Shown here one piece after another: positions 1-64,000 of a stretch of DNA of 64,000 nt. Under the pieces are notes generated by a model, which saw only the letters and a program-made list of their open reading frames with translations, was not told where the DNA came from and searched no databases. The position numbers and the translations under genes are program-made. This DNA is from Deltaproteobacteria bacterium (GTDB lineage: Bacteria; Desulfobacterota; Desulfobaccia; Desulfobaccales; 0-14-0-80-60-11), in assembly GCA_030018495.1 (NCBI GenBank), contig JASEFS010000009.1:1-64000 (forward strand), written 5' to 3'. The first letter of the stretch is position 1. Each line of letters begins with the position of its first letter.

Positions 1-516
1 CAAATTGGCCGGACAGGCCCTCACACACGGCGCCCGGTCGTACTTCTTGATGGCAAAGGTGGAGGGAATAGCCTGGGGGTAGAGACGGTAAATAGCCTTG
101 GCTTCGTCCAGGGCCATGTTAAACTCGTTGGGCACCCCCACCGGGCAGGCGTCCGTGCAGGCCCCGCAGCCGGTGCACTTGGCCGGATCCACATAGCGGG
201 GCTCCTGGGCCACGGTAACGGTGAAATTCCCCGGTTCCCCGGCTATGGCCTTGACTTCGCTCAATGTATGAATTTCAATGTTTAGATGGCGACCGCACTC
301 CACCAACTTCGGCGAAATAATGCACATGGAGCAGTCGTTGGTGGGGAAGGTCTTGTCAAGCTGGGCCATTACACCGCCGATGGCCGGCTTTTTTTCCACA
401 AGATGTACGTAAAAACCGGCATTGGCCAGGTCCAGGGCTGCCTGGACGCCGGCGATGCCAGCTCCGACAACCATGACTTTTCCAACAGGGTTTTGGGCGC
501 GCGCCTGATTAGCCAT
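1..516 (-). CDS. hdrA: HdrA-like FAD/iron-sulfur oxidoreductase, N-terminal part (runs off left edge)
   Basis: The frame starts with ATG at 516-514 and stays open for 172 codons to base 1. Residues 10-30 form a dinucleotide-binding GAGIAG loop for FAD, followed by an HdrA-typical segment PTNDCSMC and VECGRH. A [4Fe-4S] ferredoxin motif CTGCGACTDACPV follows near residues 115-125. Close to the edge is a CVRACPAN stretch resembling the N-terminal Fe-S region of GltD/NfnB-type proteins, which suggests one of the long HdrA fusions known from sulfate reducers (inference). HdrA proteins carry the flavin used for electron bifurcation or for quinone-linked electron transfer (QmoA is a relative). The gene reads away from the phage cassette and is separated from it by a terminator. 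Its partners would lie left of the window. Confidence 0.85.
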   Translation of the reverse strand, partial: MANQARAQNPVGKVMVVGAGIAGVQAALDLANAGFYVHLVEKKPAIGGVMAQLDKTFPTNDCSMCIISPKLVECGRHLNIEIHTLSEVKAIAGEPGNFTVTVAQEPRYVDPAKCTGCGACTDACPVGVPNEFNMALDEAKAIYRLYPQAIPSTFAIKKYDRAPCVRACPANL

Positions 517-852
517 AAACCTTTCCTTTGTGTCTAAAGGGTGTCCCCTATGTAAATTATTTTGTTTATGATTTGTGAAATAAACCACTATAAATTGTAT
601 TAAAAAAAACCTTCATAAGTCAAGAAAGTTTCCTCATTTAAAGGCTTGGCTAAAATTTTTGGCTTGGGCGGACTTGAAAAAAAGGCTGGAAAGCGGGGGA
701 ATTCGTAATTTTGTGGGCATCACGCCATTGCCGGGAAGGTTTTCCTCGGAACCGCCCCAAAATGGGTAAAGTTTCCCCCAAGCCGGCTGTTTAAGCCGGT
801 TAGGGGCTATATCGGAGGGGAAAATATTCCCAGACTGCAAGACTGCCACTAG
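517..852. other. intergenic spacer upstream of hdrA
   Basis: This 336-base stretch separates the hdrA start from the end of the phage cassette. The half nearest hdrA (540-620) is AT-rich and is the likely promoter region. It contains TGTGA-N6-CCACT at about 576-591, a degenerate version of the palindrome upstream of nfnA. A 71-codon frame at 634-849 on the minus strand has no ribosome binding site or recognisable features and is not called. No attachment-site repeat matching the right side of the cassette was seen by eye. Confidence 0.5.
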
Positions 853-900
853 AAAAAATCGGCCCCGGTCGATAATTCAAGCCGCTCAACCCCGGCCGAT
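853..900 (-). terminator. terminator closing the phage-cassette transcript
   Basis: Read on the minus strand, ATCGGCC (900-894) pairs with GGCCGAT (64-58 of the 800s, i.e. 864-858) across a long loop and is followed by a run of six T. The 5' arm overlaps the last codons of the 93-residue gene. It would stop cassette transcription before hdrA. Confidence 0.55.
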
Positions 901-1167
901 GATTTTAATGACCCGGCCGCCGGACCTTTTGGGGCCATGCTCGTGATGGTGCAGGGCCTCCCAGAGGCTTTGATGCTCCACCCGGTGGGCCGAGAGAAAA
1001 TTTAAATCCAGGTGCCGGTGAGCCCTGCGACAATTGGCGGCGAGTTCGTCCAGCTTCCGATGGATGCCGAGCACCAGCCGCCAGAGGCGATAGGCATAAA
1101 CCCCGGTCAGGAGAGCCAAGGGATAGAGCAGCAGCAGGGCCGCATCCTTGAAAGCTTGCAGGCTCAT
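886..1167 (-). CDS. small membrane-anchored phage protein, paralogue of the gene at 12795-13058
   Basis: A 93-residue protein with an N-terminal hydrophobic segment (about residues 8-32) and then a charged, helical tail. It contains KLDEL, then a C-terminal SLWEALHHHEH and GGRVIK. The 87-residue protein at 12795-13058 has the same plan (KLDEV, SLWSAVNSHSH, DGRVV), so the two are paralogues. The fold resembles small holin-associated or spacer membrane proteins such as XhlA-type proteins, but that is inference. It is the last gene of the cassette and ends inside its terminator. The upstream ribosome binding site is weak. Confidence 0.6.
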   Translation of the reverse strand: MSLQAFKDAALLLLYPLALLTGVYAYRLWRLVLGIHRKLDELAANCRRAHRHLDLNFLSAHRVEHQSLWEALHHHEHGPKRSGGRVIKIIGRG

Positions 1168-1214
1168 GGGTCTTAAACGAATTCAGAGAGAGCACCGTCC
1201 TCAGACTGACACTT

Positions 1215-1249
1215 CAAAACCAAAACTATAAACGGAAAACCAAAAACCG
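1215..1249. repeat. heptamer tandem tract, unit close to AAAACCG
   Basis: Five imperfect heptads (CAAAACC, AAAACTA, TAAACGG, AAAACCA, AAAACCG) fill the gap directly downstream of the 351-residue tail gene. The same unit recurs at 11834, 27934, 31805 and 50781. Confidence 0.75.
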
Positions 1250-1251
1250 CC

Positions 1252-2307
1252 TTATTCCTCCCAGCCCGTAATTTTCACCACCTGATCTTCGGAATTGCCG
1301 TTGTCCAGGAAAAGCTGGTGGTCCTCCGGCGTCTGGCAGCGGAAAGGCAACGCTCCGTGCATTCCCTGAAAGGCCCCGGCCGCAGGCGCGCCGTGCACTA
1401 TTATGGCCGGAGTGCTGCCGTTGTAGGAAATCGCCAATTTGATTTCCGCCCCGTTCGATGCCGCGGCAAACCCTTCCATTACTCTTGCAGTCGGGGGTGC
1501 GGCCAGGGCCGGATCAACGGCCACAAAGCCGGCGAGCGCCCCGGAACTCAGGGTACGGGGGGCGAGGTAGACAAAGTTCTTGCCCTGCTGTCGGAAGGGC
1601 ACCAGGTTGCCCGCGGCATCATTTAAGATCATGCCGATGTAACGAAAATTCGCCTTCGGCAGCACCACGAACCAGTCGCCCTGAGTCAGGCTCAAAGTTC
1701 CGCCGTCATAGGTGATGGTGCCGCCGGCGCCGTTGTCGCTGTTGTTCCCCACAATCCGGCGCACCTCACCTCGCGACGCGCCGGTGAGCACCAGGATTTT
1801 GGCATTGGCCAATTCATCGACGGCAAATCCGTAGCCGATATCCGCGTCATCGGCGTTATTGCGCAAGTAGATGGTTTGGGCATCCTGCGAGGACACCCGC
1901 ATGAGCGGCATGGCCTTGAGGCTGAAGATGGCTTCCGTCGACCCTGCCACGGCATAGACCGCATACCACTGATTGCTCTTTTCCGCGCCCCAGAGGTGGC
2001 CGGGTGTTTCCAGGTCCAGGGTCTCCGGCGCGGCGTTCTCCCGGTAGCGGCCGTCGGACAAGCCGCCGTCAACCCTCGCCTCCCGGTGCAAAGGCGAGGG
2101 AAACCCGTCCAGCATCACTCTGGCCTTACAGTTTGCGGTGGCGTTAACCCGTACCTGGCTCTGGTCCGTATATTCCAGGGAGAGGCCGGCCCCCATGGCG
2201 AAGCTTTCCACCAGGGCCTCTTCAATGGCCGCAAAATCCCGCTTCAAGATAACCTGCCGCCCGGTGCCGCCGCCCCACTTGGTCTGGGGAAGATCAATCA
2301 AAGCCAT
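1252..2307 (-). CDS. distal tail/fibre protein, unknown family
   Basis: A 351-residue protein with a clear AAGGAG ribosome binding site before ATG 2307. It is rich in Gly, Ala, Asn and beta-prone segments and lacks a signal peptide or membrane helix. Its position after the large tail protein suggests a tail fibre, tip or receptor-binding component. The middle (roughly residues 170-240) contains alternating short strands and GG/NG turns typical of fibre repeats. I do not recognise a named domain. The function is inferred from position only. Confidence 0.6.
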   Translation of the reverse strand: MALIDLPQTKWGGGTGRQVILKRDFAAIEEALVESFAMGAGLSLEYTDQSQVRVNATANCKARVMLDGFPSPLHREARVDGGLSDGRYRENAAPETLDLETPGHLWGAEKSNQWYAVYAVAGSTEAIFSLKAMPLMRVSSQDAQTIYLRNNADDADIGYGFAVDELANAKILVLTGASRGEVRRIVGNNSDNGAGGTITYDGGTLSLTQGDWFVVLPKANFRYIGMILNDAAGNLVPFRQQGKNFVYLAPRTLSSGALAGFVAVDPALAAPPTARVMEGFAAASNGAEIKLAISYNGSTPAIIVHGAPAAGAFQGMHGALPFRCQTPEDHQLFLDNGNSEDQVVKITGWEE

Positions 2308-2340
2308 GCCGTTCTCCTTCCGCTTTCCTGTTTTGAAAAA

Positions 2341-2404
2341 GAGCTTATGGCTTAGAGCTTAAAGCCTAAAGCTTATCGCTTTTCGCTGACTGCTGACTGC
2401 TGTT
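2341..2404. repeat. heptamer tandem tract (AGCTTAW/CTGCTGA family)
   Basis: The sequence parses into heptads: GAGCTTA, TGGCTTA, GAGCTTA, AAGCCTA, AAGCTTA, TCGCTTT, TCGCTGA, CTGCTGA, CTGCTGT. It sits exactly between two tail genes. Confidence 0.75.
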
Positions 2405-5400
2405 TTAAAAAGCATACGCCCGAAACTCCCAGTTCTCATCGTAAGCGCTGGCCTGGTCAATGGCGTAAGCCTCGCAATCGCCTGCAGCCGCGTCCACGGC
2501 CCAGGCCCAGGGCCAGAGCGCGGGCCGGGCCAGGTCGAACCGCACCCGCCGCCGTTGAAGGTCTACGGCCTTGCCGAAGACGGTGAATTCCTCCTGCTCC
2601 ATATCGTGAAAATCGGAGGTCGCGGCCAGGATATCCCCCACCTCAGCCCGGGCCCCCTCCAGCCAGGTCTCCAGGTGAGTAGTGTCCCAGGGCGTGGCAA
2701 GCCGCTTGAGGAGCCGCTCGGCCAAAAGCCGGGCGACCTCGGGATTCTCGAGAATCACCGGAGAGCCATAGCGGCAGTCCAAGTCCAGCGCCGCTTCGCC
2801 CCATTCGCTCACCGCGGCTTCGTCCCGGGCTTCGCAGTATTTGCTGTTATCCCGGTCATAGTCGGCAAAAAAGACCCGGACCACATTCTTGCCCTGGGCC
2901 AGTTGATGGGACGATGTCAATGAGCGGATTTGGTTAGCGCCCAGAGGCAGCCTGTGATCGGCCAGCACAAAACCCACCAGCTTGTCAAACCAGGACCAGT
3001 CGCCTCCGGCCTTGCCATGCATCAGGGCCGCGCCGGCCATGAGCACCAGAGCCTCCAGCGACCCCATCTCCCGCATAAAAAGATAATGAGGCGCGTAATC
3101 CCAAAGGTCCTCGTCTTCCAGGAAAGAGAAAGGGATCAAATCGGCGTTGAGCAGGTTGGGCTTGGCGTCCCCGGCATGGGCGAACATCCAAGCCATCAGC
3201 GCCTCGAAGTGGGCTTTGTCCTCCGGGATGCTCGGGAAGCGGTAAGCTTGTCCGGCCAGGCCGAAGGCCGCCACTCCGAAGGCTTGGGCTACCAGGGCGT
3301 TCAGCCAGGCATAGTGATAATCGCTTTTATAGCCGCCGCCGAACTCGGAGCTCTGACGATTCAGACGGAGGTCGTCCAGAATGCGCCGGGCCCAGGTCGC
3401 GGCCCTCTCATCGCCGTTGCGCAGGTGGATAAAAAGGCAGCCCAAAGCTACCGACGCGGCCGCGCCGGGGTCGTAATCCCCGTACTGGAAACCGTATTGC
3501 GAAAACCACAACGGCAGCTTCCAGCCGCTGCCTTCCGGGGCCCCGTAAGCTTCAATCCAGGCGAGCCAGTTGGCCAGGACATCCCAGGCCGCGGCATCGC
3601 CGGTGACAAAGAAATACTGGGCCAGGCGGTAAAAAGCCCAATACTGCGCCAGGCCGGAACCCGCCTCCGGATAGTCGCTGCCGTTTTGCAGACCCCGGGC
3701 AATATCCCAGGCGGATTCGTATTCCGGCCCAGGCAGCACCCGCCGCTCATAGCGGCAATAGTCCAGCGTGAAGACCGCGCTGGTGCCGATGTTGAGATAA
3801 GCATTGTTGTTTAAACCGTCGCCTGCGGCCAGGCTGTCCGCACCCAGGAGCACGCCGTCCTTGACCTTGTAGATTTTGCTTGCGGCCGGGACCACCATCC
3901 AGGTGACCATGTGCCAGGCCCCGTCCAGCACTTCCGGGATGTCGGCATACGAGTCGCCTGCCGTGGTAGTGACCTTCATTTGCAGATCCCGGCTCCCGGC
4001 TCCCTTGGTCTGGATGACCCAGCCGTCGCTCCCCATTTTGTCCACCACCCATTGCCAGCCGGTGGCCGCCGGTCCCTTGATGATCAGAGTCACCGAAAAC
4101 GGCTCGAGGCCCGGCTCGAAAAGCGCATTGCTGGCCAGACTGGCGTGGGCCGTGCCGTCAAAGTCGATGGCCGTAAGGCCGGGCTGACAGACGCCCTCTA
4201 CGAAAACCGGGGTGCCGCCGCTCCACCACAGGTTATGGCCATGGCCCGAAGCATCGGTCAAAGCCCCGTTGAAATGCCAGGCCCCGCTGACTTTGCCGTA
4301 GTCCCGATGGCGGCTCCACCAGCAGAATTTGCCGAAATTCTCCTCCCCGCACAGCGCGATGTTTTCCAGGTCGTTGCGGGTGTGCACCGGCAGGGTGGGC
4401 CCTTTCACGCCGCCGTAGCGCGCCGCGAATTCATCCTGAGCGTCCCGGTGTAGCTGGACATAGGTCTGCGCCAGGTCCGGGGCTCCCGCCAGATGCGGCC
4501 CCAGGGGCTGAGCATAGTGCACCAGGGTCGGCCCCCGCCAGGGGTTTTGCCCGTAAGGGGTCAGGGAAACCGCCAGCCGGGGCACATAGGGATAAGGGTC
4601 CGTGGCAATGAGATTCAACCTCACCTCGTCCAGCCACCATTCATGCTCCCTGAACCCCTGTTGCTCGATTTTGAATTCCAGGAGCCGCAGTTTTTGTGCC
4701 CCGGTAAACCTCACGCGTTCGTCAAATTTAAGATCAGTGAGGTAAAAAGCCCCATTGCTGGGCGGCGAGGCCGGAACGCCGATATCCACTGCCTGAATGG
4801 GATGCGTCAGGGGAGACATCCCCGATTCCAGAGCCATCCCGGCCAGGTCCACGCTCACCCGCTGCCACTCGTTTACCGTGACCTCACGGTCCGCGTAAAA
4901 ATAGCTGCCGTTCGCGTCCTTGACCTTAACCCGCAGGGTAAATGAGCTTAAGCCCGAGACTTCGGGCTTGATAAGGAAATTCACGGCAGTGCGGCCGGTG
5001 GAGTTGCAGCGCGCCGGGTCAATCCCCACCCAGGCCCCGAAGGCTGTGGCATACTGGGACAAATCCCAGGCGATCCGCCTCTGGGTGTAATAAGTGTCCC
5101 CGAAAAGCTCCTCGGACTCTTCCCGGTCGCAGATGGTGAGCCGGCTGTCATCCGGCTGGCTGGCCGAATACCAGGTCCCCCAGGTGGCCCGCACCCGGTC
5201 GCCGTCGTCGATGATATTGTCCCGCCGCCAGAACTGGCTGAAGGGAATCTCCCAGGCCGTGAGTTCGGTGTACCGGTCCGGCAGGGCATGGACATAGGTG
5301 TGGCCCGGCCCCCAGGGATCCGCGTCGCCGGAAGAGGAGTCGTTGAGGCAGACAAGAAGCCGCCGTGGGTGTTCCTCCGGTTCGCCGCCCCAGAAAGTCC

Positions 5401-6532
5401 AGTAATCCCCGGCGACGAAATCGGCTTCAGCTCCCCCTTCCCAATAAACTTCGATGCCGCCCATGAGGGCCACGGGGTGGTCCCGGTCGCCGGTGAGGAG
5501 CCCTTCGGCCTCCCAGGTCAGGCCGCCGTCCTTGGACCACTTGAAGGTGGCCGCGCCCACTTCGCCGCCGGTTTGCGCCATGACCACAAAGCGCCGCTTT
5601 TCCTTATGCCCGTAATCCCCGGCGAACAGAAGCTGGGCGCCGCCGCTTCCATACTTGGTGAGGTTGTGCAGACGGCTGCTGTGGCCGGCCCCCATGAGTT
5701 TGAGGCTGACCCGGTCAATGTCGCTGAAGGGGCTCTGCGTGAAGGACCAGTCCAGGCCGTAGCCGAACCAGGCCCCGTCGGCCAGGGTGGGCAGCTCCGC
5801 CCTGACGTGCAGCAGCCGCTCCCTGGAGCCTTCGGCCAGCTCCGTCTGGAAAATCGGCAGGCCCTCCGCCCCCCGGGTTGAGTCCTGGTAAAGCAGGAAA
5901 GTGCCCCGCTCCCAAAGCTGACGTTCAAAGGAATCATACACCAAAGGCGGGGTAAGGCTGTGCTGCCGCTCCACCAGGGCCTGCCAGAGAAAGCGCCGAG
6001 CCGGGCCGTAGTCCAGACCCCGCTCCTTTTCGGCCAGATGGAGATACACCATCAAATCCAGCAGCCGGTCCACCGCAAAGTCGTAAGTGTAATCATCCCG
6101 GCCGCGGCAGGCCCGGCGGATGCAGGGGTAGTTGTTCAGGGCTTCATACTTGGCGGCTCGCTCACCGGTAAAATAGATGTAAAAAAGTTGCACTTCCGTG
6201 CCGGGCGCCAGCGGCGTTCCCAGGGTGATAACGGTGGCCGAGCCCTCGTTGACGAAGGAACCCCCCTCATAATAGTTGGTCACATCGCCGTCGATGGCCG
6301 CGGCCCAAAAGCCGTCCCAGGCGAAGAGGGTGTCCTTGAGCCACACCCCCCGGAGGAAATGCACCCGGCCGCCTCCCGGATTCGGCTCCTGGATGACCAC
6401 GCTGCCGTCAGCCGCAACGCTGGCGGTGGCCCCGCCGGCCTTTCCCGCCGCGGCCTCCTGGAAGGGCGTGCCGCCCATGTTGTCATACGCCCAGTTGAAC
6501 TGACTGCCCCGGGCCCATCGGATACGCGACAT
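2405..6532 (-). CDS. very large tail protein with LamG-like and alpha-helical toroid-like regions
   Basis: A 1375-residue protein, by far the largest in the cassette, preceded by GGGGGTGAAG. The N-terminal third is beta-rich. Around residues 325-400 it carries a module shared with the 529-residue tail protein (GEVGAATFKWSKDGG, then VYWEGGAEADFVAGD). Around 770-940 lies a LamG/concanavalin-like sandwich (DFDGTAHASL, DGAWHMVTW). Residues about 940-1200 are a Trp/Tyr-rich helical region reminiscent of an alpha/alpha toroid, as in six-hairpin glycosidases. This would suit a tail-tip protein that binds or trims surface polysaccharide (inference). In gene transfer agents and siphoviruses the last large gene is a host-recognition or hub protein. 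Confidence 0.7.
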   Translation of the reverse strand: MSRIRWARGSQFNWAYDNMGGTPFQEAAAGKAGGATASVAADGSVVIQEPNPGGGRVHFLRGVWLKDTLFAWDGFWAAAIDGDVTNYYEGGSFVNEGSATVITLGTPLAPGTEVQLFYIYFTGERAAKYEALNNYPCIRRACRGRDDYTYDFAVDRLLDLMVYLHLAEKERGLDYGPARRFLWQALVERQHSLTPPLVYDSFERQLWERGTFLLYQDSTRGAEGLPIFQTELAEGSRERLLHVRAELPTLADGAWFGYGLDWSFTQSPFSDIDRVSLKLMGAGHSSRLHNLTKYGSGGAQLLFAGDYGHKEKRRFVVMAQTGGEVGAATFKWSKDGGLTWEAEGLLTGDRDHPVALMGGIEVYWEGGAEADFVAGDYWTFWGGEPEEHPRRLLVCLNDSSSGDADPWGPGHTYVHALPDRYTELTAWEIPFSQFWRRDNIIDDGDRVRATWGTWYSASQPDDSRLTICDREESEELFGDTYYTQRRIAWDLSQYATAFGAWVGIDPARCNSTGRTAVNFLIKPEVSGLSSFTLRVKVKDANGSYFYADREVTVNEWQRVSVDLAGMALESGMSPLTHPIQAVDIGVPASPPSNGAFYLTDLKFDERVRFTGAQKLRLLEFKIEQQGFREHEWWLDEVRLNLIATDPYPYVPRLAVSLTPYGQNPWRGPTLVHYAQPLGPHLAGAPDLAQTYVQLHRDAQDEFAARYGGVKGPTLPVHTRNDLENIALCGEENFGKFCWWSRHRDYGKVSGAWHFNGALTDASGHGHNLWWSGGTPVFVEGVCQPGLTAIDFDGTAHASLASNALFEPGLEPFSVTLIIKGPAATGWQWVVDKMGSDGWVIQTKGAGSRDLQMKVTTTAGDSYADIPEVLDGAWHMVTWMVVPAASKIYKVKDGVLLGADSLAAGDGLNNNAYLNIGTSAVFTLDYCRYERRVLPGPEYESAWDIARGLQNGSDYPEAGSGLAQYWAFYRLAQYFFVTGDAAAWDVLANWLAWIEAYGAPEGSGWKLPLWFSQYGFQYGDYDPGAAASVALGCLFIHLRNGDERAATWARRILDDLRLNRQSSEFGGGYKSDYHYAWLNALVAQAFGVAAFGLAGQAYRFPSIPEDKAHFEALMAWMFAHAGDAKPNLLNADLIPFSFLEDEDLWDYAPHYLFMREMGSLEALVLMAGAALMHGKAGGDWSWFDKLVGFVLADHRLPLGANQIRSLTSSHQLAQGKNVVRVFFADYDRDNSKYCEARDEAAVSEWGEAALDLDCRYGSPVILENPEVARLLAERLLKRLATPWDTTHLETWLEGARAEVGDILAATSDFHDMEQEEFTVFGKAVDLQRRRVRFDLARPALWPWAWAVDAAAGDCEAYAIDQASAYDENWEFRAYAF

Positions 6533-6600
6533 TCACTTCACCCCCACAGAGCCTTCGCTTCCCACCTGCTGCCTGCCAATCAGTCGTAGCCTTTATCCTG

Positions 6601-6663
6601 AGGCCTAACGCCTGACCCCTTACCCCTTACCCCTGACCCCTGGCCACTGGCCACCGGCCACTA
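6601..6663. repeat. heptamer tandem tract (ACCCCTT/GCCACTG family)
   Basis: Reads as heptads AGGCCTA, ACGCCTG, ACCCCTT twice, ACCCCTG twice, GCCACTG, GCCACCG, GCCACTA. It fills the gap between the 529- and 1375-residue tail genes. Confidence 0.75.
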
Positions 6664-6664
6664 A

Positions 6665-8254
6665 CTAATCTTCCCCCAAATACGCCCTGATCTTGATCTC
6701 GCCGAAATCCACCCAGAGATCGTAAAGCGTGCGCCTGACAACCTCCCGAATAGCCTGGGCCGCAGTAATATTTTCAAAACATGCGCCCACGGCGTAGTCC
6801 GGAGTCAGGCTTTTGGCCAAGGAGAAGCTGTCCGCGTTCATGACTTCCTCCAGCCCGACTTCCGCCAGGATGTCGCTGATGATATCCACCGGGTGAGTGG
6901 TGGCGTCTTTCACCACCCGGGCTTCCACCATGGCGCTTTGGCCGGTGACCAGGATTTCGCCGGTCGCCGCGTCAGCAGCCACGCCTTCCCAGGTTTCCTC
7001 GCCGTTCAGTAAGACCGAAGCAATCCTGGTGAACGGCCCGCCGAATACCTTATAATGGTAGACCGGCGCTGTTGCTTGGAACCGGAAGCAGTCTCCGGCC
7101 TCAAAATCAACGCCGATGCCCGATTCCCAAAAAACCGCCAAACCCTCTGACAACTCCACCGGGTCTTCGGCTCCCGCGGTTGCGATGCCGGTTTCCCGCC
7201 AACTCTGGCCCAGGTTGGTGGACCACCGGAAGGCGGCCTCTCCCACCTCTCCGCTGGTTTCAACCTCGAGGAGGTAAGTTTGGTCTCTTTGCCCTGTATA
7301 AGTCCCCAGCACCTGCAAGGCGGCGCTGCCGCTGCCGGTCTTCACCGGCGCGCCCACCTGGGCCGGCGTGGTGTGCACCAGCTCGCCCCTGGCCAGATAC
7401 ATCCCCCGCATAAACGGCTGTCTGTCCCCGCCGGCGCCGGGCGCGCCTATGCGCTTTTGCAGGCAGTGGGCGATCCTGTCCCGGCTTTGCAGGCTGACGC
7501 GGTGTTTCTCCCGCCAGCCGTGGGCCATGCCTTCCAGGCGCTCCACCACGCCCCGGTATAGCAGGAGCCAGTCCGTGGTGCCGTCAGGAAGTTCCCAGCC
7601 ATGGAAGAGGTCCAGCCGTTTTTGTTCGCAAGGCAGGCCCAGGAAGGGGAAATTTGTGGACTTGGGCAGCCACTGGCCGTCCCGGTTGTCCAGCACCAAA
7701 GTGTGATCCCCCACCCGGTGCTCGCTGAAATTTCGGGCCAAAGATACCCGCACTTCCCCCGCGTCGATGATCTCGCTTTCCGGGATGGTGAGCCTGCCCT
7801 CCAGGCGCAGGCCCGAAATGTAGCCGGAAGGCTCACCGGACCAGGTGGAGTCGGTGAATTCAACTTTTACCTGATAAAATGCACCAAGGTCCGCATCCTT
7901 TCCCTGGGCCAATTGCTGGAAAGGCGCAGCCCCGAGCTCCGCCTCATTAGCGGCGCTCCGAAGGTACACCTGACATTTCATATAAGGGATATGGTTCTCC
8001 CAGTAAACCGCCACCCCGGTCAGGAACGGACTGAAGGCTTGCCTGACCGGCGAGGTCCAGGCGGCATACTCCAGGTATCCGGCCGCCAGAGCAATCTTGC
8101 CGGGTTCGCCGCCGAATACCGTGTTTTCAAAGACCCCCAATCCCGGGCCCAGGCCGTAATCAAGGTCAAAAGGGTAAATAATCGCCTTGACCCGGGGCCT
8201 GCCGCCCCGGAGGCGGGCTTCTTCCTGAATAAACTGCGGGGATGCCTGTCGCAT
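6665..8254 (-). CDS. tail hub/baseplate-like protein
   Basis: A 529-residue soluble, mostly beta-strand protein. Residues about 160-270 (VLDNRDGQWLP, YRGVVERLEG, VSLQSRDR) resemble the hub/distal-tail domains of long-tailed phages. Residues 330-395 hold the module shared with the 1375-residue protein (GEVGEAAFRWS, VFWESGIGVDFEAGD). The C-terminal 130 residues have the DIISDILAEVGL and QAIREVVRRTLYD helices often seen in tail hub proteins. Its place after the tape measure supports a hub or baseplate role. No lysozyme or peptidase motif was recognised. The ribosome binding site (GCAGAAG) is modest. Confidence 0.65.
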   Translation of the reverse strand: MRQASPQFIQEEARLRGGRPRVKAIIYPFDLDYGLGPGLGVFENTVFGGEPGKIALAAGYLEYAAWTSPVRQAFSPFLTGVAVYWENHIPYMKCQVYLRSAANEAELGAAPFQQLAQGKDADLGAFYQVKVEFTDSTWSGEPSGYISGLRLEGRLTIPESEIIDAGEVRVSLARNFSEHRVGDHTLVLDNRDGQWLPKSTNFPFLGLPCEQKRLDLFHGWELPDGTTDWLLLYRGVVERLEGMAHGWREKHRVSLQSRDRIAHCLQKRIGAPGAGGDRQPFMRGMYLARGELVHTTPAQVGAPVKTGSGSAALQVLGTYTGQRDQTYLLEVETSGEVGEAAFRWSTNLGQSWRETGIATAGAEDPVELSEGLAVFWESGIGVDFEAGDCFRFQATAPVYHYKVFGGPFTRIASVLLNGEETWEGVAADAATGEILVTGQSAMVEARVVKDATTHPVDIISDILAEVGLEEVMNADSFSLAKSLTPDYAVGACFENITAAQAIREVVRRTLYDLWVDFGEIKIRAYLGED

Positions 8255-8313
8255 GATTATCTTCTGCAGCCGCAGGCTTTAGCCTGGGCAGCTTCTGACT
8301 AAACCGCCAAACC

Positions 8314-8352
8314 CTTCAAACTTTGAACCTTGAACCTTGAACCTTGAACTTT
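8314..8352. repeat. heptamer tandem tract, unit CCTTGAA
   Basis: CTTCAAA, CTTTGAA, CCTTGAA three times and CTTTTCA in register, ending at the stop codon of the next gene. Confidence 0.8.
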
Positions 8353-8718
8353 TCATATCTCTTCCAGGACGATGCTCCCGGACCATAGCCCCGGGGCCGC
8401 CTCCCGGAAATCCAGGTCGCTGGTCCAGACCCCGGAAAACGTCCTGGGTCCGCCGGCTTCCCGGAAAAAGTCAATGTCCGCCTGGCTCTGTTTGATCTCC
8501 GCCAGCTTGTTTTTCTGGGCCGTGTTGATATGATGGAATTTGAGAACCCACCTGGCCTTCAGGCCCCGGTCGTAGCTCCTCATGGTGCCGTCCAGAGCCC
8601 GCTCCCGGTCGCTGTCATCCTGCGCCAGTTCCTGGTAGTCATAGGTGAAATTCACCGGCAGGGTGTAGCTTTGCCGGGTTCCGCCCTGAGGCGTCCACTC
8701 CAGTTTGGCATTGGCCAT
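8353..8718 (-). CDS. minor tail protein
   Basis: A 121-residue beta-rich protein with a GGGAGG ribosome binding site 5 bases before ATG 8718. The pattern (TLPVNFTYDYQE, RWVLKFHHINT, FSGVWTSDLDF, SGSIVLEEI) resembles distal-tail or minor tail proteins that follow the tape measure gene. The family is not named with certainty. It lies 9 bases downstream of the tape measure gene and is probably translated with it. Confidence 0.6.
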   Translation of the reverse strand: MANAKLEWTPQGGTRQSYTLPVNFTYDYQELAQDDSDRERALDGTMRSYDRGLKARWVLKFHHINTAQKNKLAEIKQSQADIDFFREAGGPRTFSGVWTSDLDFREAAPGLWSGSIVLEEI

Positions 8719-8727
8719 ATCGCCTCC

Positions 8728-9468
8728 CTACCAGCGCCGCTCCAGGTCGCGCCTGAGGGCCGGCAGCAAATGGCGCTGCACCACCCGGTCCCAATCCAGC
8801 CCCGCAACGCCGGCAGGGTCCAGGCTCTGCACCTGGATGGTGACCTGGTAATTAACGCCCCGGCCGCCGGCATCGGCCTCGAAGCGGCCGCTCCTGAGGG
8901 CTTCGAAATTTTCTTCCCCCAGCCGCACCATGACGTCCCGGGGGAGAATCCCCTCGCCGGTCTGCACCACGGCCAGACGTTCATCCCCCAGGAGCGTTTC
9001 CGGGCTGATAACCATGCCCCCGTGGGCCTCCACGATGCCGCCTTTATGAAAAAGGCCCCCCAGTCCCAAGTCGAAGCCGAACAAAGACAGCCAGCCTCCG
9101 CCGCCGCCTCCCGGCCAGCCCTCGCCCGCCCGGTCAAGGGTTTTTTGAACGTGCTCACTGAAAGCCGTCACCTCCGCCGACATCTCGGCCAGGGATTCCT
9201 GCCAGTTGCGGGAGAGCTGGCGGCTAGCGGCCTCCCCTTTGGCGGTGATCCCTTCAAACGCGCCGGCGGCCACGGTGCCCATTTGCTCCAGGTTTACCTG
9301 CCAATCTCGGGCGAATTCCGTCCAGCCCGCCTCCATGTCCCGCATTTCCCTGGACCAAGCGGCCAGCCGCTGCTCGCTGTACTCCCGGCTCAGGTTCAGC
9401 AATTCCTCCTGCATGGCCCGAAAATCTGCCAGATCCTTCGGGCTGAAGCCTTTGTCCGTTTTCTTCAT
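8728..9468 (-). CDS. tail tape measure protein, unusually short
   Basis: A 246-residue protein. Residues 1-115 are a long charged helix (coiled-coil-like) ending in a glycine run and a hydrophobic patch (GWLSLFGFDLGLGGLFH). It is followed by the tape-measure C-terminal signature HKGGIVEAHGGM, DERLAVVQTGEGILPR and MVRLGEENFEAL. Tape measures normally exceed 600 residues. Using the usual scale of about 0.15 nm per residue, this one would set a tail of only some 35-40 nm, similar to the very short tape measures of gene transfer agents. The position between chaperone-like genes and distal tail genes is canonical. Confidence 0.75.
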   Translation of the reverse strand: MKKTDKGFSPKDLADFRAMQEELLNLSREYSEQRLAAWSREMRDMEAGWTEFARDWQVNLEQMGTVAAGAFEGITAKGEAASRQLSRNWQESLAEMSAEVTAFSEHVQKTLDRAGEGWPGGGGGGWLSLFGFDLGLGGLFHKGGIVEAHGGMVISPETLLGDERLAVVQTGEGILPRDVMVRLGEENFEALRSGRFEADAGGRGVNYQVTIQVQSLDPAGVAGLDWDRVVQRHLLPALRRDLERRW

Positions 9469-9499
9469 AGCTCAATTTCTCTCTCAAGGAATAGGCCCG

Positions 9500-9838
9500 C
9501 TACGCCTTGTTTGCGGATTTTCCAGCTTCGTAAAGCCGCCCAACCAGTCCTAACAACATCCACGTTTCCAGGCTCAGGTCATTGGCCTTGAAAGGATACC
9601 CGGCTTTTTTTAGCTGATAGAGCAGCATCAGGTGCCAGGTCCACGGAGAGATGCTCTCCGGCCGCCGGAACTCCCGGCACTCCTGGCAGGCCCACGCCGC
9701 GAACGCGCCGTTCTCCAGGCGGCAGGCGCGCCGCCTGTCCGCATGGCAGAGCCGGCCTGCGGCCAGATCCAGGACCTCCTGGCTTAAAGGCCAGTCCGCC
9801 GGCCAGCCGGCTGCGGAAAAAAGGCCGCTCAGCCCCAC
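9500..9838 (-). CDS. putative tail assembly chaperone, distal frame (GTG start or frameshift product)
   Basis: A 112-residue frame starting at GTG 9838, which overlaps the stop of the upstream gene and lies in its -1 frame. It contains two Cys pairs (RLCHADRRRAC and ACQEC) that could bind a metal. In tailed phages the two genes just before the tape measure usually encode assembly chaperones, the second made by programmed frameshifting. Here either coupled GTG initiation or a -1 slip near the TGGGGC run at 9831-9836 is possible. The family is not recognised; the role is inferred from position. Confidence 0.55.
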   Translation of the reverse strand: MGLSGLFSAAGWPADWPLSQEVLDLAAGRLCHADRRRACRLENGAFAAWACQECREFRRPESISPWTWHLMLLYQLKKAGYPFKANDLSLETWMLLGLVGRLYEAGKSANKA

Positions 9839-10212
9839 TCTGCGTCTCCCCGGCCCACCACCCTTATGCCCTCGAATACCTGCTGGGCCAGAAACGAAAC
9901 CAGGTCCGGTGCATGCTTAAGGAGCTTCTCCTGCCAATCAGGATGCCGCTCCGGGTCCAGGGGGACCAGCTCGCCTTTTTCCTGAATGAGAAAATTCCCC
10001 TGCTCAAAGCCGTCAAGGATCGCCAAGCCGAATTTGAGGCGCGTCTCCCCCAGGCAAAACCGCCGCTCCCCTCCCTCAATCCGGTAGGCCGAAAGCTGAT
10101 AAGCCACCCGCTCCTCAGAGGTGGGCCGGCGGTAGTAAAGGGTGATAACCGAGCCCGACACCGGATCCTGAAGCTCCAGGACATGCCGCTCTTCTCCCAA
10201 AATTCTGGCCAT
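9829..10212 (-). CDS. putative tail assembly chaperone, first frame
   Basis: A 127-residue acidic soluble protein (RYYRRPTSEERVAY, ILDGFEQGNFL, HAPDLVSFLAQQVF). Its size, helical C-terminus and position between the tail tube and tape measure match the G-type tail assembly chaperone of siphoviruses. Its stop TGA lies within the first codons of the next gene. It starts with ATG 10212; a 268-base spacer with a hairpin repeat lies upstream. Confidence 0.6.
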   Translation of the reverse strand: MARILGEERHVLELQDPVSGSVITLYYRRPTSEERVAYQLSAYRIEGGERRFCLGETRLKFGLAILDGFEQGNFLIQEKGELVPLDPERHPDWQEKLLKHAPDLVSFLAQQVFEGIRVVGRGDAEWG

Positions 10213-10351
10213 TCCGCATCCCTCTTATGCTGAATTGCGGGTATTGAATTTCCCAGGTCCATGGCTGTCAATGAAATTGATTAAGCCCCATCCCTTCCTC
10301 TCCGGTGGCCCATTACAGCCCGCCCTCCCACCGTGCCAAACCCCGCAAACA

Positions 10352-10378
10352 CCCTCTCCCCCTACCGGGGGGAGAGGG
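10352..10378. repeat. hairpin repeat of the CCCTCTCCCC-GGGGAGAGGG type
   Basis: An 11-bp perfect inverted repeat (CCCTCTCCCCC / GGGGGAGAGGG) with a 5-base loop, followed by GCCGGGGTGAGGG. It belongs to a REP-like family seen between genes in many genomes. A degenerate copy is at 17770. It lies in the spacer between tail tube and chaperone genes and could attenuate transcription. Confidence 0.7.
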
Positions 10379-10480
10379 CCGGGGTGAGGGAGGATAGACT
10401 TCTCTGCGCCTTGCTGCCACTATTCCAAACTCTTTCCTTGAGCTCCAGGGCCGGCACTGCCCGCCGTAAAAGCTTTCTCC

Positions 10481-11776
10481 CTATGCCGCGTACCCGCTCA
10501 CCTTGTTCTGCACGTACGCCACCACGGACCCGTAGGCGTCGTCCTCCAATATTGCGAACTCCACTTCCTCGGCCAGGCGGCGCTGCGCTACGCGCACCGG
10601 TGCCGCCACCACCGCTACCCTGGGGAACACCAACTCCACCTGGTAGTTGACGCCGGGTTCGATTTCCGGGCCCGCCGCCTTGAGATAAAGACCCAAGTAA
10701 TCGTTCTCCTTGAGGTGCTGGGCCATCAGGAAATCCCGGAAATCCCGGTCGATTTCCAGCTTCTGCTCCCGCCCGGCGCGAAAAGCCCGACCGGCATAGT
10801 CGGCGCCAAGCCCCGGAGTGAGCTCCGGGGTCAGGTGGTTGCGGAAGTTCCACACCAGCTTGCGCAGCTCCGCGCCCAGGGCGCAGCCTCCCTGAAACTC
10901 GCTGCCGTTCCAGCGTCCGCCCAGGTTCACCATAGCTTGGCTCACCTTTAAGGGCGGCTCCTCTACTCGGGGCGGGAATACCGTCCAACCGCTTTCCGTG
11001 GGCAGGTAATAGACCCGGTAGGCCGTCATCTCACCGCTGCCTCCCGGCGGGGTGATGGTGATCACCGCCGGGGCCTCCCCCGACACCGCGGTATAGCTCA
11101 CTTCCTCCCAGACCTCGGTCACAGGGTTGAGCACCTTGACCGCATGCACGTTGCTCAATCTCTCGGCCGCGTCGGCGCCTTCGACCCCGTTGGCCGCCAG
11201 CCTCAAGCTGCCGGCGTTGTAAGCCGCGGCCACACTCTCCACCTGGGTATTGTCGGTGACTTTGCCCGTGCCCTTGACCGCGCCGTTGATCTTGGCCCAG
11301 CCTTCCTTGGCCAGTTCCACCCGCACCTGGTCGATGAAGCAGGACGTAAAGCGGCGCTTCATGACCTGCTTTCCGAAGCGCATGGCCGCAGTAAAAGAAG
11401 GGTTGGAGCGCGCCGCGTCCACCTCGCCGGTCCGGGGTCGGATAGCGTGGCGAAAACCGCTGCCGCCTAAAGCGTTGGTTTCCACCTCGCCCAGAGCATA
11501 GGCCAATAAAAACGCGAAGTGCTGAGGCTGGGCCCGGGGAAAAGCCAGGTTGCCGGAAACCGTGCCGCCCAGGTCGTACACCCGGTCGGCCTCCTCCTTG
11601 CCGGTCATCTCATCCCGGTTGGCGGCCTTCAAAGCGCGATAGGTGAGCACCGTGTTCAAATCCACGAGCATGGTTGTGTCCAGGGCCTGCTCCGTATTCA
11701 AAGCTGTTTCCTGGTAGTTGGCCGACACCGCCAGCAGATTATGAGTGCCCAGAAAATTCCGGATGGACCTGGTCAT
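10481..11776 (-). CDS. major tail tube protein
   Basis: A 431-residue protein with a GGGG ribosome binding site before ATG 11776. The N-terminus (SIRNFLGTHNLL, EQALDTTMLVD) and central segments (GGTVSGNLAFPRAQP, SCFIDQVRVELAKEG, INGAVKGTGKV) match the pattern of large tail tube proteins with two beta-barrel halves. A mid-region insert (about 215-275) looks like a fibronectin-like decoration. There is no sheath gene nearby, so the tail is more likely non-contractile. It would polymerise around the tape measure encoded downstream. Confidence 0.65.
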   Translation of the reverse strand: MTRSIRNFLGTHNLLAVSANYQETALNTEQALDTTMLVDLNTVLTYRALKAANRDEMTGKEEADRVYDLGGTVSGNLAFPRAQPQHFAFLLAYALGEVETNALGGSGFRHAIRPRTGEVDAARSNPSFTAAMRFGKQVMKRRFTSCFIDQVRVELAKEGWAKINGAVKGTGKVTDNTQVESVAAAYNAGSLRLAANGVEGADAAERLSNVHAVKVLNPVTEVWEEVSYTAVSGEAPAVITITPPGGSGEMTAYRVYYLPTESGWTVFPPRVEEPPLKVSQAMVNLGGRWNGSEFQGGCALGAELRKLVWNFRNHLTPELTPGLGADYAGRAFRAGREQKLEIDRDFRDFLMAQHLKENDYLGLYLKAAGPEIEPGVNYQVELVFPRVAVVAAPVRVAQRRLAEEVEFAILEDDAYGSVVAYVQNKVSGYAA

Positions 11777-11833
11777 GTGTGTTTACCCCTTGTATGCCAA
11801 ATTCTTTTGGTTTGTGTGAGAGGACTCCCCAGC

Positions 11834-11878
11834 CAAAACCGCGGACCAAAAACTCAAAACCAAAAACCAAAAACCGCC
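11834..11878. repeat. heptamer tandem tract, unit AAAAACC
   Basis: CAAAACC, GCGGACC, AAAAACT, CAAAACC, AAAAACC, AAAAACC, GCC in register, ending one base before the stop of the gp37-like gene. Same unit family as 1215. Confidence 0.75.
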
Positions 11879-11879
11879 T

Positions 11880-12320
11880 TTAAAAATCCTGCACCAGGGC
11901 GGTGCGGTAAAGAGCCGCGTAAACGGTGTGCTCCTGGGAATTCAAGAGCGGTTCTTCCCCGACCAGAGCCAAGGGCAGCATGGGCTGCCCCCAGTCCTGA
12001 TGCCATAAGGCCTGGCGGATGCCCGCCAAAAGGCTGTAAACGCCGCCTGGGGCGCGCCGCGCCGCGTCCTCTCCTCTAAGCGAGCGCACCATTACCAAAA
12101 TTCTCAGGTTCAGGGTCAGGTCGTACGATGATGGCCCCACCTGCTCCGTCCGGCTTTCCTCCAGCCCCACCAGCACCGCCGGCAGCCGCCAGCCTTCCCG
12201 CCGCAAATCCTCCTGCCAGTTCCCCTGATAGGATTTCAGGGTCTTGACGGCATCGCCGAGTTGGGCCTGCAAGGCGGCCAGCACCAGGTCTTCCACTGCG
12301 GTCCAGGATAATTCGTTCAT
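11880..12320 (-). CDS. Mu gp37-like (DUF1834) head-tail connector protein
   Basis: A 146-residue protein with the DUF1834/gp37 pattern: an N-terminal helix (AVEDLVLAALQAQLG), RLPAVLVGLEES, a strand YDLTLNLRILVMVRS, then LLAGIRQALW and a C-terminal strand. In Mu-like phages this gene lies directly after gp36 and before tail sheath or tube genes, exactly as here. It is thought to act in tail termination or at the neck. It is separated from the DUF1320 gene by 15 bases. Confidence 0.75.
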   Translation of the reverse strand: MNELSWTAVEDLVLAALQAQLGDAVKTLKSYQGNWQEDLRREGWRLPAVLVGLEESRTEQVGPSSYDLTLNLRILVMVRSLRGEDAARRAPGGVYSLLAGIRQALWHQDWGQPMLPLALVGEEPLLNSQEHTVYAALYRTALVQDF

Positions 12321-12335
12321 GATTTCAGAGCCTTA

Positions 12336-12758
12336 TTACCAATCTTTTAACCCGGTGCGGGAAAACAGGCGGGGCTCGCTTTGCAATTCCGCCACTTCCC
12401 CCACGCCCCCGGAGGTATCCCCGCCCGCGCCTTCCAGTCCCACCATGCCGGCCGCCACCGCCTTGAGAAAAGCCAGGGCCGCTTCGTATTTATCCCGGCG
12501 CACCGGCGGGATGACGCTGCGGCGGGAATAGAGATGATAAATGGCCATGTCCACCGACAGAGCCTTCACGCGGGGAGGGGTCGGCGTCACCGGCACCGCG
12601 TAGCGGCTCCCCAAATAGGCGTTGATCTCCGCGTCGGCCTGGGCGATGGCCTCCTCTGCCACCAACTCGTCCGGCAGGTCCCCGGCCTCCGCGGTTAATT
12701 CCGCCAGCTCCTCGGGAGCTATCATCGTCAAAAGGTCGTTTTGGGAAGAATACGCCAT
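12336..12758 (-). CDS. Mu gp36-like (DUF1320) protein
   Basis: A 140-residue helical protein with the characteristic DUF1320 start (MAYSSQNDLLTMI), the core AIAQADAEINAYLGSRYAVPV, and SVDMAIYHLYSRR followed by RDKYEAALAFLKAVAAG. In Mu-like phages gp36 is a head-tail connector component. The C-terminal 30 residues are low-complexity Gly/Glu-rich. It is the upstream partner of the DUF1834 gene, and the pair is a signature of Mu-like heads. Confidence 0.85.
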   Translation of the reverse strand: MAYSSQNDLLTMIAPEELAELTAEAGDLPDELVAEEAIAQADAEINAYLGSRYAVPVTPTPPRVKALSVDMAIYHLYSRRSVIPPVRRDKYEAALAFLKAVAAGMVGLEGAGGDTSGGVGEVAELQSEPRLFSRTGLKDW

Positions 12759-12794
12759 ATTTCCGTCACTCCTGACCGCCTTTGCCTTTTCCCA

Positions 12795-13058
12795 TCACCG
12801 CACCACCCGGCCGTCCTGGCTGTGGCTGTGGCTGTTCACCGCACTCCATAAGGAATCCCGCTCGCTGCGGAACTCCTCCTTGAACACAAAGCGCTCCGCT
12901 GTTTCCCGCTGGCATTCGCAGCATAGTTGCAGCACCTCGTCCAGCTTCCTTTCCACCCGGGAAAACATCCGCCATATTAGCAGGCCGCTGATCCCGGCGA
13001 AGACGCTGAGCAGAGCCACTAATACCCCGCTATGTTCGGCCAAATCCTGATAATTCAT
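12795..13058 (-). CDS. small membrane-anchored phage protein, paralogue of the gene at 886-1167
   Basis: An 87-residue protein: one hydrophobic segment at about residues 10-30 (VLVALLSVFAGISGLLIW), then a helical charged stretch with KLDEVLQLCCECQRE and a C-terminal SLWSAVNSHSHSQDGRVVR. The same architecture and several identical motifs occur in the 93-residue protein at the end of the cassette. A holin accessory or inner-membrane spacer role is possible but unproven. It sits next to a 53-residue two-helix membrane protein, and together they may form an exit or lysis module. Confidence 0.65.
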   Translation of the reverse strand: MNYQDLAEHSGVLVALLSVFAGISGLLIWRMFSRVERKLDEVLQLCCECQRETAERFVFKEEFRSERDSLWSAVNSHSHSQDGRVVR

Positions 13059-13065
13059 GCTTCGA

Positions 13066-13227
13066 TTATTCTTTTGCTACCCCGGCCCGCAGGGCCGCCA
13101 GGCCCAATGACCCTAAAAGTCCCAGAACAAGCTCATATTGCTGTGGGTCCAGCCACCCTACGCCCCGGGCAAAAGTAATCACCGCCATCAACGCCGCCGT
13201 TATGTACGTTTTTTTCCCTGCAAACAT
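13066..13227 (-). CDS. 53-residue two-helix membrane protein, holin-like
   Basis: ATG at 13227-13225 and stop TAA at 13068-13066. The start MFAGKKTYITAALMAVITFA is followed by a turn (GWLDPQQYE) and a second hydrophobic helix (LVLGLLGSLGLAALRAG). Small phage proteins with a basic N-terminus, two helices and a GKKTYI-like opening are common beside holin or lysis genes. Its stop is 8 bases upstream of the start of the 87-residue membrane protein. A holin function is inferred from topology and place only. No endolysin was found for it to work with. Confidence 0.6.
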   Translation of the reverse strand: MFAGKKTYITAALMAVITFARGVGWLDPQQYELVLGLLGSLGLAALRAGVAKE

Positions 13228-13298
13228 GAAACACCCTCAAATTTTCGTCGTTAGTCCTGGCCGGAGATGGTATTCACCCCCGGCCAGGTGTTGAAAGA

Positions 13299-13640
13299 TC
13301 AATAGAAGTAAGTCACCTGCAAGACGCCGTCGGTCTCTCCCAGCTTGATGGCCCGAAATTGATTGATAGCCTGCGTGCCGATCAGCATCACGGAGTCGCC
13401 GTTGGCGAGAATATGCCCGTGGGTTAAGGTCGGGGGGCCGATATTGTCGATGCGGAACCGGATGTCGCCTCCTTCGTTCGTTACCAGCACCGCCTGGGCG
13501 TACATGCCCTCAAAGGTCCCCCAGGTTGGCAGAATTTTGCCGCGGGCAAAATATGCAATGTTGCTTGTGACCGTGAGAATTTCGTGGTTTCCCGGAACCT
13601 TGTCCGAAGATTCCAGGACATAGCCTCCGAACCAAGACAT
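13299..13640 (-). CDS. phage structural protein of unknown family
   Basis: A 113-residue beta-rich protein with an AAGGAG ribosome binding site 7 bases before ATG 13640. Segments NIAYFARGKIL, AQAVLVTNEGGDIRFRIDN and GDSVMLIGTQAINQFRAIK suggest a small beta-sandwich such as a capsid spike, cement or neck protein. It follows the major capsid gene by 30 bases. I cannot name the family. Confidence 0.6.
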   Translation of the reverse strand: MSWFGGYVLESSDKVPGNHEILTVTSNIAYFARGKILPTWGTFEGMYAQAVLVTNEGGDIRFRIDNIGPPTLTHGHILANGDSVMLIGTQAINQFRAIKLGETDGVLQVTYFY

Positions 13641-13670
13641 GGCCGCTCCTTATTCTCCTGGCCCCTTGAT

Positions 13671-14567
13671 TTAAGCCAATTCCGGCACTACCAGGAGGTC
13701 CGCCGATCCCTGCCAGATATTGGACTTGGAGCCCCCTGTGTCGGGATTGCCGATAATGAATTGCGCGTTAAGTATTTCCCGGGCCTTGGATTCCAATGCC
13801 GGCGGCACCATCAGCAGGTTCGGCCTGATCCCCAAAGGCGCGCCCTCAGCATTGGTAAACGACATCATAGCCGTCCGGGCCGCGGCATAATTGGAGGCGT
13901 TCAGCTCCTGGGTGGAACAGTAGGCCAATTGCCACAAGCCGTAAGCTGCGGCGCCCCGGTAATCCACCCCGTACCGGAATTTTTTGCGCATGAACACATG
14001 TTCGTCGTCCGGCCGGTCCATGCGCACCAACTGCACCCCCCGCCGCAATTGGAAGATAAACGGCTTGATGGCCCGGGAGGTGTCCAACAAGTACCACGCG
14101 GTTTCGATGCCCGGATTGTAATTGGCCTCTACTCCAGACCCTACCGGGTGTGAGGTGTCAAAAAAGTTTTTGCCGTCATAACAAATCGTAGACGCGCCGG
14201 CCTTCAGCAGTGAGGCGATCAGCTTCTCCGGGTGCTTCTTGGCCTCCTGGGCCATGGCCGCCACGATAGGATTGTAGAGCCCGAGCTGCTCGTCCTCGAT
14301 GTCGTTGCGTTCGATTTCAATGGTGGCTTCCCAGTCCTTGGTCTCGATTTGGTAGGCCTTGGGCTCCAGGGCGTTCACCTGCCGGTCCCCGATCCATTCC
14401 CGCACCATGGGGAAATCAAGCAGGAATTTGTAGTCCATGATGCGGGTCTTGGCCGGCACCGTCATCGCCGCTCGCTCATGCCAGGTTTCCGTATCCTGGA
14501 AAGCGTTGTTGAATACGGCGGTGAAGGCCGTGTATACCTGCGCTAATGATTCTGCATTTATAATCAT
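13671..14567 (-). CDS. Mu gpT-like major capsid protein
   Basis: A 298-residue protein that follows the Mu gpT head-subunit pattern throughout: an N-terminal SLAQVYTAFTAVFNNAFQ, WIGDRQVNAL, YQIETKDWEATIEIERNDIEDE, LIASLLKAG, CYDGKNFFDTSHP and LMVPPALESKAREIL. The gene has a GGGGGG ribosome binding site. It follows protease and decoration genes as in Mu. The HK97 fold is expected from the family. There is no N-terminal scaffold region; maturation would use the gpI-like protease/scaffold upstream. Confidence 0.9.
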   Translation of the reverse strand: MIINAESLAQVYTAFTAVFNNAFQDTETWHERAAMTVPAKTRIMDYKFLLDFPMVREWIGDRQVNALEPKAYQIETKDWEATIEIERNDIEDEQLGLYNPIVAAMAQEAKKHPEKLIASLLKAGASTICYDGKNFFDTSHPVGSGVEANYNPGIETAWYLLDTSRAIKPFIFQLRRGVQLVRMDRPDDEHVFMRKKFRYGVDYRGAAAYGLWQLAYCSTQELNASNYAAARTAMMSFTNAEGAPLGIRPNLLMVPPALESKAREILNAQFIIGNPDTGGSKSNIWQGSADLLVVPELA

Positions 14568-14581
14568 TTACTTTTCCCCCC

Positions 14582-14989
14582 TTATCTGCTGATATCGATC
14601 CAGCCCTTGGTATCGGTGACATATTTCACCAGCACGCCGGCTTTGATATTGTTGGTGGTCCCGGCCGCGTCGTCAAAGGTGTTGTCGTCTTTGAGATACA
14701 TGGGGGCGCCCACCATGGCCTGGGTGATGCTCGCCGCGTTGAACTCAAAGACGCCCGTCCGCCTGAGGCGCACCACTTTGGCGCCGTTGGCTCCGCCGGT
14801 GTTGTCCACCTGCTCCAGCGCCACTCCCAGAAATTTCAATCCCGCGGTGTCCGCCGCCGGCACCGCAAAGCCTTCAGCATTCGCGCCTACCAGACTGCCG
14901 GCATAGATCTTGGTGGCCCCCGCCACCGGGAATTCAATCTCAATCCCTTCCCGATAGGGTGTGGCCCTGTCTTGGGTTAATGCTGCCAT
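14582..14989 (-). CDS. capsid decoration protein (DUF2190-like)
   Basis: A 135-residue protein with an AGGAGGAG ribosome binding site. It shows the small beta-sandwich pattern of head decoration proteins (KIYAGSLVGANAEGF, LKFLGVALEQVD, RRTGVFEFNAASIT, AGVLVKYVTDTKGWID). The gene overlaps the end of the protease gene by 13 bases and precedes the capsid gene by 14, typical of a protease-decoration-capsid module. It would trimerise on the capsid surface and stabilise the expanded head. Confidence 0.75.
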   Translation of the reverse strand: MAALTQDRATPYREGIEIEFPVAGATKIYAGSLVGANAEGFAVPAADTAGLKFLGVALEQVDNTGGANGAKVVRLRRTGVFEFNAASITQAMVGAPMYLKDDNTFDDAAGTTNNIKAGVLVKYVTDTKGWIDISR

Positions 14990-16005
14990 GATTCTCCTCC
15001 TCCGGAATTATTTGACTGACCGATCTGCAACTTCGCCTTCAAATACTCAGCCGGGGCGATGTTCACCGCCCGGCATATCGCCTTCTCTGCCGCACTTATG
15101 CGGTGAGGCTCTTCCGGCCCGTCCTGGGCCAACGCCAAAACTTCTCCCACCGGCACCACCTTGGGAGCCTGCTCTGCGAAAGCCCGAAAACTTTCGAGGT
15201 CCCGCCGGCAATACTCCATGGCCCAGGTTTGCTGAGCCGGACTGATTTTGCCGGACCTCAGGGCCTCTTCCACGGCCCGCGTGGCCTGCTCTTCGGCCAG
15301 TCGGGCCTTGAGAGACTGAATTTCCAGGGCGAGTTCCTCAACTTGGGCAGCCCGGGCTTTCAGGGACAAAAGACTTTCCTTGAGCTGGTCCGAAGTAGCC
15401 TCTGCCGTCAGTTCCAAAGCTCCGGAGACCTCCTGCAAGAACTCCTGGGTCTTGCTCCATAAGGACTCCCCAGTCGCCTCACGCGGCAGCCCCAGCCTGA
15501 GCTTGAGGTCTTCCAGTACCCCTTCATTATCCGCTGGCATCGAGCTCTCATCTTGGGCCGCAGCCCCGCCGAATTTCGCCACCAGGGGCGTAACCTGCTT
15601 CATGGCCGGCACGTTGGTCAGGGCCGCATTAAGCAGCGCCAGAGGCTGGCGGGTTTCCGGGTCCAGCTTGAGCACCGGCGAAAAATAGCGGTACTCTTTC
15701 TGGCGCAGATATTCCCCCGCCTGGGCCGTCCACTCCACCCTGGCCCACAGACCGTCTTCCCGGGCGGCCAGCTCCTTGATCCAGCCCGCGGCCGGCGCCC
15801 TCCCGCCGTTGAGGGATTGGTGCTCATAATCCACCACCAGGTCCACTCCCCGGGACTGGAACGCTTCCACTATGGCTGCCAAAGATTCTTTATCCACTCG
15901 GAAGGGCGGTCTGCCGTCCACCAGGTCCACCTGCCCCAGCGGCAAAAGGCGTATCCACTCAGGCAGGTCCGTCGCTTCCAACACCAATTTCAGTTTCCTT
16001 TCCAT
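14977..16005 (-). CDS. Mu gpI-like head maturation protease/scaffold
   Basis: The family start is ATG 16005 (MERKLKLVLE), supported by AGGAAGG upstream; the frame itself is open further upstream but without family similarity. The 342-residue protein has the phage-I protease domain at about 1-150 (GVDLVVDYEHQSLNGG, AAGWIKELAAREDGLWARVEWT, YRYFSPVLKLDP, LLNAALTNVPAM). A helical, Glu-rich C-terminal half follows (about 165-330) that fits the built-in scaffold. In Mu, gpI is the serine protease and its C-terminal Z form is the scaffold. It overlaps the decoration gene by 13 bases. Confidence 0.88.
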   Translation of the reverse strand: MERKLKLVLEATDLPEWIRLLPLGQVDLVDGRPPFRVDKESLAAIVEAFQSRGVDLVVDYEHQSLNGGRAPAAGWIKELAAREDGLWARVEWTAQAGEYLRQKEYRYFSPVLKLDPETRQPLALLNAALTNVPAMKQVTPLVAKFGGAAAQDESSMPADNEGVLEDLKLRLGLPREATGESLWSKTQEFLQEVSGALELTAEATSDQLKESLLSLKARAAQVEELALEIQSLKARLAEEQATRAVEEALRSGKISPAQQTWAMEYCRRDLESFRAFAEQAPKVVPVGEVLALAQDGPEEPHRISAAEKAICRAVNIAPAEYLKAKLQIGQSNNSGGGESWQH

Positions 16006-16025
16006 GAATCCTTCCTGTTTGCTCC

Positions 16026-16418
16026 TCAAGGAATCGCCTGAGGGTTTTCCGTTTGCGGCCCGGACACCTGCACCCCGGCCTGTTGAGCCAGTTTCTGCGC
16101 CTCTTCCGCCTGCAGTTCCACCTGCTTCACGGCCTCCGCCGGCGGGCACCACTGGGCCTGAAGTTCGCCGGCCAACAGCAGCGTACTGTCCGCCGCCACC
16201 ACCGCCTGCCGCACCTTTTCGTTGGCCAGGTCTTCAGTCAGCAGCGGATCGTAGTAGCCCTGCACGGTCTTCAATGAATGCTCCAGCTTGTTGAAGACCC
16301 CCGGATTCGAACAGCACCCTGCCAGGAGCCCGGCCACAGCCAAGGCCGCAGCCCACCTCCCCCTCGGCGCCCTTCGCGCCTTTGCCTGAGACCTTTTTTC
16401 ACCTTTATTTTTCCTCAA
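16026..16418 (-). CDS. phage-cassette lipoprotein with TTG start
   Basis: The best start is TTG 16418, with GAGGAGGGG 6 bases upstream, overlapping the portal gene by 14 bases; it gives about 130 residues. A very basic leader (KARRAPRGR) precedes a hydrophobic stretch (WAAALAVAGLLAGC) ending in a lipobox at the CC pair. The mature part is a helical, Ala/Glu/Gln-rich domain (KQVELQAEEAQKLAQQAG). A lipoprotein between portal and protease is unusual; this slot is often filled by a MuF head protein. Part of the leader coding sequence is a near-copy of a dispersed intergenic repeat (16372-16390). The function is unknown. Confidence 0.6.
   Translation of the reverse strand: MRKNKGEKRSQAKARRAPRGRWAAALAVAGLLAGCCSNPGVFNKLEHSLKTVQGYYDPLLTEDLANEKVRQAVVAADSTLLLAGELQAQWCPPAEAVKQVELQAEEAQKLAQQAGVQVSGPQTENPQAIP
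16372..16390 (+). repeat. CTTTGCG-type element copy inside a coding leader
   Basis: CTTCGCGCCTTTGCCTGAG matches the consensus core CTTTGCGCCTTTGCGTGAG at 17 of 19 positions. It encodes, on the minus strand, the basic leader of the lipoprotein. Confidence 0.55.
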
Positions 16419-17679
16419 ACCGTTCCCCTCCTCGTTCTCCGGATATGATCTGTTCCCCCTCCTGCGGCAAAGGCACCCCGAAGCGCTCGGCCACATGCTC
16501 CAGGCTCAGGGGCAGCCCCAAGGCCGCCAAATTGCGGTACACCTCGGACAGCGTCTTCAAGTCTTCCTCTTCCTCGTACCGGAAACGGAACCAGGGCGCG
16601 GGCTTGTCCCAACCGAAGTTGAAGCCCGTGAGCGGCCGCAGCAACTGCTCCCGCAGTGTCTGGGCCAGGGCTTGGGCGTCGGCCTCCACCAGGTCCCGGC
16701 GCACCTGGGCGTGCACCCGCGCCGCGGCATAAGTGCCGGTCGTTCCCGTGGTATCCGTCGTTAGCGTCTGGCCCAAAACGGCCTTGGACATCTCCCGGTT
16801 GCAGAATTCCGCCAGCACCTGATAAGGATTGGCGTTGCCCGAAAGTCGGGAGGTGGCCTCCACAAACTCGATCTCCGTGTTCTTGCTGATCACCCCGGCG
16901 GCGTCCGAACCAAGGCTGCGGATCGCCTGGACAAGGGCTTCCCGGTCTGCGGGCGAGGCCATGGGGTCGTACTTCCCCAGCCTGAGCGGCATGCCGAATA
17001 CTTCGTTGAAGGCCGCCCAATCTTTCAAAGCGTAATTTTTGAGGAGGTACATGTAGCCCACTACCCGGAGCACCCCCGCCCGGGTGTCATAGCCGCTGCG
17101 GGCCTTATAGCGGTGGTAGATCACCTTCCAGGAGGGAAAATCCTCCCCCTGCCAGGGCTTCTCTATGGTCAGCAGCCGGGGGTGCAAACTCTCCGAGAAG
17201 GTCACCTTTTTTTGAGGAATCCATCTGAGTTCGCTGACCCGGGCCTGACTCCCTTCTATCCCCCAAATAATCTCCGCCAGCGCGAACCCTTTGCCTATGG
17301 CGTCAAGCAAATCCAGGAAGGCGCCCTCTATATTGGGGATGCGGTACACCATTTCGCCCACCGCCGCCGCGATGCGCTCATCCTCCGGCGTCTTGGCATA
17401 GGGCATCACCTCGTAGTCCAGACTGAGCACCGCCAACTTGCGGGTTTGCAGGAGCGACGCCAGATGCGCATCTTTTTCCTCCATCTCCTCGAACAGTTCC
17501 ATCTGGCGCTGCACTATGCCCTGATCCGCCTCCTGGAAAATGGCCGACAGTCTGCCCGGCGTCAGCCCCACGCTGGGATAGGTGGTCCAGCGCGCCGGCA
17601 CGCTTACCGCCGACAATTCCCGCATCTCCGGTTTGACCTCCGGCTTGAACAACTTCCCGAAATAGTCCCGTAAACCCAT
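16405..17679 (-). CDS. portal protein, DUF935 (Mu gp29-like)
   Basis: A 424-residue protein with the DUF935 signature: MELFEEMEEKDAHLASLLQTRKLAVLSLDYEV near residues 60-95, GKGFALAEIIW, a WIPQKKV strand, YLLKNYALKDWAAFNEVFGMPLRLGKYD, and an EFCNREMSKAVLGQTLTTD core. The family length is 420-520, so it is essentially complete. Portals form the dodecameric DNA gate at one head vertex and dock the terminase. It lies 172 bases downstream of terL across a spacer containing a degenerate hairpin repeat. No MuF-like partner follows. Confidence 0.9.
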   Translation of the reverse strand: MGLRDYFGKLFKPEVKPEMRELSAVSVPARWTTYPSVGLTPGRLSAIFQEADQGIVQRQMELFEEMEEKDAHLASLLQTRKLAVLSLDYEVMPYAKTPEDERIAAAVGEMVYRIPNIEGAFLDLLDAIGKGFALAEIIWGIEGSQARVSELRWIPQKKVTFSESLHPRLLTIEKPWQGEDFPSWKVIYHRYKARSGYDTRAGVLRVVGYMYLLKNYALKDWAAFNEVFGMPLRLGKYDPMASPADREALVQAIRSLGSDAAGVISKNTEIEFVEATSRLSGNANPYQVLAEFCNREMSKAVLGQTLTTDTTGTTGTYAAARVHAQVRRDLVEADAQALAQTLREQLLRPLTGFNFGWDKPAPWFRFRYEEEEDLKTLSEVYRNLAALGLPLSLEHVAERFGVPLPQEGEQIISGERGGERFEEK

Positions 17680-17769
17680 GGATTCTCCCGACCAACTCTT
17701 TATGCGCCAAATTGAAGGGTTAGATTTTCGACGTTTCTTTTAAACTTTGCTTTCAAAGCTTTCCTTAAA

Positions 17770-17806
17770 CTCCTCTCCCCTTGAGGGATGGGCCGGGGTG
17801 TGGGGG
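17770..17806. repeat. degenerate copy of the CCTCTCCCC hairpin repeat
   Basis: CTCCTCTCCCC-TTGAGGGAT-GGGCCGGGGTGTGGGGG corresponds to the right-hand part of the element at 10352. It lies in the terL-portal spacer. Confidence 0.5.
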
Positions 17807-17851
17807 CAAATCATATGACCTTGACTCCGGCTCTGGCCCCCGGCCCCTGCC

Positions 17852-19381
17852 TCAAAAAGCTCCCCGCCCCGCAAAAACCCTGGATTTAATGGGCACATAA
17901 TCCGATTCCCGGGCCCCCGGCACATACTTTTGCGCCAATCGCACCGCCCCTTCCAGGGCGTCCGGGCCGTCGTCATGGAGCGTCCGTGAGGGGAAATAGA
18001 GGAGCTGCTCCACCAGGAGTTCCTGGTCTGAATGCCCCCGGATAAACCGGATTCTGCCCCGCTCCAACAGCGGGGCCAAACCCGCCACGCGGGTTTCTTT
18101 GGCCAGCCGCTGGGTGACGCCCTTCACCGGCAGGAGCATTCCCAGCTCCTTGCCGAGCACGTCGAACTCCTTGAGCAGCAGCCGTTGGAATAAATTGTCC
18201 TCCACCCCGAAGATGAAATAAGGCCTCTCCTTGTGGCGGTTGAAGATGGCCCTTAAGGTCTGCTCCAAGGTGGTTTTTTGGATGAACGCGTCCAGCACGT
18301 AAAACACCAGTTCCTGGGGAGCCCACCCCAGCGTTATCACCGCCTTGTAGTCCGCGCTGCCCCCGCTTTCCAGGGACGGATCGAAAAACCCCACACAAAC
18401 CAGGTCCTTGTCCTTCAAGCTGCCGGGATGGTAATAATGGATCCAATTCTCATCAAACAGGCCGCCCTCAGGCGCCGGTTCATTCATCTTCTCCCGGTTG
18501 AAGGCCGCCGAGCCCATGAGCTGTTTTTGCTGCTTGAGCTTGGCGGCCGGATGGCGCGCCTCCCATAGGGAGGAGCCGTCTTCATTCAGCGCCCGGTAAA
18601 GGCGCCTCTGAAAATGGCAGTAAGGTTCTTCCTTGCTGGTCAGCATCAGGTGCAGCGCGCTGCGCTGGCGCAAAATCGTGCCGATCACCATGAGCGTCCC
18701 CTGGGCTTCAATGGCCGGGTAAACCGCGGACTGCACCCAATCCAGAATCTGCTTGACAATTTCCGGGTTGCGCACGTTGACGTCATTTTCCAGGTCGTCC
18801 AGAATGACCAGATCGGGGCGCCATTGTTTGTGCTTGAGCCCCCTGAGGCGCTGGCCCCGCCCCCTGGCCTTCACCCGAACGTCGTTTTTGGTGACGAAAT
18901 CATTCACCGCTTTGTTGGGCCTCACCAACTCCCCGAAATCCTGGTGCAGGCGCTCGTTATAGAGCAGCTCCAAATAGATGTAGCCCGTCAGGTCGCTGGC
19001 CAGGTCTTCCGTGTCGCTGCCGATGATGATGAAATGCCGCCGGCCGAAACAGATCTGATGCAATACATAGCCGAACGAGCACACTGTGCTCTTGGCGAAC
19101 TCCCGGGGGGCCGCGGCCGCGATGGGCGTCAATACCGGCCCCCGGCTGTCAAGAAGCTGTACGAGTTCATAGTGAAACGGGGCCGGCGCCTGGGAAAAAT
19201 AGTGAGGCAGGTAAGTGCGGCAGAAATAAAGAGGGTCAGCCGCAGCCCTTTGTAAGCGAGCCTCCCGCCGCTCCTGGCTGTCTTCCCAAAACGGTGAGAC
19301 CTCTAAAGACAGACGCATCAGGATCTCATCCGCACGCTGGCGAAACTCGCGCCTGGTCAGCTTTTTCTTTAAATTCAGCAT
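17852..19381 (-). CDS. terminase large subunit
   Basis: A 509-residue packaging motor. The ATPase half shows a Walker A-like APREFAKST at residues 91-99, Walker B LVILDDLEND at 191-200 and a coupling-type MVIGTIL at about 231-237. The nuclease half starts with VGFFDPSLE (catalytic Asp near 334). It contains FGVEDN and ends with the Mu/SPP1-like HDDGPDALEGAV near 470-482. All key acidic residues are present, so packaging competence is plausible. It follows terS by 18 bases. The relationship to Mu-type (gp28-like) terminases is inferred from the neighbours. Confidence 0.9.
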   Translation of the reverse strand: MLNLKKKLTRREFRQRADEILMRLSLEVSPFWEDSQERREARLQRAAADPLYFCRTYLPHYFSQAPAPFHYELVQLLDSRGPVLTPIAAAAPREFAKSTVCSFGYVLHQICFGRRHFIIIGSDTEDLASDLTGYIYLELLYNERLHQDFGELVRPNKAVNDFVTKNDVRVKARGRGQRLRGLKHKQWRPDLVILDDLENDVNVRNPEIVKQILDWVQSAVYPAIEAQGTLMVIGTILRQRSALHLMLTSKEEPYCHFQRRLYRALNEDGSSLWEARHPAAKLKQQKQLMGSAAFNREKMNEPAPEGGLFDENWIHYYHPGSLKDKDLVCVGFFDPSLESGGSADYKAVITLGWAPQELVFYVLDAFIQKTTLEQTLRAIFNRHKERPYFIFGVEDNLFQRLLLKEFDVLGKELGMLLPVKGVTQRLAKETRVAGLAPLLERGRIRFIRGHSDQELLVEQLLYFPSRTLHDDGPDALEGAVRLAQKYVPGARESDYVPIKSRVFAGRGAF

Positions 19382-19399
19382 GGCTTGGGCCTTAACCTC

Positions 19400-19879
19400 T
19401 TAGTCCTGATCCTCTTCGTCCTCCAACTTGCGGAAAAACTCCTGCATCCAACTGGAAAAGCGCTTGATCTCTTCCCGATCCTTAACCCAGCCCCGCAAGA
19501 ATTCGCTGAACCGCTCCATAACTTCCAGGGCCGCCGAGCGGATGTCCCAACTATGGGAGCAAACTCGCTCAATCAACGTAATGAGCTTGGTCAACTCATC
19601 CAACTCCGGCGGTGTCAAATCTCCTTTGGCCAACAGCCGGCCCGTTTTCTCCCTCAGAATGCCTTTGAGGGCCTTTCCCAACCAGCGGGGCGAGACCAGC
19701 GCCTGGCGGCGTTTCTCTTCCCACTGCCCCTCTTTGTGCCAGCGCAGGAGGGTTTGCCGGGAAACCGGATAGATCTCCTGTAGTTCCCTCAGTTCTCTGC
19801 CTGCCAGATACAATGATTGCGCTTCCGCGTAGTACAGATCGCGTTTCCCTTGCCGCCCCGAAGGTTTTTTTGATGCCAT
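19400..19879 (-). CDS. terminase small subunit, DUF1804-like
   Basis: A 159-residue protein with an N-terminal helix-turn-helix (YYAEAQSLYLAGRELRELQEIYPVSRQTLLRWHKEG) at about residues 16-52. A helical oligomerisation region follows (LTPPELDELTKLITLIERV) and an acidic tail (LEDEEDQD). The arrangement matches Mu-like terminase small subunits, which bind the packaging initiation site and feed DNA to the large subunit. It is the first structural gene of the minus-strand transcript, 68 bases after a small HTH gene. Confidence 0.8.
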   Translation of the reverse strand: MASKKPSGRQGKRDLYYAEAQSLYLAGRELRELQEIYPVSRQTLLRWHKEGQWEEKRRQALVSPRWLGKALKGILREKTGRLLAKGDLTPPELDELTKLITLIERVCSHSWDIRSAALEVMERFSEFLRGWVKDREEIKRFSSWMQEFFRKLEDEEDQD

Positions 19880-19947
19880 AATGTGGCCAATTACTTATGC
19901 AAAAACCCTGAAACTCTCCAGCACACCTGGAACAACTGGCAGGTTCT

Positions 19948-20133
19948 TTATTCAAAACCGAAATCCGCTTCGGAAAGCTGCAAGTTCACCGAGCTTTCCA
20001 AGATTCTCACCGGGCCCCCCAAAAGCTTGATGCCCCGGAGCTTGCCCTCCCAGAACCACCGGTACACCGATGAACGCGAGATTCCCAACCGGTTCGCCAC
20101 CTCCCGGGGCCTCAGCAGCCTCTCTTTTTGCAT
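19948..20133 (-). CDS. Xis/AlpA-like helix-turn-helix protein (minus-strand member of a divergent pair)
   Basis: ATG 20133 is preferred because GGGGGAAG lies just upstream; it gives 61 residues. The HTH_17-type motif LLRPREVANRLGISRSSVYRWFWEGKLRG is followed by GGPVRI, where a beta wing of excisionase folds sits. It aligns along its length with the plus-strand gene at 20585 (RPxEVA, SRxxVYR, GPxRI). Such proteins act as excisionases or as AlpA-type transcription activators. Being the first gene of the cassette transcript, it is a good candidate for its regulator. Confidence 0.75.
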   Translation of the reverse strand: MQKERLLRPREVANRLGISRSSVYRWFWEGKLRGIKLLGGPVRILESSVNLQLSEADFGFE

Positions 20134-20419
20134 TAGCTTCCCCCCTTTGGCTTTTTTCCCCTTCCATTCAAAAACCATGGCAGCCGCTGAGACAAAAGGC
20201 TGCTCTTGTCGCAAAAGGCAAAACCAGGCTTTTGAAACCAGGGAGCAAAAAAGATAACTTATAGGAATAACTATTAAAAAAGATATTGATGGTGGGGAGC
20301 GCGCCGCCTTGGGGGAGGGTTGAAAGATCCTCTTGCCATCTCCACTTGATAAGCCGGCGGAGATTTTTTTTGAGTTTCCCTAGATTTTTTTTAAATTTTT
20401 TTTGCTTTTTAGGGAATTC

Positions 20420-20436
20420 CCCTATATTTTATAGGG
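20420..20436. promoter_or_regulatory. candidate operator, 7-bp perfect inverted repeat
   Basis: CCCTATA and TATAGGG are separated by three T. It overlaps the adjacent GGGAATTCCC palindrome by two bases and lies just upstream of the plus-strand promoter. Confidence 0.55.
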
Positions 20437-20442
20437 AAATTA

Positions 20443-20472
20443 TTGGACAGCACTAAGGGATTTTCCTATAAT
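20443..20472 (+). promoter_or_regulatory. sigma70-type promoter for the plus-strand HTH gene
   Basis: TTGGAC (20443-20448) and a perfect TATAAT (20467-20472) are 18 bases apart; TGGACA with 17-base spacing is the alternative. The start codon lies about 105 bases downstream of the expected transcription start. Confidence 0.6.
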
Positions 20473-20584
20473 GCACTAAGATATTACCTGAAATGCTTGT
20501 CCGCCAAAGGCTCACTCTTTGCACTAGCACTATTATGGTGGCCCAAATCAGCCAACCAGATCAGTAGAACCAAGGAGGGAGACA

Positions 20585-20773
20585 ATGGAGCTGATCATGA
20601 AGAAGCGGTTTTTTCGTCCTGATGAAGTGGCCGATATCCTTAGCCTTTCTCGTCGCACGGTTTACCGCATGATTCGTGATGGTCGCCTGCCCGGAGTGCG
20701 ATTGGGTTCCGGCCCCTGGCGCATCTCCCGGGAAAGTATCCAGAACCTGCTGCCCCAACGCTGGCAAGCGTGA
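20585..20773 (+). CDS. Xis/AlpA-like helix-turn-helix protein (plus-strand member of the pair)
   Basis: A 62-residue protein with AAGGAGGGA 5 bases before ATG 20585. The motif FFRPDEVADILSLSRRTVYRMIRDGRLPG followed by GPWRISRESIQNLL is a complete HTH_17/excisionase domain. It is a paralogue of the minus-strand protein at 19948-20133. A strong hairpin follows its stop, so it is probably monocistronic. It may regulate the cassette by binding the shared spacer. An excisionase role is less likely because no integrase is present. Confidence 0.8.
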   Translation: MELIMKKRFFRPDEVADILSLSRRTVYRMIRDGRLPGVRLGSGPWRISRESIQNLLPQRWQA

Positions 20774-20788
20774 TGCTTTAAAGCGCCA

Positions 20789-20813
20789 GGGAGCGCAGAT
20801 TGCCTGCGCTCCC
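20789..20813 (+). terminator. strong hairpin after the HTH gene
   Basis: GGGAGCGCAG / CTGCGCTCCC, a perfect 10-bp stem with a 5-base loop, 15 bases after the stop codon. There is no U-run, so termination may be Rho-assisted or the hairpin may protect the transcript end. Confidence 0.6.
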
Positions 20814-21027
20814 CGCTGATTTAAAGGCATTATTCTGATACCTGAATAGGCAAACCGCGCCCTTGAGGTTTCTTGTTCATTTAAGCGGGAGAACCTGCAT
20901 TGTCTCCCCCACATCTGTCCAGAATCGCCTATCTTTTCTTTTTTTCTCCAAGTTCTTCAATCTCTAAATATTTTCCCAACTCCGGTCGATACTTAAGATA
21001 TCAACTGCAATATCGAATCACCGAATA

Positions 21028-21570
21028 ATGGTGGATTTATCCTTGGGGTCTGCCCTTTTTTTTGCTCCCCTGCATGTCTTGGTGGTGGATGATATGCCGG
21101 CCATCCGCGCCATGCTCCGGCAAATGCTGCTGGCTTTAGGCGTCCGCCGTCAGATCGACGAGTCTGGCGATGGCCTCCAGGCCTGGCGGGCGTTACAGGC
21201 CATTTCCTATGACCTGGTGATCTGCGATATCAATATGCCCCATATGAACGGGCTTGAACTTTTGCGCCGACTCCGCGCCGACCCCAGGCACCAGAAAACT
21301 CCTTTCCTTATGATCACCGGCGAAGTTACCGAGGATATTGTGGCGGCTGCCGCCGAAAGCGAGGTGGACGGCTACCTCCTCAAACCTTTTCGTATCAATG
21401 CCCTTGAGTCCCGGCTGCGCACGATTATTCTGAACAAACACCCAGACGGCACCAACGCGCCCCTTTCACCGGAGGCCGCCAAGGTCGCCCCCGCGCCCCC
21501 CGGCAGGGAGGGTCTGACGCCCTTGAAAAACGTGCTTGCCTTCCTGGTAAGGAAACGCCACAAGCCCTGA
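21028..21570 (+). CDS. CheY-like response regulator
   Basis: A 180-residue protein with one receiver domain at about residues 15-135. The acidic pair is D21/D22 (VLVVDDM), the phosphoacceptor is D67 (ICDINMP), the switch Thr is T97 (LMITGE) and the conserved Lys is K119 (LLKPF). A Pro/Ala-rich linker and a short basic tail follow, with no recognisable output domain. It is therefore a single-domain regulator acting by protein-protein contact. No histidine kinase lies in the window. The ATG has no clear ribosome binding site, so the start is uncertain; GTG 21031 is an alternative. It lies between the cassette's regulatory genes and ftsH, so a link to either is only suggestive. Confidence 0.85.
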   Translation: MVDLSLGSALFFAPLHVLVVDDMPAIRAMLRQMLLALGVRRQIDESGDGLQAWRALQAISYDLVICDINMPHMNGLELLRRLRADPRHQKTPFLMITGEVTEDIVAAAAESEVDGYLLKPFRINALESRLRTIILNKHPDGTNAPLSPEAAKVAPAPPGREGLTPLKNVLAFLVRKRHKP

Positions 21571-21732
21571 CCGCTGTTGCCTTTTTCGGGAATACCGTTG
21601 CCGGTCGATGATTAACCTAAGCTCCTTCGGGTTTTTTGAGTATAATTAATAATCCAGCCGGGAACTTCGCCCGCCATACGCATGAAGCAGTTTGCACCAG
21701 TTGATCCTTCCTGCGTCCCGGCAAGATTCACC

Positions 21733-21760
21733 TTGCATTTTCCCTGAATTAACTTAAAAT
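21733..21760 (+). promoter_or_regulatory. candidate promoter for ftsH
   Basis: TTGCAT (21733-21738) and TAAAAT (21755-21760) with a 16-base spacer, 45 bases before the ftsH start. Confidence 0.4.
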
Positions 21761-21805
21761 GTAAGGAGTTGACTGCAAAATCTGCATCCCGCATTAGGGT
21801 TGGTA

Positions 21806-23689
21806 ATGAATAATCGCTTGAGTCCATTCTACAAGAACATCGCTCTCTGGCTGCTTATCAGCCTGGTGATGATCTTTCTTTTTAATTATTTCAACACTAC
21901 GGAACAGGCCCGGGGCAAGCTTACCATCAGCTACTCACAATTCTTGGACCTGGTGAAAGCCGGCAAAGTAACCAAGGTCACCCTCCAGGGGGATGAAATA
22001 TCCGGTGAGCAGGCTGATGGCAAGCCCTTCCGCACCTATGCCCCCTCAGACCCCGAGCTGGTGAGACTCCTCCAGGACAAGAAGGTCGAAATAACCGCCA
22101 AGCCCAAGGACGACAACCCTTGGTACACCACTGTTCTGGTTTCTTGGCTGCCCATGCTCGTTCTTATCGGCATCTGGATTTTCTTTATGCGCCAGATGCA
22201 GGCCGGGGGCGGCAAGGCCATGTCTTTCGGCAAGAGCCGGGCCCGGTTGATGACGGAAAACTCCGTCAAAGTCACCTTTAAGGATGTGGCCGGCATTGAG
22301 GAAGCCAAAGAAGAAGTGGTGGAAATCATCGAGTTCCTCAAAGACCCGAAAAAATTTACCCGCCTGGGAGGCCGCATCCCCAAGGGGGTCCTCCTGGTGG
22401 GCGCCCCTGGCAGCGGCAAGACGCTCCTGGCCCGGGCCATCGCGGGTGAGGCCGGCGTGCCCTTTTTCAGCATCAGCGGCTCCGACTTCGTAGAAATGTT
22501 CGTCGGCGTCGGCGCCGCCCGGGTGCGGGACCTGTTCATCCAGGCCAAAAAGAACTCCCCCTGCATCATTTTCATTGATGAAATCGACGCCGTGGGCCGG
22601 CATCGCGGCGCCGGGCTGGGCGGCGGCCACGACGAACGGGAGCAAACCTTGAATCAGCTCCTGGTGGAAATGGACGGCTTTGAGGCCAACGAAGGTGTGA
22701 TCCTCATCGCCGCCACCAACCGCCCCGACGTCCTTGACCCTGCACTGCTGCGCCCCGGCCGCTTTGACCGCCAGGTGGTGGTGCCCATCCCCGACCTCAA
22801 GGGCCGGGAGGCCATTCTCAAGGTGCACACTCGCAAGGTCCCCCTGGGGTCTTCCGTCGATCTCATGGTTCTGGCCCGCAGCACCCCTGGATTTTCAGGG
22901 GCTGACCTGGAAAACCTGGTAAACGAAGCCGCCCTGCTGGCTGCCCGCGTAAATCGCGAGGCCGTCAGCATGGAAGACTTTGAACAGGCCAAAGACAAGG
23001 TGCTGATGGGTTCGGAGCGCAAAAGCATGATCTTAAGCGAGCAGGAAAGGGCCACCACCGCTTACCATGAAGCCGGCCATACTTTGGTGGCCCACCTCAT
23101 CCCCGGCACCGATCCCATCCATAAGGTCACCATTATTCCCCGCGGCCGGGCCTTGGGCCTCACCCAGCAACTGCCGCTGGACGAGCGCCACACCTATCCC
23201 AAGGATTACCTGATGGCTACCCTGGCGGTGCTTCTGGGCGGCCGCGCGGCCGAAGAGCTGATGTTCAATCAGTACACCACCGGCGCCGGCAATGACCTGG
23301 AGCGCGCCACCGAACTGGCCCGCAAGATGGTGTGCAACTGGGGCATGAGCGAGGAATTGGGGCCCATCACCTTCGGCAAGCGGGAGGAACACGTCTTTTT
23401 GGGCCGGGAGATTTCCCATCCCAAAGACTTCAGCGAGGAGACCGCCAGGACCATTGACGCAGCCATCAAAAACCTGGTTCTCGGTTCATATGACCGGGCC
23501 AAAACTCTGCTTCAAACCCACAGTGCTGAACTGCAGACTCTGGCTCAGGCCCTGTTGGAAAAGGAAACCTTGGACGGACAGGAAATTGCCGCTCTCCTGA
23601 CTCCTGGCAAGGCCGAAAAAACCCCTGAACCGGAAGTGGAAGAAGAAGCAGCCGCCCCGCAACTGCCCTTGGGCCTCCAGCAGGCCTGA
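21806..23689 (+). CDS. ftsH: ATP-dependent zinc metalloprotease FtsH
   Basis: ATG 21806 follows AGGG by 6 bases and gives 627 residues, normal for the family. An N-terminal membrane segment ([17 protein letters not shown]) is followed by a periplasmic domain and a second segment ([19 protein letters not shown]). The AAA module has Walker A GAPGSGKT, Walker B IIFIDEID and the second region of homology [19 protein letters not shown]. The zinc protease motif is HEAGH, with a downstream Glu-bearing helix. It degrades membrane and regulatory proteins at the inner membrane. The ftsH-folP order is common in bacteria. A terminator follows. Confidence 0.97.
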
Positions 23690-23751
23690 ACCGATTGCGA
23701 TGCGGAATGGGGACTCTTGCTCCCGGCAATTCCCGGCTGGACAATTTTTGG

Positions 23752-23778
23752 GGCGGGCCTCTGTGCCCGCCTTTTTTT
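23752..23778 (+). terminator. intrinsic terminator after ftsH
   Basis: GGCGGGC / GCCCGCC stem with a 6-base loop followed by seven T. Confidence 0.85.
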
Positions 23779-23795
23779 ATCAATGCCTTTTCCAT

Positions 23796-23815
23796 CTTTG
23801 CGCCTTTGCGTGAGG
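23796..23815 (+). repeat. CTTTGCG-type dispersed element
   Basis: CTTTGCGCCTTTGCGTGAGG, ending 10 bases before the folP start. Its GTGAGG end may serve as the folP ribosome binding site. Other copies are at 26582, 30462 and 36209. Confidence 0.7.
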
Positions 23816-23825
23816 AATAACCCCC

Positions 23826-24722
23826 ATGAAACCGGCAAACCATCCTCAGACTAACGATTTCCTCAGCCTGCTCCTCAAACGGACGCGCCGTCCCCTGATC
23901 ATGGGGATCATAAATGTCACCCCTGATTCTTTTGCCGACGGCGGCCAATTCTTCGATCACGCCGCCGCTATCAACCAGGCCCGCTCCCTGGCCGATGCCG
24001 GCGCGGATATCCTCGATGTCGGCGGTGAATCCACCCGCCCCTACGCCGAACCCGTTTCTCTGCAAGAGGAGCTCCGGCGGGTGCTGCCGGTTATCGAAGC
24101 GATTAAGGCGGAAATTACTATTCCTGTTTCCATTGATACTTACAAAGCTGAGGTAGCCCGGGCCGCTCTGGCCGCGGGCGCGTCCGTTATCAATGACATC
24201 AGTGCCCTACGCTTTGACCCGGAAATGGTGCATCTGGCCCGGGAAGCTCAAGTCCCGGTCATCCTCATGCACATGCAGGGCAGTCCCAGAGACATGCAAG
24301 TCAATCCGCAATATCATGACCTGCTCGGAGAGATCAAAGCCTTCTTCCGGGAGCGCCTTGATTTTGCCCTCTCTCACGGCCTTTCCCGGGAGAGGCTCAT
24401 CCTGGACCCCGGCATCGGCTTCGGCAAAACCTTTGACCATAACTTGGAAATTCTAAATAATCTCCATGTCTTTCATGACCTGGGATGTCATCTCCTGGTG
24501 GGCCCCTCCCGGAAAGCCTTCATCGGCCACCTCTTAGGCGGTGTGCCTGCCGGAGAGGGACGTGATGTGGGGACCCTGGCAGCCTTGGCCATGGCCGTCA
24601 TCAGGGGCGCTCACATCCTCCGGGTCCACAACGTCGCCTATGCCCGTCAATTTCTCACGGTGCTGGAAGCCATCCGGGAAAAACCGTTCTATGGCCAGGC
24701 TGAAAATCGCCGTGCCTCCTGA
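23826..24722 (+). CDS. folP: dihydropteroate synthase
   Basis: A 298-residue TIM-barrel enzyme that condenses p-aminobenzoate with hydroxymethyl-dihydropterin diphosphate for folate synthesis. Motifs in order: MGIINVTPDSFADGG (about residue 26), ILDVGGESTRPYA, VPVSIDTYKAEVA-like strand, INDIS, VILMHMQGSP, LILDPGIGFGKT, and VGPSRKAF with a final RVHNV. The family length is 270-300. It follows ftsH and precedes cdaA, a common gene order. Folate supply is relevant to the methyl-branch genes at 50-54 kb. The start lies directly after the CTTTGCG element. Confidence 0.95.
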   Translation: MKPANHPQTNDFLSLLLKRTRRPLIMGIINVTPDSFADGGQFFDHAAAINQARSLADAGADILDVGGESTRPYAEPVSLQEELRRVLPVIEAIKAEITIPVSIDTYKAEVARAALAAGASVINDISALRFDPEMVHLAREAQVPVILMHMQGSPRDMQVNPQYHDLLGEIKAFFRERLDFALSHGLSRERLILDPGIGFGKTFDHNLEILNNLHVFHDLGCHLLVGPSRKAFIGHLLGGVPAGEGRDVGTLAALAMAVIRGAHILRVHNVAYARQFLTVLEAIREKPFYGQAENRRAS

Positions 24723-24887
24723 ACTGCTTCTCCAATCGGAATAACTGACTGTAATTAGCTGCTTTTTCAAATCTTCTGACCACACCCCTCCCTTTTCCGC
24801 CAAAAATGTGTATAATAATTTGAACTTGGCTTTTTAACCGTCTGCACTTACCGAGAACCAGTAGTAGAATTAGCCGCCCCCCGGATA

Positions 24888-25685
24888 ATGCCGTTCATTT
24901 ATAATTTGAGATGGCAAGACGGCCTGGACATTCTGCTGGTGGCCGTCATCATCTATCAAATTTTCCTCATGATCCGCGGCACTCAGGCCATCTGGGTGTT
25001 GGCGGGCCTGTTTCTCCTTTTTGTCAGCTATCTGGCGGCCCGCCGCCTGGAACTTTTCACCCTGGAGTGGCTCCTGGACGGCGTGGTTAAAAGCTTCCTG
25101 CTAATCATTATCATCCTTTTCCAGGCCGATATCCGGCGGGTCCTAAGTCGTATCGGACGCCGGGCCTTTGTCCCCGCGGGCGTTGCCGAACCGGTGGTCA
25201 CTGAGGAAATCTGCGAGGCTGCGGAAACTCTGGCCAATCACCGTATAGGGGGCCTGATTGTCCTGGAGCGCCAGGTAGGTCTGACCGATTACCTGGAAGG
25301 CTCCATCCGCCTGGATTCCTTGATCACTTGGGAACTTCTGGTCTCTCTGTTCTGGCCTCATAATCCCACCCATGACGGCGCGGTAATCATTCAAGGCGAT
25401 CGCGTGATTGCGGCCGGCTGCCTCCTGCCCCTGTCCAAAGACCCGGCTCTGGACCCGGCCCTGGGCACCCGGCACCGGGCTGCGGTGGGCATTACTGAAA
25501 ACTCCGATGCCCTGGCTTTGGTGGTCTCCGAAACTAACGGTCAGATTTCTCTGGCCCGGGGCGGCAATCTCAAAAAAAACCTGAGCCGTTTGCAGCTCCG
25601 TCAGGAGTTGCAGGATGTTTTTGCCAATCAAACCCGGAAAGGAACCCTCGTTGACCGGTTGGCTCGCTTCTTTGGGGCGTCATAA
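24888..25685 (+). CDS. cdaA: diadenylate cyclase CdaA (c-di-AMP synthase)
   Basis: A 265-residue protein with three N-terminal membrane helices (about residues 10-80) and a C-terminal DisA_N catalytic domain. The catalytic DGA motif (HDGAVII) and the GTRHRAA motif are both intact, with SLARGGNL near the end. It makes cyclic di-AMP from two ATP at the inner membrane and is normally modulated by YbbR (CdaR), encoded next. It overlaps ybbR by 71 bases, so the two are translationally linked. The usual third gene, glmM, is missing. Confidence 0.93.
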   Translation: MPFIYNLRWQDGLDILLVAVIIYQIFLMIRGTQAIWVLAGLFLLFVSYLAARRLELFTLEWLLDGVVKSFLLIIIILFQADIRRVLSRIGRRAFVPAGVAEPVVTEEICEAAETLANHRIGGLIVLERQVGLTDYLEGSIRLDSLITWELLVSLFWPHNPTHDGAVIIQGDRVIAAGCLLPLSKDPALDPALGTRHRAAVGITENSDALALVVSETNGQISLARGGNLKKNLSRLQLRQELQDVFANQTRKGTLVDRLARFFGAS

Positions 25686-26568
25686 GGGACTCAAGCTCCT
25701 CTCCTTCTTTTTAGCCGTATCCTTGTGGTTTGCGGTGGGCGGTGAAGAGCGCACTGAAACCACCCTCAACCTGAGCCTGGAGCTGGTCAACCTCAATTCC
25801 AACCTGATGATCACCAGCGAGGTCCCTCCCAGTATCCAGGTTCGGGTCACCGGCCCCCGGAGCATCATTCGCAGCCTCTCGCAGTCCCGCCAGGTCCACA
25901 CCATTGATCTTGCCGGGGTCAAGGCCGGCACTCACTCGGTCGCCCTGGGTCCCAGCACTTTTTCTTTTCCCCGTGGCGTCCTGGTCACCCGCGTGCAGCC
26001 CAACCCTCTTACTCTCACTCTGGAGCCCACAGCCACCCGGCTTCTGGCCATCCAGCCTTCCCTTATCGGCAAACCGCCTGAGGGCTTCGAAATCAAAAGT
26101 GTCAAAATCCGCCCTGATCATGTTAAGGTCCACGGGGTTGCCTCGGAGTTGGAAAATTTGAACAGCATCTCCACTCTCCCCATTGACTTGAGCAACCTCT
26201 CGGGTCCGGTCACCCTGGCCACTGACCTGGATTTCAAAAACCTTCATTTGACTTTGAAGGACCAGACCCCCATTCTGATCGATCTGGTCATTGCTGAGAA
26301 AATCATCAAACGCACTTTTTCCGGTGTCCAGGTGTATGCCAGCCCTGAGAGCGCTCGCCTGACTCCTTCCACCATCAGCGTCACCCTGTCGGGGCCTTAC
26401 CGGCGCTTGCAGGAACTGAAAGCCTCCGAATTGCTGGCTACGGTGAACACCGAAAATCTCAAACCCGGCCGCCATGAACTGAAAGTTGCAGTACAGATCC
26501 CCAACGGTTTTAAACTGGAAACCGTCTCCCCCGCGAGCGTCACCGCCCGCATCACCAAATCCTCCTGA
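25615..26568 (+). CDS. YbbR-domain protein, CdaA regulator
   Basis: A 317-residue protein with one N-terminal membrane helix (LKLLSFFLAVSLWFAVGG, about 28-45) and an extracytoplasmic part made of three YbbR-like repeats (PPSIQVRVTGPRSIIRSL, PDHVKVHGVASELENL, PSTISVTLSGPYRRLQEL). YbbR proteins bind CdaA and adjust c-di-AMP output. Its start lies inside cdaA. After its stop the expected glmM gene is absent and a tandem repeat array follows. Confidence 0.9.
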   Translation: MFLPIKPGKEPSLTGWLASLGRHKGLKLLSFFLAVSLWFAVGGEERTETTLNLSLELVNLNSNLMITSEVPPSIQVRVTGPRSIIRSLSQSRQVHTIDLAGVKAGTHSVALGPSTFSFPRGVLVTRVQPNPLTLTLEPTATRLLAIQPSLIGKPPEGFEIKSVKIRPDHVKVHGVASELENLNSISTLPIDLSNLSGPVTLATDLDFKNLHLTLKDQTPILIDLVIAEKIIKRTFSGVQVYASPESARLTPSTISVTLSGPYRRLQELKASELLATVNTENLKPGRHELKVAVQIPNGFKLETVSPASVTARITKSS

Positions 26569-26576
26569 CCCCCTTT

Positions 26577-26755
26577 GCTGTCTTTGCGCCTTTGCGTGAG
26601 GTTAACCCATGGAATCCGGCCAAGGTAAGCTGTCCCTGGATGGTCTTTGCGCCCTTTGCGCCTTTGCGTGAGGTTAACCCATGGATTTCGGCCAAGGTAA
26701 GCTGTCCCTGGATGGTCTTTGCACCCTTTGCACCTTTGCGTGAGGTTAACCCCTG
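26577..26755 (+). repeat. 72-bp tandem array built on the CTTTGCG element
   Basis: Two full units and a third partial one, with a period of 72 bases measured on GGTAAGCTGTCCCTGGATGG (26624 and 26696). Each unit carries TTTGCGCCTTTGCGTGAGG, then TTAACCCATGGA, then CGGCCAAGGTAAGCTG. Because 72 is divisible by three, frames stay open through it on both strands and give repetitive peptides, which are not called as genes. Confidence 0.85.
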
Positions 26756-26891
26756 CTTGCCAGCCCCCCCTCCAAATGTTATATTCCCCACTTAATGCCC
26801 CGGGGGCTCCGGCTCTCATGCCGGTGATGCAGGCTTGTCCGCAACCCTTGCCGCTCCCCCTTTTTCATCAAAATGGGAAACGTCTGATCTC

Positions 26892-27695
26892 ATGCATCCC
26901 CTTTACGCCGTCTTCCTGGGAATAATTCAGGGCTTGACCGAATTTCTACCCATCTCCAGCTCCGGCCATCTGGCCTTACTGGAACATTACTTCAAGGCTC
27001 CTGGCGCCGGCCTGAGTTTTGACATCCTCCTGCACCTGGGCACCGTAGCCGCCCTGATTACGTATTTCTGGCAGGACTGGCGCAATATGGCCGTCGCGGT
27101 CAGCCGGCCCTCTCCGTACACCCGTCTGGACCGCCGCCTGTTCTATTGCATCGTCGCCGCCTCCATCCCCGGAGCCCTGGCCGGCGTGCTCCTTGAACAC
27201 CAGGCGGAAACCGTTTTCCGTGAGCCTTATCGCATCGCCATTCTGCTGGGTTCCGTAGGCCTCCTCCTTATCTTGGCCGAACGCCTGGCCCGGCATGAAC
27301 GTCCCTTGACCAATTTAAAGCTGGCAGACGCCATGCTCATCGGCCTCTCCCAGGCGCTGGCCATTATGCCAGGGGTATCGCGCTCCGGCATCACCATGAC
27401 CTGCGCCCTGTTTTTGGGCTTCACCCGGGAAACCGCCGCCCGCTTCTCCTTTTTGCTCTCCACCCCCATCATCGCCGGGGCCGGCCTTTGGCATCTGCGC
27501 AAATGGCTCAAAGACACCCCCGAGAATCTCTCCATCCTGGCTGCAATTCTCGGCTTTCTGGCCGCCATGGCCTCCAGCTACCTGGTCATCCGCTTCCTCC
27601 TGCGCTTCCTCCGCCGCCACACCTTCTATCCCTTTGCCTACTACCGCTTGGCTCTGGCCGCCCTGGTCCTAATCCTGGCGCTTTTCGGCAAATAA
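26892..27695 (+). CDS. uppP: undecaprenyl-diphosphate phosphatase UppP/BacA
   Basis: The start ATG 26892 gives MHPLYAVFLGIIQGLTEFLPISSSGHL, the exact family N-terminus; frame upstream of this is not conserved. The 267-residue protein has about eight membrane helices. The two catalytic repeats are present: GxxxGLTEFLPISSSGH and GLSQALAIMPGVSRSGITM. It recycles the lipid carrier used for peptidoglycan and O-antigen synthesis, and confers bacitracin resistance when abundant. Confidence 0.95.
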   Translation: MHPLYAVFLGIIQGLTEFLPISSSGHLALLEHYFKAPGAGLSFDILLHLGTVAALITYFWQDWRNMAVAVSRPSPYTRLDRRLFYCIVAASIPGALAGVLLEHQAETVFREPYRIAILLGSVGLLLILAERLARHERPLTNLKLADAMLIGLSQALAIMPGVSRSGITMTCALFLGFTRETAARFSFLLSTPIIAGAGLWHLRKWLKDTPENLSILAAILGFLAAMASSYLVIRFLLRFLRRHTFYPFAYYRLALAALVLILALFGK

Positions 27696-27774
27696 ATTTT
27701 GTTTGTTTACTTGAGCCATCCTTCTTCGCAACTGAAGCAGCCCTATCTGTCCGGCCTCGCGCCGGAGCCGGGAG

Positions 27775-27795
27775 GCACAGGCGTCCCGCCTGTGC
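27775..27795. repeat. GCACAGGCG-TCC-CGCCTGTGC hairpin repeat
   Basis: A 9-bp perfect stem with a 3-base loop, about 80 bases after uppP. A shorter relative lies at 54831. It may act as a transcript-end hairpin. Confidence 0.7.
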
Positions 27796-27933
27796 TCCTT
27801 TGCCTTTGCAAATTTCCTGGAAATTTCCTTGACGAATTTACCCCCCTCACATAAATTTAATAATCGTGTAAAAATTCACTAACCTTGTGGCCTTCTCCTA
27901 TCCACAGGGGGTGTTTTTTAAATTCGCTTTTCA

Positions 27934-27964
27934 CCGAAAACTGAAAACCGGAAACCGAAAACCG
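27934..27964. repeat. heptamer tandem tract, unit CCGAAAA
   Basis: CCGAAAA, CTGAAAA, CCGGAAA, CCGAAAA, CCG directly before the frdC ribosome binding site. Confidence 0.8.
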
Positions 27965-27981
27965 TTTTTAAAGGTGCTCCC

Positions 27982-28626
27982 GTGTATCTCCAGGAAACAT
28001 TAGCCAAAAGCCCCCGCTGGGAAGCCTGGATGGAGCTGATCGAGCTCTTCACCGGCCTCTTCCTCCTGGTCTTCCTTCAATTCCACATGCTCGCCGTAGC
28101 TACCATTATCCTCGGTCCGGCCGCGTTCAACCGGGATGCCCTGATGCTGGATGAATATTACCTCTCCTACATCGGCATTCCTCTGGTGATCCTGGCCATT
28201 ATTGTGCACGGCTTGGTGGCCTTGAGAAAAGCCCCTTGGCGCTATAAAGAAATGGCCATCTTCATCCAGCATTCCCGCCGCCTGGCCCACCTGGATACCT
28301 GGGCCTGGTTCGTCCAGATCATCACCGGCATGGCCGTCCTCATTCTGGCCGCCATTCATATCTGGAACACCCTCTCCACCTGGCCCATCGAAGCCGCGAA
28401 AAGCGCGTTTCGCATCCAATCCGGCAGCTTTTCCAATCTCTTTCTGCTTTTGCTCATAGCTGAAATCCATGCCATGGTGGGCCTCTATCGCATCCTGGTG
28501 AAGTGGAGCTGGATACATCGGCAGAAATTCACCAAATGGCTGGTGTACGCCACCATTGGTTTTGTGGCCCTCGGGTTCATTGCCCTTGTAGTCTTCTATT
28601 TTCTCGACGTCAAAGGTTTAACATGA
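27982..28626 (+). CDS. frdC: fumarate reductase/succinate dehydrogenase cytochrome b subunit
   Basis: GTG start at 27982 with AAGGTG upstream; 214 residues. Five membrane helices can be traced (about 22-45, 62-82, 105-130, 145-165, 180-210). Histidines in helices I, II, IV and V (FLQFHML, VHGLVAL, AAIHIW, AEIHAMVG) fit a di-haem Wolinella-type FrdC. It anchors FrdAB and exchanges electrons with menaquinone. Its stop overlaps the frdA start in ATGA, so the two genes are coupled. Confidence 0.9.
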   Translation: MYLQETLAKSPRWEAWMELIELFTGLFLLVFLQFHMLAVATIILGPAAFNRDALMLDEYYLSYIGIPLVILAIIVHGLVALRKAPWRYKEMAIFIQHSRRLAHLDTWAWFVQIITGMAVLILAAIHIWNTLSTWPIEAAKSAFRIQSGSFSNLFLLLLIAEIHAMVGLYRILVKWSWIHRQKFTKWLVYATIGFVALGFIALVVFYFLDVKGLT

Positions 28627-30437
28627 AGTGGTCTGATGCCCATTTAACTGATGTGTTGGTCATCGGCGCCGGTCTGGCCGGCGAGCGGGTGGCCATCGAA
28701 GCCGCCACGCAAGGCCACCAGGTCACCATCTTGAGCCTGGTGCCGCCCCGCCGCTCCCACAGCACCGCCGCCCAGGGCGGCATGCAGGCTTCCCTCGGCA
28801 ATGTCGCCATGGGGTACGGCGATAACCCCGATATTCATTTTGCCGATACCGTCAAAGGCTCCGACTGGGGCTGCGATCAGGAAGTAGCCCGCCTATTTTG
28901 CAATCTCGCCCCGGTGGCCGTCCGTCAGATGGCCCAATGGGGCGTCCCCTGGTCCCGGGTTGTCCCTGGCAAACGCCTTCTTCCTGAAGGGGTTGAAGTG
29001 GAGGAACTTCAGGAAAAGGCCGGCCTCATCGCTCAGCGACAGTTCGGCGGCACCGCCAAGTGGCGCACCTGCTTCGCAGCCGACGGCACCGGCCACGTCC
29101 TGCAGTACGCCATGGATTCCGTGGTGGTCAAACTGGGCGTCACTGTCCATGACCGCATGGAGGCCATCGCCCTCATCCACGACGGCGAACATTGCTACGG
29201 TGCCGTAGCCCTCTCCTTGCGGGACGGCTCGCTGCGCCCCTATCTGGCCAAGGCCGTGGTCATCGCCACCGGCGGCTACGGCCGCATATACGGCGTTTCC
29301 ACCAACGCGGTCATCAACGAAGGCACCGGCATGTCCATCTGCCTGGACACCGGCGTCGTTCCCTTGGGTAACATGGAGGCCGTGCAGTTCCACCCCACCG
29401 GCATCGTGCCCGCCGGCATCCTGGTGACTGAAGGCTGCCGCGGCGACGGCGGCTACCTCCTGGACAAGAATCTCCATCGCTTCATGCCCGACTATGAGCC
29501 GGTGAAAAAGGAGGTGGCCAGCCGGGACGTGGTCAGCCGCTGGATGCTTCACCACATGAGCAAGGGCCTCGGCGTGGACAGCCCCTACGGCCCCCATCTC
29601 TGGTTGGATATCCGCCACCTGGGCAAAGAGCACATCTGCGTCAATCTTCGGGAAGTGCACGCCATCTGCGCAAACTTTTTAGGTATTGACTGCGTGGAAG
29701 AGCTTATTCCGGTGCGTCCCACCCAGCATTACTCCATGGGCGGCATCCGCACCGACGTCAACGGCGCGGCCTACGGCCTGCAAGGCCTGTTCGCGGCCGG
29801 CGAAGCCGCCTGCTGGGACCTGCACGGCTTCAACCGCCTCGGCGGCAATTCCCTGGCTGAAACCATTGTGGCCGGTATGGTGGTGGGCGAGCAGGTGGCC
29901 CGCTATGCCGGTGAGCGTTCCCTTGAGTTTCCCTTTGCCTTGGTAGCCGACGCCATGGCCGCCCAGGAAGACCGCGTCAGCAAACTCCGCTCCAGATCCG
30001 GCGGCAGCGAAGACGTCTATCGCCTGCGCAAAGGCATGGAAGACGCTCTGCTGAACAACGTGGGCATCTTCCGCACCGGCGAGGCCCTGGAGAAGGCCGT
30101 CTCCATCCTGCAGGAGCTCTACCAGCGCTCGGCCAACATCCGCCTGCGTTCCAGCGGCCTGGGCCCCAATCCCGAGCTTTATGCGGCCCTGCGCCTCCCC
30201 GGCACCCTCAAGCTAGCTTTGTGCATCGCCCAGGGGGCCTTGCAGCGCACCGAAAGTCGGGGCAGCCATTATCGGGAAGACTATCCCCACCGGGATGACG
30301 AAAATTGGCTAAAACGCACCCTGGCCTACTGGCCGCCGGGCGCCGACATGCCCAGGCTGGAGTATGAACCGGTTAAGATCACCGAACTGCCGCCCGGCGA
30401 CCGGGGTTACGGCGGGATGCCCATCAAGGGGGACTAA
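28623..30437 (+). CDS. frdA: fumarate reductase/succinate dehydrogenase flavoprotein subunit
   Basis: ATG 28623 overlaps the frdC stop; upstream frame is not family-like. 604 residues. N-terminal FAD-binding GAGLAGERVAIEA, the covalent FAD histidine in SHSTAAQGGMQ, the substrate-site QFHPTGIVPAG with EGCRGDGGYL, and the capping-domain HYSMGGIRTD followed by GEAACWDLHGFNRLGGNSL. The C-terminus is the usual helical domain. It interconverts fumarate and succinate. In a sulfate reducer or syntroph the complex may run in either direction; the sequence does not say which. Confidence 0.95.
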   Translation: MKWSDAHLTDVLVIGAGLAGERVAIEAATQGHQVTILSLVPPRRSHSTAAQGGMQASLGNVAMGYGDNPDIHFADTVKGSDWGCDQEVARLFCNLAPVAVRQMAQWGVPWSRVVPGKRLLPEGVEVEELQEKAGLIAQRQFGGTAKWRTCFAADGTGHVLQYAMDSVVVKLGVTVHDRMEAIALIHDGEHCYGAVALSLRDGSLRPYLAKAVVIATGGYGRIYGVSTNAVINEGTGMSICLDTGVVPLGNMEAVQFHPTGIVPAGILVTEGCRGDGGYLLDKNLHRFMPDYEPVKKEVASRDVVSRWMLHHMSKGLGVDSPYGPHLWLDIRHLGKEHICVNLREVHAICANFLGIDCVEELIPVRPTQHYSMGGIRTDVNGAAYGLQGLFAAGEAACWDLHGFNRLGGNSLAETIVAGMVVGEQVARYAGERSLEFPFALVADAMAAQEDRVSKLRSRSGGSEDVYRLRKGMEDALLNNVGIFRTGEALEKAVSILQELYQRSANIRLRSSGLGPNPELYAALRLPGTLKLALCIAQGALQRTESRGSHYREDYPHRDDENWLKRTLAYWPPGADMPRLEYEPVKITELPPGDRGYGGMPIKGD

Positions 30438-30461
30438 GTACGGTATTTTTCTCCTTTAGCG

Positions 30462-30497
30462 TCTTTGCACCTTTGCGCCTTAGCGCCTTTGCGTGAA
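30462..30497 (+). repeat. CTTTGCG-type element between frdA and frdB
   Basis: TCTTTGCACCTTTGCGCCTTAGCGCCTTTGCGTGAAATA: four CTTTGCG-like words in a row. It lies within the 194-base frdA-frdB gap. Confidence 0.7.
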
Positions 30498-30631
30498 ATA
30501 TTTTTTCTCTTGCAAAGACAGCAAGGCCATCGAATTTATAAAAAGCTGTACTTAACAACAATACAATGATACAGACCGCCCGAGGCGCGTTCGTCAACTT
30601 AAGATAAGCAGAGGTTACCAAAAGATTCACC

Positions 30632-31360
30632 ATGTCACGCTTCCTGAATTTCAGCATCTTCCGCTATAATCCGGCCACTCCGGAGATTCCGCCCCGTATG
30701 CAGGATTTTCAGTTGGACGAAACTCCCAACATGAGCCTGTTCATCGCTTTAAACCGCCTCCGGGAGGAGCAGGACCCGTCCCTGATGTTCGATTTTGTCT
30801 GCCGGGCGGCGGTCTGCGGCTCCTGCGCCATGCTCATCAACGGCCGCCCGGGCCTGGCCTGTAAAACCCTGACCCAGGACCTCCCGGATAAAATTACCCT
30901 GATGCCGCTTCCCGTCTTCAAACTGGTGGGCGACCTTTCCGTGGACACCGGCGTGTGGTTCCGGGGCCTCAATGAAAACCTCGAGGCCTGGATTCACACC
31001 GATAAACCCTTCGACCCCCAAGGTTTGGAAGACCGCATGGACAACCCCACGGCTCACGCCATCTACGACGCGGAGCGCTGCATCGAGTGCGGCTCCTGCA
31101 TCGCGGCCTGCGCCACCGCCAACATGCGGGCCGACTTCATCGGCGCCGCGGGCTTGAACCGCGTCGCCCGTTTTCTCATTGACCCCAGGGACGAGCGCCA
31201 GCCTTATCAGGTGTTTGAAGTGGTGGGCACCGATGAGGGCGTCTTCGGCTGCATCGGCCTCATGGCCTGCGACGACATCTGTCCCATGGAGATTCCCCTC
31301 CAGCAGCAACTGGCCCTGGTCCGCCGCAAAATGGCCCTGGCCTCCCTCAAAGGCAAATGA
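30632..31360 (+). CDS. frdB: fumarate reductase/succinate dehydrogenase iron-sulfur subunit
   Basis: 242 residues. The [2Fe-2S] ligands are in CRAAVCGSCAM with a distal C (GLACKT). The C-terminal domain carries CIECGSCIAAC and CIGLMACDDICPM for the [4Fe-4S] and [3Fe-4S] centres. The MSLFIALNRLRE opening is of the Wolinella QFR/SQR B type. It passes electrons between FrdA and FrdC. It is separated from frdA by 194 bases holding a repeat element, which is unusual for this operon; the ribosome binding site is weak. Confidence 0.93.
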   Translation: MSRFLNFSIFRYNPATPEIPPRMQDFQLDETPNMSLFIALNRLREEQDPSLMFDFVCRAAVCGSCAMLINGRPGLACKTLTQDLPDKITLMPLPVFKLVGDLSVDTGVWFRGLNENLEAWIHTDKPFDPQGLEDRMDNPTAHAIYDAERCIECGSCIAACATANMRADFIGAAGLNRVARFLIDPRDERQPYQVFEVVGTDEGVFGCIGLMACDDICPMEIPLQQQLALVRRKMALASLKGK

Positions 31361-31381
31361 ATTTGCCCCTGAGGCCTTCTC

Positions 31382-31711
31382 TTGTTTGCCGGCGATGATC
31401 TGGATTTTGTGACGCTTTACTGGCTGTCCGGCTGGTTCGGTGACAATTATGAAATCTGGAAAGGCAAAATAGACCTGAAGGCCTCAACCCCCGACCAGGC
31501 CGTGTTCCCCATCACCTTGGTCTGGCCTCTCCAGGAAGAACCCGATTCCAGCCTGCTCGTAATCCACCAAAGAGAGGCGCAAATCTCCTTTACCGTCGAC
31601 TGGTTCCCCGGCGAAGAGTTTGCCTTGGAGGTTTTCCGCTCCGACCTCAAAAGTTCCCTGATTCTCATGTGCACCTTTGAGCGGGAAACCGTTTTTCTCC
31701 ACCTTAAATAA
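31382..31711 (+). CDS. hypothetical 109-residue protein
   Basis: A TTG start at 31382 with GAGG 9 bases upstream, 21 bases after frdB. The product is acidic, aromatic-rich and soluble (TLYWLSGWFGDNYEIW, LVWPLQEEPDSS, SFTVDWFPGEEFALEVF) and is likely a small beta-strand protein. No family recognised. Its position at the end of the frd genes, before a hairpin, suggests cotranscription. The start codon is uncertain. Confidence 0.5.
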   Translation: MFAGDDLDFVTLYWLSGWFGDNYEIWKGKIDLKASTPDQAVFPITLVWPLQEEPDSSLLVIHQREAQISFTVDWFPGEEFALEVFRSDLKSSLILMCTFERETVFLHLK

Positions 31712-31717
31712 TGAAAA

Positions 31718-31742
31718 GGCCGGAGTCTGCATCGCTCCGGCC
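31718..31742 (+). terminator. hairpin after the frd gene group
   Basis: GGCCGGAG / CTCCGGCC, 8-bp perfect stem with a 9-base loop, 6 bases after the stop; followed by CCTCTGTCTTT, so only a weak U-tract. It lies between convergent genes. Confidence 0.55.
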
Positions 31743-31804
31743 CCTCTGTCTTTAAGCTTTAGGTCAGTATCGCCTTCCGCTGCTCATGTCCGGTTCTCTT
31801 TTTA

Positions 31805-31821
31805 CCGAAAACCGAAAACCG
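31805..31821. repeat. short heptamer tract, unit CCGAAAA
   Basis: CCGAAAA twice plus CCG, three bases from the stop of the thioredoxin-like gene. Confidence 0.55.
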
Positions 31822-31823
31822 TC

Positions 31824-32306
31824 TTATAACAGCGCCTGGACCATCCTCTCAAATTCTTCCTTCTTCCGGGTGCCTAAGACCTTGTGCGCCACATTCCCTT
31901 GCTTGTCGATGATGAAGGTGGTGGGCACCACTTCGATGTTGCCGTAAGCCTTGCTGACGTTGTCGTCGCCCATGAGCACCGGATAGTTCAGGCCCAACTG
32001 CTTTACCAGGAACCTGATTTGGGTCGGGTCAGACGACAAGGCTATGCCCAGGGTCTCAAACCCCTTTCCCTTGTTCTCCATGTAAATCTTGTTCAGATCG
32101 GGCATTTCCTCCCGGCATGGGCCGCAGAAAAAGGTGAAGAAATTGATGAGCACCACTTTGCCTCGATATTGGCTCAGAGAGTAGGTTTGACCTTGTAAGA
32201 CATCCTTCAGGGTAAACTCCGGAGCCGCCGCGGCGCCGACCCAAACGGGAGCCAGCATTACCGCTGCTATAACAAGCGCAAGCGCCTTCTTCCAAATGTT
32301 TTTCAT
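31824..32306 (-). CDS. TlpA/ResA-like periplasmic thioredoxin-fold protein
   Basis: ATG 32306 is chosen because GGAGAT precedes it and a signal peptide starts there (KNIWKKALALVIAAVMLAPVWVGAAAA). The mature thioredoxin fold has LINFFTFFCGPCREEMPDL with a CGPC active site near residue 62 and cis-Pro in VVPTTFIID. The length, 160 residues, is normal for TlpA/ResA types. It would reduce disulfides of secreted proteins or cytochrome c apoproteins. No cytochrome maturation genes lie nearby. Confidence 0.88.
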   Translation of the reverse strand: MKNIWKKALALVIAAVMLAPVWVGAAAAPEFTLKDVLQGQTYSLSQYRGKVVLINFFTFFCGPCREEMPDLNKIYMENKGKGFETLGIALSSDPTQIRFLVKQLGLNYPVLMGDDNVSKAYGNIEVVPTTFIIDKQGNVAHKVLGTRKKEEFERMVQALL

Positions 32307-32599
32307 GTGTATCTCCTTTTTTGACCATGATGCCGACGTATGCGGGTTTATATCAAAAACCCCTATCCCCTGCAATTCATCTCCTTTCATTCCTTATTAC
32401 TCCACCAAGGTTTTTGCCTTTCGTTTTGGGGATAAAATCTGTCCTTTTCCCTTGACTTGACATCAACCTTCATTATTTCTATTGTTTAGATTCCTGATGG
32501 GGCTGAGTTATTAGTTTCTTCTGTCAAACCCTTTAGTTTCTCTCCCCGCGCTTGCAGGAACTTTTCGGCTGAATTGATGTCTCAGTCAAGGAGACCTTC

Positions 32600-33205
32600 A
32601 TGAAAATAATAGGCATCTGGGGGAGTCCCCGCAAGGGGGGGAACTCCGAACTGTTGCTCAATGCTTTTTTGGAGGGCGCCAGAGAAGCCGGGGCAGAGGT
32701 GGAGCGAATTGCCTTAAGGGAGTTGAAAATAAGTCCCTGCCTGGAAATTTATCACTGCTTCAAAGACGGCACCTGCCCCATCAAGGACGACATGCTGCCG
32801 CTCTACGATAAACTCCTGGCCGCGGATGTGGTGGCCCTGGCTTCCCCCATTTTCTTCTACAGCCTCTCCGCCCAGGCCAAGGCTATGATTGACCGAACCC
32901 AGGCCCTCTGGTCCCGGCGCTACCATCTGAACCAGGATTTCCCCGGCCCGGAGCGACAGGGAGTGCTCCTTTGCACCGGCGCCACCCAGGGCAAACTCCT
33001 GTTCGTCAGCGCCCGCCTGGTGGCCAGGTATTTTTTCGATGCCATTAATGTCACCTATGCCGCTGAAATCCTGGTGCGTGGGGTTGACCAGAAAGGCGCC
33101 ATCCTGGAAAAACCCGAAGTCCTCGACCAAGCCAAAGACCTGGGGCGTCGCCTGGCCCAGGGAGAAAAATTCGGCCCTGTCAAACTTTCTCCGCTGGCCG
33201 TCTGA
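32600..33205 (+). CDS. NADPH-dependent FMN reductase-like iron-sulfur flavoprotein
   Basis: A 201-residue flavodoxin-fold protein with AAGGAGA before ATG 32600. The FMN phosphate loop is GSPRKGGNSELLL at residues 8-20. The ISF-type Cys motif is C-x6-C-x5-C (SPCLEIYHCFKDGTCPI), and ASPIFFYSLSAQAKAMIDRTQ is the second flavin loop. The wider Cys spacing than in typical iron-sulfur flavoproteins leaves cluster binding open. Such proteins are two-electron/one-electron switches in anaerobes. It precedes a thioesterase gene by 61 bases. Confidence 0.85.
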   Translation: MKIIGIWGSPRKGGNSELLLNAFLEGAREAGAEVERIALRELKISPCLEIYHCFKDGTCPIKDDMLPLYDKLLAADVVALASPIFFYSLSAQAKAMIDRTQALWSRRYHLNQDFPGPERQGVLLCTGATQGKLLFVSARLVARYFFDAINVTYAAEILVRGVDQKGAILEKPEVLDQAKDLGRRLAQGEKFGPVKLSPLAV

Positions 33206-33266
33206 TCGCAGGAATTTTTAGCAGCTCTCTGATATCGGCCACCGGCCGCTTACGAAGGAGGATTTC

Positions 33267-33662
33267 ATGAGCAATTCGTTGACCGTAGGTATGACGCACG
33301 AGAAAATCATCAAGACCGGCCCCGAACATTCCGCCCGCAATTTTTTCCCTGACCTCCCGGACGTCTTCGGCACCCCTTACCTGGTGGGGCTGTTTGAAGG
33401 CGTCAGCGCCGAACTTATGGCCCCGCATTTGGCCGCCGGAGAGCAGTCCGTGGGCATCGGCATGAATATCAAGCACACCGCCCCCACCCCCTTGGGGATG
33501 GAGGTCAGGGCCAAAACCGAGGTCACCCAGGTTGAGGGCCGCAAGCTCTCTTTCAAGATCGAGGCCTTCGATGAAAAAGAAAAGATTGGCGAGGCCGTGC
33601 ACGAACGTTTTATAATTAATGTCGAGAAGTTTAATCAACGGGTGGAGGCGAAGAAAGGCTGA
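33267..33662 (+). CDS. FlK-like hotdog thioesterase
   Basis: A 131-residue single hotdog-fold protein with GAAGGAGG before ATG 33267. The FlK-like pattern includes FGTPYLVGLFEGVS (helix with catalytic-type Thr/Glu), GIGMNIKHTAPTPLGM (the histidine-bearing strand) and RKLSFKIEAFDEKEKIGEAVHERF. It would hydrolyse an acyl-CoA; the physiological substrate cannot be told. It is followed at 20 bases by an unknown gene and may share a transcript with the flavoprotein upstream. Confidence 0.85.
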   Translation: MSNSLTVGMTHEKIIKTGPEHSARNFFPDLPDVFGTPYLVGLFEGVSAELMAPHLAAGEQSVGIGMNIKHTAPTPLGMEVRAKTEVTQVEGRKLSFKIEAFDEKEKIGEAVHERFIINVEKFNQRVEAKKG

Positions 33663-33682
33663 ATTCAGATTTCCCCAACGGA

Positions 33683-34438
33683 TTGGTGCCGCTGAAGAGC
33701 TTTGAAGCGGGCTGGGGCTGGGATGCCCAGGTGCGCCAGTATGTCCGCAAAAAATATAAACAGGACCTGGCGGGCCTGGTTGATGTTGATCCCCAACCTC
33801 TGGCCCGGCTTCTCGGGGGAGCGGTGCTCCGGGACCGCCCCTATGCCACCATCAAGTGGGTTCTGCGCTTGATTCCTTTTCGCCCCCTGGAGCTTTACTG
33901 GCTCTTTGACTTTGATGAGGAATTCGGGCACGACCTGCACGTCCTCTTTGCTCCCAAGAGCCTGGTCGTGCCCACCGAGGACGCTTACGTCTTCGCCTGG
34001 GACTATCTGGCACTTCTGGCCCGCTACGGCCGGGGGGCCTTTACCCTGGCAGGCGATGGCCCTGCCCCGGACTGGCTGCCATTCAATGCCTTTGCTCCCG
34101 CAGCCGGGCCTATTAAGGACACGGCCCTGGGCCCCCGGGAGGAATTGCTGCATTTGGTTGATGCGGACTTGGCGGAGGTGGCGGTAACCCGCATGGATTG
34201 CGGCGCCTCCCGGCCCCTGGCCGATGGCGGCTGGGAGGCAGTCTGGCCCATCTTGGGCGACCTTGCCATGCGTCTGCGCTGCTGCTCTCAAGGCCTGGAA
34301 GTGGCCTTCGACAGTCATGGCGCCAAAAAATACGGCCCCGAATTTCTCATGAGCTTTGCCTGGCTTTACATCAACGCCTTCCTGCGGGAATGCCGCCAGG
34401 TGGAGCCTTCTTTGCCGAGGTTGTCACGCTACTTATGA
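33683..34438 (+). CDS. conserved hypothetical protein upstream of the small selenoprotein
   Basis: A 251-residue soluble protein, TTG 33683 or GTG 33686 start, neither with a good ribosome binding site; a CTG at 33659 after GGAGG is also possible. Features: RQYVRKKYKQDLAGL, a strand-rich middle (YWLFDFDEEFGHDLHVLF, RYGRGAFTLAGDG), and GPEFLMSFAWLYINAFLREC near the end. Not recognised. Its stop overlaps the next start in ATGA, so it is translationally coupled to the dual-CxxC selenoprotein, which hints at related function. Confidence 0.65.
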   Translation: MVPLKSFEAGWGWDAQVRQYVRKKYKQDLAGLVDVDPQPLARLLGGAVLRDRPYATIKWVLRLIPFRPLELYWLFDFDEEFGHDLHVLFAPKSLVVPTEDAYVFAWDYLALLARYGRGAFTLAGDGPAPDWLPFNAFAPAAGPIKDTALGPREELLHLVDADLAEVAVTRMDCGASRPLADGGWEAVWPILGDLAMRLRCCSQGLEVAFDSHGAKKYGPEFLMSFAWLYINAFLRECRQVEPSLPRLSRYL

Positions 34439-34608
34439 GTATTATTTGCCCGGCTTGCCAAAAAGAACGCCTCATTGTCAGAGCTTGCTGACAGGGCTTG
34501 GAAATTAGCTGCCCAGGTTGCGGCCGCGTTTACCAGCCCGAAGAATTTCGCAGTTTGCTCCCAGACCTGAAACCGTCGGGGCAGGTTAGAAAAAACCAGC
34601 CATGCTGA
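34435..34608 (+). CDS. dual CxxC small selenoprotein with in-frame UGA (candidate Sec at residue 19)
   Basis: ATG 34435 overlaps the upstream stop (ATGA). The frame reads through TGA at 34489-34491 and ends at TGA 34606-34608, giving 57 residues. Before the UGA is CPAC (residues 5-8) and RAC; after it are QGLEISCPGCGRVYQP, so the two CxxC pairs of a zinc ribbon lie on either side and only the read-through product is complete. I recall an NCBI family named dual CXXC motif small (seleno)protein with this layout and Sec or Cys after an RxC. A hairpin GCUGC/GCGGC with a CCAGGUU loop (34508-34524) starts 16 bases after the UGA, a workable bacterial SECIS position. A nonsense mutation is the alternative. 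Confidence 0.72.
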
Positions 34609-34690
34609 AGGGTGGTAGAGCGGCTCCCTGACATTACGTTTTCATTAAATGGAAACCCCGGTTTTTTGGGATTCAAGGCGGGAGGAAGTC

Positions 34691-34963
34691 ATGAGCGATC
34701 AACTAAATAACCTGAAGGAAAAAATTCTGGCTTTCTTTCCCGAGCTTGCCGAAAGGGGCATTGAGCTTGAGGTTGGCTTTGATGCCGCGGCCGACAAATA
34801 TACTGTGAAACTGCGCAAAGCCGGTGAAGAACAAGGCGCTTATCTGGAAAAGCAGGATGCCGAGGAGTGCCTGGCCGGCAAGAAGTGCCTCAACCTGACC
34901 GTGCTTGTTACCCAGCTCCTCACCGAGCTTGAGGAGATCATCACCCCCCGCAAACCGGGCTGA
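34691..34963 (+). CDS. hypothetical 90-residue protein
   Basis: ATG 34691 is preferred over upstream frame because GGGAGGAAG lies 3-11 bases before it. The product is small, acidic and soluble: a helix (LNNLKEKILAFFPELAERG), a strand with DKYTVKLRKAG, and CLAGKKCLNLTVLVTQLL with two Cys five residues apart. No family recognised. It lies 24 bases before rpoZ and is likely cotranscribed with it. Confidence 0.65.
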   Translation: MSDQLNNLKEKILAFFPELAERGIELEVGFDAAADKYTVKLRKAGEEQGAYLEKQDAEECLAGKKCLNLTVLVTQLLTELEEIITPRKPG

Positions 34964-34987
34964 GGAAATTACCTGGAGGTCTGAAAT

Positions 34988-35212
34988 ATGGCTCGTGTTA
35001 CCATTGAGGATTGTCTTAAAAAAGTCCCGAATCGCTTCGCCCTGGTGCATATGGCGGCCAAGCGCGTGCGCCAGTTCTACCGGGGCGCGCCGGTTCTGGT
35101 AAAAGCCGACAACAAGGAAATCGTCATGGCCCTAAGAGAAATCGCCAAAGGCAAGGTGGTGGCCACTACACCCCTGCCCGCGCTGCCTGAAAAAACCTCC
35201 GAAGAAACCTGA
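34988..35212 (+). CDS. rpoZ: RNA polymerase omega subunit
   Basis: A 74-residue protein with GGAGG before ATG 34988. The family core is complete: [29 protein letters not shown] followed by [15 protein letters not shown]. It stabilises the beta-prime subunit in RNA polymerase. It is followed at 15 bases by a TGS-domain GTPase rather than by spoT/rel, so the neighbourhood differs from that of E. coli. Confidence 0.93.
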
Positions 35213-35227
35213 CCATTAAGGGGAGTT

Positions 35228-36208
35228 ATGCCGGCCAATCTCCCCCCGCAATACTTCGAAGTCGAAAAAAAGTACCGCGCCGCCAGGTCCGTCAGCGAAA
35301 AACTCCGGCTGCTTGATGAGATGCTGGCCATCATGCCCAAACACAAGGGCACGGACAAACTGCGGGCGGACCTGCGCCGGCGCATGGCCCAGCTCCGGGA
35401 CATGGGCACCGCCCGCAAAGGGCCCGGCCGCCGCACCCCGGTTTATCTAGTGGAAAAGGAGGGCATCGGCCAGATCGCCCTCATCGGCCCACCCAACACC
35501 GGCAAATCCTCTCTGCTGGCGGCCCTCACCAAGGCCCAGCCGCAAATTGCCGATTATCCCTATACCACCCGCCTTCCCCTGGCCGGCATGATGCGCTACG
35601 AAAATGTCCAGATTCAGTTGGTGGATACCCCGCCTCTGGGCGATTATCTGGAACCCTGGTTCCCTGATCTCCTGCGTCGGGCCGACGCCCGGGGTCTGAT
35701 ATTGGCGCCGCCTGAAGACCCATTGGAGCAATTTGCCGCAGCTGTGGATATCCTGTCTGCTTACCAACTGGCCGCGGTGAGCCCCGCCAAGCCTTCGCCG
35801 GACGGCGACCTCACCCCTTACCGCACCTTGCTGGTTCTCAACAAGGCCGACCTGCTCCCCGACCCCGAGGAACTGGCCCTCTTTCTCGAACTCCTCAAGG
35901 AGCAACTTCCCACTCTCGCTGTATCTGCAAAAAAGGGAATCGGGCTGGCGGAACTCAAGGCCGCCCTCTTTGACCTGCTGGGAGTGGTGCGGGTCTACAC
36001 CCGGGCCCCGGGCAAACCCGCCAATTTCAATTCGCCTTTCGTCATCCCCCGCCAAACCACCGTGCAGGAGCTCGCCGACCGTATTCATCATGACTTGGGC
36101 CGCATGTTCAAATTCGCCCGCGTTTGGGGCAAAGATACTTTCGACGGCCAAAGAGTGCAGCGCGATTACGTGCTCAAAGAAGGGGACGTCGTAGAAATCC
36201 ACGCCTAA
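35228..36208 (+). CDS. DRG/Obg-like GTPase with C-terminal TGS domain
   Basis: A 326-residue protein with AAGGGGAG before ATG 35228. An N-terminal helical region (about 1-75, AIMPKHKGTDKLRADLRRRM) resembles that of archaeal/eukaryotic DRG proteins. The G domain has G1 GPPNTGKSSLL (about 83-93), a YPYTT switch, G3 VDTPPL and G4 NKAD; a SAKKGIG G5 region is present. Residues about 255-326 form a TGS domain (SPFVIPRQTTVQELADRIH, DYVLKEGDVVEIH). Such GTPases contact ribosomes or tRNA-related factors. The cellular role of the bacterial members is not established. Confidence 0.88.
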   Translation: MPANLPPQYFEVEKKYRAARSVSEKLRLLDEMLAIMPKHKGTDKLRADLRRRMAQLRDMGTARKGPGRRTPVYLVEKEGIGQIALIGPPNTGKSSLLAALTKAQPQIADYPYTTRLPLAGMMRYENVQIQLVDTPPLGDYLEPWFPDLLRRADARGLILAPPEDPLEQFAAAVDILSAYQLAAVSPAKPSPDGDLTPYRTLLVLNKADLLPDPEELALFLELLKEQLPTLAVSAKKGIGLAELKAALFDLLGVVRVYTRAPGKPANFNSPFVIPRQTTVQELADRIHHDLGRMFKFARVWGKDTFDGQRVQRDYVLKEGDVVEIHA

Positions 36209-36285
36209 TCTTTGCGACCTTTGCGCCTTTGCGTGAGTTGGCCTTTGCGCCTCTCTCCTCCTTTGCGTCTTTGCGTGAGGTTCAC
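36209..36285 (+). repeat. CTTTGCG-type element, double copy
   Basis: CTTTGCGACCTTTGCGCCTTTGCGTGAG, then GCCTTTGCGCCTCTCTCC, then CTTTGCGTCTTTGCGTGAGGTT. It fills the gap between convergent genes, and the GGTTCA end supplies the stop codon of the minus-strand gene. Confidence 0.75.
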
Positions 36286-37229
36286 CCCGGCAGGATATCC
36301 GCCCCGGCCCCCAGCCAGCAAAGCACCGGCCCCCAATCCGTCTTTTCCTCCCCCTCATGCGCCCAGATTTCCATCTCAAAATACCAGTCCGGCTCGCCCG
36401 GCCAGGCCGTTAGCACCACCTTCTCGAGATATTCGCTGAAAGCTTCTGCTTGGCGCGTCAATGCTTCAAAATTACCCGCGGCAGCCAGACAAGCCGCCAG
36501 ATGCTGCTCAAACCCTTGCAAGTCCGGCCCTTTGCCCTCGCCTGTCAGCTCGCGCCATGCCGGTTCGCTGCGCACTCCGGGAAGCCTCACCCGAACCGAG
36601 TTGATCAGGTTCCAGCCTGGCCAGCCCATGAGCGACGCGAATATCGCCCGGGAGGTGCGTCCCAAAAGAAAAGGCGCCCAATTCCCCCGGAGATGGGGTG
36701 CCATTTCCCGCCGCCACAAAAGATAACGCAGCCGGGCCGACTCCGGGTCCACCATTTCCTTGAGGCCCGTGGCGCCGTAACTTTGACGTTCGTCCCAGGG
36801 CTCGGGCGATAAAATCTCCGCCAGCCATTTCTCGCCCTGATCCACCTGGATCATCCGGGCCTCTTCGTGAGCCTGCATCTTCTCCATCTGCCACACTATC
36901 GTCCAGGCTTCCGCACTCGGCAGCCCCTCAGGCTGGGCTTCCTTTGGCAAACCTTTAAGCTCCCGGACAATATCTTCCACTTCTTCCCGCGATTCCAAAA
37001 AATCCTGGAAAGCCTTCCGCTGCAAAAGTTCCCCGGGATGATAATGGCTGAGCTCGTTTATCGCGGCCGACGCCTCCGGCGGCAGGGGTTTGCCCTGATA
37101 CGGCATTGCCTCGGGCCAGTTAAGCGGCACCCCCACCTGCAAATTCGGAAAATAGACCGGCAGGGTCCAGAACTCCCGGCGCCAGGGCAAAATCAATGGA
37201 AAGGCGACAATCTGCCAATTTGTTTTCAT
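36282..37229 (-). CDS. conserved hypothetical protein, 315 residues
   Basis: A soluble, Trp- and Glu-rich, mainly helical protein without signal peptide. Notable stretches: FPLILPWRREFWTLPVYFPNLQVGVPL at the N-terminus, ARLRYLLWRREMAPHLRG, and LCWLGAGADILPG at the end. Not recognised. It is monocistronic, convergent with the GTPase gene; its stop codon is contributed by the neighbouring repeat, so the C-terminus may have been reshaped by repeat insertion (inference). Confidence 0.65.
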   Translation of the reverse strand: MKTNWQIVAFPLILPWRREFWTLPVYFPNLQVGVPLNWPEAMPYQGKPLPPEASAAINELSHYHPGELLQRKAFQDFLESREEVEDIVRELKGLPKEAQPEGLPSAEAWTIVWQMEKMQAHEEARMIQVDQGEKWLAEILSPEPWDERQSYGATGLKEMVDPESARLRYLLWRREMAPHLRGNWAPFLLGRTSRAIFASLMGWPGWNLINSVRVRLPGVRSEPAWRELTGEGKGPDLQGFEQHLAACLAAAGNFEALTRQAEAFSEYLEKVVLTAWPGEPDWYFEMEIWAHEGEEKTDWGPVLCWLGAGADILPG

Positions 37230-37337
37230 GTCCGCCCCCTAAAATAATCTTTTTAAAAAGTAAGGGAATTGCGCCCTTAAAGCTATGATTTTTGCATATT
37301 TACTTATCACGCGGCATCTTCATTGGATAGGGAAGCT

Positions 37338-37370
37338 AAAAAAAGAGGCAAGGTTAACAACCCTGCCTCT
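37338..37370 (-). terminator. intrinsic terminator of the TolC-like gene
   Basis: On the minus strand AGAGGCA-G-GGTT / AACC-T-TGCCTCT forms a long stem with a three-base loop, followed by seven T. One mismatch. Confidence 0.85.
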
Positions 37371-37394
37371 AAGATTCTTGGGAATATCAAATAC

Positions 37395-38909
37395 TTATTT
37401 CTTTTCCTGGGCCTTGCCCTCGTTCCTGTCGCTGGGCTTTGCCTTTTCCTTTATTTCCTGCTTTTCCTTTTCCTTTTGAGCCTTATCTTTCTGTTCCTCC
37501 AGAGAAGCCAGCTTGGTGCGGTAGGCCCCGGAAACTTTATCCAACTTAACCACGGCTAGATTATAGTTATACAGGGATGCCAGGTAATTGCCCCGGGTCT
37601 CACCGTATTCCCGTATAGACCGGAACACCTCGTCCATGGTACCCAGCCCCATGTCGAAATTGCTGAAGGATGTAACCACCCAACGCCGGGCATTGATATA
37701 GGCCTTCTCATTGCCTTTGGCAGCCTCGTAGTGCTCCACCACCTTGCCGTAGGCCTCGGCCACCTGAATGGGAATGCCCATCAAAGCGGTTTTTTCTTTA
37801 TGTTTCAGTTGGGACAGCTCGGCTTGGGCCTGCTTGATCTTGGCTGTGGTGATGCCGAAATCCCAGTTCCATTTCATCCCCAACAAGGGCAGCGCCCCGC
37901 GCTCATTATAAAAATCGCTCAGGGCCGGATCCCGCAACGGGCCCTTTACCGTGGCGCGCCCCGGCGCTCCGGCTAAAACACCATATACCGCAAAAAAGAA
38001 AGAAGGATAACGCTCGGCCTTGGCCGCGTCGACCAACAGTTGCCTGGCCACCAGGCCTTCTTCCAACTGTTTCATTTCCGGCCGGAGCTCAAAGGCTTTT
38101 TGAATATAATATTGCAAGTCGCCCTTGGGCGGCTCGGGCGCGGGCAGTTCCGGAGGCAATTGAAAATCCTGGTCAGGCGGGTAGCCCGTCAGGTTTTTGA
38201 GAGCCAGATACGACACTTTGGCTCCCTGCTCCGCCTGCGCGGCAAAACCCTCGAGGGAACCTTCATATACCGCCACCCGGTAGCGGTCGGATTCCTTTAC
38301 ATTGGGAGAATCGATTTGCAACAGGCGGTCAATCCGGTGGCGGGCGTCATCCAGGTATGTCCGGGCATCCTTCACCGCGTCTTTGCCCTGGTCCGCGAGG
38401 ATGTTGCCATAGTAGGCCTCGGCAACTTTCATCATCACTTCGCCCCGTTCGGCCTCTACACCCTCGCGCTTTACATTGACATAATGTTTGGCCGCCCGTT
38501 CCCGGTAGGCGATTTTTCCGAAGGTGTAAATGGGCTGGGTGATGATGGCGTCCAGCCGCCCGAACACGTTGACCCCGTGAATGCGGTTTTTGGGATCAGG
38601 GAAAAAAATATGGCTGGCCCCCCCCTCCCTAATCACGTACGGCTCTCGGGCATTGGGCACCACGCTGAAGATGGAGGTGGTTTCAATGCGGGGATAAAAG
38701 TAACCTCGCGCCTCTGCACGCTGCTGCTTGGCCAGCTCTACTTCGTCCTGGCTGGCCTTGATCTCCGGGCTGAACTTCAGCGCCATGACGATCAATTCAT
38801 CCAGAGTGAGAGTTGGCTTTTTCGGCTTTTCTTGCGCCGACACCGCGCCGGCGGCCATCAGAAAAAGCAGCGCCAGAACCGTTCCAAAGATACTTTTCCC
38901 CCGTACCAT
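37395..38909 (-). CDS. TolC-family outer membrane efflux protein
   Basis: A 504-residue protein with a signal peptide (KSIFGTVLALLFLMAAGAVSA-Q) and the outer membrane efflux repeat plan: TLDELIVMALKFSPEIKASQDEVELAKQQRAEARGYFYP in the first half and QAQAELSQLKHKE, NYLASLYNYNLAVVKLDKVSG in the second. The C-terminal 45 residues are a Lys/Glu-rich tail (KDKAQKEKEKQEIKEKAK) that is not part of the barrel. It would form the outer membrane channel of a tripartite exporter. No membrane-fusion or pump gene lies adjacent. Confidence 0.88.
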   Translation of the reverse strand: MVRGKSIFGTVLALLFLMAAGAVSAQEKPKKPTLTLDELIVMALKFSPEIKASQDEVELAKQQRAEARGYFYPRIETTSIFSVVPNAREPYVIREGGASHIFFPDPKNRIHGVNVFGRLDAIITQPIYTFGKIAYRERAAKHYVNVKREGVEAERGEVMMKVAEAYYGNILADQGKDAVKDARTYLDDARHRIDRLLQIDSPNVKESDRYRVAVYEGSLEGFAAQAEQGAKVSYLALKNLTGYPPDQDFQLPPELPAPEPPKGDLQYYIQKAFELRPEMKQLEEGLVARQLLVDAAKAERYPSFFFAVYGVLAGAPGRATVKGPLRDPALSDFYNERGALPLLGMKWNWDFGITTAKIKQAQAELSQLKHKEKTALMGIPIQVAEAYGKVVEHYEAAKGNEKAYINARRWVVTSFSNFDMGLGTMDEVFRSIREYGETRGNYLASLYNYNLAVVKLDKVSGAYRTKLASLEEQKDKAQKEKEKQEIKEKAKPSDRNEGKAQEKK

Positions 38910-39100
38910 GACTTTCTCCTTTCCAAGATTCTATCCCACACCAAAGATAATGCCGGCCCGGACACTGAGCAAGGACCGTTCTCAAGATAAATTCCCCCAG
39001 AATTTAAGGTAAGTCAATTTTTTTATGGTAAAATCGTTATGGAATAAAGCGATGGTTAAAGCTTTCCTCATCGGAACCGGTAACGTTGCGGGTTAAACTA

Positions 39101-39129
39101 TTGACATAAAATAATCCGAAAATTATTGG
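39101..39129 (+). promoter_or_regulatory. candidate promoter of the epimerase gene
   Basis: A perfect TTGACA at 39101-39106, with TATTGG 17 bases downstream. The -10 is poor; the start codon is 42 bases further on. Confidence 0.4.
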
Positions 39130-39170
39130 GTCCTTAACTTATCAATTTGATTCCGCTCAAAGGTGATATT

Positions 39171-40115
39171 ATGAAGCGCGTCCTAATCACCGGCGGAGCC
39201 GGCTTCATCGGCTCCCACTTGGCCGACGCGGTTTTGGCCGCAGGCCATGAAGTGGCGGTTGTGGATAACCTCAGCACCGGCCGGCGGGAATTTGTGCCGG
39301 CCGCAGCCAAATTTTTCCCCTATGACGTTAAATCGACGGAGGCCTCCGATCTCATTATCTCCTGGCGCCCCCAGGTAATCATGCACCATGCCGCCCAGAT
39401 GAGCGTCCGCCTCTCGGTTGAGAACCCTGTTTTCGATGCCCAGGAAAATATTCTCGGTTCCCTGAACCTTTTCCAGGCCGCCGCCCAAGCCGGCGTCGAA
39501 AAAATTATCTTTGCCTCCACCGGCGGTGCCATTTACGGCGATGAGGCCCCCGTGCCGGCCAAAGAAACTGACAAGGCCAACCCCGAGTGCCCTTACGGCG
39601 TCGCCAAACTGGCCATTGAGCACTATCTTCATTTTTATCATCGAGAGTTCGGCATCATCCCTGTATGCCTGCGCTATGCCAATGTCTACGGCCCGCGTCA
39701 GAACGGCTTGGGTGAAGCCGGAGTAGTGGCTATTTTCATCGAAAAATTCCTGGCCGGCCAGCAGCCCGTCATCAATGGCGACGGTCGGCAAACCCGGGAC
39801 TTTGTCTTTGTCGAGGACATAGTCGCAGCCAACCTCAAGGCCTTGGACTATCACGAGCCGGGAATTTATAACATCGGCACCGGCCTGGAGACCGACATCC
39901 TGACCATTTACCTCAAGCTCCAGAAACTTACCGGCTCGCCGTTAGGTCCGGTGCACGGCCCGGCCAAGCCCGGCGAGCAGCGGCGCAGCGCCCTGAATGC
40001 CGATTTGTCCCGGAAGCAGCTGGATTGGCGCCCCGTAGTTGATCTGGATGAAGGCCTGTCACAAACCGTGGCCGCGTTTAAATCAGGATTTACCCCAAAC
40101 GCCGCCGCGAAATAG
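39171..40115 (+). CDS. NAD-dependent sugar-nucleotide epimerase (UDP-glucose 4-epimerase type)
   Basis: ATG 39171, supported by AAAGGTG upstream, gives MKRVLITGGAGFIGSHLAD with the GxxGxxG NAD loop. 314 residues. The extended SDR active site is present: Ser/Thr in FASTGGAIYGD and the catalytic pair YGVAK. RYANVYGPRQ and RDFVFVEDIV are family landmarks. It interconverts 4-epimers of a UDP-sugar for envelope polysaccharide. Substrate specificity (glucose, N-acetylglucosamine or uronic acid) cannot be read from sequence alone. Confidence 0.9.
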   Translation: MKRVLITGGAGFIGSHLADAVLAAGHEVAVVDNLSTGRREFVPAAAKFFPYDVKSTEASDLIISWRPQVIMHHAAQMSVRLSVENPVFDAQENILGSLNLFQAAAQAGVEKIIFASTGGAIYGDEAPVPAKETDKANPECPYGVAKLAIEHYLHFYHREFGIIPVCLRYANVYGPRQNGLGEAGVVAIFIEKFLAGQQPVINGDGRQTRDFVFVEDIVAANLKALDYHEPGIYNIGTGLETDILTIYLKLQKLTGSPLGPVHGPAKPGEQRRSALNADLSRKQLDWRPVVDLDEGLSQTVAAFKSGFTPNAAAK

Positions 40116-40302
40116 CGGGTTTTTTCCTGCGCCTGATCTTGAAGGGGAATTAACGGGGCCGCTTTGCCGCGCCTTCCCCCCAGCATCTGGTCCCTTTCTT
40201 TGTCCCATCTTCTCAACCGCATCTGAAACTTTTCTTGCAAAAGACAACTTAACTTCCTAGAATGGCGTTGAAAATATTAATCAGAGATCCAGGGGAAGAA
40301 TA

Positions 40303-40860
40303 ATGGCTAATAAAGGTTTATTCGGATTGGCCCTCGGCGCGGGCCTTGTCGTATTCCTGGCGGTGCTTTTGGTCTATTACCCACGCGGCCCTAAGGTGGA
40401 GCCCCCCCAACCCGAAGCAGCCAAGGAGATGCCGTATCGCACCGCCCCGGAATTCAGCGCCAAGCCCCCCTCAGCAGAACTCCCTTCGGCTCCGGTGCAG
40501 GAACCTTCCCCGCCTTCACCTTCGGCCAAAGTGGAGCCGCAGCCGGCCGTACCTCCGGCATCAACGGCAGCGGAACCTCCTGCGCCTCAGGCTCACACCG
40601 AACTCCAGCCGGAGGAAGGGTACGGCCTTCTGGTGGGCCGCTACCGCACCCATAAAGAAGCTCTCAAAGTGATGGAAAATCTGCAAAAAGAAGGCAAACC
40701 CGTGTTTCTCCGGCATGACGGCCGCCAGCGTCTCCCCTACGCGGTTTGGGCCGGGCCTTTCCCCTCCCAGGAAGAAACCCGGGTCGCCGCCACAGCCATA
40801 AAAAAGAAGTTTAAGGTGTCACTCAAACAGGAAAAACTGCAGCTTCCCGTTCCTAAATAA
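40303..40860 (+). CDS. SPOR-domain membrane protein
   Basis: A 185-residue protein: one N-terminal membrane helix (GLFGLALGAGLVVFLAVLLVYY), a long Pro/Ala/Glu-rich periplasmic linker (about 30-105) and a C-terminal SPOR domain (GYGLLVGRYRTHKEALKVMENLQKEG, PYAVWAGPFPSQEET). SPOR domains bind denuded peptidoglycan at division sites. The gene has AGGGGAAG upstream and appears to stand alone. Confidence 0.82.
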   Translation: MANKGLFGLALGAGLVVFLAVLLVYYPRGPKVEPPQPEAAKEMPYRTAPEFSAKPPSAELPSAPVQEPSPPSPSAKVEPQPAVPPASTAAEPPAPQAHTELQPEEGYGLLVGRYRTHKEALKVMENLQKEGKPVFLRHDGRQRLPYAVWAGPFPSQEETRVAATAIKKKFKVSLKQEKLQLPVPK

Positions 40861-41069
40861 AAGAGAAACGCAGCAGCATATAACTTTCATGCCATTTGAA
40901 GGAGAGTAATCGCTTAATCTCTTAATCTCCTCCAGCTAGCTTTCCTGCCTCAAAATCGCCTATTCTTCCGCCTTTCCCGGATCGCTTGGCAAAAATCTCC
41001 TTGTCAGGTGAAGAAGACAGGTTAAAATTATTGATTGACTATTTTTTTCCAGCCGAAATGTGAACTGCC

Positions 41070-42014
41070 ATGGAATCCATGATCGAAGTTCGAGAATTGA
41101 CCAAGTATTACGGCCCCACTCTGGCCATCAACCGGATCAGTTTTGACGTCGCGGCTGGGGAAATCGTCGGTTTCCTGGGCCCTAACGGCGCGGGCAAGAC
41201 CACTACCCTGAAACTCCTGGCCGGATATTTGGCTCCTACTTCCGGCACGGCCCGCATCAACGGCTATGATTGCTTCCAGGCGTCAATCCAGGTGCGCCGC
41301 TCCCTGGGTTACCTTCCGGAAACCGTGCCCCTCTATCCGGATTTGACCGTCACCCAGTTTCTGCAATTTGCCGCCCGGGCCAAGGGGGTCGAGAGCCGTG
41401 GGAGAAAGGCCGAAATAGACCGGGTCATCGAGGATTGCGGCCTCAAGGAGGTGCGCCATTCCTTGAACGGCTCCCTGTCCAAAGGTTATCGGCAGCGCGT
41501 CGGTTTGGCCCAGGCCCTGCTCAACAGGCCGCCGCTCCTGATCCTGGACGAACCTACCATCGGCCTGGACCCCTCCCAGATCGTGGAGATCAGGCAGTTG
41601 ATCAAGAAGCTGGCCGGCGATCACACCGTTATCCTGAGCAGCCATATTCTGCCTGAGGTCAGTCAGCTTTGCCAGCGGGTTATCATCATCAACCGGGGCC
41701 AGATAGTGGCCTCCGACACTCCCGACAATCTCTCCCGTCAGTTGGGCCGCGGCTCCCGCATCAATCTGACGGTGAAAGGCCCGCAAAGCCAGGTGCTCTC
41801 CGCCTTCAGGAGTCTGGCCGGCGTCAAGGAAGCCTCTGCCGCGGGTGAGGACCGGTATCAGGTTCAGGGCGTCAACGGCGACGATCTCCGGCCTGAGCTG
41901 GCCCGTTTGGTGGTGGAGCGGGGCTGGCAGCTCCTGGAGCTCAAAGCTCAAGAGTTCACCCTGGAAGAAGTCTTTCTTGATCTGGTTACCGAAGAAGAGG
42001 CACAAGAATCATGA
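41070..42014 (+). CDS. ABC transporter ATPase, GldA-like
   Basis: A 314-residue protein. Walker A GPNGAGKTTTLKLL, signature LSKGYRQRVGLAQALL, Walker B LLILDEPTIGLDP and the H-loop SSHIL are intact. The C-terminal 90 residues form the extra domain typical of ABC-2 export ATPases. It starts a four-gene operon (ATPase, permease, GldG-like, DUF4340) coupled by an ATGA overlap with the permease gene. In Bacteroidota related proteins (GldA/F/G) are needed for gliding; in deltaproteobacteria the role is unknown. Start ATG 41070 or 41079; neither has a clear ribosome binding site. Confidence 0.9.
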   Translation: MESMIEVRELTKYYGPTLAINRISFDVAAGEIVGFLGPNGAGKTTTLKLLAGYLAPTSGTARINGYDCFQASIQVRRSLGYLPETVPLYPDLTVTQFLQFAARAKGVESRGRKAEIDRVIEDCGLKEVRHSLNGSLSKGYRQRVGLAQALLNRPPLLILDEPTIGLDPSQIVEIRQLIKKLAGDHTVILSSHILPEVSQLCQRVIIINRGQIVASDTPDNLSRQLGRGSRINLTVKGPQSQVLSAFRSLAGVKEASAAGEDRYQVQGVNGDDLRPELARLVVERGWQLLELKAQEFTLEEVFLDLVTEEEAQES

Positions 42015-42781
42015 CCGGTATTTGGGCCGTTTTCCGCAAAGAATTAACCATTTATTTCTCCACCCCTATTTTTTACATTACCGGGTTCTTCTTTTTGGTG
42101 CTGGGGGGATATTTCTTTTACAGCAATACGGTGTATTACAGCCTGCTGAGTTTCCAGGGCGCCCAGAATCCGCAGTTGGCAGCCATGCTGAACCCGCATC
42201 AGATGGTCTTTCGCCCCCTCTTCGGCGCCTTGGCCATTGTCTTTCTGATGATGGTGCCGTTGTTGACCATGCGCTTGCTGGCCGAGGAAAAGCGCTCGGG
42301 AACTGCGGAACTGCTCTTTACCTATCCCTTGCAGGACTGGGCTTTGATTATGGGCAAGTTCTTGGCCGCGCTGCTGGTTTATGTCGTTTTCCTATTTTTT
42401 ACTTTAAGTTACGCCGCTCTTTTCGCCTCCTTGGCCTCCTTGCAGTGGGGCCCCATCCTGAGCAGTTATCTGGGCTTGATCCTCCTGGGCGGAGCCTGCC
42501 TGTCCCTGGGGCTCTTTGCCTCCAGCCTCACGGAAAATCAGATCATTGCCGCGGTGGTGGCCTTCACCCTGCTGCTCCTGTTCTGGCTCATCGGCTGGCA
42601 GCAGGAACTGGGGGCCTCCGGTTGGGGCGGCCTTTTTGCCGCGCTCTCCATGTTGGAGCATTTCGAGAACTTCGTCCGGGGCGTTATCGATACCAGAGAC
42701 CTGGTTTATTATTTGAGCTTCATCTTTTTTTTCCTTTTCCTGACCAAAAGGCAACTGGAGTCTCGCCGTTGGCGGGCTTAG
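42011..42781 (+). CDS. ABC-2 type permease, GldF-like
   Basis: A 256-residue protein with six membrane helices. It opens with an amphipathic stretch (AVFRKELTIYFSTPIFYITGFFFLVLGGYFFY), has FGALAIVFLMMVPLLTMRLLAEEKRSGTAELL, the ABC-2 hallmark loop, and ends with a short basic tail. It overlaps the ATPase gene by four bases. With the ATPase it forms the core of an export or extrusion machine in the inner membrane. Confidence 0.88.
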   Translation: MTGIWAVFRKELTIYFSTPIFYITGFFFLVLGGYFFYSNTVYYSLLSFQGAQNPQLAAMLNPHQMVFRPLFGALAIVFLMMVPLLTMRLLAEEKRSGTAELLFTYPLQDWALIMGKFLAALLVYVVFLFFTLSYAALFASLASLQWGPILSSYLGLILLGGACLSLGLFASSLTENQIIAAVVAFTLLLLFWLIGWQQELGASGWGGLFAALSMLEHFENFVRGVIDTRDLVYYLSFIFFFLFLTKRQLESRRWRA

Positions 42782-42848
42782 CCTCGACTGCAGGCGGCGG
42801 GCCGGCGCCCCTGGCCTAACTCTTTGCTCGTTATAGAGGTATCATAAC

Positions 42849-44297
42849 GTGAGTCAACCCAAGAAACTGTCCAAGCGCACTTTGATCTATGGCGTCAGTT
42901 CCGGTACCGCGGTCATTTTGGTGGCCGGCATCCTGGTCTTTATCGGCCTTTTGGCCAACCGCTATTTTTTCCGCTGGGACCTGACCCCAGATCAGAGCCA
43001 GTCTCTCACTGCAATTTCCAAGGCCCTGCTCCAGGAGGTGGACAAGCCTCTCACCATGACGGCCTTTTTTCCCGAAGGCCTGGGAGACCGGCAGAAGGCC
43101 AAGGAAGTGCTGCAAACCTACACCTACCATAATCCCAATATCTCCTTTACCTTCCTGGACCCGGACCGCCATCCCCTCAAGGCCAAAGAGGCCGGTTATC
43201 GGTTTCCGGGCAATATCCTTATCGAATACAACGGCCGCCGCCAGATGGCCGACAGTGCCGACGAAAGCGCCATTTCCGACACCATCCGCAAGCTTCTGAA
43301 AACCGAACGCAAAAAGATCTACTTTCTCACCGGCCATGGCGAACGCAGCCTCGAGGACGGCCAGCGCGACGGTTTGCTCACCGCCCGCCGGGCCTTGGAC
43401 AATGAAGGCTACCAGCTGGTAACTCTAAACCTTATCAGCCAGGCCGAGGTGCCCAAAGATGCCGCGCTTCTGGTTATCGCTGCGCCCCAGCAGCCCCTGT
43501 TCTCCCAGGAAATCAAAGCCCTCAAGGATTACCTGGACCGGGGGGGCCGCGTCCTGGTGATGCTGGAGCCTTTCAAAGATGCCGGCTTGCGGGAATTGCT
43601 GGCGCGCTACGGCGTGGAGTTGAATGACGGCATCATCCTGGACCAGAATCAGGTGAGCGCCGCGCTCGGCGCCAGCGCAGTCATGCCCATAGCCATCAAA
43701 TACGGCAGCCACCGCATTACCCGGGATTTCACCAATGTGGTCACCATCTTCCCCTCAGCCAGGCCGCTTTCCTTGAAAACAGACATTGCCGGCGTTCACC
43801 CCCTGGAACTGGCGGCCACCACCCCCACCAGTTGGGAAAAAACCGGCAAAGGTTTCGATAAATCCAGCAAGCTGGATTACGACCCCAATCAGGATCGCCA
43901 GGGCCCCTTCACCTTGGCGGCCCTATCCGACATATCCCTGAAGCCAGACAACAGCCCGGAAAAGAAGAAACAGCCTGCTGCAAAGGAAAACCAGCCTGAA
44001 GCGGAAAAACGGGCCTACCTGGCGGTCTTCGGCGATGTGGATTTTGCCAGCAACGGCTACTTCAACCTGTCCATGAACGGCGATCTCTTTCTCAACACTG
44101 TTAATTTCCTGGCCGCGGAAGAGCAGCAAATTGTCATCCGCCGGGGCGACCAGAAGGCCCAACCCCTCATGCTCGCGGGGTGGCAATACTGGGTGATGTT
44201 CCTGGTGGCCATGGTCCTGGTGCCCCTGGTTATGGTAGGCGCCGGCGTCGGCGCCTACCTGAAGCGCCGGGCCCGCCGCGGCATCCCGGCCAGGTAA
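42849..44297 (+). CDS. GldG-like ABC auxiliary protein
   Basis: A 482-residue protein with GTG start 42849. An N-terminal helix (TAVILVAGILVFIGLLANRYFF) and a C-terminal helix (WVMFLVAMVLVPLVMVGAGVGAYL) flank a large periplasmic domain. That domain has DLTPDQSQSLTAIS, IYFLTGHGERSL and a LDRGGRVLVMLEPF Rossmann-like core (ABC_transp_aux/GldG family). It is thought to be the extracytoplasmic partner of the ABC-2 permease. A Lys/Glu/Pro insert near 375-400 is low complexity. Confidence 0.88.
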   Translation: MSQPKKLSKRTLIYGVSSGTAVILVAGILVFIGLLANRYFFRWDLTPDQSQSLTAISKALLQEVDKPLTMTAFFPEGLGDRQKAKEVLQTYTYHNPNISFTFLDPDRHPLKAKEAGYRFPGNILIEYNGRRQMADSADESAISDTIRKLLKTERKKIYFLTGHGERSLEDGQRDGLLTARRALDNEGYQLVTLNLISQAEVPKDAALLVIAAPQQPLFSQEIKALKDYLDRGGRVLVMLEPFKDAGLRELLARYGVELNDGIILDQNQVSAALGASAVMPIAIKYGSHRITRDFTNVVTIFPSARPLSLKTDIAGVHPLELAATTPTSWEKTGKGFDKSSKLDYDPNQDRQGPFTLAALSDISLKPDNSPEKKKQPAAKENQPEAEKRAYLAVFGDVDFASNGYFNLSMNGDLFLNTVNFLAAEEQQIVIRRGDQKAQPLMLAGWQYWVMFLVAMVLVPLVMVGAGVGAYLKRRARRGIPAR

Positions 44298-44321
44298 GGC
44301 GCCCTTGAGGAGGTCCGGACC

Positions 44322-45659
44322 ATGAATCCCCGCCGCTTGCTTGCTTTTCTGGCCGTCTTTGTGGTGATCAGCGCGGCCTATTTTTTGCTGACCTGGCGCG
44401 AGGCCCGTCAGGAAAAGGCTGAGCAGGACGCCAAGCGCCTCTATCACTTCAAGGTCACGGCAATCACCAGCCTGTCTCTGAAACGGGGAGCCGAAGTAAT
44501 CAACCTGGAAAAGAAGGAGCGCGACTGGCAGATAACCTCACCCGTAAAAACAATGGCTGACCAAAACATCGTCGGCGCCGTTCTTGACACCCTGGCCTCC
44601 CTTAGTATGGAGCGGAGCGTGGGCCAGGAGAAGGACCTCCATCCTTTCGGTCTTAAAGAGCCTGCTCTGGTTGTTAATTTTATGGCCGACGGCAAGTCCC
44701 ACCGCCTGGATATCGGCAACCCGGTTCCCGGAAATAGAGGATTTTACGCGGTCAAGGACCAGGGGAAAGACGTCGTCATTCTCAGCGCGGCGGACAAGCA
44801 GTCCCTGGACCGGCCGTTGACCGCGCTCAGGGACAAGACCCTCTTGTCATTTTCGCCAGACAAGGTGAAGGCCTTAAAAATTCACGTAGGTTCCCAAAAG
44901 GTCAATCTGCATAAAATAGACAATACCTGGAAATTGCAGGGGCAGGACCAGTTTCGAGTCCGGGCCGACCGCCTTGATTCCCTCCTGCGTCGCCTGGATA
45001 CAGCCCAAATTAAGGATTTCGTCTCCGAGTCCCCCGGACCCAAGGATCTCAAAACCTATGGCCTGGTCCCGACCCCTAAAGGCGAGGTGACCGTCGCGGA
45101 GGACCAGCGCACCCAGACCATCCTTTTGGGGGAAGCGGCCAAAGAAGGCGTCTATGCCCGCAAAGACGGGACCGGGCCCGTATTTTTGGTCAATGAGCGC
45201 CTGAAAAAGGACCTGGAACAGACCATCGCCGGCCTGGAAGAACTGCGCCTGTGGCCTGGGAAAATCGCTGAGGTTCAGAAGGTGGCCTGGGGTCCTCCAA
45301 ATAAAACCTGGACCGCGGTGAAAAAAGATGGCTCTTTTAATCTCACCGGACCGGGAAAAGAAAGCCTGACTCAACCCGCGGTGCGCCTCGAGATGTCTTT
45401 AGCGAAATTTCAGGATTTGGAATATACGCGCCTTGTGCCCGCGGCCGAACCCGCCAAGCCCGCCAAATATCTTCTGGAATTGCACGATGCCTCCGGCAAG
45501 CTGCTTTTGCGGCTGGCAGAAACCGGCAAGCGGGAAAAGGATAAGGTGGAAGTCAGCTTGGAGCGCCAGGATAAAACTGAACTCGCCCTGGTTCCCGCAA
45601 AACCCTACCAGGCCTGGCAGGAGGATATGGACAGGCTCACGAGAAAACCCGGAGAATAG
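44322..45659 (+). CDS. DUF4340 protein, partner of the GldFG-like transporter
   Basis: A 445-residue protein with GAGGAGG before ATG 44322. A single N-terminal membrane helix (LLAFLAVFVVISAAYFLLTW) is followed by repeated beta-rich DUF4340 units. Each has the pattern of the first unit: hydrophobic strands around INLEKKERDWQIT, then VGAVLDTLASLSMER, then HPFGLKEPALVVNF. Genes of this family regularly follow GldG-like genes, as here at 24 bases. The protein probably sits in the periplasm next to the transporter; its activity is unknown. Confidence 0.85.
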   Translation: MNPRRLLAFLAVFVVISAAYFLLTWREARQEKAEQDAKRLYHFKVTAITSLSLKRGAEVINLEKKERDWQITSPVKTMADQNIVGAVLDTLASLSMERSVGQEKDLHPFGLKEPALVVNFMADGKSHRLDIGNPVPGNRGFYAVKDQGKDVVILSAADKQSLDRPLTALRDKTLLSFSPDKVKALKIHVGSQKVNLHKIDNTWKLQGQDQFRVRADRLDSLLRRLDTAQIKDFVSESPGPKDLKTYGLVPTPKGEVTVAEDQRTQTILLGEAAKEGVYARKDGTGPVFLVNERLKKDLEQTIAGLEELRLWPGKIAEVQKVAWGPPNKTWTAVKKDGSFNLTGPGKESLTQPAVRLEMSLAKFQDLEYTRLVPAAEPAKPAKYLLELHDASGKLLLRLAETGKREKDKVEVSLERQDKTELALVPAKPYQAWQEDMDRLTRKPGE

Positions 45660-45718
45660 GACATTGGTCCTAATCGCTGGCCTATAAAAATTAACAGGAT
45701 AAAAAAAGTACCGAAACC

Positions 45719-46489
45719 ATGATTCTCGTCACCAACGATGACGGCATTTATGCCCCGGGCATCAAAGCCCTTTATCAGGAGTTGGCCCATCTGGAAGAAG
45801 TGACGGTAGTGGCCCCGGACACCGAACAGAGCGCGGTGGGCCATTCCATAAGTCTAAGCAATCCCTTGCGGGTGAATAAGATCACTTTGAATGACGGCAT
45901 TCCGGGCTGGTCGGTGACCGGCACCCCGGCTGATTGCGTGAAAATCGCCTTGGCCGAACTCCTGCCCGAACGCCCCGACCTGGTGGTCTCCGGCATTAAT
46001 CTGGGACCCAATGTCGGCATCAACGTCCTCTACTCCGGCACGGTGTCCGCAGCCACCGAAGCGACTATCCTGGGCCTTAAGGCCATGGCATTTTCTTTGA
46101 ATACGTACATGAACGCGGATTTCGCCACTGCCGCCCGCCTGGCCCGCCGAGTGCTGGAACGCTTTCGGGATTGGCCCGGCTGGCAGCAAAAAGTATGCTT
46201 GAACGTCAATCTCCCGGCCTTGCCGGAAAATCAAATCAAGGGCATCAAAATTGTCCACCAGGACACCGGCCCTTTGGTGGAGCACTTCGAGCGCCGCATC
46301 GACCCCAGAGAGCGGGTGTACTACTGGCTCGCGGAAATCAACAAGCGCCGGGACCTGGACCTCGACACCGACTACGGGGCCCTTCAGGCGGGCTACATCA
46401 CCGTCACCCCCATCTGCTTCGATCTGACCCACTACCCCACCCTGGAGGCTCTGCGCCGTTTTAACGGGGACTTGCCGGATAAGAACTGA
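45719..46489 (+). CDS. surE: 5'/3'-nucleotidase SurE
   Basis: A 256-residue enzyme, normal family length. The metal-site motif ILVTNDDGIYAPGI is at the N-terminus, with PDTEQSAVGHSI, VTGTPADCV and VVSGINLGPNVGINVLYSGTVSAATEA following. It dephosphorylates nucleoside monophosphates and some polyphosphates in a metal-dependent way, with a stationary-phase or stress role in other bacteria. The ribosome binding site is weak. Confidence 0.95.
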   Translation: MILVTNDDGIYAPGIKALYQELAHLEEVTVVAPDTEQSAVGHSISLSNPLRVNKITLNDGIPGWSVTGTPADCVKIALAELLPERPDLVVSGINLGPNVGINVLYSGTVSAATEATILGLKAMAFSLNTYMNADFATAARLARRVLERFRDWPGWQQKVCLNVNLPALPENQIKGIKIVHQDTGPLVEHFERRIDPRERVYYWLAEINKRRDLDLDTDYGALQAGYITVTPICFDLTHYPTLEALRRFNGDLPDKN

Positions 46490-46502
46490 GAACTGATCAG
46501 GC

Positions 46503-46528
46503 TTTGCCCGCGATCATATCGGGGCAAA
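46503..46528. terminator. hairpin between convergent surE and bamD
   Basis: TTTGCCC / GGGCAAA stem with an inner CGAT / ATCG helix around a CAT loop. A second imperfect GGGAGAAG/CTTCTCCC hairpin with a TTTTT loop lies at about 46567-46594. Either could act for both genes. Confidence 0.55.
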
Positions 46529-46599
46529 CGAGTGGCGGACTGCTGCAGGAGTGTCAAAAAGAGGGCAGGGGAGAAGGTTTTTGGTCTTCTCCCTGTGAC

Positions 46600-47340
46600 T
46601 CACCATTTGGCGTCAAACAGATTGGTGATAAAATTTCCTTTGGATTTCTCCGGGTTGGCGATTCTCGTCTGGCATTTCTCAATATAACCCTTCACTTCGT
46701 TCGGCTTGAACTCCTGATATTCCGACGCCAAAATTTGAAATCTTTCCAAAGCCGAAGGATAGTGCTTGGTCCGGTAATAATATTCACCCACGTAAAATTC
46801 GTGCTCGGCTAAATCTTTGCGGCAGCGGGCGATGTATTTATCCGCTTTGCCGGCATACTCCGAATCGGGAAATTTCTGCTTCAGGCGCTGGAATTCGCCC
46901 ATAGCCTGTGAGGTAAAGGTCTGGTCCCGGTCAATAGTGGAGCGCTGACGGTAATAGCACAACCCCTGCTGGTAAATGCAATAAGGCACTGCCGGGTTGG
47001 TGGGATGCAGCTTTTCAAAATCCTTATAAGCCTGCAGGGCCTCGGGGTAGTTTTTCTTGTAAAAGTAGGCGTCCGCCAGCTTGATCTGGGCCAGCAGGGC
47101 CTCCTGGCTGTAAGGGTAGCGGTCCCGCAATGTTTCAAAGGTCTCGGCCGCGTCCAGATATTTTTTCTTGCGCAACTGCTGGATGCCCTCTTGGGCCATC
47201 ACCTCCGGAGGCTTTTCCGACTTTTTCTTACCGAACCAGCCTTTAAAGGTTCCGCAGCCGCTGGCCATAGCGGCCGCGGCCAAGACTATCACCAGTCTGG
47301 TCAGAAAAATCTGAAACACCGGCATCACCTTTGGCATCAT
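46600..47340 (-). CDS. bamD: outer membrane assembly lipoprotein BamD
   Basis: A 246-residue lipoprotein with a signal ending in the lipobox AMASGC. It contains five TPR-like helical repeats (EGIQQLRKKKYLDAAETFETLRDRYPYS, KLADAYFYKKNYPEALQAYKDFEKLHP and further units). Family length and start of the first TPR match BamD. It helps the BAM complex insert beta-barrel proteins such as the TolC-like protein here. Its start overlaps the trxB stop by ATGA. Confidence 0.9.
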   Translation of the reverse strand: MMPKVMPVFQIFLTRLVIVLAAAAMASGCGTFKGWFGKKKSEKPPEVMAQEGIQQLRKKKYLDAAETFETLRDRYPYSQEALLAQIKLADAYFYKKNYPEALQAYKDFEKLHPTNPAVPYCIYQQGLCYYRQRSTIDRDQTFTSQAMGEFQRLKQKFPDSEYAGKADKYIARCRKDLAEHEFYVGEYYYRTKHYPSALERFQILASEYQEFKPNEVKGYIEKCQTRIANPEKSKGNFITNLFDAKW

Positions 47341-48272
47341 CCTTGTTTGACTTGTTGCAGGAAGTGTTCCGCCGCATTGGCAGCCACTGCGCCGTCCCCC
47401 ACGGCCGTGGCAATCTGCCAGAGATTTTTGGCCCTGACGTCACCGGCCGCAAAAATCCCCGGAATTTTCGTCGCCATCTCTGGGTCGGTGAATATAAAGC
47501 CCCATTCATCCAAAGGCAGCAAATCCTTCAGCCACTCCGTGTTGGGGGTGATGCCGATGGCCACAAACGCGCCTTCCACCGGCAGGAAAGAGGTCTCGCC
47601 GCTTTTCACGTTTTTAAGTTTCAGGCCGTTCAAGCCCTGCTCGTCTCCCTGGAACTCCTGCACCACCGTATCCCAATGAACCTGCACCTTGTCCATGTTC
47701 AGAACTTTTTCCTGGAGGTACTTGGCTCCCCGGAATTCGTCCCGTCGGTGAATCAGGTGGATCTTTTTGGCAAAGCGCGTCAGAAAAATTGTTTCACTGA
47801 GTGCGGAATCGCCGCCCCCCACCATGGCGATTTCCTGGTCCCGATAAAGCGCGCCGTCGCAGGTAGCGCAAAAACTTACTCCTCTGCCGGTAAACTTGTC
47901 TTCTCCGGGGACTCCCAATCTTTTATAGCTGGCGCCGGTGGCGATAATCACCGCGCCTGCCTTTAATTCACCTTCTTCCAGCTTCACCGTGTGAAAGCCG
48001 TCTCCGGGTTGAAGCTCCCGGACTTCGGCCGTCCTGATCTCCAACCCGAAACGCTCGGCTTGCTGGCGCATCCGGTCGCTCAATTCGGCTCCGGAAATTC
48101 CCTCGGGAAAGCCCGGATAATTCTCTACAAAATCCGTGGTCATCATCTGCCCGCCATGAATGAGCTTTTCCAACAAAACCGCTTTTAGACGGGCCCGCCC
48201 GGCATAGAGTCCGGCTGTCAGACCTGCCGGCCCTCCTCCGATGATGATCACATCGTAGTCCCATTGTGCCAT
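47337..48272 (-). CDS. trxB: thioredoxin reductase
   Basis: A 311-residue flavoprotein with FAD loop IIGGGPAGLTAGLYAGRA, the redox pair CATCDG near residue 140, the NAD(P)H loop MVGGGDSALSETI and the C-terminal GIFAAGDVRAK. Family length is 300-320. It lies between trxA (14 bases upstream) and bamD (ATGA overlap), forming trxA-trxB-bamD. It reduces the thioredoxin encoded upstream. Whether NADPH or another donor is used cannot be decided by eye. Confidence 0.95.
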   Translation of the reverse strand: MAQWDYDVIIIGGGPAGLTAGLYAGRARLKAVLLEKLIHGGQMMTTDFVENYPGFPEGISGAELSDRMRQQAERFGLEIRTAEVRELQPGDGFHTVKLEEGELKAGAVIIATGASYKRLGVPGEDKFTGRGVSFCATCDGALYRDQEIAMVGGGDSALSETIFLTRFAKKIHLIHRRDEFRGAKYLQEKVLNMDKVQVHWDTVVQEFQGDEQGLNGLKLKNVKSGETSFLPVEGAFVAIGITPNTEWLKDLLPLDEWGFIFTDPEMATKIPGIFAAGDVRAKNLWQIATAVGDGAVAANAAEHFLQQVKQG

Positions 48273-48286
48273 AGGCTTTTAAAATG

Positions 48287-48613
48287 TTACAGGGCTTTTT
48301 TAATGGCCGATTCTATGACGCTTTTCGAAACCGCCCCGGTGATTTGCTCCACCACTTGGCCGTCTTTGAAGACAATCAACGTGGGAATGGCCCGGATGCC
48401 ATATTTGGCAGGCGTCTTGGCGTTTTCATCCACGTTCATTTTGGCTACTTTAATTTTGCCGGAATAATCCTTGGCCAGCTCCTCCACCACCGGAGCCACT
48501 GCCCGGCACGGACCGCACCATGCCGCCCAAAAATCCACCAGAGCCGGCATGCTTGATTTCAAAATCTCTTGCTCAAAGCTAGCGTCGCTGACCTCTAAAG
48601 GTTCGCCTGCCAT
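48287..48613 (-). CDS. trxA: thioredoxin
   Basis: A 108-residue cytosolic thioredoxin with GGAGGAG before ATG 48613. Active site WAAWCGPCRAVAP, cis-Pro in IRAIPTLIVFKDG, full single-domain length. It is the first gene of the trxA-trxB-bamD group and the natural substrate of the reductase encoded 14 bases downstream. Confidence 0.96.
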   Translation of the reverse strand: MAGEPLEVSDASFEQEILKSSMPALVDFWAAWCGPCRAVAPVVEELAKDYSGKIKVAKMNVDENAKTPAKYGIRAIPTLIVFKDGQVVEQITGAVSKSVIESAIKKAL

Positions 48614-48726
48614 GTTAGCCTCCTCCGGAGTTGGTGTTGAAACATATTATTACTTAGTTTTTTATAGGGGTAATGTCAATCCCTTTTGACCGGCCGCAGC
48701 CCCCCCGTCGCGCTGTCAAACCCTGT

Positions 48727-48764
48727 AAAAAAGCCGCCTGGGGGATGCAAAAGTCCCACACGGC
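48727..48764 (-). terminator. terminator downstream of cooS
   Basis: On the minus strand GCCG and TGGG pair with CCCA and CGGC with small internal loops, followed by TTTTTT (48732-48727). Confidence 0.55.
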
Positions 48765-48792
48765 CCAGCAGAATTGAAAACTCAGGCCTTCT

Positions 48793-50685
48793 TCATGATT
48801 CCCTGGCATCCAATCCCAGACCCCGCCGCTTTTCTTCGACATGCCGGATTATCAGCTTGGCGGCCTTTTGAGGATCGGGCTCCACCGCAAAACAGGCTCC
48901 TAAAGGCGCGGTGATGCCGTTCAGCAGGACGTCGGTCACCGTCTTGCTGCCCAAAACCGGCGGCGCCACTCCCAGCACCGTGTAGACCCCGCTGGCCACC
49001 GCATAGCAGGCGATGGTGGCTGCCTTCTCCGAGTACCACTCCGGCGCGGCCGCGGCCACCGGCAACTGGTCCAAATCCACCCCCAAAGCCTGGGCCAGCG
49101 CTGCGGCCAGATAAACGATGCGGGTGTTGTCCACGCAGGAGCCCATGTGCAGCACCGGCGGGATTTTCAAGGCCTGGCAGACCGCTTTGAGCCCCGGCCC
49201 GGCCAGCTCCGCGGCCTCCGGCACCTTCAGCCCCGATTTGGCATGGGCCACTGCGGCGCAGCCCGTGTCCAGCACTAAAATATCATGCGCGATCAATTCT
49301 TTGGTCAGATTCACATGCCCGAAATCCTGCTGTATTTTCGGATTATTGCAGCCCACCACCCCGGCCGCCCCCCGGATCTGCCCGGCTTTGATAGCGTTCA
49401 ACAGCGGCTCCGGGCTCCCCCCCAAGGCCGCCAGGATGGCCTCCACCGAAAAGCCGGTTAACTGCTGGACCGGCGCCGCCGGAATGAAAACCCGGTCCGG
49501 ATTCCGCCGGGCGAAATTTTCCACCGCCTGGGCCACAATCTGCCGCCCCAAGGCCTCCCCTGTTTCCGGACTAAAGGCCAGGGCCGCGGCTTTGGGGAAC
49601 TTGGCCTTGGCAGAGGTGGAAAAAAGGAGCGTATGAAAGCAGCCGGCCAGCTCCCCCAGGGAGGGCAGAATGCACTGGTAGTCCACCACCATGGCCTCCA
49701 CCGCGCCGGTAATGACAGCCAGCTCCTGCACCAGGTGGTTTCCGGCCATGGGAATGCCCCTGCGCATCAGCAATTCATTGCCCGTGCAGCACAACCCCGC
49801 CAGGTTTATGCCTGCGGCTCCAAGTTCTTTGGCCCGGTTGATCAGTTGGGGGTCTTGGGCGGCTCTGACCACCATCTCCGAGACCAGAGGGTTGTGCCCA
49901 TGCAGGATGATATTCACCTGGTCCGCCTTCAACACCCCGATATTGGCCTGGGAGGCGGCCGGCTTGGGTGTGCCGAACAGGACGTCCGAAAGCTCCGTGG
50001 CGATCATGGAGCCGCCCCAGCCGTCCGCCAGCGCCGTGCGCAAGGCCTGGAGCAGAAGGTTCAAAGCATCGTTGTCCACCCCCATATGGGTGCGGTGCAT
50101 CATCTCCGTCACTTCCCAATCGATCCCCCGGGGCGCGATGCCCAGGGCCTGCCACTTTGCCAAACGGGACGCGGGCAGCCGTTTGGTGAAGGTCAGGTAG
50201 CCCTTCCGGATGCCGTACTCCTCCATCATGGCCAGGGCCAGCTCTTTGGCCTTGGCCTGGGGCGGCAAATCCGCGGCCACTCCGAATTCTGCGGCAATCC
50301 GGTCCAGTTTCGCCGGATCAGCAATCTGATAGCCCGGGGCGTGGCCTTCCGCCACCGCCAGCAAGGTCTCCACCAGATCGCGGCCGTGGTCCGAATGGGA
50401 GGCCGCGCCCGCGGCCACCATGCGGCCCAGGTTGCGGGCCACCATGATGTCCGCATCCGCGCCGCAGACGCCCCGCTGCGGCCCCTCCCCGAAAGGATCG
50501 ATGCGGCACGGCCCCATCACGCAGATGCGGCAGCTCAAACCCAATTCACAAAAACCGCACTGGGGCTGCTGCGCCGCAAACCGCTCCCAGATGGTTTCCA
50601 GGCCCTCCTGCCTGGCTTTCTCCTTAAGGGCGATGGTATCAGGCTGTATAGACACCTGGGTTTCAGAGGAAGTTTCAGTTTTCAT
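48793..50685 (-). CDS. cooS: anaerobic carbon monoxide dehydrogenase, catalytic subunit CooS
   Basis: ATG 50685, 7 bases after AAGGAGG, is preferred to the TTG two codons earlier; 630 residues. The B-cluster ligands are C52, C55, C60 and C74 (SCRICVMGPC, GVCGAD). The D-cluster motif is CGFC (C43, C46), a Cys-x2-Cys arrangement as described for the Desulfovibrio vulgaris enzyme. Usual CODHs have Cys-x7-Cys here. C-cluster regions follow (ILHGHNPLVSE, NLAGLCCTGNE, GVVGCNNPK, DTGCAAVAHA, HMGSCVDNTR). It oxidises CO or reduces CO2 with ferredoxin. No acetyl-CoA synthase or CooF gene is in the window, so a free-standing CODH is likely. Confidence 0.96.
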   Translation of the reverse strand: MKTETSSETQVSIQPDTIALKEKARQEGLETIWERFAAQQPQCGFCELGLSCRICVMGPCRIDPFGEGPQRGVCGADADIMVARNLGRMVAAGAASHSDHGRDLVETLLAVAEGHAPGYQIADPAKLDRIAAEFGVAADLPPQAKAKELALAMMEEYGIRKGYLTFTKRLPASRLAKWQALGIAPRGIDWEVTEMMHRTHMGVDNDALNLLLQALRTALADGWGGSMIATELSDVLFGTPKPAASQANIGVLKADQVNIILHGHNPLVSEMVVRAAQDPQLINRAKELGAAGINLAGLCCTGNELLMRRGIPMAGNHLVQELAVITGAVEAMVVDYQCILPSLGELAGCFHTLLFSTSAKAKFPKAAALAFSPETGEALGRQIVAQAVENFARRNPDRVFIPAAPVQQLTGFSVEAILAALGGSPEPLLNAIKAGQIRGAAGVVGCNNPKIQQDFGHVNLTKELIAHDILVLDTGCAAVAHAKSGLKVPEAAELAGPGLKAVCQALKIPPVLHMGSCVDNTRIVYLAAALAQALGVDLDQLPVAAAAPEWYSEKAATIACYAVASGVYTVLGVAPPVLGSKTVTDVLLNGITAPLGACFAVEPDPQKAAKLIIRHVEEKRRGLGLDARES

Positions 50686-50780
50686 GGCCAAACCTCCTTA
50701 CGGGCTGCAACCACGGTCAGCTTGAAGTCGACACTGAGGAAAAGCAATCATCATGCGGGTCCTGCTTTTTCTCTTTTAAA

Positions 50781-50815
50781 CCGAAAACCGAAAACTGAAA
50801 ACCAAAAACTGAATA
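50781..50815. repeat. heptamer tandem tract, unit CCGAAAA
   Basis: CCGAAAA twice, CTGAAAA, CCAAAAA, CTGAATA, between cooS and the metF terminator. Confidence 0.8.
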
Positions 50816-50842
50816 AAAAAAGCCCGGCAGAGTACCGGGCTT
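50813..50842 (-). terminator. intrinsic terminator of metV-metF
   Basis: On the minus strand AGCCCGG / CCGGGCT with a 7-base loop followed by TTTTTT. Confidence 0.9.
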
Positions 50843-50863
50843 ATTCTGCAAGCCGTTCGGCTC

Positions 50864-51793
50864 CTAAACTTTTGGCCGGGGCAGCAACCCCGCAGCCTTG
50901 AGAATCTCCGGGGCCCGTTCTTCCCATTCGATGGCCATGAGGTGGATGCCGGCCACACCTTTCATCTCCAGGCATTGCTGGATCTGCTCCACCGCGATCT
51001 TGATGCCTTCCTCCGCCACCTTGTCCTTGGGCACCCCCTTCAGGCGGGTGATATATTCATCCGGCACAATGATCCCGGGCACGAATTTCTTCATGTAGTT
51101 GGCCATACCTACGGATTTGAACGGGGTGATGCCCGCCATGATGAAGCACTTTTCCGTCAGCCCCATATCATTGGCCATCTCCATGAACTTGCTGAACCGG
51201 TCCATGTCGTAGATGCACTGAGTCTGGATAAACTGGGCTCCGGCCTGGATCTTTTTGGCCATGCGCACCACCCGGAACTCGAAGGGGTCGGCGAATGGAT
51301 TGGCCGCGGCCCCGATGAACATCGCCGGCCGGCCGTCCACTTCCGTGCCGCTGATCATTTTGCCTTCATCCCGCATTCTCCTGACGCAGTCCAGCAATTG
51401 GACGGAGTCCAGATCATGCACGTTTTTTGACTGGGGATGGTCGCCGAACGAGTTGTGGTCGCCGGTGAGGCACAAAAGGTTTTTGATGCCTACCGCCGCG
51501 GCCCCCAGCACGTTGCTCTGCAAGGCGATGCGGTTCATGTCCCGGGTGACCATCTGCATCAGCGGCTCAATGCCCATGTCCATAAGGATGGTGCACGCGG
51601 CCAGGGAACAGAAGCGCACCACCGCAGTCTGGTTGTCGGTGACGTTAACGGCATCAGCACAGTCTTTCAAAAACGCGGCCTTGTGCCGGAAATGCTCGGC
51701 ATCCGCCCCCCTGGGGGGCCCGCATTCGCAGGTAACCGCTTTCTGGCCGCTCTTCAAGATTTTTTCCAAGTTGCTTCCCGCGGTCAGTGTCAT
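50864..51793 (-). CDS. metF: methylenetetrahydrofolate reductase, MetF-type catalytic subunit
   Basis: A 309-residue TIM-barrel flavoprotein. VTCECGPPRGAD opens the barrel, followed by NVTDNQTA, MQMVTRDMNRIALQ, NLLCLTGDHNSFGDHP (flavin contact) and QFIQTQCIYDMDRF. It reduces 5,10-methylene-THF to methyl-THF in the methyl branch of the Wood-Ljungdahl pathway, or runs in reverse during acetate oxidation. Its start overlaps the metV stop (ATGA), the arrangement seen in acetogens where MetV and MetF form a complex. No HdrABC/MvhD partner lies adjacent. Confidence 0.93.
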   Translation of the reverse strand: MTLTAGSNLEKILKSGQKAVTCECGPPRGADAEHFRHKAAFLKDCADAVNVTDNQTAVVRFCSLAACTILMDMGIEPLMQMVTRDMNRIALQSNVLGAAAVGIKNLLCLTGDHNSFGDHPQSKNVHDLDSVQLLDCVRRMRDEGKMISGTEVDGRPAMFIGAAANPFADPFEFRVVRMAKKIQAGAQFIQTQCIYDMDRFSKFMEMANDMGLTEKCFIMAGITPFKSVGMANYMKKFVPGIIVPDEYITRLKGVPKDKVAEEGIKIAVEQIQQCLEMKGVAGIHLMAIEWEERAPEILKAAGLLPRPKV

Positions 51794-52461
51794 TTCCTCA
51801 ACTCCTCCCGAATCATGGTGCGCGGCCCGGCTTCCCGGCTGGTGGACCAGTTTTTGTAACCCCAGGGCTGTTCCAGTTTATGCAGCTGCCCCAGATTCTT
51901 CAGACGTTCATAAATGAGATGCCAGATGCAGTCAATTTGGCCCTTCCCCACCTCGCACTTGCCGCCTGAGGAGCCGCCGCAGGGGCCGTTCATCAGCTGC
52001 TTGGCGCAGCGCGCCACCGGGCACAGGCCGCCGAAGTCGCCGATAATGCAGCTTCCGCAGGCCTGGCAGTATTCCTTGAACACCCCGTGCTCAGCCGAAC
52101 CCCCGATAAAGGTGGTATTCAGACCGGGATAAACCTGCAAATAGGGATAGCGCGCCGCCACATACTGCGGACCTACGCTGCAGGCAATGGACACGATGGC
52201 GTCGGCGTCCTTGGCTAAATCGTCCAGAGGCTCAATGTATTCGGGGTCGCATTGCCTCTCGCAGGTGTACTCCATAACCTCCAGGTCATTCCCGGCGGCT
52301 TTGCGGGCAATGCGCAATTCCGAAGCCAAAATGCCCACTTCTTTTTCGCCTCCCGAATTGCAGACCGTGACGCAGCCCTTGCAGCCGGCCACGACCACTT
52401 TCTTGCAATCCTTGACCATTTCCAAAATTTCCGCTACGGGTTTTGACTCCGCAACTACCAT
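51790..52461 (-). CDS. metV: methylenetetrahydrofolate reductase accessory subunit MetV
   Basis: A 223-residue zinc/Fe-S protein with AGGAGG before ATG 52461. It is Cys-rich: AGCKGCVTVC near residues 25-35, YTCERQCDPE, EYCQACGSCIIGDFGGLCPVARC near 130-155, and GPCGGSSGGKCEVGKGQIDCIWHLIYERLKN. The last block is the MTHFR C-terminal signature. It is the first gene of the metV-metF pair. In Moorella-type systems MetV connects MetF to its electron partner. Confidence 0.93.
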   Translation of the reverse strand: MVVAESKPVAEILEMVKDCKKVVVAGCKGCVTVCNSGGEKEVGILASELRIARKAAGNDLEVMEYTCERQCDPEYIEPLDDLAKDADAIVSIACSVGPQYVAARYPYLQVYPGLNTTFIGGSAEHGVFKEYCQACGSCIIGDFGGLCPVARCAKQLMNGPCGGSSGGKCEVGKGQIDCIWHLIYERLKNLGQLHKLEQPWGYKNWSTSREAGPRTMIREELRK

Positions 52462-52672
52462 GAATTCCTCCTATCGACCCTGTGGTCGCACCCTTCTCAC
52501 CTAGCCCTGCATGGTACGCCATGAGACGCTTTGGAAAACTCGCGACGCCGGGTGATTGAAACTTATGTGCAAAAATTGCTATTTTCCAGAATTGCCCTTT
52601 GGCAGGCAGTTCGGGTAAGTATTGTACATGTATTCACAATTTTAGGTGGTGGTCAAGTTTTTGTCAAATAGA

Positions 52673-52692
52673 AAAAATTCTCAAGAATTTTT
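52673..52692. promoter_or_regulatory. perfect 20-base palindrome upstream of fhs
   Basis: AAAAATTCT-CA-AGAATTTTT, 9-bp arms, ends 33 bases before the -35 box of the fhs promoter. An activator or shared metV/fhs operator site is possible. Confidence 0.5.
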
Positions 52693-52725
52693 CCACAAAA
52701 AAGGAACCTGCTCAGCAAATAATTA

Positions 52726-52754
52726 TTGACAAAAGGTCTTGATGCAGATTATAT
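52726..52754 (+). promoter_or_regulatory. sigma70-type promoter of fhs
   Basis: Perfect TTGACA (52726-52731) and TTATAT (52749-52754) with the optimal 17-base spacing. The fhs start codon is about 142 bases downstream of the expected transcription start. Confidence 0.7.
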
Positions 52755-52902
52755 GGGGAGCCATGTGAAAAAAAGTATGAGCCCTGGCGCGTCCCCGAGC
52801 AAAAGGAACGCGTGAGGGCGGTTATTGCTTAAAATCCGGCCCCGTTACAAATGGAGCCGGAGAAAAAAAATGGTAAACCATATTCCATAAGGAGGCCTTT
52901 GT

Positions 52903-54687
52903 ATGGCGAAGTATGATCCGGTTAAACAGAAGGACTGGCAGATTGCCGAGATCGCCGAAGCGGAGATGATTCCCTTTGACGACATGTGCGACAAGCTGGG
53001 AATCCCCAAAGACGAGCGCATCCCCTACGGCCAGAAGATCGGCCGCGTCGACTACCTGAAGTGCCTGGAACGTCTGAAGGACAAACCCGACGGCTACTAC
53101 ATCGACGTCACCGCCATCACCCCCACCCCGTTGGGCGAAGGCAAATCCACCACCTCCTTGGGCTTGATCGAGGGCCTGGGTAAACGGGGCGTCAACGTGG
53201 GCGGCGCTCTCCGCCAGCCCTCCGGCGGCCCCACCATGAACATCAAGGGCACCGCGGCCGGCGGCGGTATCTCGCTCTTGATCCCCATGACCGAATTCTC
53301 CCTGGGCCTCACCGGCGATATCAACAACATCATGAACGCCCACAACCTGGCCATGGTGGCCGCCACCTCCCGGCTGCAGCATGAGTTCAACTACAATGAC
53401 GAGCAACTGGCCAAGCGGGGCCTGAAGCGCCTGAACATCGACCCCAAAAACTTCGAAATGGGCTGGATCATGGACTTTTGCGCCCAGGCCCTGCGTAACA
53501 TCATCATCGGCATGGGCGGCAAAATGGACGGCTTTATGATGGCCTCCAAGTTCGGCATCGCGGTGTCCTCGGAAGTCATGGCCATCCTGTCCGTCTTTAC
53601 CTCCCTGGCCGACCTCAAAAAGCGCCTGAACGAAATTACCGTGTGCTATGACAAACAGGGCAACCCCATCACCACCGGGGACCTGGAAGTGGGCAACGCC
53701 ATGACCGCCTGGATGGTGCCCTCCATCAACCCCACCCTCATGCAGAGCGTGGAAAAGCAGCCCGTCTTCGTGCACGCCGGCCCCTTCGCCAACATCGCGG
53801 TGGGGCAAAGCTCCATCGTCGCCGACCAGATCGGCCTCAAGCTCTTTGACTACCACGTCACCGAGTCCGGCTTCGGCGCCGACATCGGCTTTGAAAAGTT
53901 CTGGAACGTCAAGTGCCGTTTCAGCGGCCTCGTGCCCCACGTCGCGGTGCTCACCGCCACCGTCCGGGGTCTCAAGCACCACGGGGTCAACGCCGGCGCG
54001 CTGCCCTGCCCGCCGGGCAAACCCATCCCCAAAGAGTATTTCGAGGCCTCGAAAGAGACCATGAAATGGTTGGAAGACGGCGTGCAGAATGCGGTACATC
54101 ATGTACGCACCATCAAGAAAGCCGGCATCAATCCGGTGGTGTGCATCAACTCCTTCCATTTCGACTCCGACGAAGAGCACGCGGTCATTCGCCGGGCTTG
54201 CGAAGCCGAAGGCGCCCGGGTGGCCGTGTCCCGGCACTGGCAGTACGGGGGCGAAGGCGCCCTGGAGTTCGCCGACGCGGTCATGGACGCCTGCAAAGAG
54301 AAAAACCAGTTTAAATTCCTGTATCCCAATGAGCTGCCCCTGCGCCAGCGGGTGGAAATCATCGCCGAGCAGGTCTACGGCGCCGACGGCGTGGACTTCG
54401 CCCCCGAAGCCGTGGCCAAGGCCAAGCGGTTTGAGGCGGATCCCAAGTTCAACGAATACGCCACCATGATGGTGAAGACCCACCTGTCCCTGACCCACGA
54501 CCCGACCAGAAAGGGGACCCCCAAGGGCTGGCGGCTTCCCGTCCGGGACTTCCTCATTTACAGCGGCGCCAAATTCATCTGCCCGGTGTGCGGCGCCATC
54601 TCCCTCATGCCCGGCACCAGCTCCGACCCGGCCTTCCGCCGCGTCGACGTGGACGTCAAGACCGGCAAAGTCATCGGCCTGTTTTAA
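52903..54687 (+). CDS. fhs: formate--tetrahydrofolate ligase
   Basis: A 594-residue enzyme, about 35 residues longer than the Moorella protein, as in other deltaproteobacterial members. TAAGGAGG precedes ATG 52903. The P-loop [11 protein letters not shown] is at about 73-83; [18 protein letters not shown] and [16 protein letters not shown] are family blocks. The C-terminus ends [11 protein letters not shown] with an extra CPVC pair ([10 protein letters not shown]). It activates formate with ATP to 10-formyl-THF, the first THF step of the methyl branch, and can make ATP in reverse. It is transcribed away from metV-metF. Confidence 0.97.
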
Positions 54688-54699
54688 CCCTTGTCACAC

Positions 54700-54772
54700 C
54701 CTTCCAGGCCCTTCAGGGCCTGGAAGGTATTTCCCGGCTTTCGATCATTTCACCGAAAGCCGGTTTTTTTTT
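54700..54772 (+). terminator. tandem hairpin terminator after fhs
   Basis: First hairpin CCTTCCAGGCCC / GGGCCTGGAAGG, 12-bp perfect stem with TTCA loop (54700-54727). Second hairpin CCGGCTTTCG / CGAAAGCCGG (54734-54763) followed by nine T. Confidence 0.92.
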
Positions 54773-54830
54773 GCGCCTCCTTTCCCAAAGCCAAGATAGA
54801 TTTTAATTGTCTTTGTTAATGGTTTCGATG

Positions 54831-54851
54831 GCACAGATGCCTCGCCTGTGC
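54831..54851. repeat. relative of the GCACAG-CTGTGC hairpin repeat
   Basis: GCACAG-ATGCCTCGC-CTGTGC, 6-bp stem, flanked by GGCACAGATGCC and TGCCTG. It resembles the hairpin at 27775. The rest of the 384-base fhs-nfnA spacer holds the fhs terminator and the regulatory palindrome. Confidence 0.5.
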
Positions 54852-54923
54852 TGCCTGATGGATTCATCGAAATTCTGAAAGCTGTTTCCCTTGTTCCTTC
54901 CTTTATTTCCTTTTGCACCATTT

Positions 54924-54939
54924 TGTGATATTTATCACT
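54924..54939. promoter_or_regulatory. CRP/FNR-family binding site upstream of nfnAB
   Basis: TGTGA-TATTTA-TCACT, with a perfect GTGATA-TT-TATCAC core. It matches the TGTGA-N6-TCACA class used by CRP/FNR-type regulators, including HcpR of sulfate reducers. It lies 132 bases before the nfnA start. Confidence 0.5.
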
Positions 54940-55071
54940 TGATTCTTTTCCACCTCCCATGGTAAAGAACATCGATTATAGAGGAGTAATTTCAGGTTGA
55001 GCTCAGGCGCTTGTCCAGCCTGCGCGAGGTGAAACAGCAAACAAATTTTCCCGAATTGAGGAGAGTCGCGT

Positions 55072-55926
55072 ATGTTTGAAATAGTGGAACGCCAGGAGTT
55101 GGCCCAAGGCACAATCATCAGCAACTGGGTCAAGGCTCCCAAAATTGCCCAGAAGGCCAAACCGGGGCAATTTGTCATCTTGCGGGCCAACGAGAAAGGA
55201 GAGCGCATTCCCCTGACCATGGCCGACACCGATCCTGAACGCGGGCTCATCAACATTATTTATATGGTGGTGGGCAAAAGCACCGCCCTGTTCAAGACCC
55301 TGCAGGTGGGAGATTCATACCTTGACGTCATCGGTCCTCTGGGGCAGCCCACCCATCTGGAAAAGGTCGGCAAGGTGGTCTGCGTCGGCGGCGGCACCGG
55401 CATCGCCGTGCTGCACCCCATTACCCGCGGTCTGAAACAGATCGGCAACCACGTTATCAGCATCATCGGCGCCCGCTCCAAAGACCTGCTCATCCTGGAA
55501 GACAAGATGCGGGCCGCTTCAGATGAACTCTTTGTTTGCACCGACGACGGCTCCTACGGCCACCACGGCTTCGTTACCGATGTGCTCAAAAAGGTCCTTA
55601 CCGACAACAAAGACATCGGCTTGGCCGTGTGCATCGGTCCGGTGCCCATGATGAAGTTCTGCTCCCTCATGACCAAAGACTTCGGGGTCAAAACCCTGGT
55701 GAGCCTGAACCCCATCATGGTGGACGGCACCGGTATGTGCGGCTGCTGCCGGGTGCAAGTGGGCGGCCAGATGAAGTTTGCCTGCGTGGACGGCCCCGAA
55801 TTCGACGGCCACGAAACCGATTTCGAAGAGCTCACCTTACGGCTGCGCTCTTATCTCCCCGAAGAAAAAATTGCTTACGATCAATTCAAGGCCCAACACG
55901 GGCACAAATGCTCTTGCGGCACTTGA
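55072..55926 (+). CDS. nfnA: NfnA-like ferredoxin-NADP reductase subunit (sulfide dehydrogenase beta type)
   Basis: A 284-residue flavoprotein with GAGGAGAG before ATG 55072. The FAD domain (RIPLTMADTDPERGLINII) is followed by the NAD-binding domain (CVGGGTGIAVLHPITRGLK). The C-terminal [2Fe-2S] site is GTGMCGCCRV with FACVDGPEFDGH. A CSC pair ends the protein. With the next gene it forms the Nfn complex, which bifurcates electrons between NADPH, NAD and ferredoxin; older annotations call it sulfide dehydrogenase or glutamate synthase-like. It supplies reduced carriers to C1 metabolism. Confidence 0.9.
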   Translation: MFEIVERQELAQGTIISNWVKAPKIAQKAKPGQFVILRANEKGERIPLTMADTDPERGLINIIYMVVGKSTALFKTLQVGDSYLDVIGPLGQPTHLEKVGKVVCVGGGTGIAVLHPITRGLKQIGNHVISIIGARSKDLLILEDKMRAASDELFVCTDDGSYGHHGFVTDVLKKVLTDNKDIGLAVCIGPVPMMKFCSLMTKDFGVKTLVSLNPIMVDGTGMCGCCRVQVGGQMKFACVDGPEFDGHETDFEELTLRLRSYLPEEKIAYDQFKAQHGHKCSCGT

Positions 55927-55971
55927 TAAGAATCTAACCTAGAGGCCGGCCAGGCCAGGGAGGAAACGATA

Positions 55972-57393
55972 ATGGCTGAAGAAGAAAAGGAAAAAGCACC
56001 TAAGAAGGAAAAGATTCCTCGTCAAAAGATGCCGGAGCAGCCCCCTGACGTCCGGCGTAGGAATTTCGAGGAAGTCCCTTATGGCTATACCCCTGAATTA
56101 GCCATGAAAGAAGCGGAGCGCTGCATCCAGTGCAAGGACCCCCGCTGCCGACAGGGCTGTCCCGTGGAGATCGATATTCCCGGGTTTATCAAGTTCATCA
56201 AGGAAGGCGACTTCGAAGGCGCCATAAGAAAGCTTTGGGAAAAGAATGCCCTGCCCGCCGTCTGCGGCCGGGTTTGCCCCCAGGAAGTCCAGTGCGAAGG
56301 TTTGTGCATCGTGGGCAAAAAGGACGAACCGGTGGCCATCGGTAATCTGGAGCGCTTCGCGGCCGATTATCAGCGCCTGCATGGTCGGGAAGTCCTGCCC
56401 CCCAAAGCCGAGCCCACCGGCAAAAAGGTGGCCGTGGTGGGCTCCGGCCCCTCCGGCTTGACTGTGGCCGGCGACCTGGTCTTAAAGGGCCACGATGTCA
56501 CCATCTTTGAGGCCCTGCATGCCCCCGGCGGTGTGCTGGTGTATGGCATTCCCGAATTCCGCCTGCCCAAGGAAATCGTCTTCTCTGAATGTAATTATCT
56601 GAAAAAATTGGGGGTTAAGATTGAGTGCAGCCAGGTCATCGGCCGCTCCGAGACCGTGGATGAACTCCTGGAGAACTTCGACGCCGTTTATCTGGGTGTG
56701 GGCGCCGGGCTCCCCGTATTCCTGAAAATCCCCGGCGAACATTATATCGGCGTCTACTCCGCCAACGAGTACCTGACCCGCTCCAATCTGATGAAGGCTT
56801 ACGACTTTCCCAACTACGACACGCCCCTGGTCCGGGGTAAAAACGTGGCCACCTTCGGCGGCGGCAACGTGGCCATGGACTCGGCCAGAACCGCCCTCCG
56901 CATGGGGGCCGAACACTCCTACATCATTTACCGTCGTTCCCATGCCGAGCTCCCTGCCCGGGCCGCGGAAATTCACCATGCCGAGGAGGAGGGGGTGGAA
57001 TTTTTGTTCCTCACCAATCCCGTGCGCTTCCTGGGCAATGACGACGGTTTCCTCACCGGCGTGGAATGCCTTAAAATGGAGCTGGGCGAACCCGATGCTT
57101 CCGGACGCCGCCGTCCGGTGCCCATACCCGGTTCCGAGTTCCAGGTGGAAATCGACACCGCAATCATCAGCATCGGCTCCGGGGCCAACCCCCTCCTGAC
57201 CAAGTCCACCCCGGGCCTGGCTTTGAACAAGTGGGGCTATATCATTGCCGATCCCAAGACCGGCAAGACCATGAAGCCCCGGGTCTGGGCCGGCGGCGAC
57301 ATCGTCACCGGCGCAGCCACCGTCATTCTGGCCATGGGCGCCGGCCGCATGGCCTCCAACTCCATCCATGACTTCCTGACCATGGGCTGGTAA
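55972..57393 (+). CDS. nfnB: NfnB-like NADPH-binding bifurcating subunit
   Basis: A 473-residue protein with a Lys/Glu-rich leader, then a Fer4_20 N-terminal domain with two [4Fe-4S] sites (CIQCKDPRCRQGCPVEIDIPGF, CGRVCPQEVQCEGLC). It continues with an FAD loop VVGSGPSGLTVAGDLV and an NADPH loop FGGGNVAMDSARTALR. The C-terminus has VWAGGDIVTGAATVILAMGAG. This is the GltD-like large subunit of Nfn, 45 bases after nfnA. The glutamate synthase large subunit is absent, which favours Nfn over GOGAT. Confidence 0.92.
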   Translation: MAEEEKEKAPKKEKIPRQKMPEQPPDVRRRNFEEVPYGYTPELAMKEAERCIQCKDPRCRQGCPVEIDIPGFIKFIKEGDFEGAIRKLWEKNALPAVCGRVCPQEVQCEGLCIVGKKDEPVAIGNLERFAADYQRLHGREVLPPKAEPTGKKVAVVGSGPSGLTVAGDLVLKGHDVTIFEALHAPGGVLVYGIPEFRLPKEIVFSECNYLKKLGVKIECSQVIGRSETVDELLENFDAVYLGVGAGLPVFLKIPGEHYIGVYSANEYLTRSNLMKAYDFPNYDTPLVRGKNVATFGGGNVAMDSARTALRMGAEHSYIIYRRSHAELPARAAEIHHAEEEGVEFLFLTNPVRFLGNDDGFLTGVECLKMELGEPDASGRRRPVPIPGSEFQVEIDTAIISIGSGANPLLTKSTPGLALNKWGYIIADPKTGKTMKPRVWAGGDIVTGAATVILAMGAGRMASNSIHDFLTMGW

Positions 57394-57442
57394 GTCGTTT
57401 TGCGTCAAGGCGGACCCATGCGTCTGCCCCATAAACCTACTC

Positions 57443-57472
57443 AGGGTGTCGGGGGGCAACCCCCGGCACCCT
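57443..57472. terminator. hairpin between nfnB and the convergent glycosylation genes
   Basis: AGGGTG-T-CGGGGG / CCCCCG-G-CACCCT with a GCAA loop, followed on the plus strand by GTTATTTT. It ends at the stop of the minus-strand gene and could serve both directions. Confidence 0.7.
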
Positions 57473-57473
57473 G

Positions 57474-57833
57474 TTATTTTCGCAGATCCACAAATTTCGC
57501 TTCCAGAATCTCCCGGCTGTAGCGGCGTCGGAGCAATTGGCAGGCGCTCAGCGCCTCCAGGCGCTTTTGCAGCGCCTCGCGCCAGCTCAGGCAAAAGTCC
57601 AAAATCTCCTGGTTCACTTTCCATAAAGAAAGGAGACCGCTCTCAACCTCCCCAACAGGTTCTAGCGACCAGTCAATCCTTTCAAGGGCCCGGCGCCGCT
57701 GCTCCAACAGCCCGAGCGCCCGGTCCAGATCGCCCTGCACCACCGCCTCGCCCACGGCCTTGGTGAGACCGGCCAGCGCCGCCAGACGGGAAGGGGTCAA
57801 CGACCGGCGAGATCTTGCAGAAATCTCTGCCAT
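57474..57833 (-). CDS. small helical protein, possibly FliT/FlgN-like chaperone
   Basis: A 119-residue, almost fully helical, Leu/Arg/Glu-rich protein (LTKAVGEAVVQGDLDRALGLLEQRRRALERIDW). Length and composition are like flagellar chaperones FliT or FlgN, which often sit beside flagellin and its glycosylation genes. No diagnostic residue was identified, so the assignment is weak. It overlaps the upstream gene by 37 bases, with AGGA just before ATG 57833. Confidence 0.5.
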   Translation of the reverse strand: MAEISARSRRSLTPSRLAALAGLTKAVGEAVVQGDLDRALGLLEQRRRALERIDWSLEPVGEVESGLLSLWKVNQEILDFCLSWREALQKRLEALSACQLLRRRYSREILEAKFVDLRK

Positions 57834-58405
57834 TCCTGCACCATGGGAAGCAGCTCATACTCCATCAGGTCCGCCAGCATGACGTAGTCTTCATCCTCCG
57901 CGACCTCCAGCATCTCTTCCAGCAAGTCTTGCAGGTCCTTGAGATAACGGGAGGCCGGCGCCTTCTCCCCCAGAGAAACGGTTTCCAAATCTATCTTAAG
58001 CACCCGGCAGGCGCCCTCCCCGGTTTGCAGAAGCCAGCGCAGCGCTTCCAGCACCTGGGCAAAATAGTGATTCGCTTCCTCTTCGGAGCCGACCCTGAAC
58101 AGCGTAGCGCTCTGTTCCACGGCCTGCGCCAGCGTGCCGCCCTGGCCCGCCGCCTCTTTAAGAAGAAACCGGGCCATTTCTTCGTCTGACACGGTCTTGA
58201 CGTCCAGGCGGGAAATTTCCCCGGTCTCCACATACCGGGATTCCCGGGGATAGCGCTCGCTGAAAAACTCGCCGTTCACCTGCAGTTGAAAAAGCTGCTG
58301 TCCTGCCGGAATAAATCGTTCGTGAATTTCTGAAATAATCTCTTCCAGGCTGTTTAAATGGGAAAAATCTGCCGACAGGTTTTGTTCATTGATAGTCACC
58401 AGCAT
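57797..58405 (-). CDS. conserved hypothetical protein, 202 residues
   Basis: A beta-rich N-terminal domain (about 1-75, MLVTINEQNLS, LFQLQVNGEFFSE, ISRLDVKTVSDEEM) is followed by a helical acidic domain (LLEEMLEVAEDEDYVMLADLMEYELLPMVQEW). No family recognised. It overlaps the GT9 gene upstream by 20 bases and the small helical gene downstream by 37, so it belongs to the same translational unit. An accessory role in flagellar or surface glycan assembly is inferred from position. Confidence 0.6.
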   Translation of the reverse strand: MLVTINEQNLSADFSHLNSLEEIISEIHERFIPAGQQLFQLQVNGEFFSERYPRESRYVETGEISRLDVKTVSDEEMARFLLKEAAGQGGTLAQAVEQSATLFRVGSEEEANHYFAQVLEALRWLLQTGEGACRVLKIDLETVSLGEKAPASRYLKDLQDLLEEMLEVAEDEDYVMLADLMEYELLPMVQEWQRFLQDLAGR

Positions 58406-60137
58406 GCGGCCACCCCGAATCTTGAGGAAAAGTTTTTGGAACTTTTATAGCCATTTGCACTTCTTGTGCCACTCCCGGCCGTTGCTCCCAAGCCAGTTCC
58501 TCAAGCGCCTGCCGGAAAATCGCGGCCATCCGGTGCAAACCTTTATAAGCCCGGACCAGGCGCCGTGCCAGAGGGACAACCTGAGTTTCCATATGTCGCC
58601 GTTGCTCCTGAAAAAAGAATTCGACCAAAGAGGCGATCTCAGGAAATTCTACCGCCAATCGCCTGAGATTGAGATCTATGCCGGCAAAGATTTCCATTTT
58701 CTGCTGTAGCCCTGACAAAACCGCCGGACTGCTCTCCGCCGATTTGCTTATCTGGCGCGCCGCGGCTGCGCCTTGGGCAGCCAGGCTCATGATCTCCGGC
58801 AGGGCGTCTCGGCCGGCGCGGCCCCACAGGTCGCCCCGGGGAGGCAGATAGTGTCTTGAAATTATGTTTCTGACCCAGTCGCGCACCCCCGCCGACGAGC
58901 CTGCCTCGTAATCCAGCAGCCGCCCCCAAGCCAGACGATGGACCCAAAGCCAAAAATTCCTCCCGCTGAGCTTCCGGTGCACCATGGGCAGGTATGTTTG
59001 GTAGCCGAGGGGATCTATTCGGGAGAAATAAATATTGAGGTAATCGCAGTTAAACATCCCTGCGAGCCTATCCGCTGACCTTTTCTCCAGGAGGTGCAGC
59101 CCGCAGGCCGCCACTGCCTCCGGGGTGACCACGGCCTGGCAGCGGGGGTGGGCACATGGCGAGAGGCAGGGATGGCAGTCGAGTTCGGGTTCAATGACAA
59201 TATGACCGTTGCCCGCGGGGCCGGTGTCCAGAGCCCGGGCCGATGCCAGGAAAAGGGCCAGCACCGGCGTGCCCACCGCCGCCGCCAGGTGCATGGGCCC
59301 GGTGTCGTTGGTCAGCAGAAGGTCCAGCCGTTTGAGATACGCACCCAGAACCGCAAGTGGCGTGCGTCCCTGGTATTGCGTAACTTCCCCTGGGGGCAGC
59401 AATGATCGGATCGCCTCTCCCAGCGGCGCTTCTCCGGAGCTGCCGAATATGAAAAAATGGCAGGGACGCGCCTTCCTGAGGAGGCGCGCGGTGTGGGCGA
59501 AATTTGCCGCCGGCCACCGCCTCTGCGGCTGGCTGGCCCCAGGCAGCAGCCCCACCAGGGCCCTGCCCGGCGTTAACCCAAGAGCTTGGATAGCACCGTC
59601 GGCTTCGGCCTGAGCTGCCGGGGAAATATTAACCTCAAGACCTCGCCCGTCCGGCTTGAGTCCTGCCTCTCTGACAAAGATATCCGCCAGGTTGAACGGG
59701 TTGGCCTGGCGGGCCTTGGACACCACCAAACCGTAGCCGGCCCAGGGAGAAGAGGTAAACCCTCCCCTGGCCTTGTCCACCGCAAAACCCCGGAGTTCCC
59801 GACCCCTGGCCGCGCAGGCCAGAATGCCGCCCAAAATAGTCGGAGTTAAATTAACAACCATATCCGGTCGGCGTGAAAGATTCTCCTCGAACCATCTGCA
59901 TAACAACTGAAAAGCCTCCGGCCATTTGCCGCTTTGTTCCAGGGCGGCCGCCAGCGTCAGGCTGGGAAACAGGAACAGACGGTCCACGCCGGGGAGCAGC
60001 CGCGCCGGTTCTTCGAAAACGTCCAGCGCCAACAGGGTAATCCGGGCCGTGGGATAAGCCTTCCGTAAACCGCGCAAAACCGCGCTCGCCTGTATCAGGT
60101 CCCCCAGCCGCATGAGGTTGACCACCAGAATTTCCAT
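58386..60137 (-). CDS. GT9-family glycosyltransferase with long C-terminal extension
   Basis: ATG 60137 gives the family start MEILVVNLMRLGDLIQASAVLRGLRKAYP; 583 residues. The GT9 (heptosyltransferase) fold spans about 1-350. ALVGLLPGASQPQRRWPAANF forms the donor-site entry and LLLTNDTGPMHLAAAVGTPVLALF the GT9 hallmark. A Cys-rich loop (CHPCLSPCAHPRC) follows. The last 230 residues are a helical extension with no recognised domain. It is preceded by a CgeB-like gene at one base and may transfer a sugar to flagellin or LPS. Confidence 0.82.
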   Translation of the reverse strand: MEILVVNLMRLGDLIQASAVLRGLRKAYPTARITLLALDVFEEPARLLPGVDRLFLFPSLTLAAALEQSGKWPEAFQLLCRWFEENLSRRPDMVVNLTPTILGGILACAARGRELRGFAVDKARGGFTSSPWAGYGLVVSKARQANPFNLADIFVREAGLKPDGRGLEVNISPAAQAEADGAIQALGLTPGRALVGLLPGASQPQRRWPAANFAHTARLLRKARPCHFFIFGSSGEAPLGEAIRSLLPPGEVTQYQGRTPLAVLGAYLKRLDLLLTNDTGPMHLAAAVGTPVLALFLASARALDTGPAGNGHIVIEPELDCHPCLSPCAHPRCQAVVTPEAVAACGLHLLEKRSADRLAGMFNCDYLNIYFSRIDPLGYQTYLPMVHRKLSGRNFWLWVHRLAWGRLLDYEAGSSAGVRDWVRNIISRHYLPPRGDLWGRAGRDALPEIMSLAAQGAAAARQISKSAESSPAVLSGLQQKMEIFAGIDLNLRRLAVEFPEIASLVEFFFQEQRRHMETQVVPLARRLVRAYKGLHRMAAIFRQALEELAWEQRPGVAQEVQMAIKVPKTFPQDSGWPHAGDYQ

Positions 60138-60138
60138 G

Positions 60139-61917
60139 TCAAAACCTGCCCCGCTCAAGCCCCTGGCCGAACTCATGCAATAGCCATAATAATGCCTCAG
60201 GTTCAGTGAGCGGGGCCTCTCCGGCCTTCAGGTGCTCCACCAAATCGCTTAATTCCGTGGTTCCTTCCGGAGCCCGGGCCAGCACCGCCTGCACCGGATG
60301 GTCCGGCGGAAACTGCCGCCGCAGCCGGCTCAGGGCATCTTCCCGCGGGGGTCGTCGGGGCAGAGCGTCCGGGAAAAAACCTGCAATCACAGTCAGCGCC
60401 TCTTCCATGCGCTGGGTGTAAGTGTGCTCCCGAAGACAGCGCTCCCGCCCTTGGGCGGCGACCCGGCGGCGCTCATCCCCATGCGTCAGGAAATAGCCGA
60501 TCTTATCCCTGGCTTCGGACAAGCTGGAAAATACCCCCAGTTCCTCCTCGGGCTCAAAAAACCTGGGCAACTGCGCCCGCCGGTCCACCAACTGAAACCC
60601 GCCCGCCGCGGCGATGTCGAACACCCGGGGATTGAGATAATCGCCCTCCGGATTTATCCCCGCATAAAACGGAGACGAGTGCAGGTTGAGGTTTATTAGG
60701 CTGGCGTTGAAGATTTTGACCGCCTGGTCCGCGGACACCCGCTCCCCGCCATTTTGGATGGCCGCGGCCAGAGGCCCCTTGAGGTTCCAGTCCGAGCCCC
60801 AAATTTTGAAATCCAAATCCAAAAAACCTTGAAAAAACTCCTGGCGGTTGCGATATCCCGCGCCCACAAAGGCCAGGGCCGCGCCATAGCGCCGCTTTTC
60901 CTCCGGGCTCAGGGACAGGGGCCGGTAGACCTCCGGGTCCGCAGCCAGCGGCAAAAAAGCCGCATTCTTGACCCCCGCTTTCCTGAGTTCTTCCAGGAAT
61001 GGTTCTTCTTGCAGGGTAAAAAATACGTCCACCTGGGGGGCCAGGTCCCGCCAGTAGGGAAACACCTGAAAATCCTCCACGAACCAATAGGCCGCCAAAA
61101 CGCCCTCGGACTTGAGGGCGCCCAGAAGCTCAGGGGTCACCGGAGCCTGGGCCAGGCAAAGCACCAGGTCGGGACGCATCTCCCTGACTTTGCTCAGCAG
61201 GATTTCTCCCAGAAATTTCAGCCAATCGCGGGTGAACCGGTTCAGCCTGCCCTGGTCCTTGGTCATGCCGGCCAAAGCCTGATGGCCTCCGTAAAAAGGC
61301 GAAAAGTCGAGGAGCTCGGCATCATGGCCTGAGTTCTTAAAGCCACGGGCTGCATAGCGGGCAATAGGCAGGGAGCCGCCGTAAAGCGGTGATACGACCA
61401 GAATTTTGAGCGGCCCAAGTGTTTCTTTGACCCCCGCAAGAAAATCGGCCAAACGCCGGTAGAGTTCGGGGGCCAGACGGCGGCTGGGTCCGTGCTCCAG
61501 GAGCCTGGCCGGCCGCGGCAGGCCGCTGAAATCCTGCCCGACCCTGAGCCGGTTTTCGACCAAAAGTATTGTCAGGTCATTGGTTTCAAGTGCCAATCTG
61601 GCTACCGCGAGAGAAGGCTCCACCACCCAAGCCTGTTGCCCCTCTTTTAGCAGCGGCAGGACATGATAGCCCAGACCCAGCCCGAAAATCACCAGGGGCT
61701 CATCTTCTCCCAGGACTTGCGCCTTGTACCAGTCTTCCCCCTCTTTTACCGGGTCGTAAGGAGAATGCAGCCGCCGCCGGCCCACCTGCAGGTATGGCCT
61801 GCCCCGGCGGGAAGGCGCCAGCCTATAGTCCGTCGGCACCTGGGCCTGGAAAATTTTTCTGGCCAACGCCGGATTGCTTTTTTCAAGGGCTCCTAAATTT
61901 TCCTCCCACACCGTCAT
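60139..61917 (-). CDS. Maf-like/CgeB-like glycosyltransferase fusion
   Basis: A 592-residue protein with AGAGGCGA before ATG 61917. The N-terminal 170 residues have LVIFGLGLGYHVLPLL, resembling the motility accessory factor (Maf) family. The middle and C-terminal part (about 170-510) is CgeB/GT4-like: LVVSPLYGGSLPIARYAARGFKNSGHDAE, FNASLINLNLH, NPRVFDIAAAGGFQLVD and REHTYTQRMEEAL. A family of this layout decorates flagellin in several bacteria, so a flagellin or surface glycan role is inferred. It neighbours GT9 genes on both sides. Confidence 0.75.
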   Translation of the reverse strand: MTVWEENLGALEKSNPALARKIFQAQVPTDYRLAPSRRGRPYLQVGRRRLHSPYDPVKEGEDWYKAQVLGEDEPLVIFGLGLGYHVLPLLKEGQQAWVVEPSLAVARLALETNDLTILLVENRLRVGQDFSGLPRPARLLEHGPSRRLAPELYRRLADFLAGVKETLGPLKILVVSPLYGGSLPIARYAARGFKNSGHDAELLDFSPFYGGHQALAGMTKDQGRLNRFTRDWLKFLGEILLSKVREMRPDLVLCLAQAPVTPELLGALKSEGVLAAYWFVEDFQVFPYWRDLAPQVDVFFTLQEEPFLEELRKAGVKNAAFLPLAADPEVYRPLSLSPEEKRRYGAALAFVGAGYRNRQEFFQGFLDLDFKIWGSDWNLKGPLAAAIQNGGERVSADQAVKIFNASLINLNLHSSPFYAGINPEGDYLNPRVFDIAAAGGFQLVDRRAQLPRFFEPEEELGVFSSLSEARDKIGYFLTHGDERRRVAAQGRERCLREHTYTQRMEEALTVIAGFFPDALPRRPPREDALSRLRRQFPPDHPVQAVLARAPEGTTELSDLVEHLKAGEAPLTEPEALLWLLHEFGQGLERGRF

Positions 61918-61942
61918 TATCGCCTCTGCCTGATTCCCTTTG

Positions 61943-63379
61943 TTAAACGAATTTTTCCAGTTCTTCCCTCAGCACCTTCTTCACTTTTTGCATCACTACC
62001 TGAACCGGCGGCTCCATCTCTTTCCAGGCCGTTTGACTTGCCAGGGTCTTTTCAAAGGCCCAAAGCGGCACCAGGGCCTGCCGCACTGCCGGAGCAACGG
62101 CAACCGCCCCGTTGCGCAACGCCCCTGCCAGACGCTGCAAGTTCCTTCTGTCCGCAAGTGAGAGAGAAGCCGCTTGCAAAGGCAGAGGCTGCAACCCGCC
62201 TCCCAGTACCTGGGCGCCTGCCACGCGGTAGGCCTGTCCCACCAGGTCGGCCCAGACCAGGTGCCTTCCGGCTCGTACTTCATAGCGGACCCCGAAGGAT
62301 TCCATGGCAGTGCGATAAACTCTTACCCCCGGATATTTTTCATCCGGGAATTCTCCCTGGCCGCAAGCCGCGCTCGCCACCTCGGCCGCCAATTTCGGGG
62401 GGATCATGGTGCGGCAGACCGGTTCCGGACAGCCGGGCCCGGCTTCCGCGCAGGGGTGGCACGGAGGCTCGGCTTGGACGACCCACTGTTCGGGCCCGTA
62501 TGGCCCGGTTTCAAAGCAGCTGGCCGGCCCCAAAAAAATTCCCACCACCTTGGTGCCCATGGCCGCGGCCAGATGCAGGGTTCCGGTATCACCGCTGATC
62601 AACAGGTCCGCCTGCTTTAGCCGCTCCGTCAACTCCGAAAGCGTGGTGATCCCTTGCAGATTGGTCACCCGCTCCCGCCACGAAGGCGGCAGAGACCGGA
62701 TCAGGCTCTCCCCCAAACCGCGCTCCTCCGCAGTTCCTGTCAGCCAGATTCTTGCCCCCAAAGTTTCGATCAGCCGGCCGGCCAGTTCCGCATAAAAAGT
62801 TAATGGCCAGGTGCGCTTCGGATGCCTGGTGGCCGTTTGCATGGCGATAAGCGGCTCTCGTGATGCGGCAGGCGGCGGGGTTGTTTCCGGCACCGTCGCC
62901 GGCGGAGCCAGATGGCGGAACATGTCGCTTAAGTGAATCCGGTTGAACACCCGGGCGTGGACCAGTCCATATACGTAAGCCAGCCAGGGTTCCCGCCAGA
63001 CCTCCCGGCCGCCGGCTGCGGGCCGGCAGCCGACGACCGGAACCCCCAGGAGATAAGCTATGAGAAGGGAAAGACGCGAAAAATTGAGATTATAAACAAT
63101 GTCGAACTTCCTGCTTTTTAAATTCTCGACAGCCCGGCTGAGAATATTATAGGCCTCGCCGGCTCGGCCGGGCGCCAGTTGCGCCGCCTTTTCCAGGTCA
63201 AGCCCTGAAAGTCCGTCGATTTCAGGTCCAAAACCTGCCAGATCATGCAACTTCTCATCTGACAAAAGACTGAGTTGCGCCCCTGGATACGCCCGGCGCA
63301 ACTGTCTTAGCAGCGGCCAGGTTTGGACCAGGTCCCCCAGGCGGGCCAGTTGGATAACCAGTACATGCCGGGGGGTCAA
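61943..63379 (-). CDS. GT9-family glycosyltransferase
   Basis: A 478-residue protein with the GT9 start HVLVIQLARLGDLVQTWPLLRQLRRAYP and the hallmark LLISGDTGTLHLAAAMGTKVVGIFLGPA near residue 265. A Cys-rich loop (CHPCAEAGPGCPEPVC) corresponds to that of the downstream GT9 gene. The C-terminal 130 residues are an extra helical region (APAVRQALVPLWAFEKTLASQ). It is coupled to the partial CgeB-like gene upstream by an ATGA overlap. It is probably a paralogue of the gene at 58386. Confidence 0.82.
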   Translation of the reverse strand: MTPRHVLVIQLARLGDLVQTWPLLRQLRRAYPGAQLSLLSDEKLHDLAGFGPEIDGLSGLDLEKAAQLAPGRAGEAYNILSRAVENLKSRKFDIVYNLNFSRLSLLIAYLLGVPVVGCRPAAGGREVWREPWLAYVYGLVHARVFNRIHLSDMFRHLAPPATVPETTPPPAASREPLIAMQTATRHPKRTWPLTFYAELAGRLIETLGARIWLTGTAEERGLGESLIRSLPPSWRERVTNLQGITTLSELTERLKQADLLISGDTGTLHLAAAMGTKVVGIFLGPASCFETGPYGPEQWVVQAEPPCHPCAEAGPGCPEPVCRTMIPPKLAAEVASAACGQGEFPDEKYPGVRVYRTAMESFGVRYEVRAGRHLVWADLVGQAYRVAGAQVLGGGLQPLPLQAASLSLADRRNLQRLAGALRNGAVAVAPAVRQALVPLWAFEKTLASQTAWKEMEPPVQVVMQKVKKVLREELEKFV

Positions 63380-64000
63380 ACCGTCCTCCGGATGATGTCC
63401 ACCATGGTTCTCAGCCGGTGCTTGTAAGTGTGTTCGGCTAGTATTCGCCGCCGCCCCCGGGAGACGATCTCATTTCTGTCTCTGTCTGCCTTTAAATAAT
63501 AGCGGGTTAATTCCGGAATTTCCCCCGGATGGCGGTAGCAAATGATTTCTCGACCCACCTGAAACAATTCGTCCAGTTGCGGTTTAAAATCCGTTAACAA
63601 AAACCCCCCCGCAGCCGGTGCGTCAAAAACCCGCTGATTGACCGCAGCCTTCATCTGCAAACTGGTGACATTGAAATTTACGGCCGTGGCTCCATAGACC
63701 AGCGGCAGCTCGTCAAAATAATTGACTTCCGGCCGCAGCCTAAAAGGCCCCCCGGTCAATTGTCGCCAGCCGGGATCGCCGTAAATCACCGGCTTAAAGG
63801 GGGCCAATTGTTCGACGCACCCCAGGCGGTGAACCCGGGTGGCCTCCCAGATGATAGCGGCTCCCAGGTCGGTGCGCTCGGTATGACTGAGCCCCGCGAT
63901 AAGCGGGTGCCCGGCCAAGTCCTCCTTCTCCGCCACATCCTTGAAAGGGCGGAAGGGCTTGTCGAGATAGGCTTGGGTCAGTCTCTGAAAAAGCCGTTCA
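63376..64000 (-). CDS. CgeB-like glycosyltransferase, C-terminal part (runs off right edge)
   Basis: The frame is open from 63999 down to the stop at 63376, about 207 residues, with no start inside the window that must be used; a GTG at 63936 is internal. It aligns with the C-terminus of the Maf/CgeB-like protein at 60139: TAVNFNVTSLQMK, NQRVFDAPAAGGFLLTD, LAEHTYKHRLRTMVDII. The two CgeB-like genes each precede a GT9 gene, so the pair appears duplicated. Confidence 0.75.
   Translation of the reverse strand, partial: ERLFQRLTQAYLDKPFRPFKDVAEKEDLAGHPLIAGLSHTERTDLGAAIIWEATRVHRLGCVEQLAPFKPVIYGDPGWRQLTGGPFRLRPEVNYFDELPLVYGATAVNFNVTSLQMKAAVNQRVFDAPAAGGFLLTDFKPQLDELFQVGREIICYRHPGEIPELTRYYLKADRDRNEIVSRGRRRILAEHTYKHRLRTMVDIIRRTV

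Follow-up and report, generated by a model that had tools for sequence, protein, structure and literature searches.

Gene transfer agents (GTAs) are formally defined by six features (PMC9662315). The particle proteins derive from tailed phages, the element is fully endogenized, and it co-diversifies vertically with its hosts. The definition also includes that mostly random host DNA is packaged, that this DNA is delivered to other cells, and that the element's own genome is not, or not fully, packaged, with head size as the limit (PMC9662315). In described GTAs, the small terminase (TerS) reportedly lacks a detectable DNA-binding domain (PMC11841831), a trait that lies outside the formal definition. 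The list of genetically distinct GTA types is short, with only about five entries (PMC11409702). Dd1 of Desulfovibrio desulfuricans is a reported GTA of a sulfate reducer that was formerly placed among the Deltaproteobacteria (PMC11409702, PMC11841831). For the Desulfobaccales, no description of a GTA was found in open-access full texts, and a report that lists D. acetoxidans as poly-lysogenic leaves GTAs unmentioned (PMC8146710).

Here, we analyzed a stretch of 64,000 nucleotides ("the window") from a member of the Desulfobaccales, for which an earlier note had proposed a domesticated or GTA-like element with a Mu-type head. The proposal was supported by the chromosomal locus, the mode of inheritance, the selection acting on the genes, and the lack of mobility genes. 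We conclude with high confidence that the cassette is a long-domesticated phage particle and, judged from its sequence, with moderate confidence that it works like a GTA. It is probably a GTA-type viriform, known from its genes, that is independent of the known GTAs and has previously not been described.

Gene content of the cassette and its putative regulation

The cassette spans positions 886-20214 on the minus strand (19.3 kb) and consists of an unbroken run of particle genes that encode a terminase, a Mu-type head, a neck, a siphophage-type tube, a tape measure of 246 aa, a hub, and a tip. All genes from the first to the last are on the minus strand and are given here in the order of the operon. 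The first gene encodes HTHa, an excisionase/AlpA-type helix-turn-helix (HTH) regulator (19948-20214; PF12728, 3.7e-11). It is followed by the gene for TerS (19400-19879), which has a conserved N-terminal HTH-like region, as indicated by the alignment and by a match to the DNA-binding protein family phrog_4151 (3e-11), and by the gene for the large terminase TerL (17852-19381; phrog_38, 3e-89). The catalytic motifs of TerL, i.e. Walker A (R93..K97), Walker B (ILDD), and the nuclease residues D334, D395, and D474, are intact and invariant in 15 orthologues, so that the key terminase residues are indeed complete, as had been noted earlier. The head genes are of the Mu type by both Pfam and PHROGs. 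They encode the portal of the Mu gp29 type (16405-17679; PF06074, Portal_Mu, 1.2e-105), the head maturation protease/scaffold of the Mu I type (14977-16152; PF10123, Mu-like_Pro, 5.2e-78), the capsid cement/decoration protein (14582-14989; phrog_1731, 1.7e-38), and the major capsid protein of the Mu gpT type (13671-14567; PF10124, Mu-like_gpT, 1e-107). Between portal and protease lies a small lipoprotein-like ORF (16026-16496), which is conserved downstream of the portal gene and the true start of which is probably at about 16412. The capsid gene is followed by g113 (13299-13640), a variable small protein in a slot that holds fibre-like genes in other genera, and these fibre-like genes differ between genera. 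Next is TM87 (12795-13058), a small membrane protein that is putatively holin- or spanin-like by position. The neck is represented by a gp36-like head-tail connector (12336-12758; PF07030, Phage_Mu_Gp36, 1.2e-27; phrog_195) and a gp37-like neck/tail completion protein (11880-12320; PF08873, Phage_Mu_Gp37, 5e-14).

The tail genes start with the tail tube (10481-11776; phrog_290). Its AlphaFold model (pLDDT 81) matched best to the tail tube of P74-26 (8ed0, E 1.5e-10) and also matched pb6 of T5. Two ORFs resemble tail chaperones, namely g127 (9829-10212; assigned by position, 58-83% identity) and g112 (9500-9838), which is conserved and was assigned by its position and its overlap with g127. The tape measure (8728-9468) was recognized by weak matches to PHROG tape measures, by alignment, and by a tblastn match to the tape measure of 1007 aa of a prophage, L076, in genome G012. 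The very short length noted earlier was confirmed and turned out to be general, as tape measures had 246-280 aa in all cassettes that have one. The putative distal tail adaptor-like protein g121 (8353-8718) was assigned by position. The putative hub/baseplate protein Hub529 (6665-8254) belongs to a family that is conserved across the order; it had no match in the PDB or in phage records, and its structure prediction was poor (pLDDT 38), so that the hub was named by position and conservation. The large tail-tip protein g1375 (2405-6532) contains a LamG/ConA-like lectin domain, a GH48-like region, and a weak C-terminal match to Phage-tail_3. It is followed by g351 (1252-2307), a tail/fibre-side protein of 351 aa that is conserved with 51-60% identity and identical length across the order, and by TM93 (886-1167), a small membrane protein that is a paralogue of TM87 according to tblastn. 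In profile searches, solved structures gave no match to hub, tube, or g351 and only chance-level matches to g121, and among 50,697 phage records there was none that matched tube, hub, or tip. No sheath gene was recognized, and from this gene content we regard the tail as non-contractile. The length of the tape measure predicts a tail of about 35-40 nm in family f1.

The order of packaging, head, and tail genes that the earlier note had described was thus borne out by the Pfam and PHROG matches. Likewise, as claimed there, genes for an integrase, a transposase, replication, MuF, or an endolysin were not found among the ORFs between ftsH and hdrA, and transposition genes of the MuA/MuB type were missing among the cassette ORFs. 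Attachment-like direct repeats did not flank the cassette, and the repeats that were present were at chance level. The GC content of the cassette is ordinary, without a strong anomaly, and an Rfam search of the window gave no match. Parts of the earlier description had to be refined. The structural cassette stood, and a divergent pair of excisionase-type HTH genes and a CheY-like receiver gene have to be added to it. The lack of lysis genes held for the lineage of the window, in which no endolysin is visible, but not for all relatives. In three genomes, each a species of genus g2, a TIGR02594 protein that we take to be a putative endolysin is encoded after g351 and TM87 at the cassette end, and in genus g7 a holin-like ORF of 53-57 aa with a weak PHROG match occupies the cassette end.

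The contig (C63) starts at the first base of the window and cuts hdrA, so that the window genome (G000; 3.46 Mb in 63 contigs) shows the left flank only in part. The 5'-part of hdrA (1-537, minus strand) was recognized by its translation. On the right, the plus strand encodes HTHb, the divergent excisionase-type HTH regulator (20585-20773; TIGR01764, 3.7e-13), the CheY-like receiver, a host-side neighbour that is extended by TPRs in g7 and g4 (21028-21570), and ftsH, the conserved right flank in the comparison of neighbourhoods across genomes (21800-23689). The intergenic region of the divergent HTH genes contains a sigma-54-like (-24/-12) site, AGGCTCACTCTTTGCA (20508-20523, plus strand), 61 nt before HTHb. 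Across the two families, 16 of 20 genomes had such a site directed into HTHb, at a broadly similar distance from it. Judged singly by base shuffling, the sites departed only modestly from chance (p 0.00-0.10), and the argument for a sigma-54 promoter is therefore built on the place and orientation common to the genera and not on the p values of single sites. The receiver beside ftsH was considered as a sigma-54 activator and was rejected, because it is CheY-like with TPRs and not of the NtrC type.

Distribution, inheritance, and selection in the Desulfobaccales

The comparison set comprised 29 sequenced genomes (G000-G028), each representing a species, from 11 genera (g1-g11) and two families (f1 and f2, the latter with g10 and g11). 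The cassette was present at least in part, with tail-end pieces counted, in 27 of the 29 genomes, the exceptions being G007 and G009. A capsid gene was likewise found in 27 of 29 genomes when prophage copies were included, and 22 genomes from ten genera each had a single copy of the tube gene. G025 retains hub, g1375, g351, and TM87. Outside of the order, the portal was detected at an E value of 1e-60 in just 7 of 285 genomes of the phylum, with identities of 33-56%, which is the pattern expected for scattered phages. Within the order, the distribution was not patchy.

The cassette adjoins ftsH, with the same gene order and the divergent HTH pair, in 14 genomes (G000, G001, G002, G005, G008, G010, G012, G013, G014, G020, G022, G024, G026, and G027) of eight genera (g1, g2, g4, g5, g7, g8, g10, and g11). 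In G006, G011, G021, and G023 it is located elsewhere or the link to ftsH was not seen, and in the remaining genomes the contigs break between ftsH and the cassette. The downstream neighbour varies and is hdrA in g1 and g3, amino-acid transporters in g7, and uvrB/dnaJ in g8. In G007 and G009, only remnants of g1375 and a TM93-like protein remain between ftsH-receiver-HTHb and hdrA, the same gene that borders the cassette in the window, and G009 additionally holds a piece of HTHa. The receiver gene and HTHb therefore persist in genomes without the cassette. These deletion scars indicate that the cassette was there ancestrally and that its absence is a derived state. The remnants are not alike in the two genomes, and in the rpoB tree G009 is the sister of G008, which carries the cassette; two separate losses are therefore probable.

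The inheritance was analyzed with FastTree trees, and rpoB, which is located elsewhere in the genome, served as the reference. The tree of ten concatenated cassette proteins had 17 of 18 splits in common with the rpoB tree (G007 is absent from the cassette tree and was left out of the comparison of single-gene trees). Cassette and rpoB distances were correlated with a Mantel r of 0.82, a value that was reached in none of 5000 permutations. Single cassette genes had about 44-88% of their splits in common with rpoB, compared with a maximum of two to three splits after label shuffling, and this agreement was in a range similar to that of FtsH, FolP, CdaA, and YbbR, the host proteins encoded at the ftsH locus. 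For nearly all cassette genes, pairwise dN/dS within genera lay at about 0.05-0.33, with 0.05-0.19 for capsid and TerL. These values resembled those of the flanking host genes, as did the dS values. The few higher values belonged to short or poorly delimited ORFs. The same place in related genomes, the vertical inheritance, and the purifying selection, all of which the earlier note had named as marks to look for, were thus found.

Head genes at the split of the two families are the exception to the vertical co-diversification. In capsid trees, the capsids of f2 group with capsids of phages and prophages and not with those of the f1 cassettes, from which we infer an exchange of head genes between cassettes and phages near the f1/f2 split. 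For tube and portal, f1 and g11 were found together with a support of 1.00.

The tube is missing in all four genomes of g10, the probable Desulfobacca genus, in which tube and tape measure were lost through fusion of neighbouring genes and most other genes are intact. G022, which is probably Desulfobacca acetoxidans, is assembled into a single contig of 3,282,536 bases. Here and in G023, gp37 and g121 form one ORF. In G022, hub and g1375 are open, and the glutamate beside D395 of TerL is lost. In G025, g1375 is also open, and the two g1375 genes have 1392-1399 open codons at a mutual identity of 48%; neutral decay would not leave such ORFs. No hub was found in G023 and G024, and therefore at least some cassettes of g10 may be decaying.

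Origin and function of the cassette

The cassette has genes for all structural and packaging parts of a tailed particle. It is passed on vertically and is subject to purifying selection. The catalytic residues of its terminase are kept, and genes for its own movement or replication are missing. The reading that we consider fairly likely is that a particle factory of a Mu-headed siphophage was captured by an ancestor of the Desulfobaccales and has since been maintained next to ftsH as a cluster of host genes. In this reading, a sigma-54-dependent signal would activate HTHb in some cells, and HTHb together with HTHa would turn on the leftward operon. The terminase would then load Mu-type heads with chromosomal DNA, and a short non-contractile tail with the lectin-bearing tip protein at its end would be attached. 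Following lysis of the cell, the particles may carry DNA to kin in the fashion of a GTA. We also put forward, tentatively and as a rather doubtful extension, that this is a further independent GTA lineage, ancestral to the order and gated by sigma-54, with a stepwise tail reduction to a tube-less transfer particle. An ancestral shortening of the tape measure to about 250 aa would have been followed, in the Desulfobacca-type genus, by deletion of the genes for tube, chaperones, and tape measure, and the fusion of gp37 and g121 would seat hub and tip directly on the head.

An ordinary prophage was rejected on the basis of the rpoB congruence, the deletion scars, and the purifying selection. A long-resident, self-serving or slowly decaying prophage, with its mobility genes elsewhere or recently lost, is already largely refuted and very improbable. 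It would fit the two bordering excisionase-type HTH genes, the presence of related Mu-like prophages in the same family, such as L076, the exchange of f2 head genes with phages, and the tube loss in g10. However, it is contradicted by the order-wide rpoB congruence at a fixed chromosomal place, by scars in place of clean empty sites, and by ORFs that stayed intact over deep divergence, such as g1375 in g10. The locus might also be a reservoir in the chromosome for recombination with superinfecting Mu-like phages and might persist because phages borrow genes from it or because it interferes with them. Capsid genes exchanged at deep nodes and the hub, tip, and g351 genes that resident prophages have in common with the cassette are consistent with this. 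We regard it as highly unlikely, as it leaves unexplained why all particle genes are conserved in step with the host phylogeny, why the tape measure is uniformly truncated, and why the promoter site is conserved.

A function cannot be read from vertical inheritance and purifying selection, and the domesticated particle might have a role other than transfer, e.g. the killing of competitors or the delivery of a specific cargo. The glycan-binding tip protein with its lectin and GH48-like regions, the variation of fibre-like genes by genus, and the retained HTH of TerS would agree with such a role. Yet terminase, portal, cement, and capsid are strongly constrained and the TerL nuclease is intact, none of which a head-less killer needs, and no dedicated cargo gene is conserved order-wide, so that this explanation appears unlikely.

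If the captured particle factory is indeed a GTA, it would represent another independent origin of the GTA trait, in anaerobic sulfate reducers. Intact, scarred, and tube-less cassettes in related species would offer many natural replicates for asking why a device of such cost is kept. Furthermore, pieces of the cassette can be miscatalogued as viruses, as exemplified by a tube of 74% identity that is listed as a viral contig in IMG/VR.

Comparison with phages and known GTAs

The closest free relatives are Mu-headed siphophages (JBD25, RC1, FP_Mushu, and relatives in IMG/VR), which have a homologous head module with a capsid identity of about 40-45%. Uncultivated viral contigs of IMG/VR matched the tube mostly with 42-56% identity, and two matched the hub (44%). 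Unlike the cassette, at least some of these relatives appear to carry a MuF-like gene. Where checked, their tape measures, assigned by position as the large ORF (split or short in contig L229), mostly have about 580-2603 aa, so that those of the cassettes are two- to tenfold shorter. The long tape measure of L076 is encoded by a prophage that has the same g121, hub, g1375, and g351 as the cassette.

Three of the six features of the formal GTA definition were found. The particle proteins stem from tailed phages, as indicated by the Pfam and PHROG matches of head, neck, and TerL and by the fold of the tube; the cassette is fully endogenized, with its place at ftsH in 14 genomes and without mobility genes or att repeats; and it has co-diversified vertically apart from the head genes. 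The other three features are experimental ones, and TerS keeps the N-terminal HTH; for these reasons we do not class the cassette as an established GTA. With regard to packaging, the capsids of relatives serve phage genomes of 36-40 kb, and thus an unchanged head could hold the entire 19-kb cassette.

Dd1, which was set beside the cassette by its description, belongs to another lineage, and its TerS is reportedly without a DNA-binding domain. The cassette also differs from RcGTA in several respects. Its portal, protease, and capsid are of the Mu type and not the RcGTA set, and its TerS retains the HTH. Tube, hub, and tip have no sequence match to RcGTA among solved structures, and a distant likeness at the level of the fold may exist. 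A sigma-54-like promoter and an excisionase-type HTH pair take the place of the described RcGTA regulators. RcGTA proteins are reported to carry an amino-acid signature of reduced carbon content. The tube gave no sign of it, with 2.85 against 2.76 side-chain carbons per residue in a comparison confounded by GC. At the same time, the cassette resembles RcGTA and the Rhodogtaviriformidae in being endogenous and vertically inherited, in the order of packaging, head, neck, tube, chaperone, tape measure, hub, and large tip genes, in its short tape measure, in the lack of mobility genes, in its repeated loss from lineages, and in a lysis gene that lies outside of the core cluster.

Prophages related to the cassette

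Seven genomes carried extra Mu-like capsid genes, which were divergent (54-68% identity) and located at unrelated sites: G000, the genome of the window (contig C12, 9415-10305; locus L070), G008 (C12, 40404-41288), G009 (C15), G012 (C3; L076), G013 (C238), G017 (C264), and G021 (C91). These second capsid copies represent prophages that reside in the genomes and are kin to the cassette. The G012 prophage has the hub, the large tail-tip protein g1375, and the tail/fibre-side protein g351 in common with the cassette; however, its tape measure comprises 1007 aa.

Variable parts of the cassette and its neighbour

The interval between the capsid gene and gp36, the head-tail connector gene, is a variable slot. 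In other genera, the genes found there (loci L047/L048, L051, L056, and L140-L141) resembled those for fibres, spikes, or adhesins and were as long as 975 aa; they possibly encode head fibres or receptor-binding proteins. In the window, it was occupied only by the genes for g113, a variable small protein, and TM87. TM87 (12795-13058) and TM93 (886-1167) are paralogous small membrane proteins, encoded behind the capsid gene and at the cassette end, respectively, and their role is possibly lysis.

In g10, the probable Desulfobacca genus, neck protein gp37 and the distal tail adaptor-like g121 were fused in a single ORF (L141 of G022, 899-1687; L145 of G023, 1-651), and the tube, chaperones, and tape measure were gone.

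A CheY-like receiver gene (21028-21570) adjoins ftsH; it is extended by TPR-like repeats in genera g7 and g4, and was still present in cassette-loss genomes.

A cassette tube in a viral database

Contig L195 (IMGVR_UViG_3300026945_000001) encodes a tube 74% identical to the cassette tube and is catalogued as a virus. In the tube tree, the L195 tube was nested among those of the cassettes; therefore, domesticated cassettes enter viral databases.
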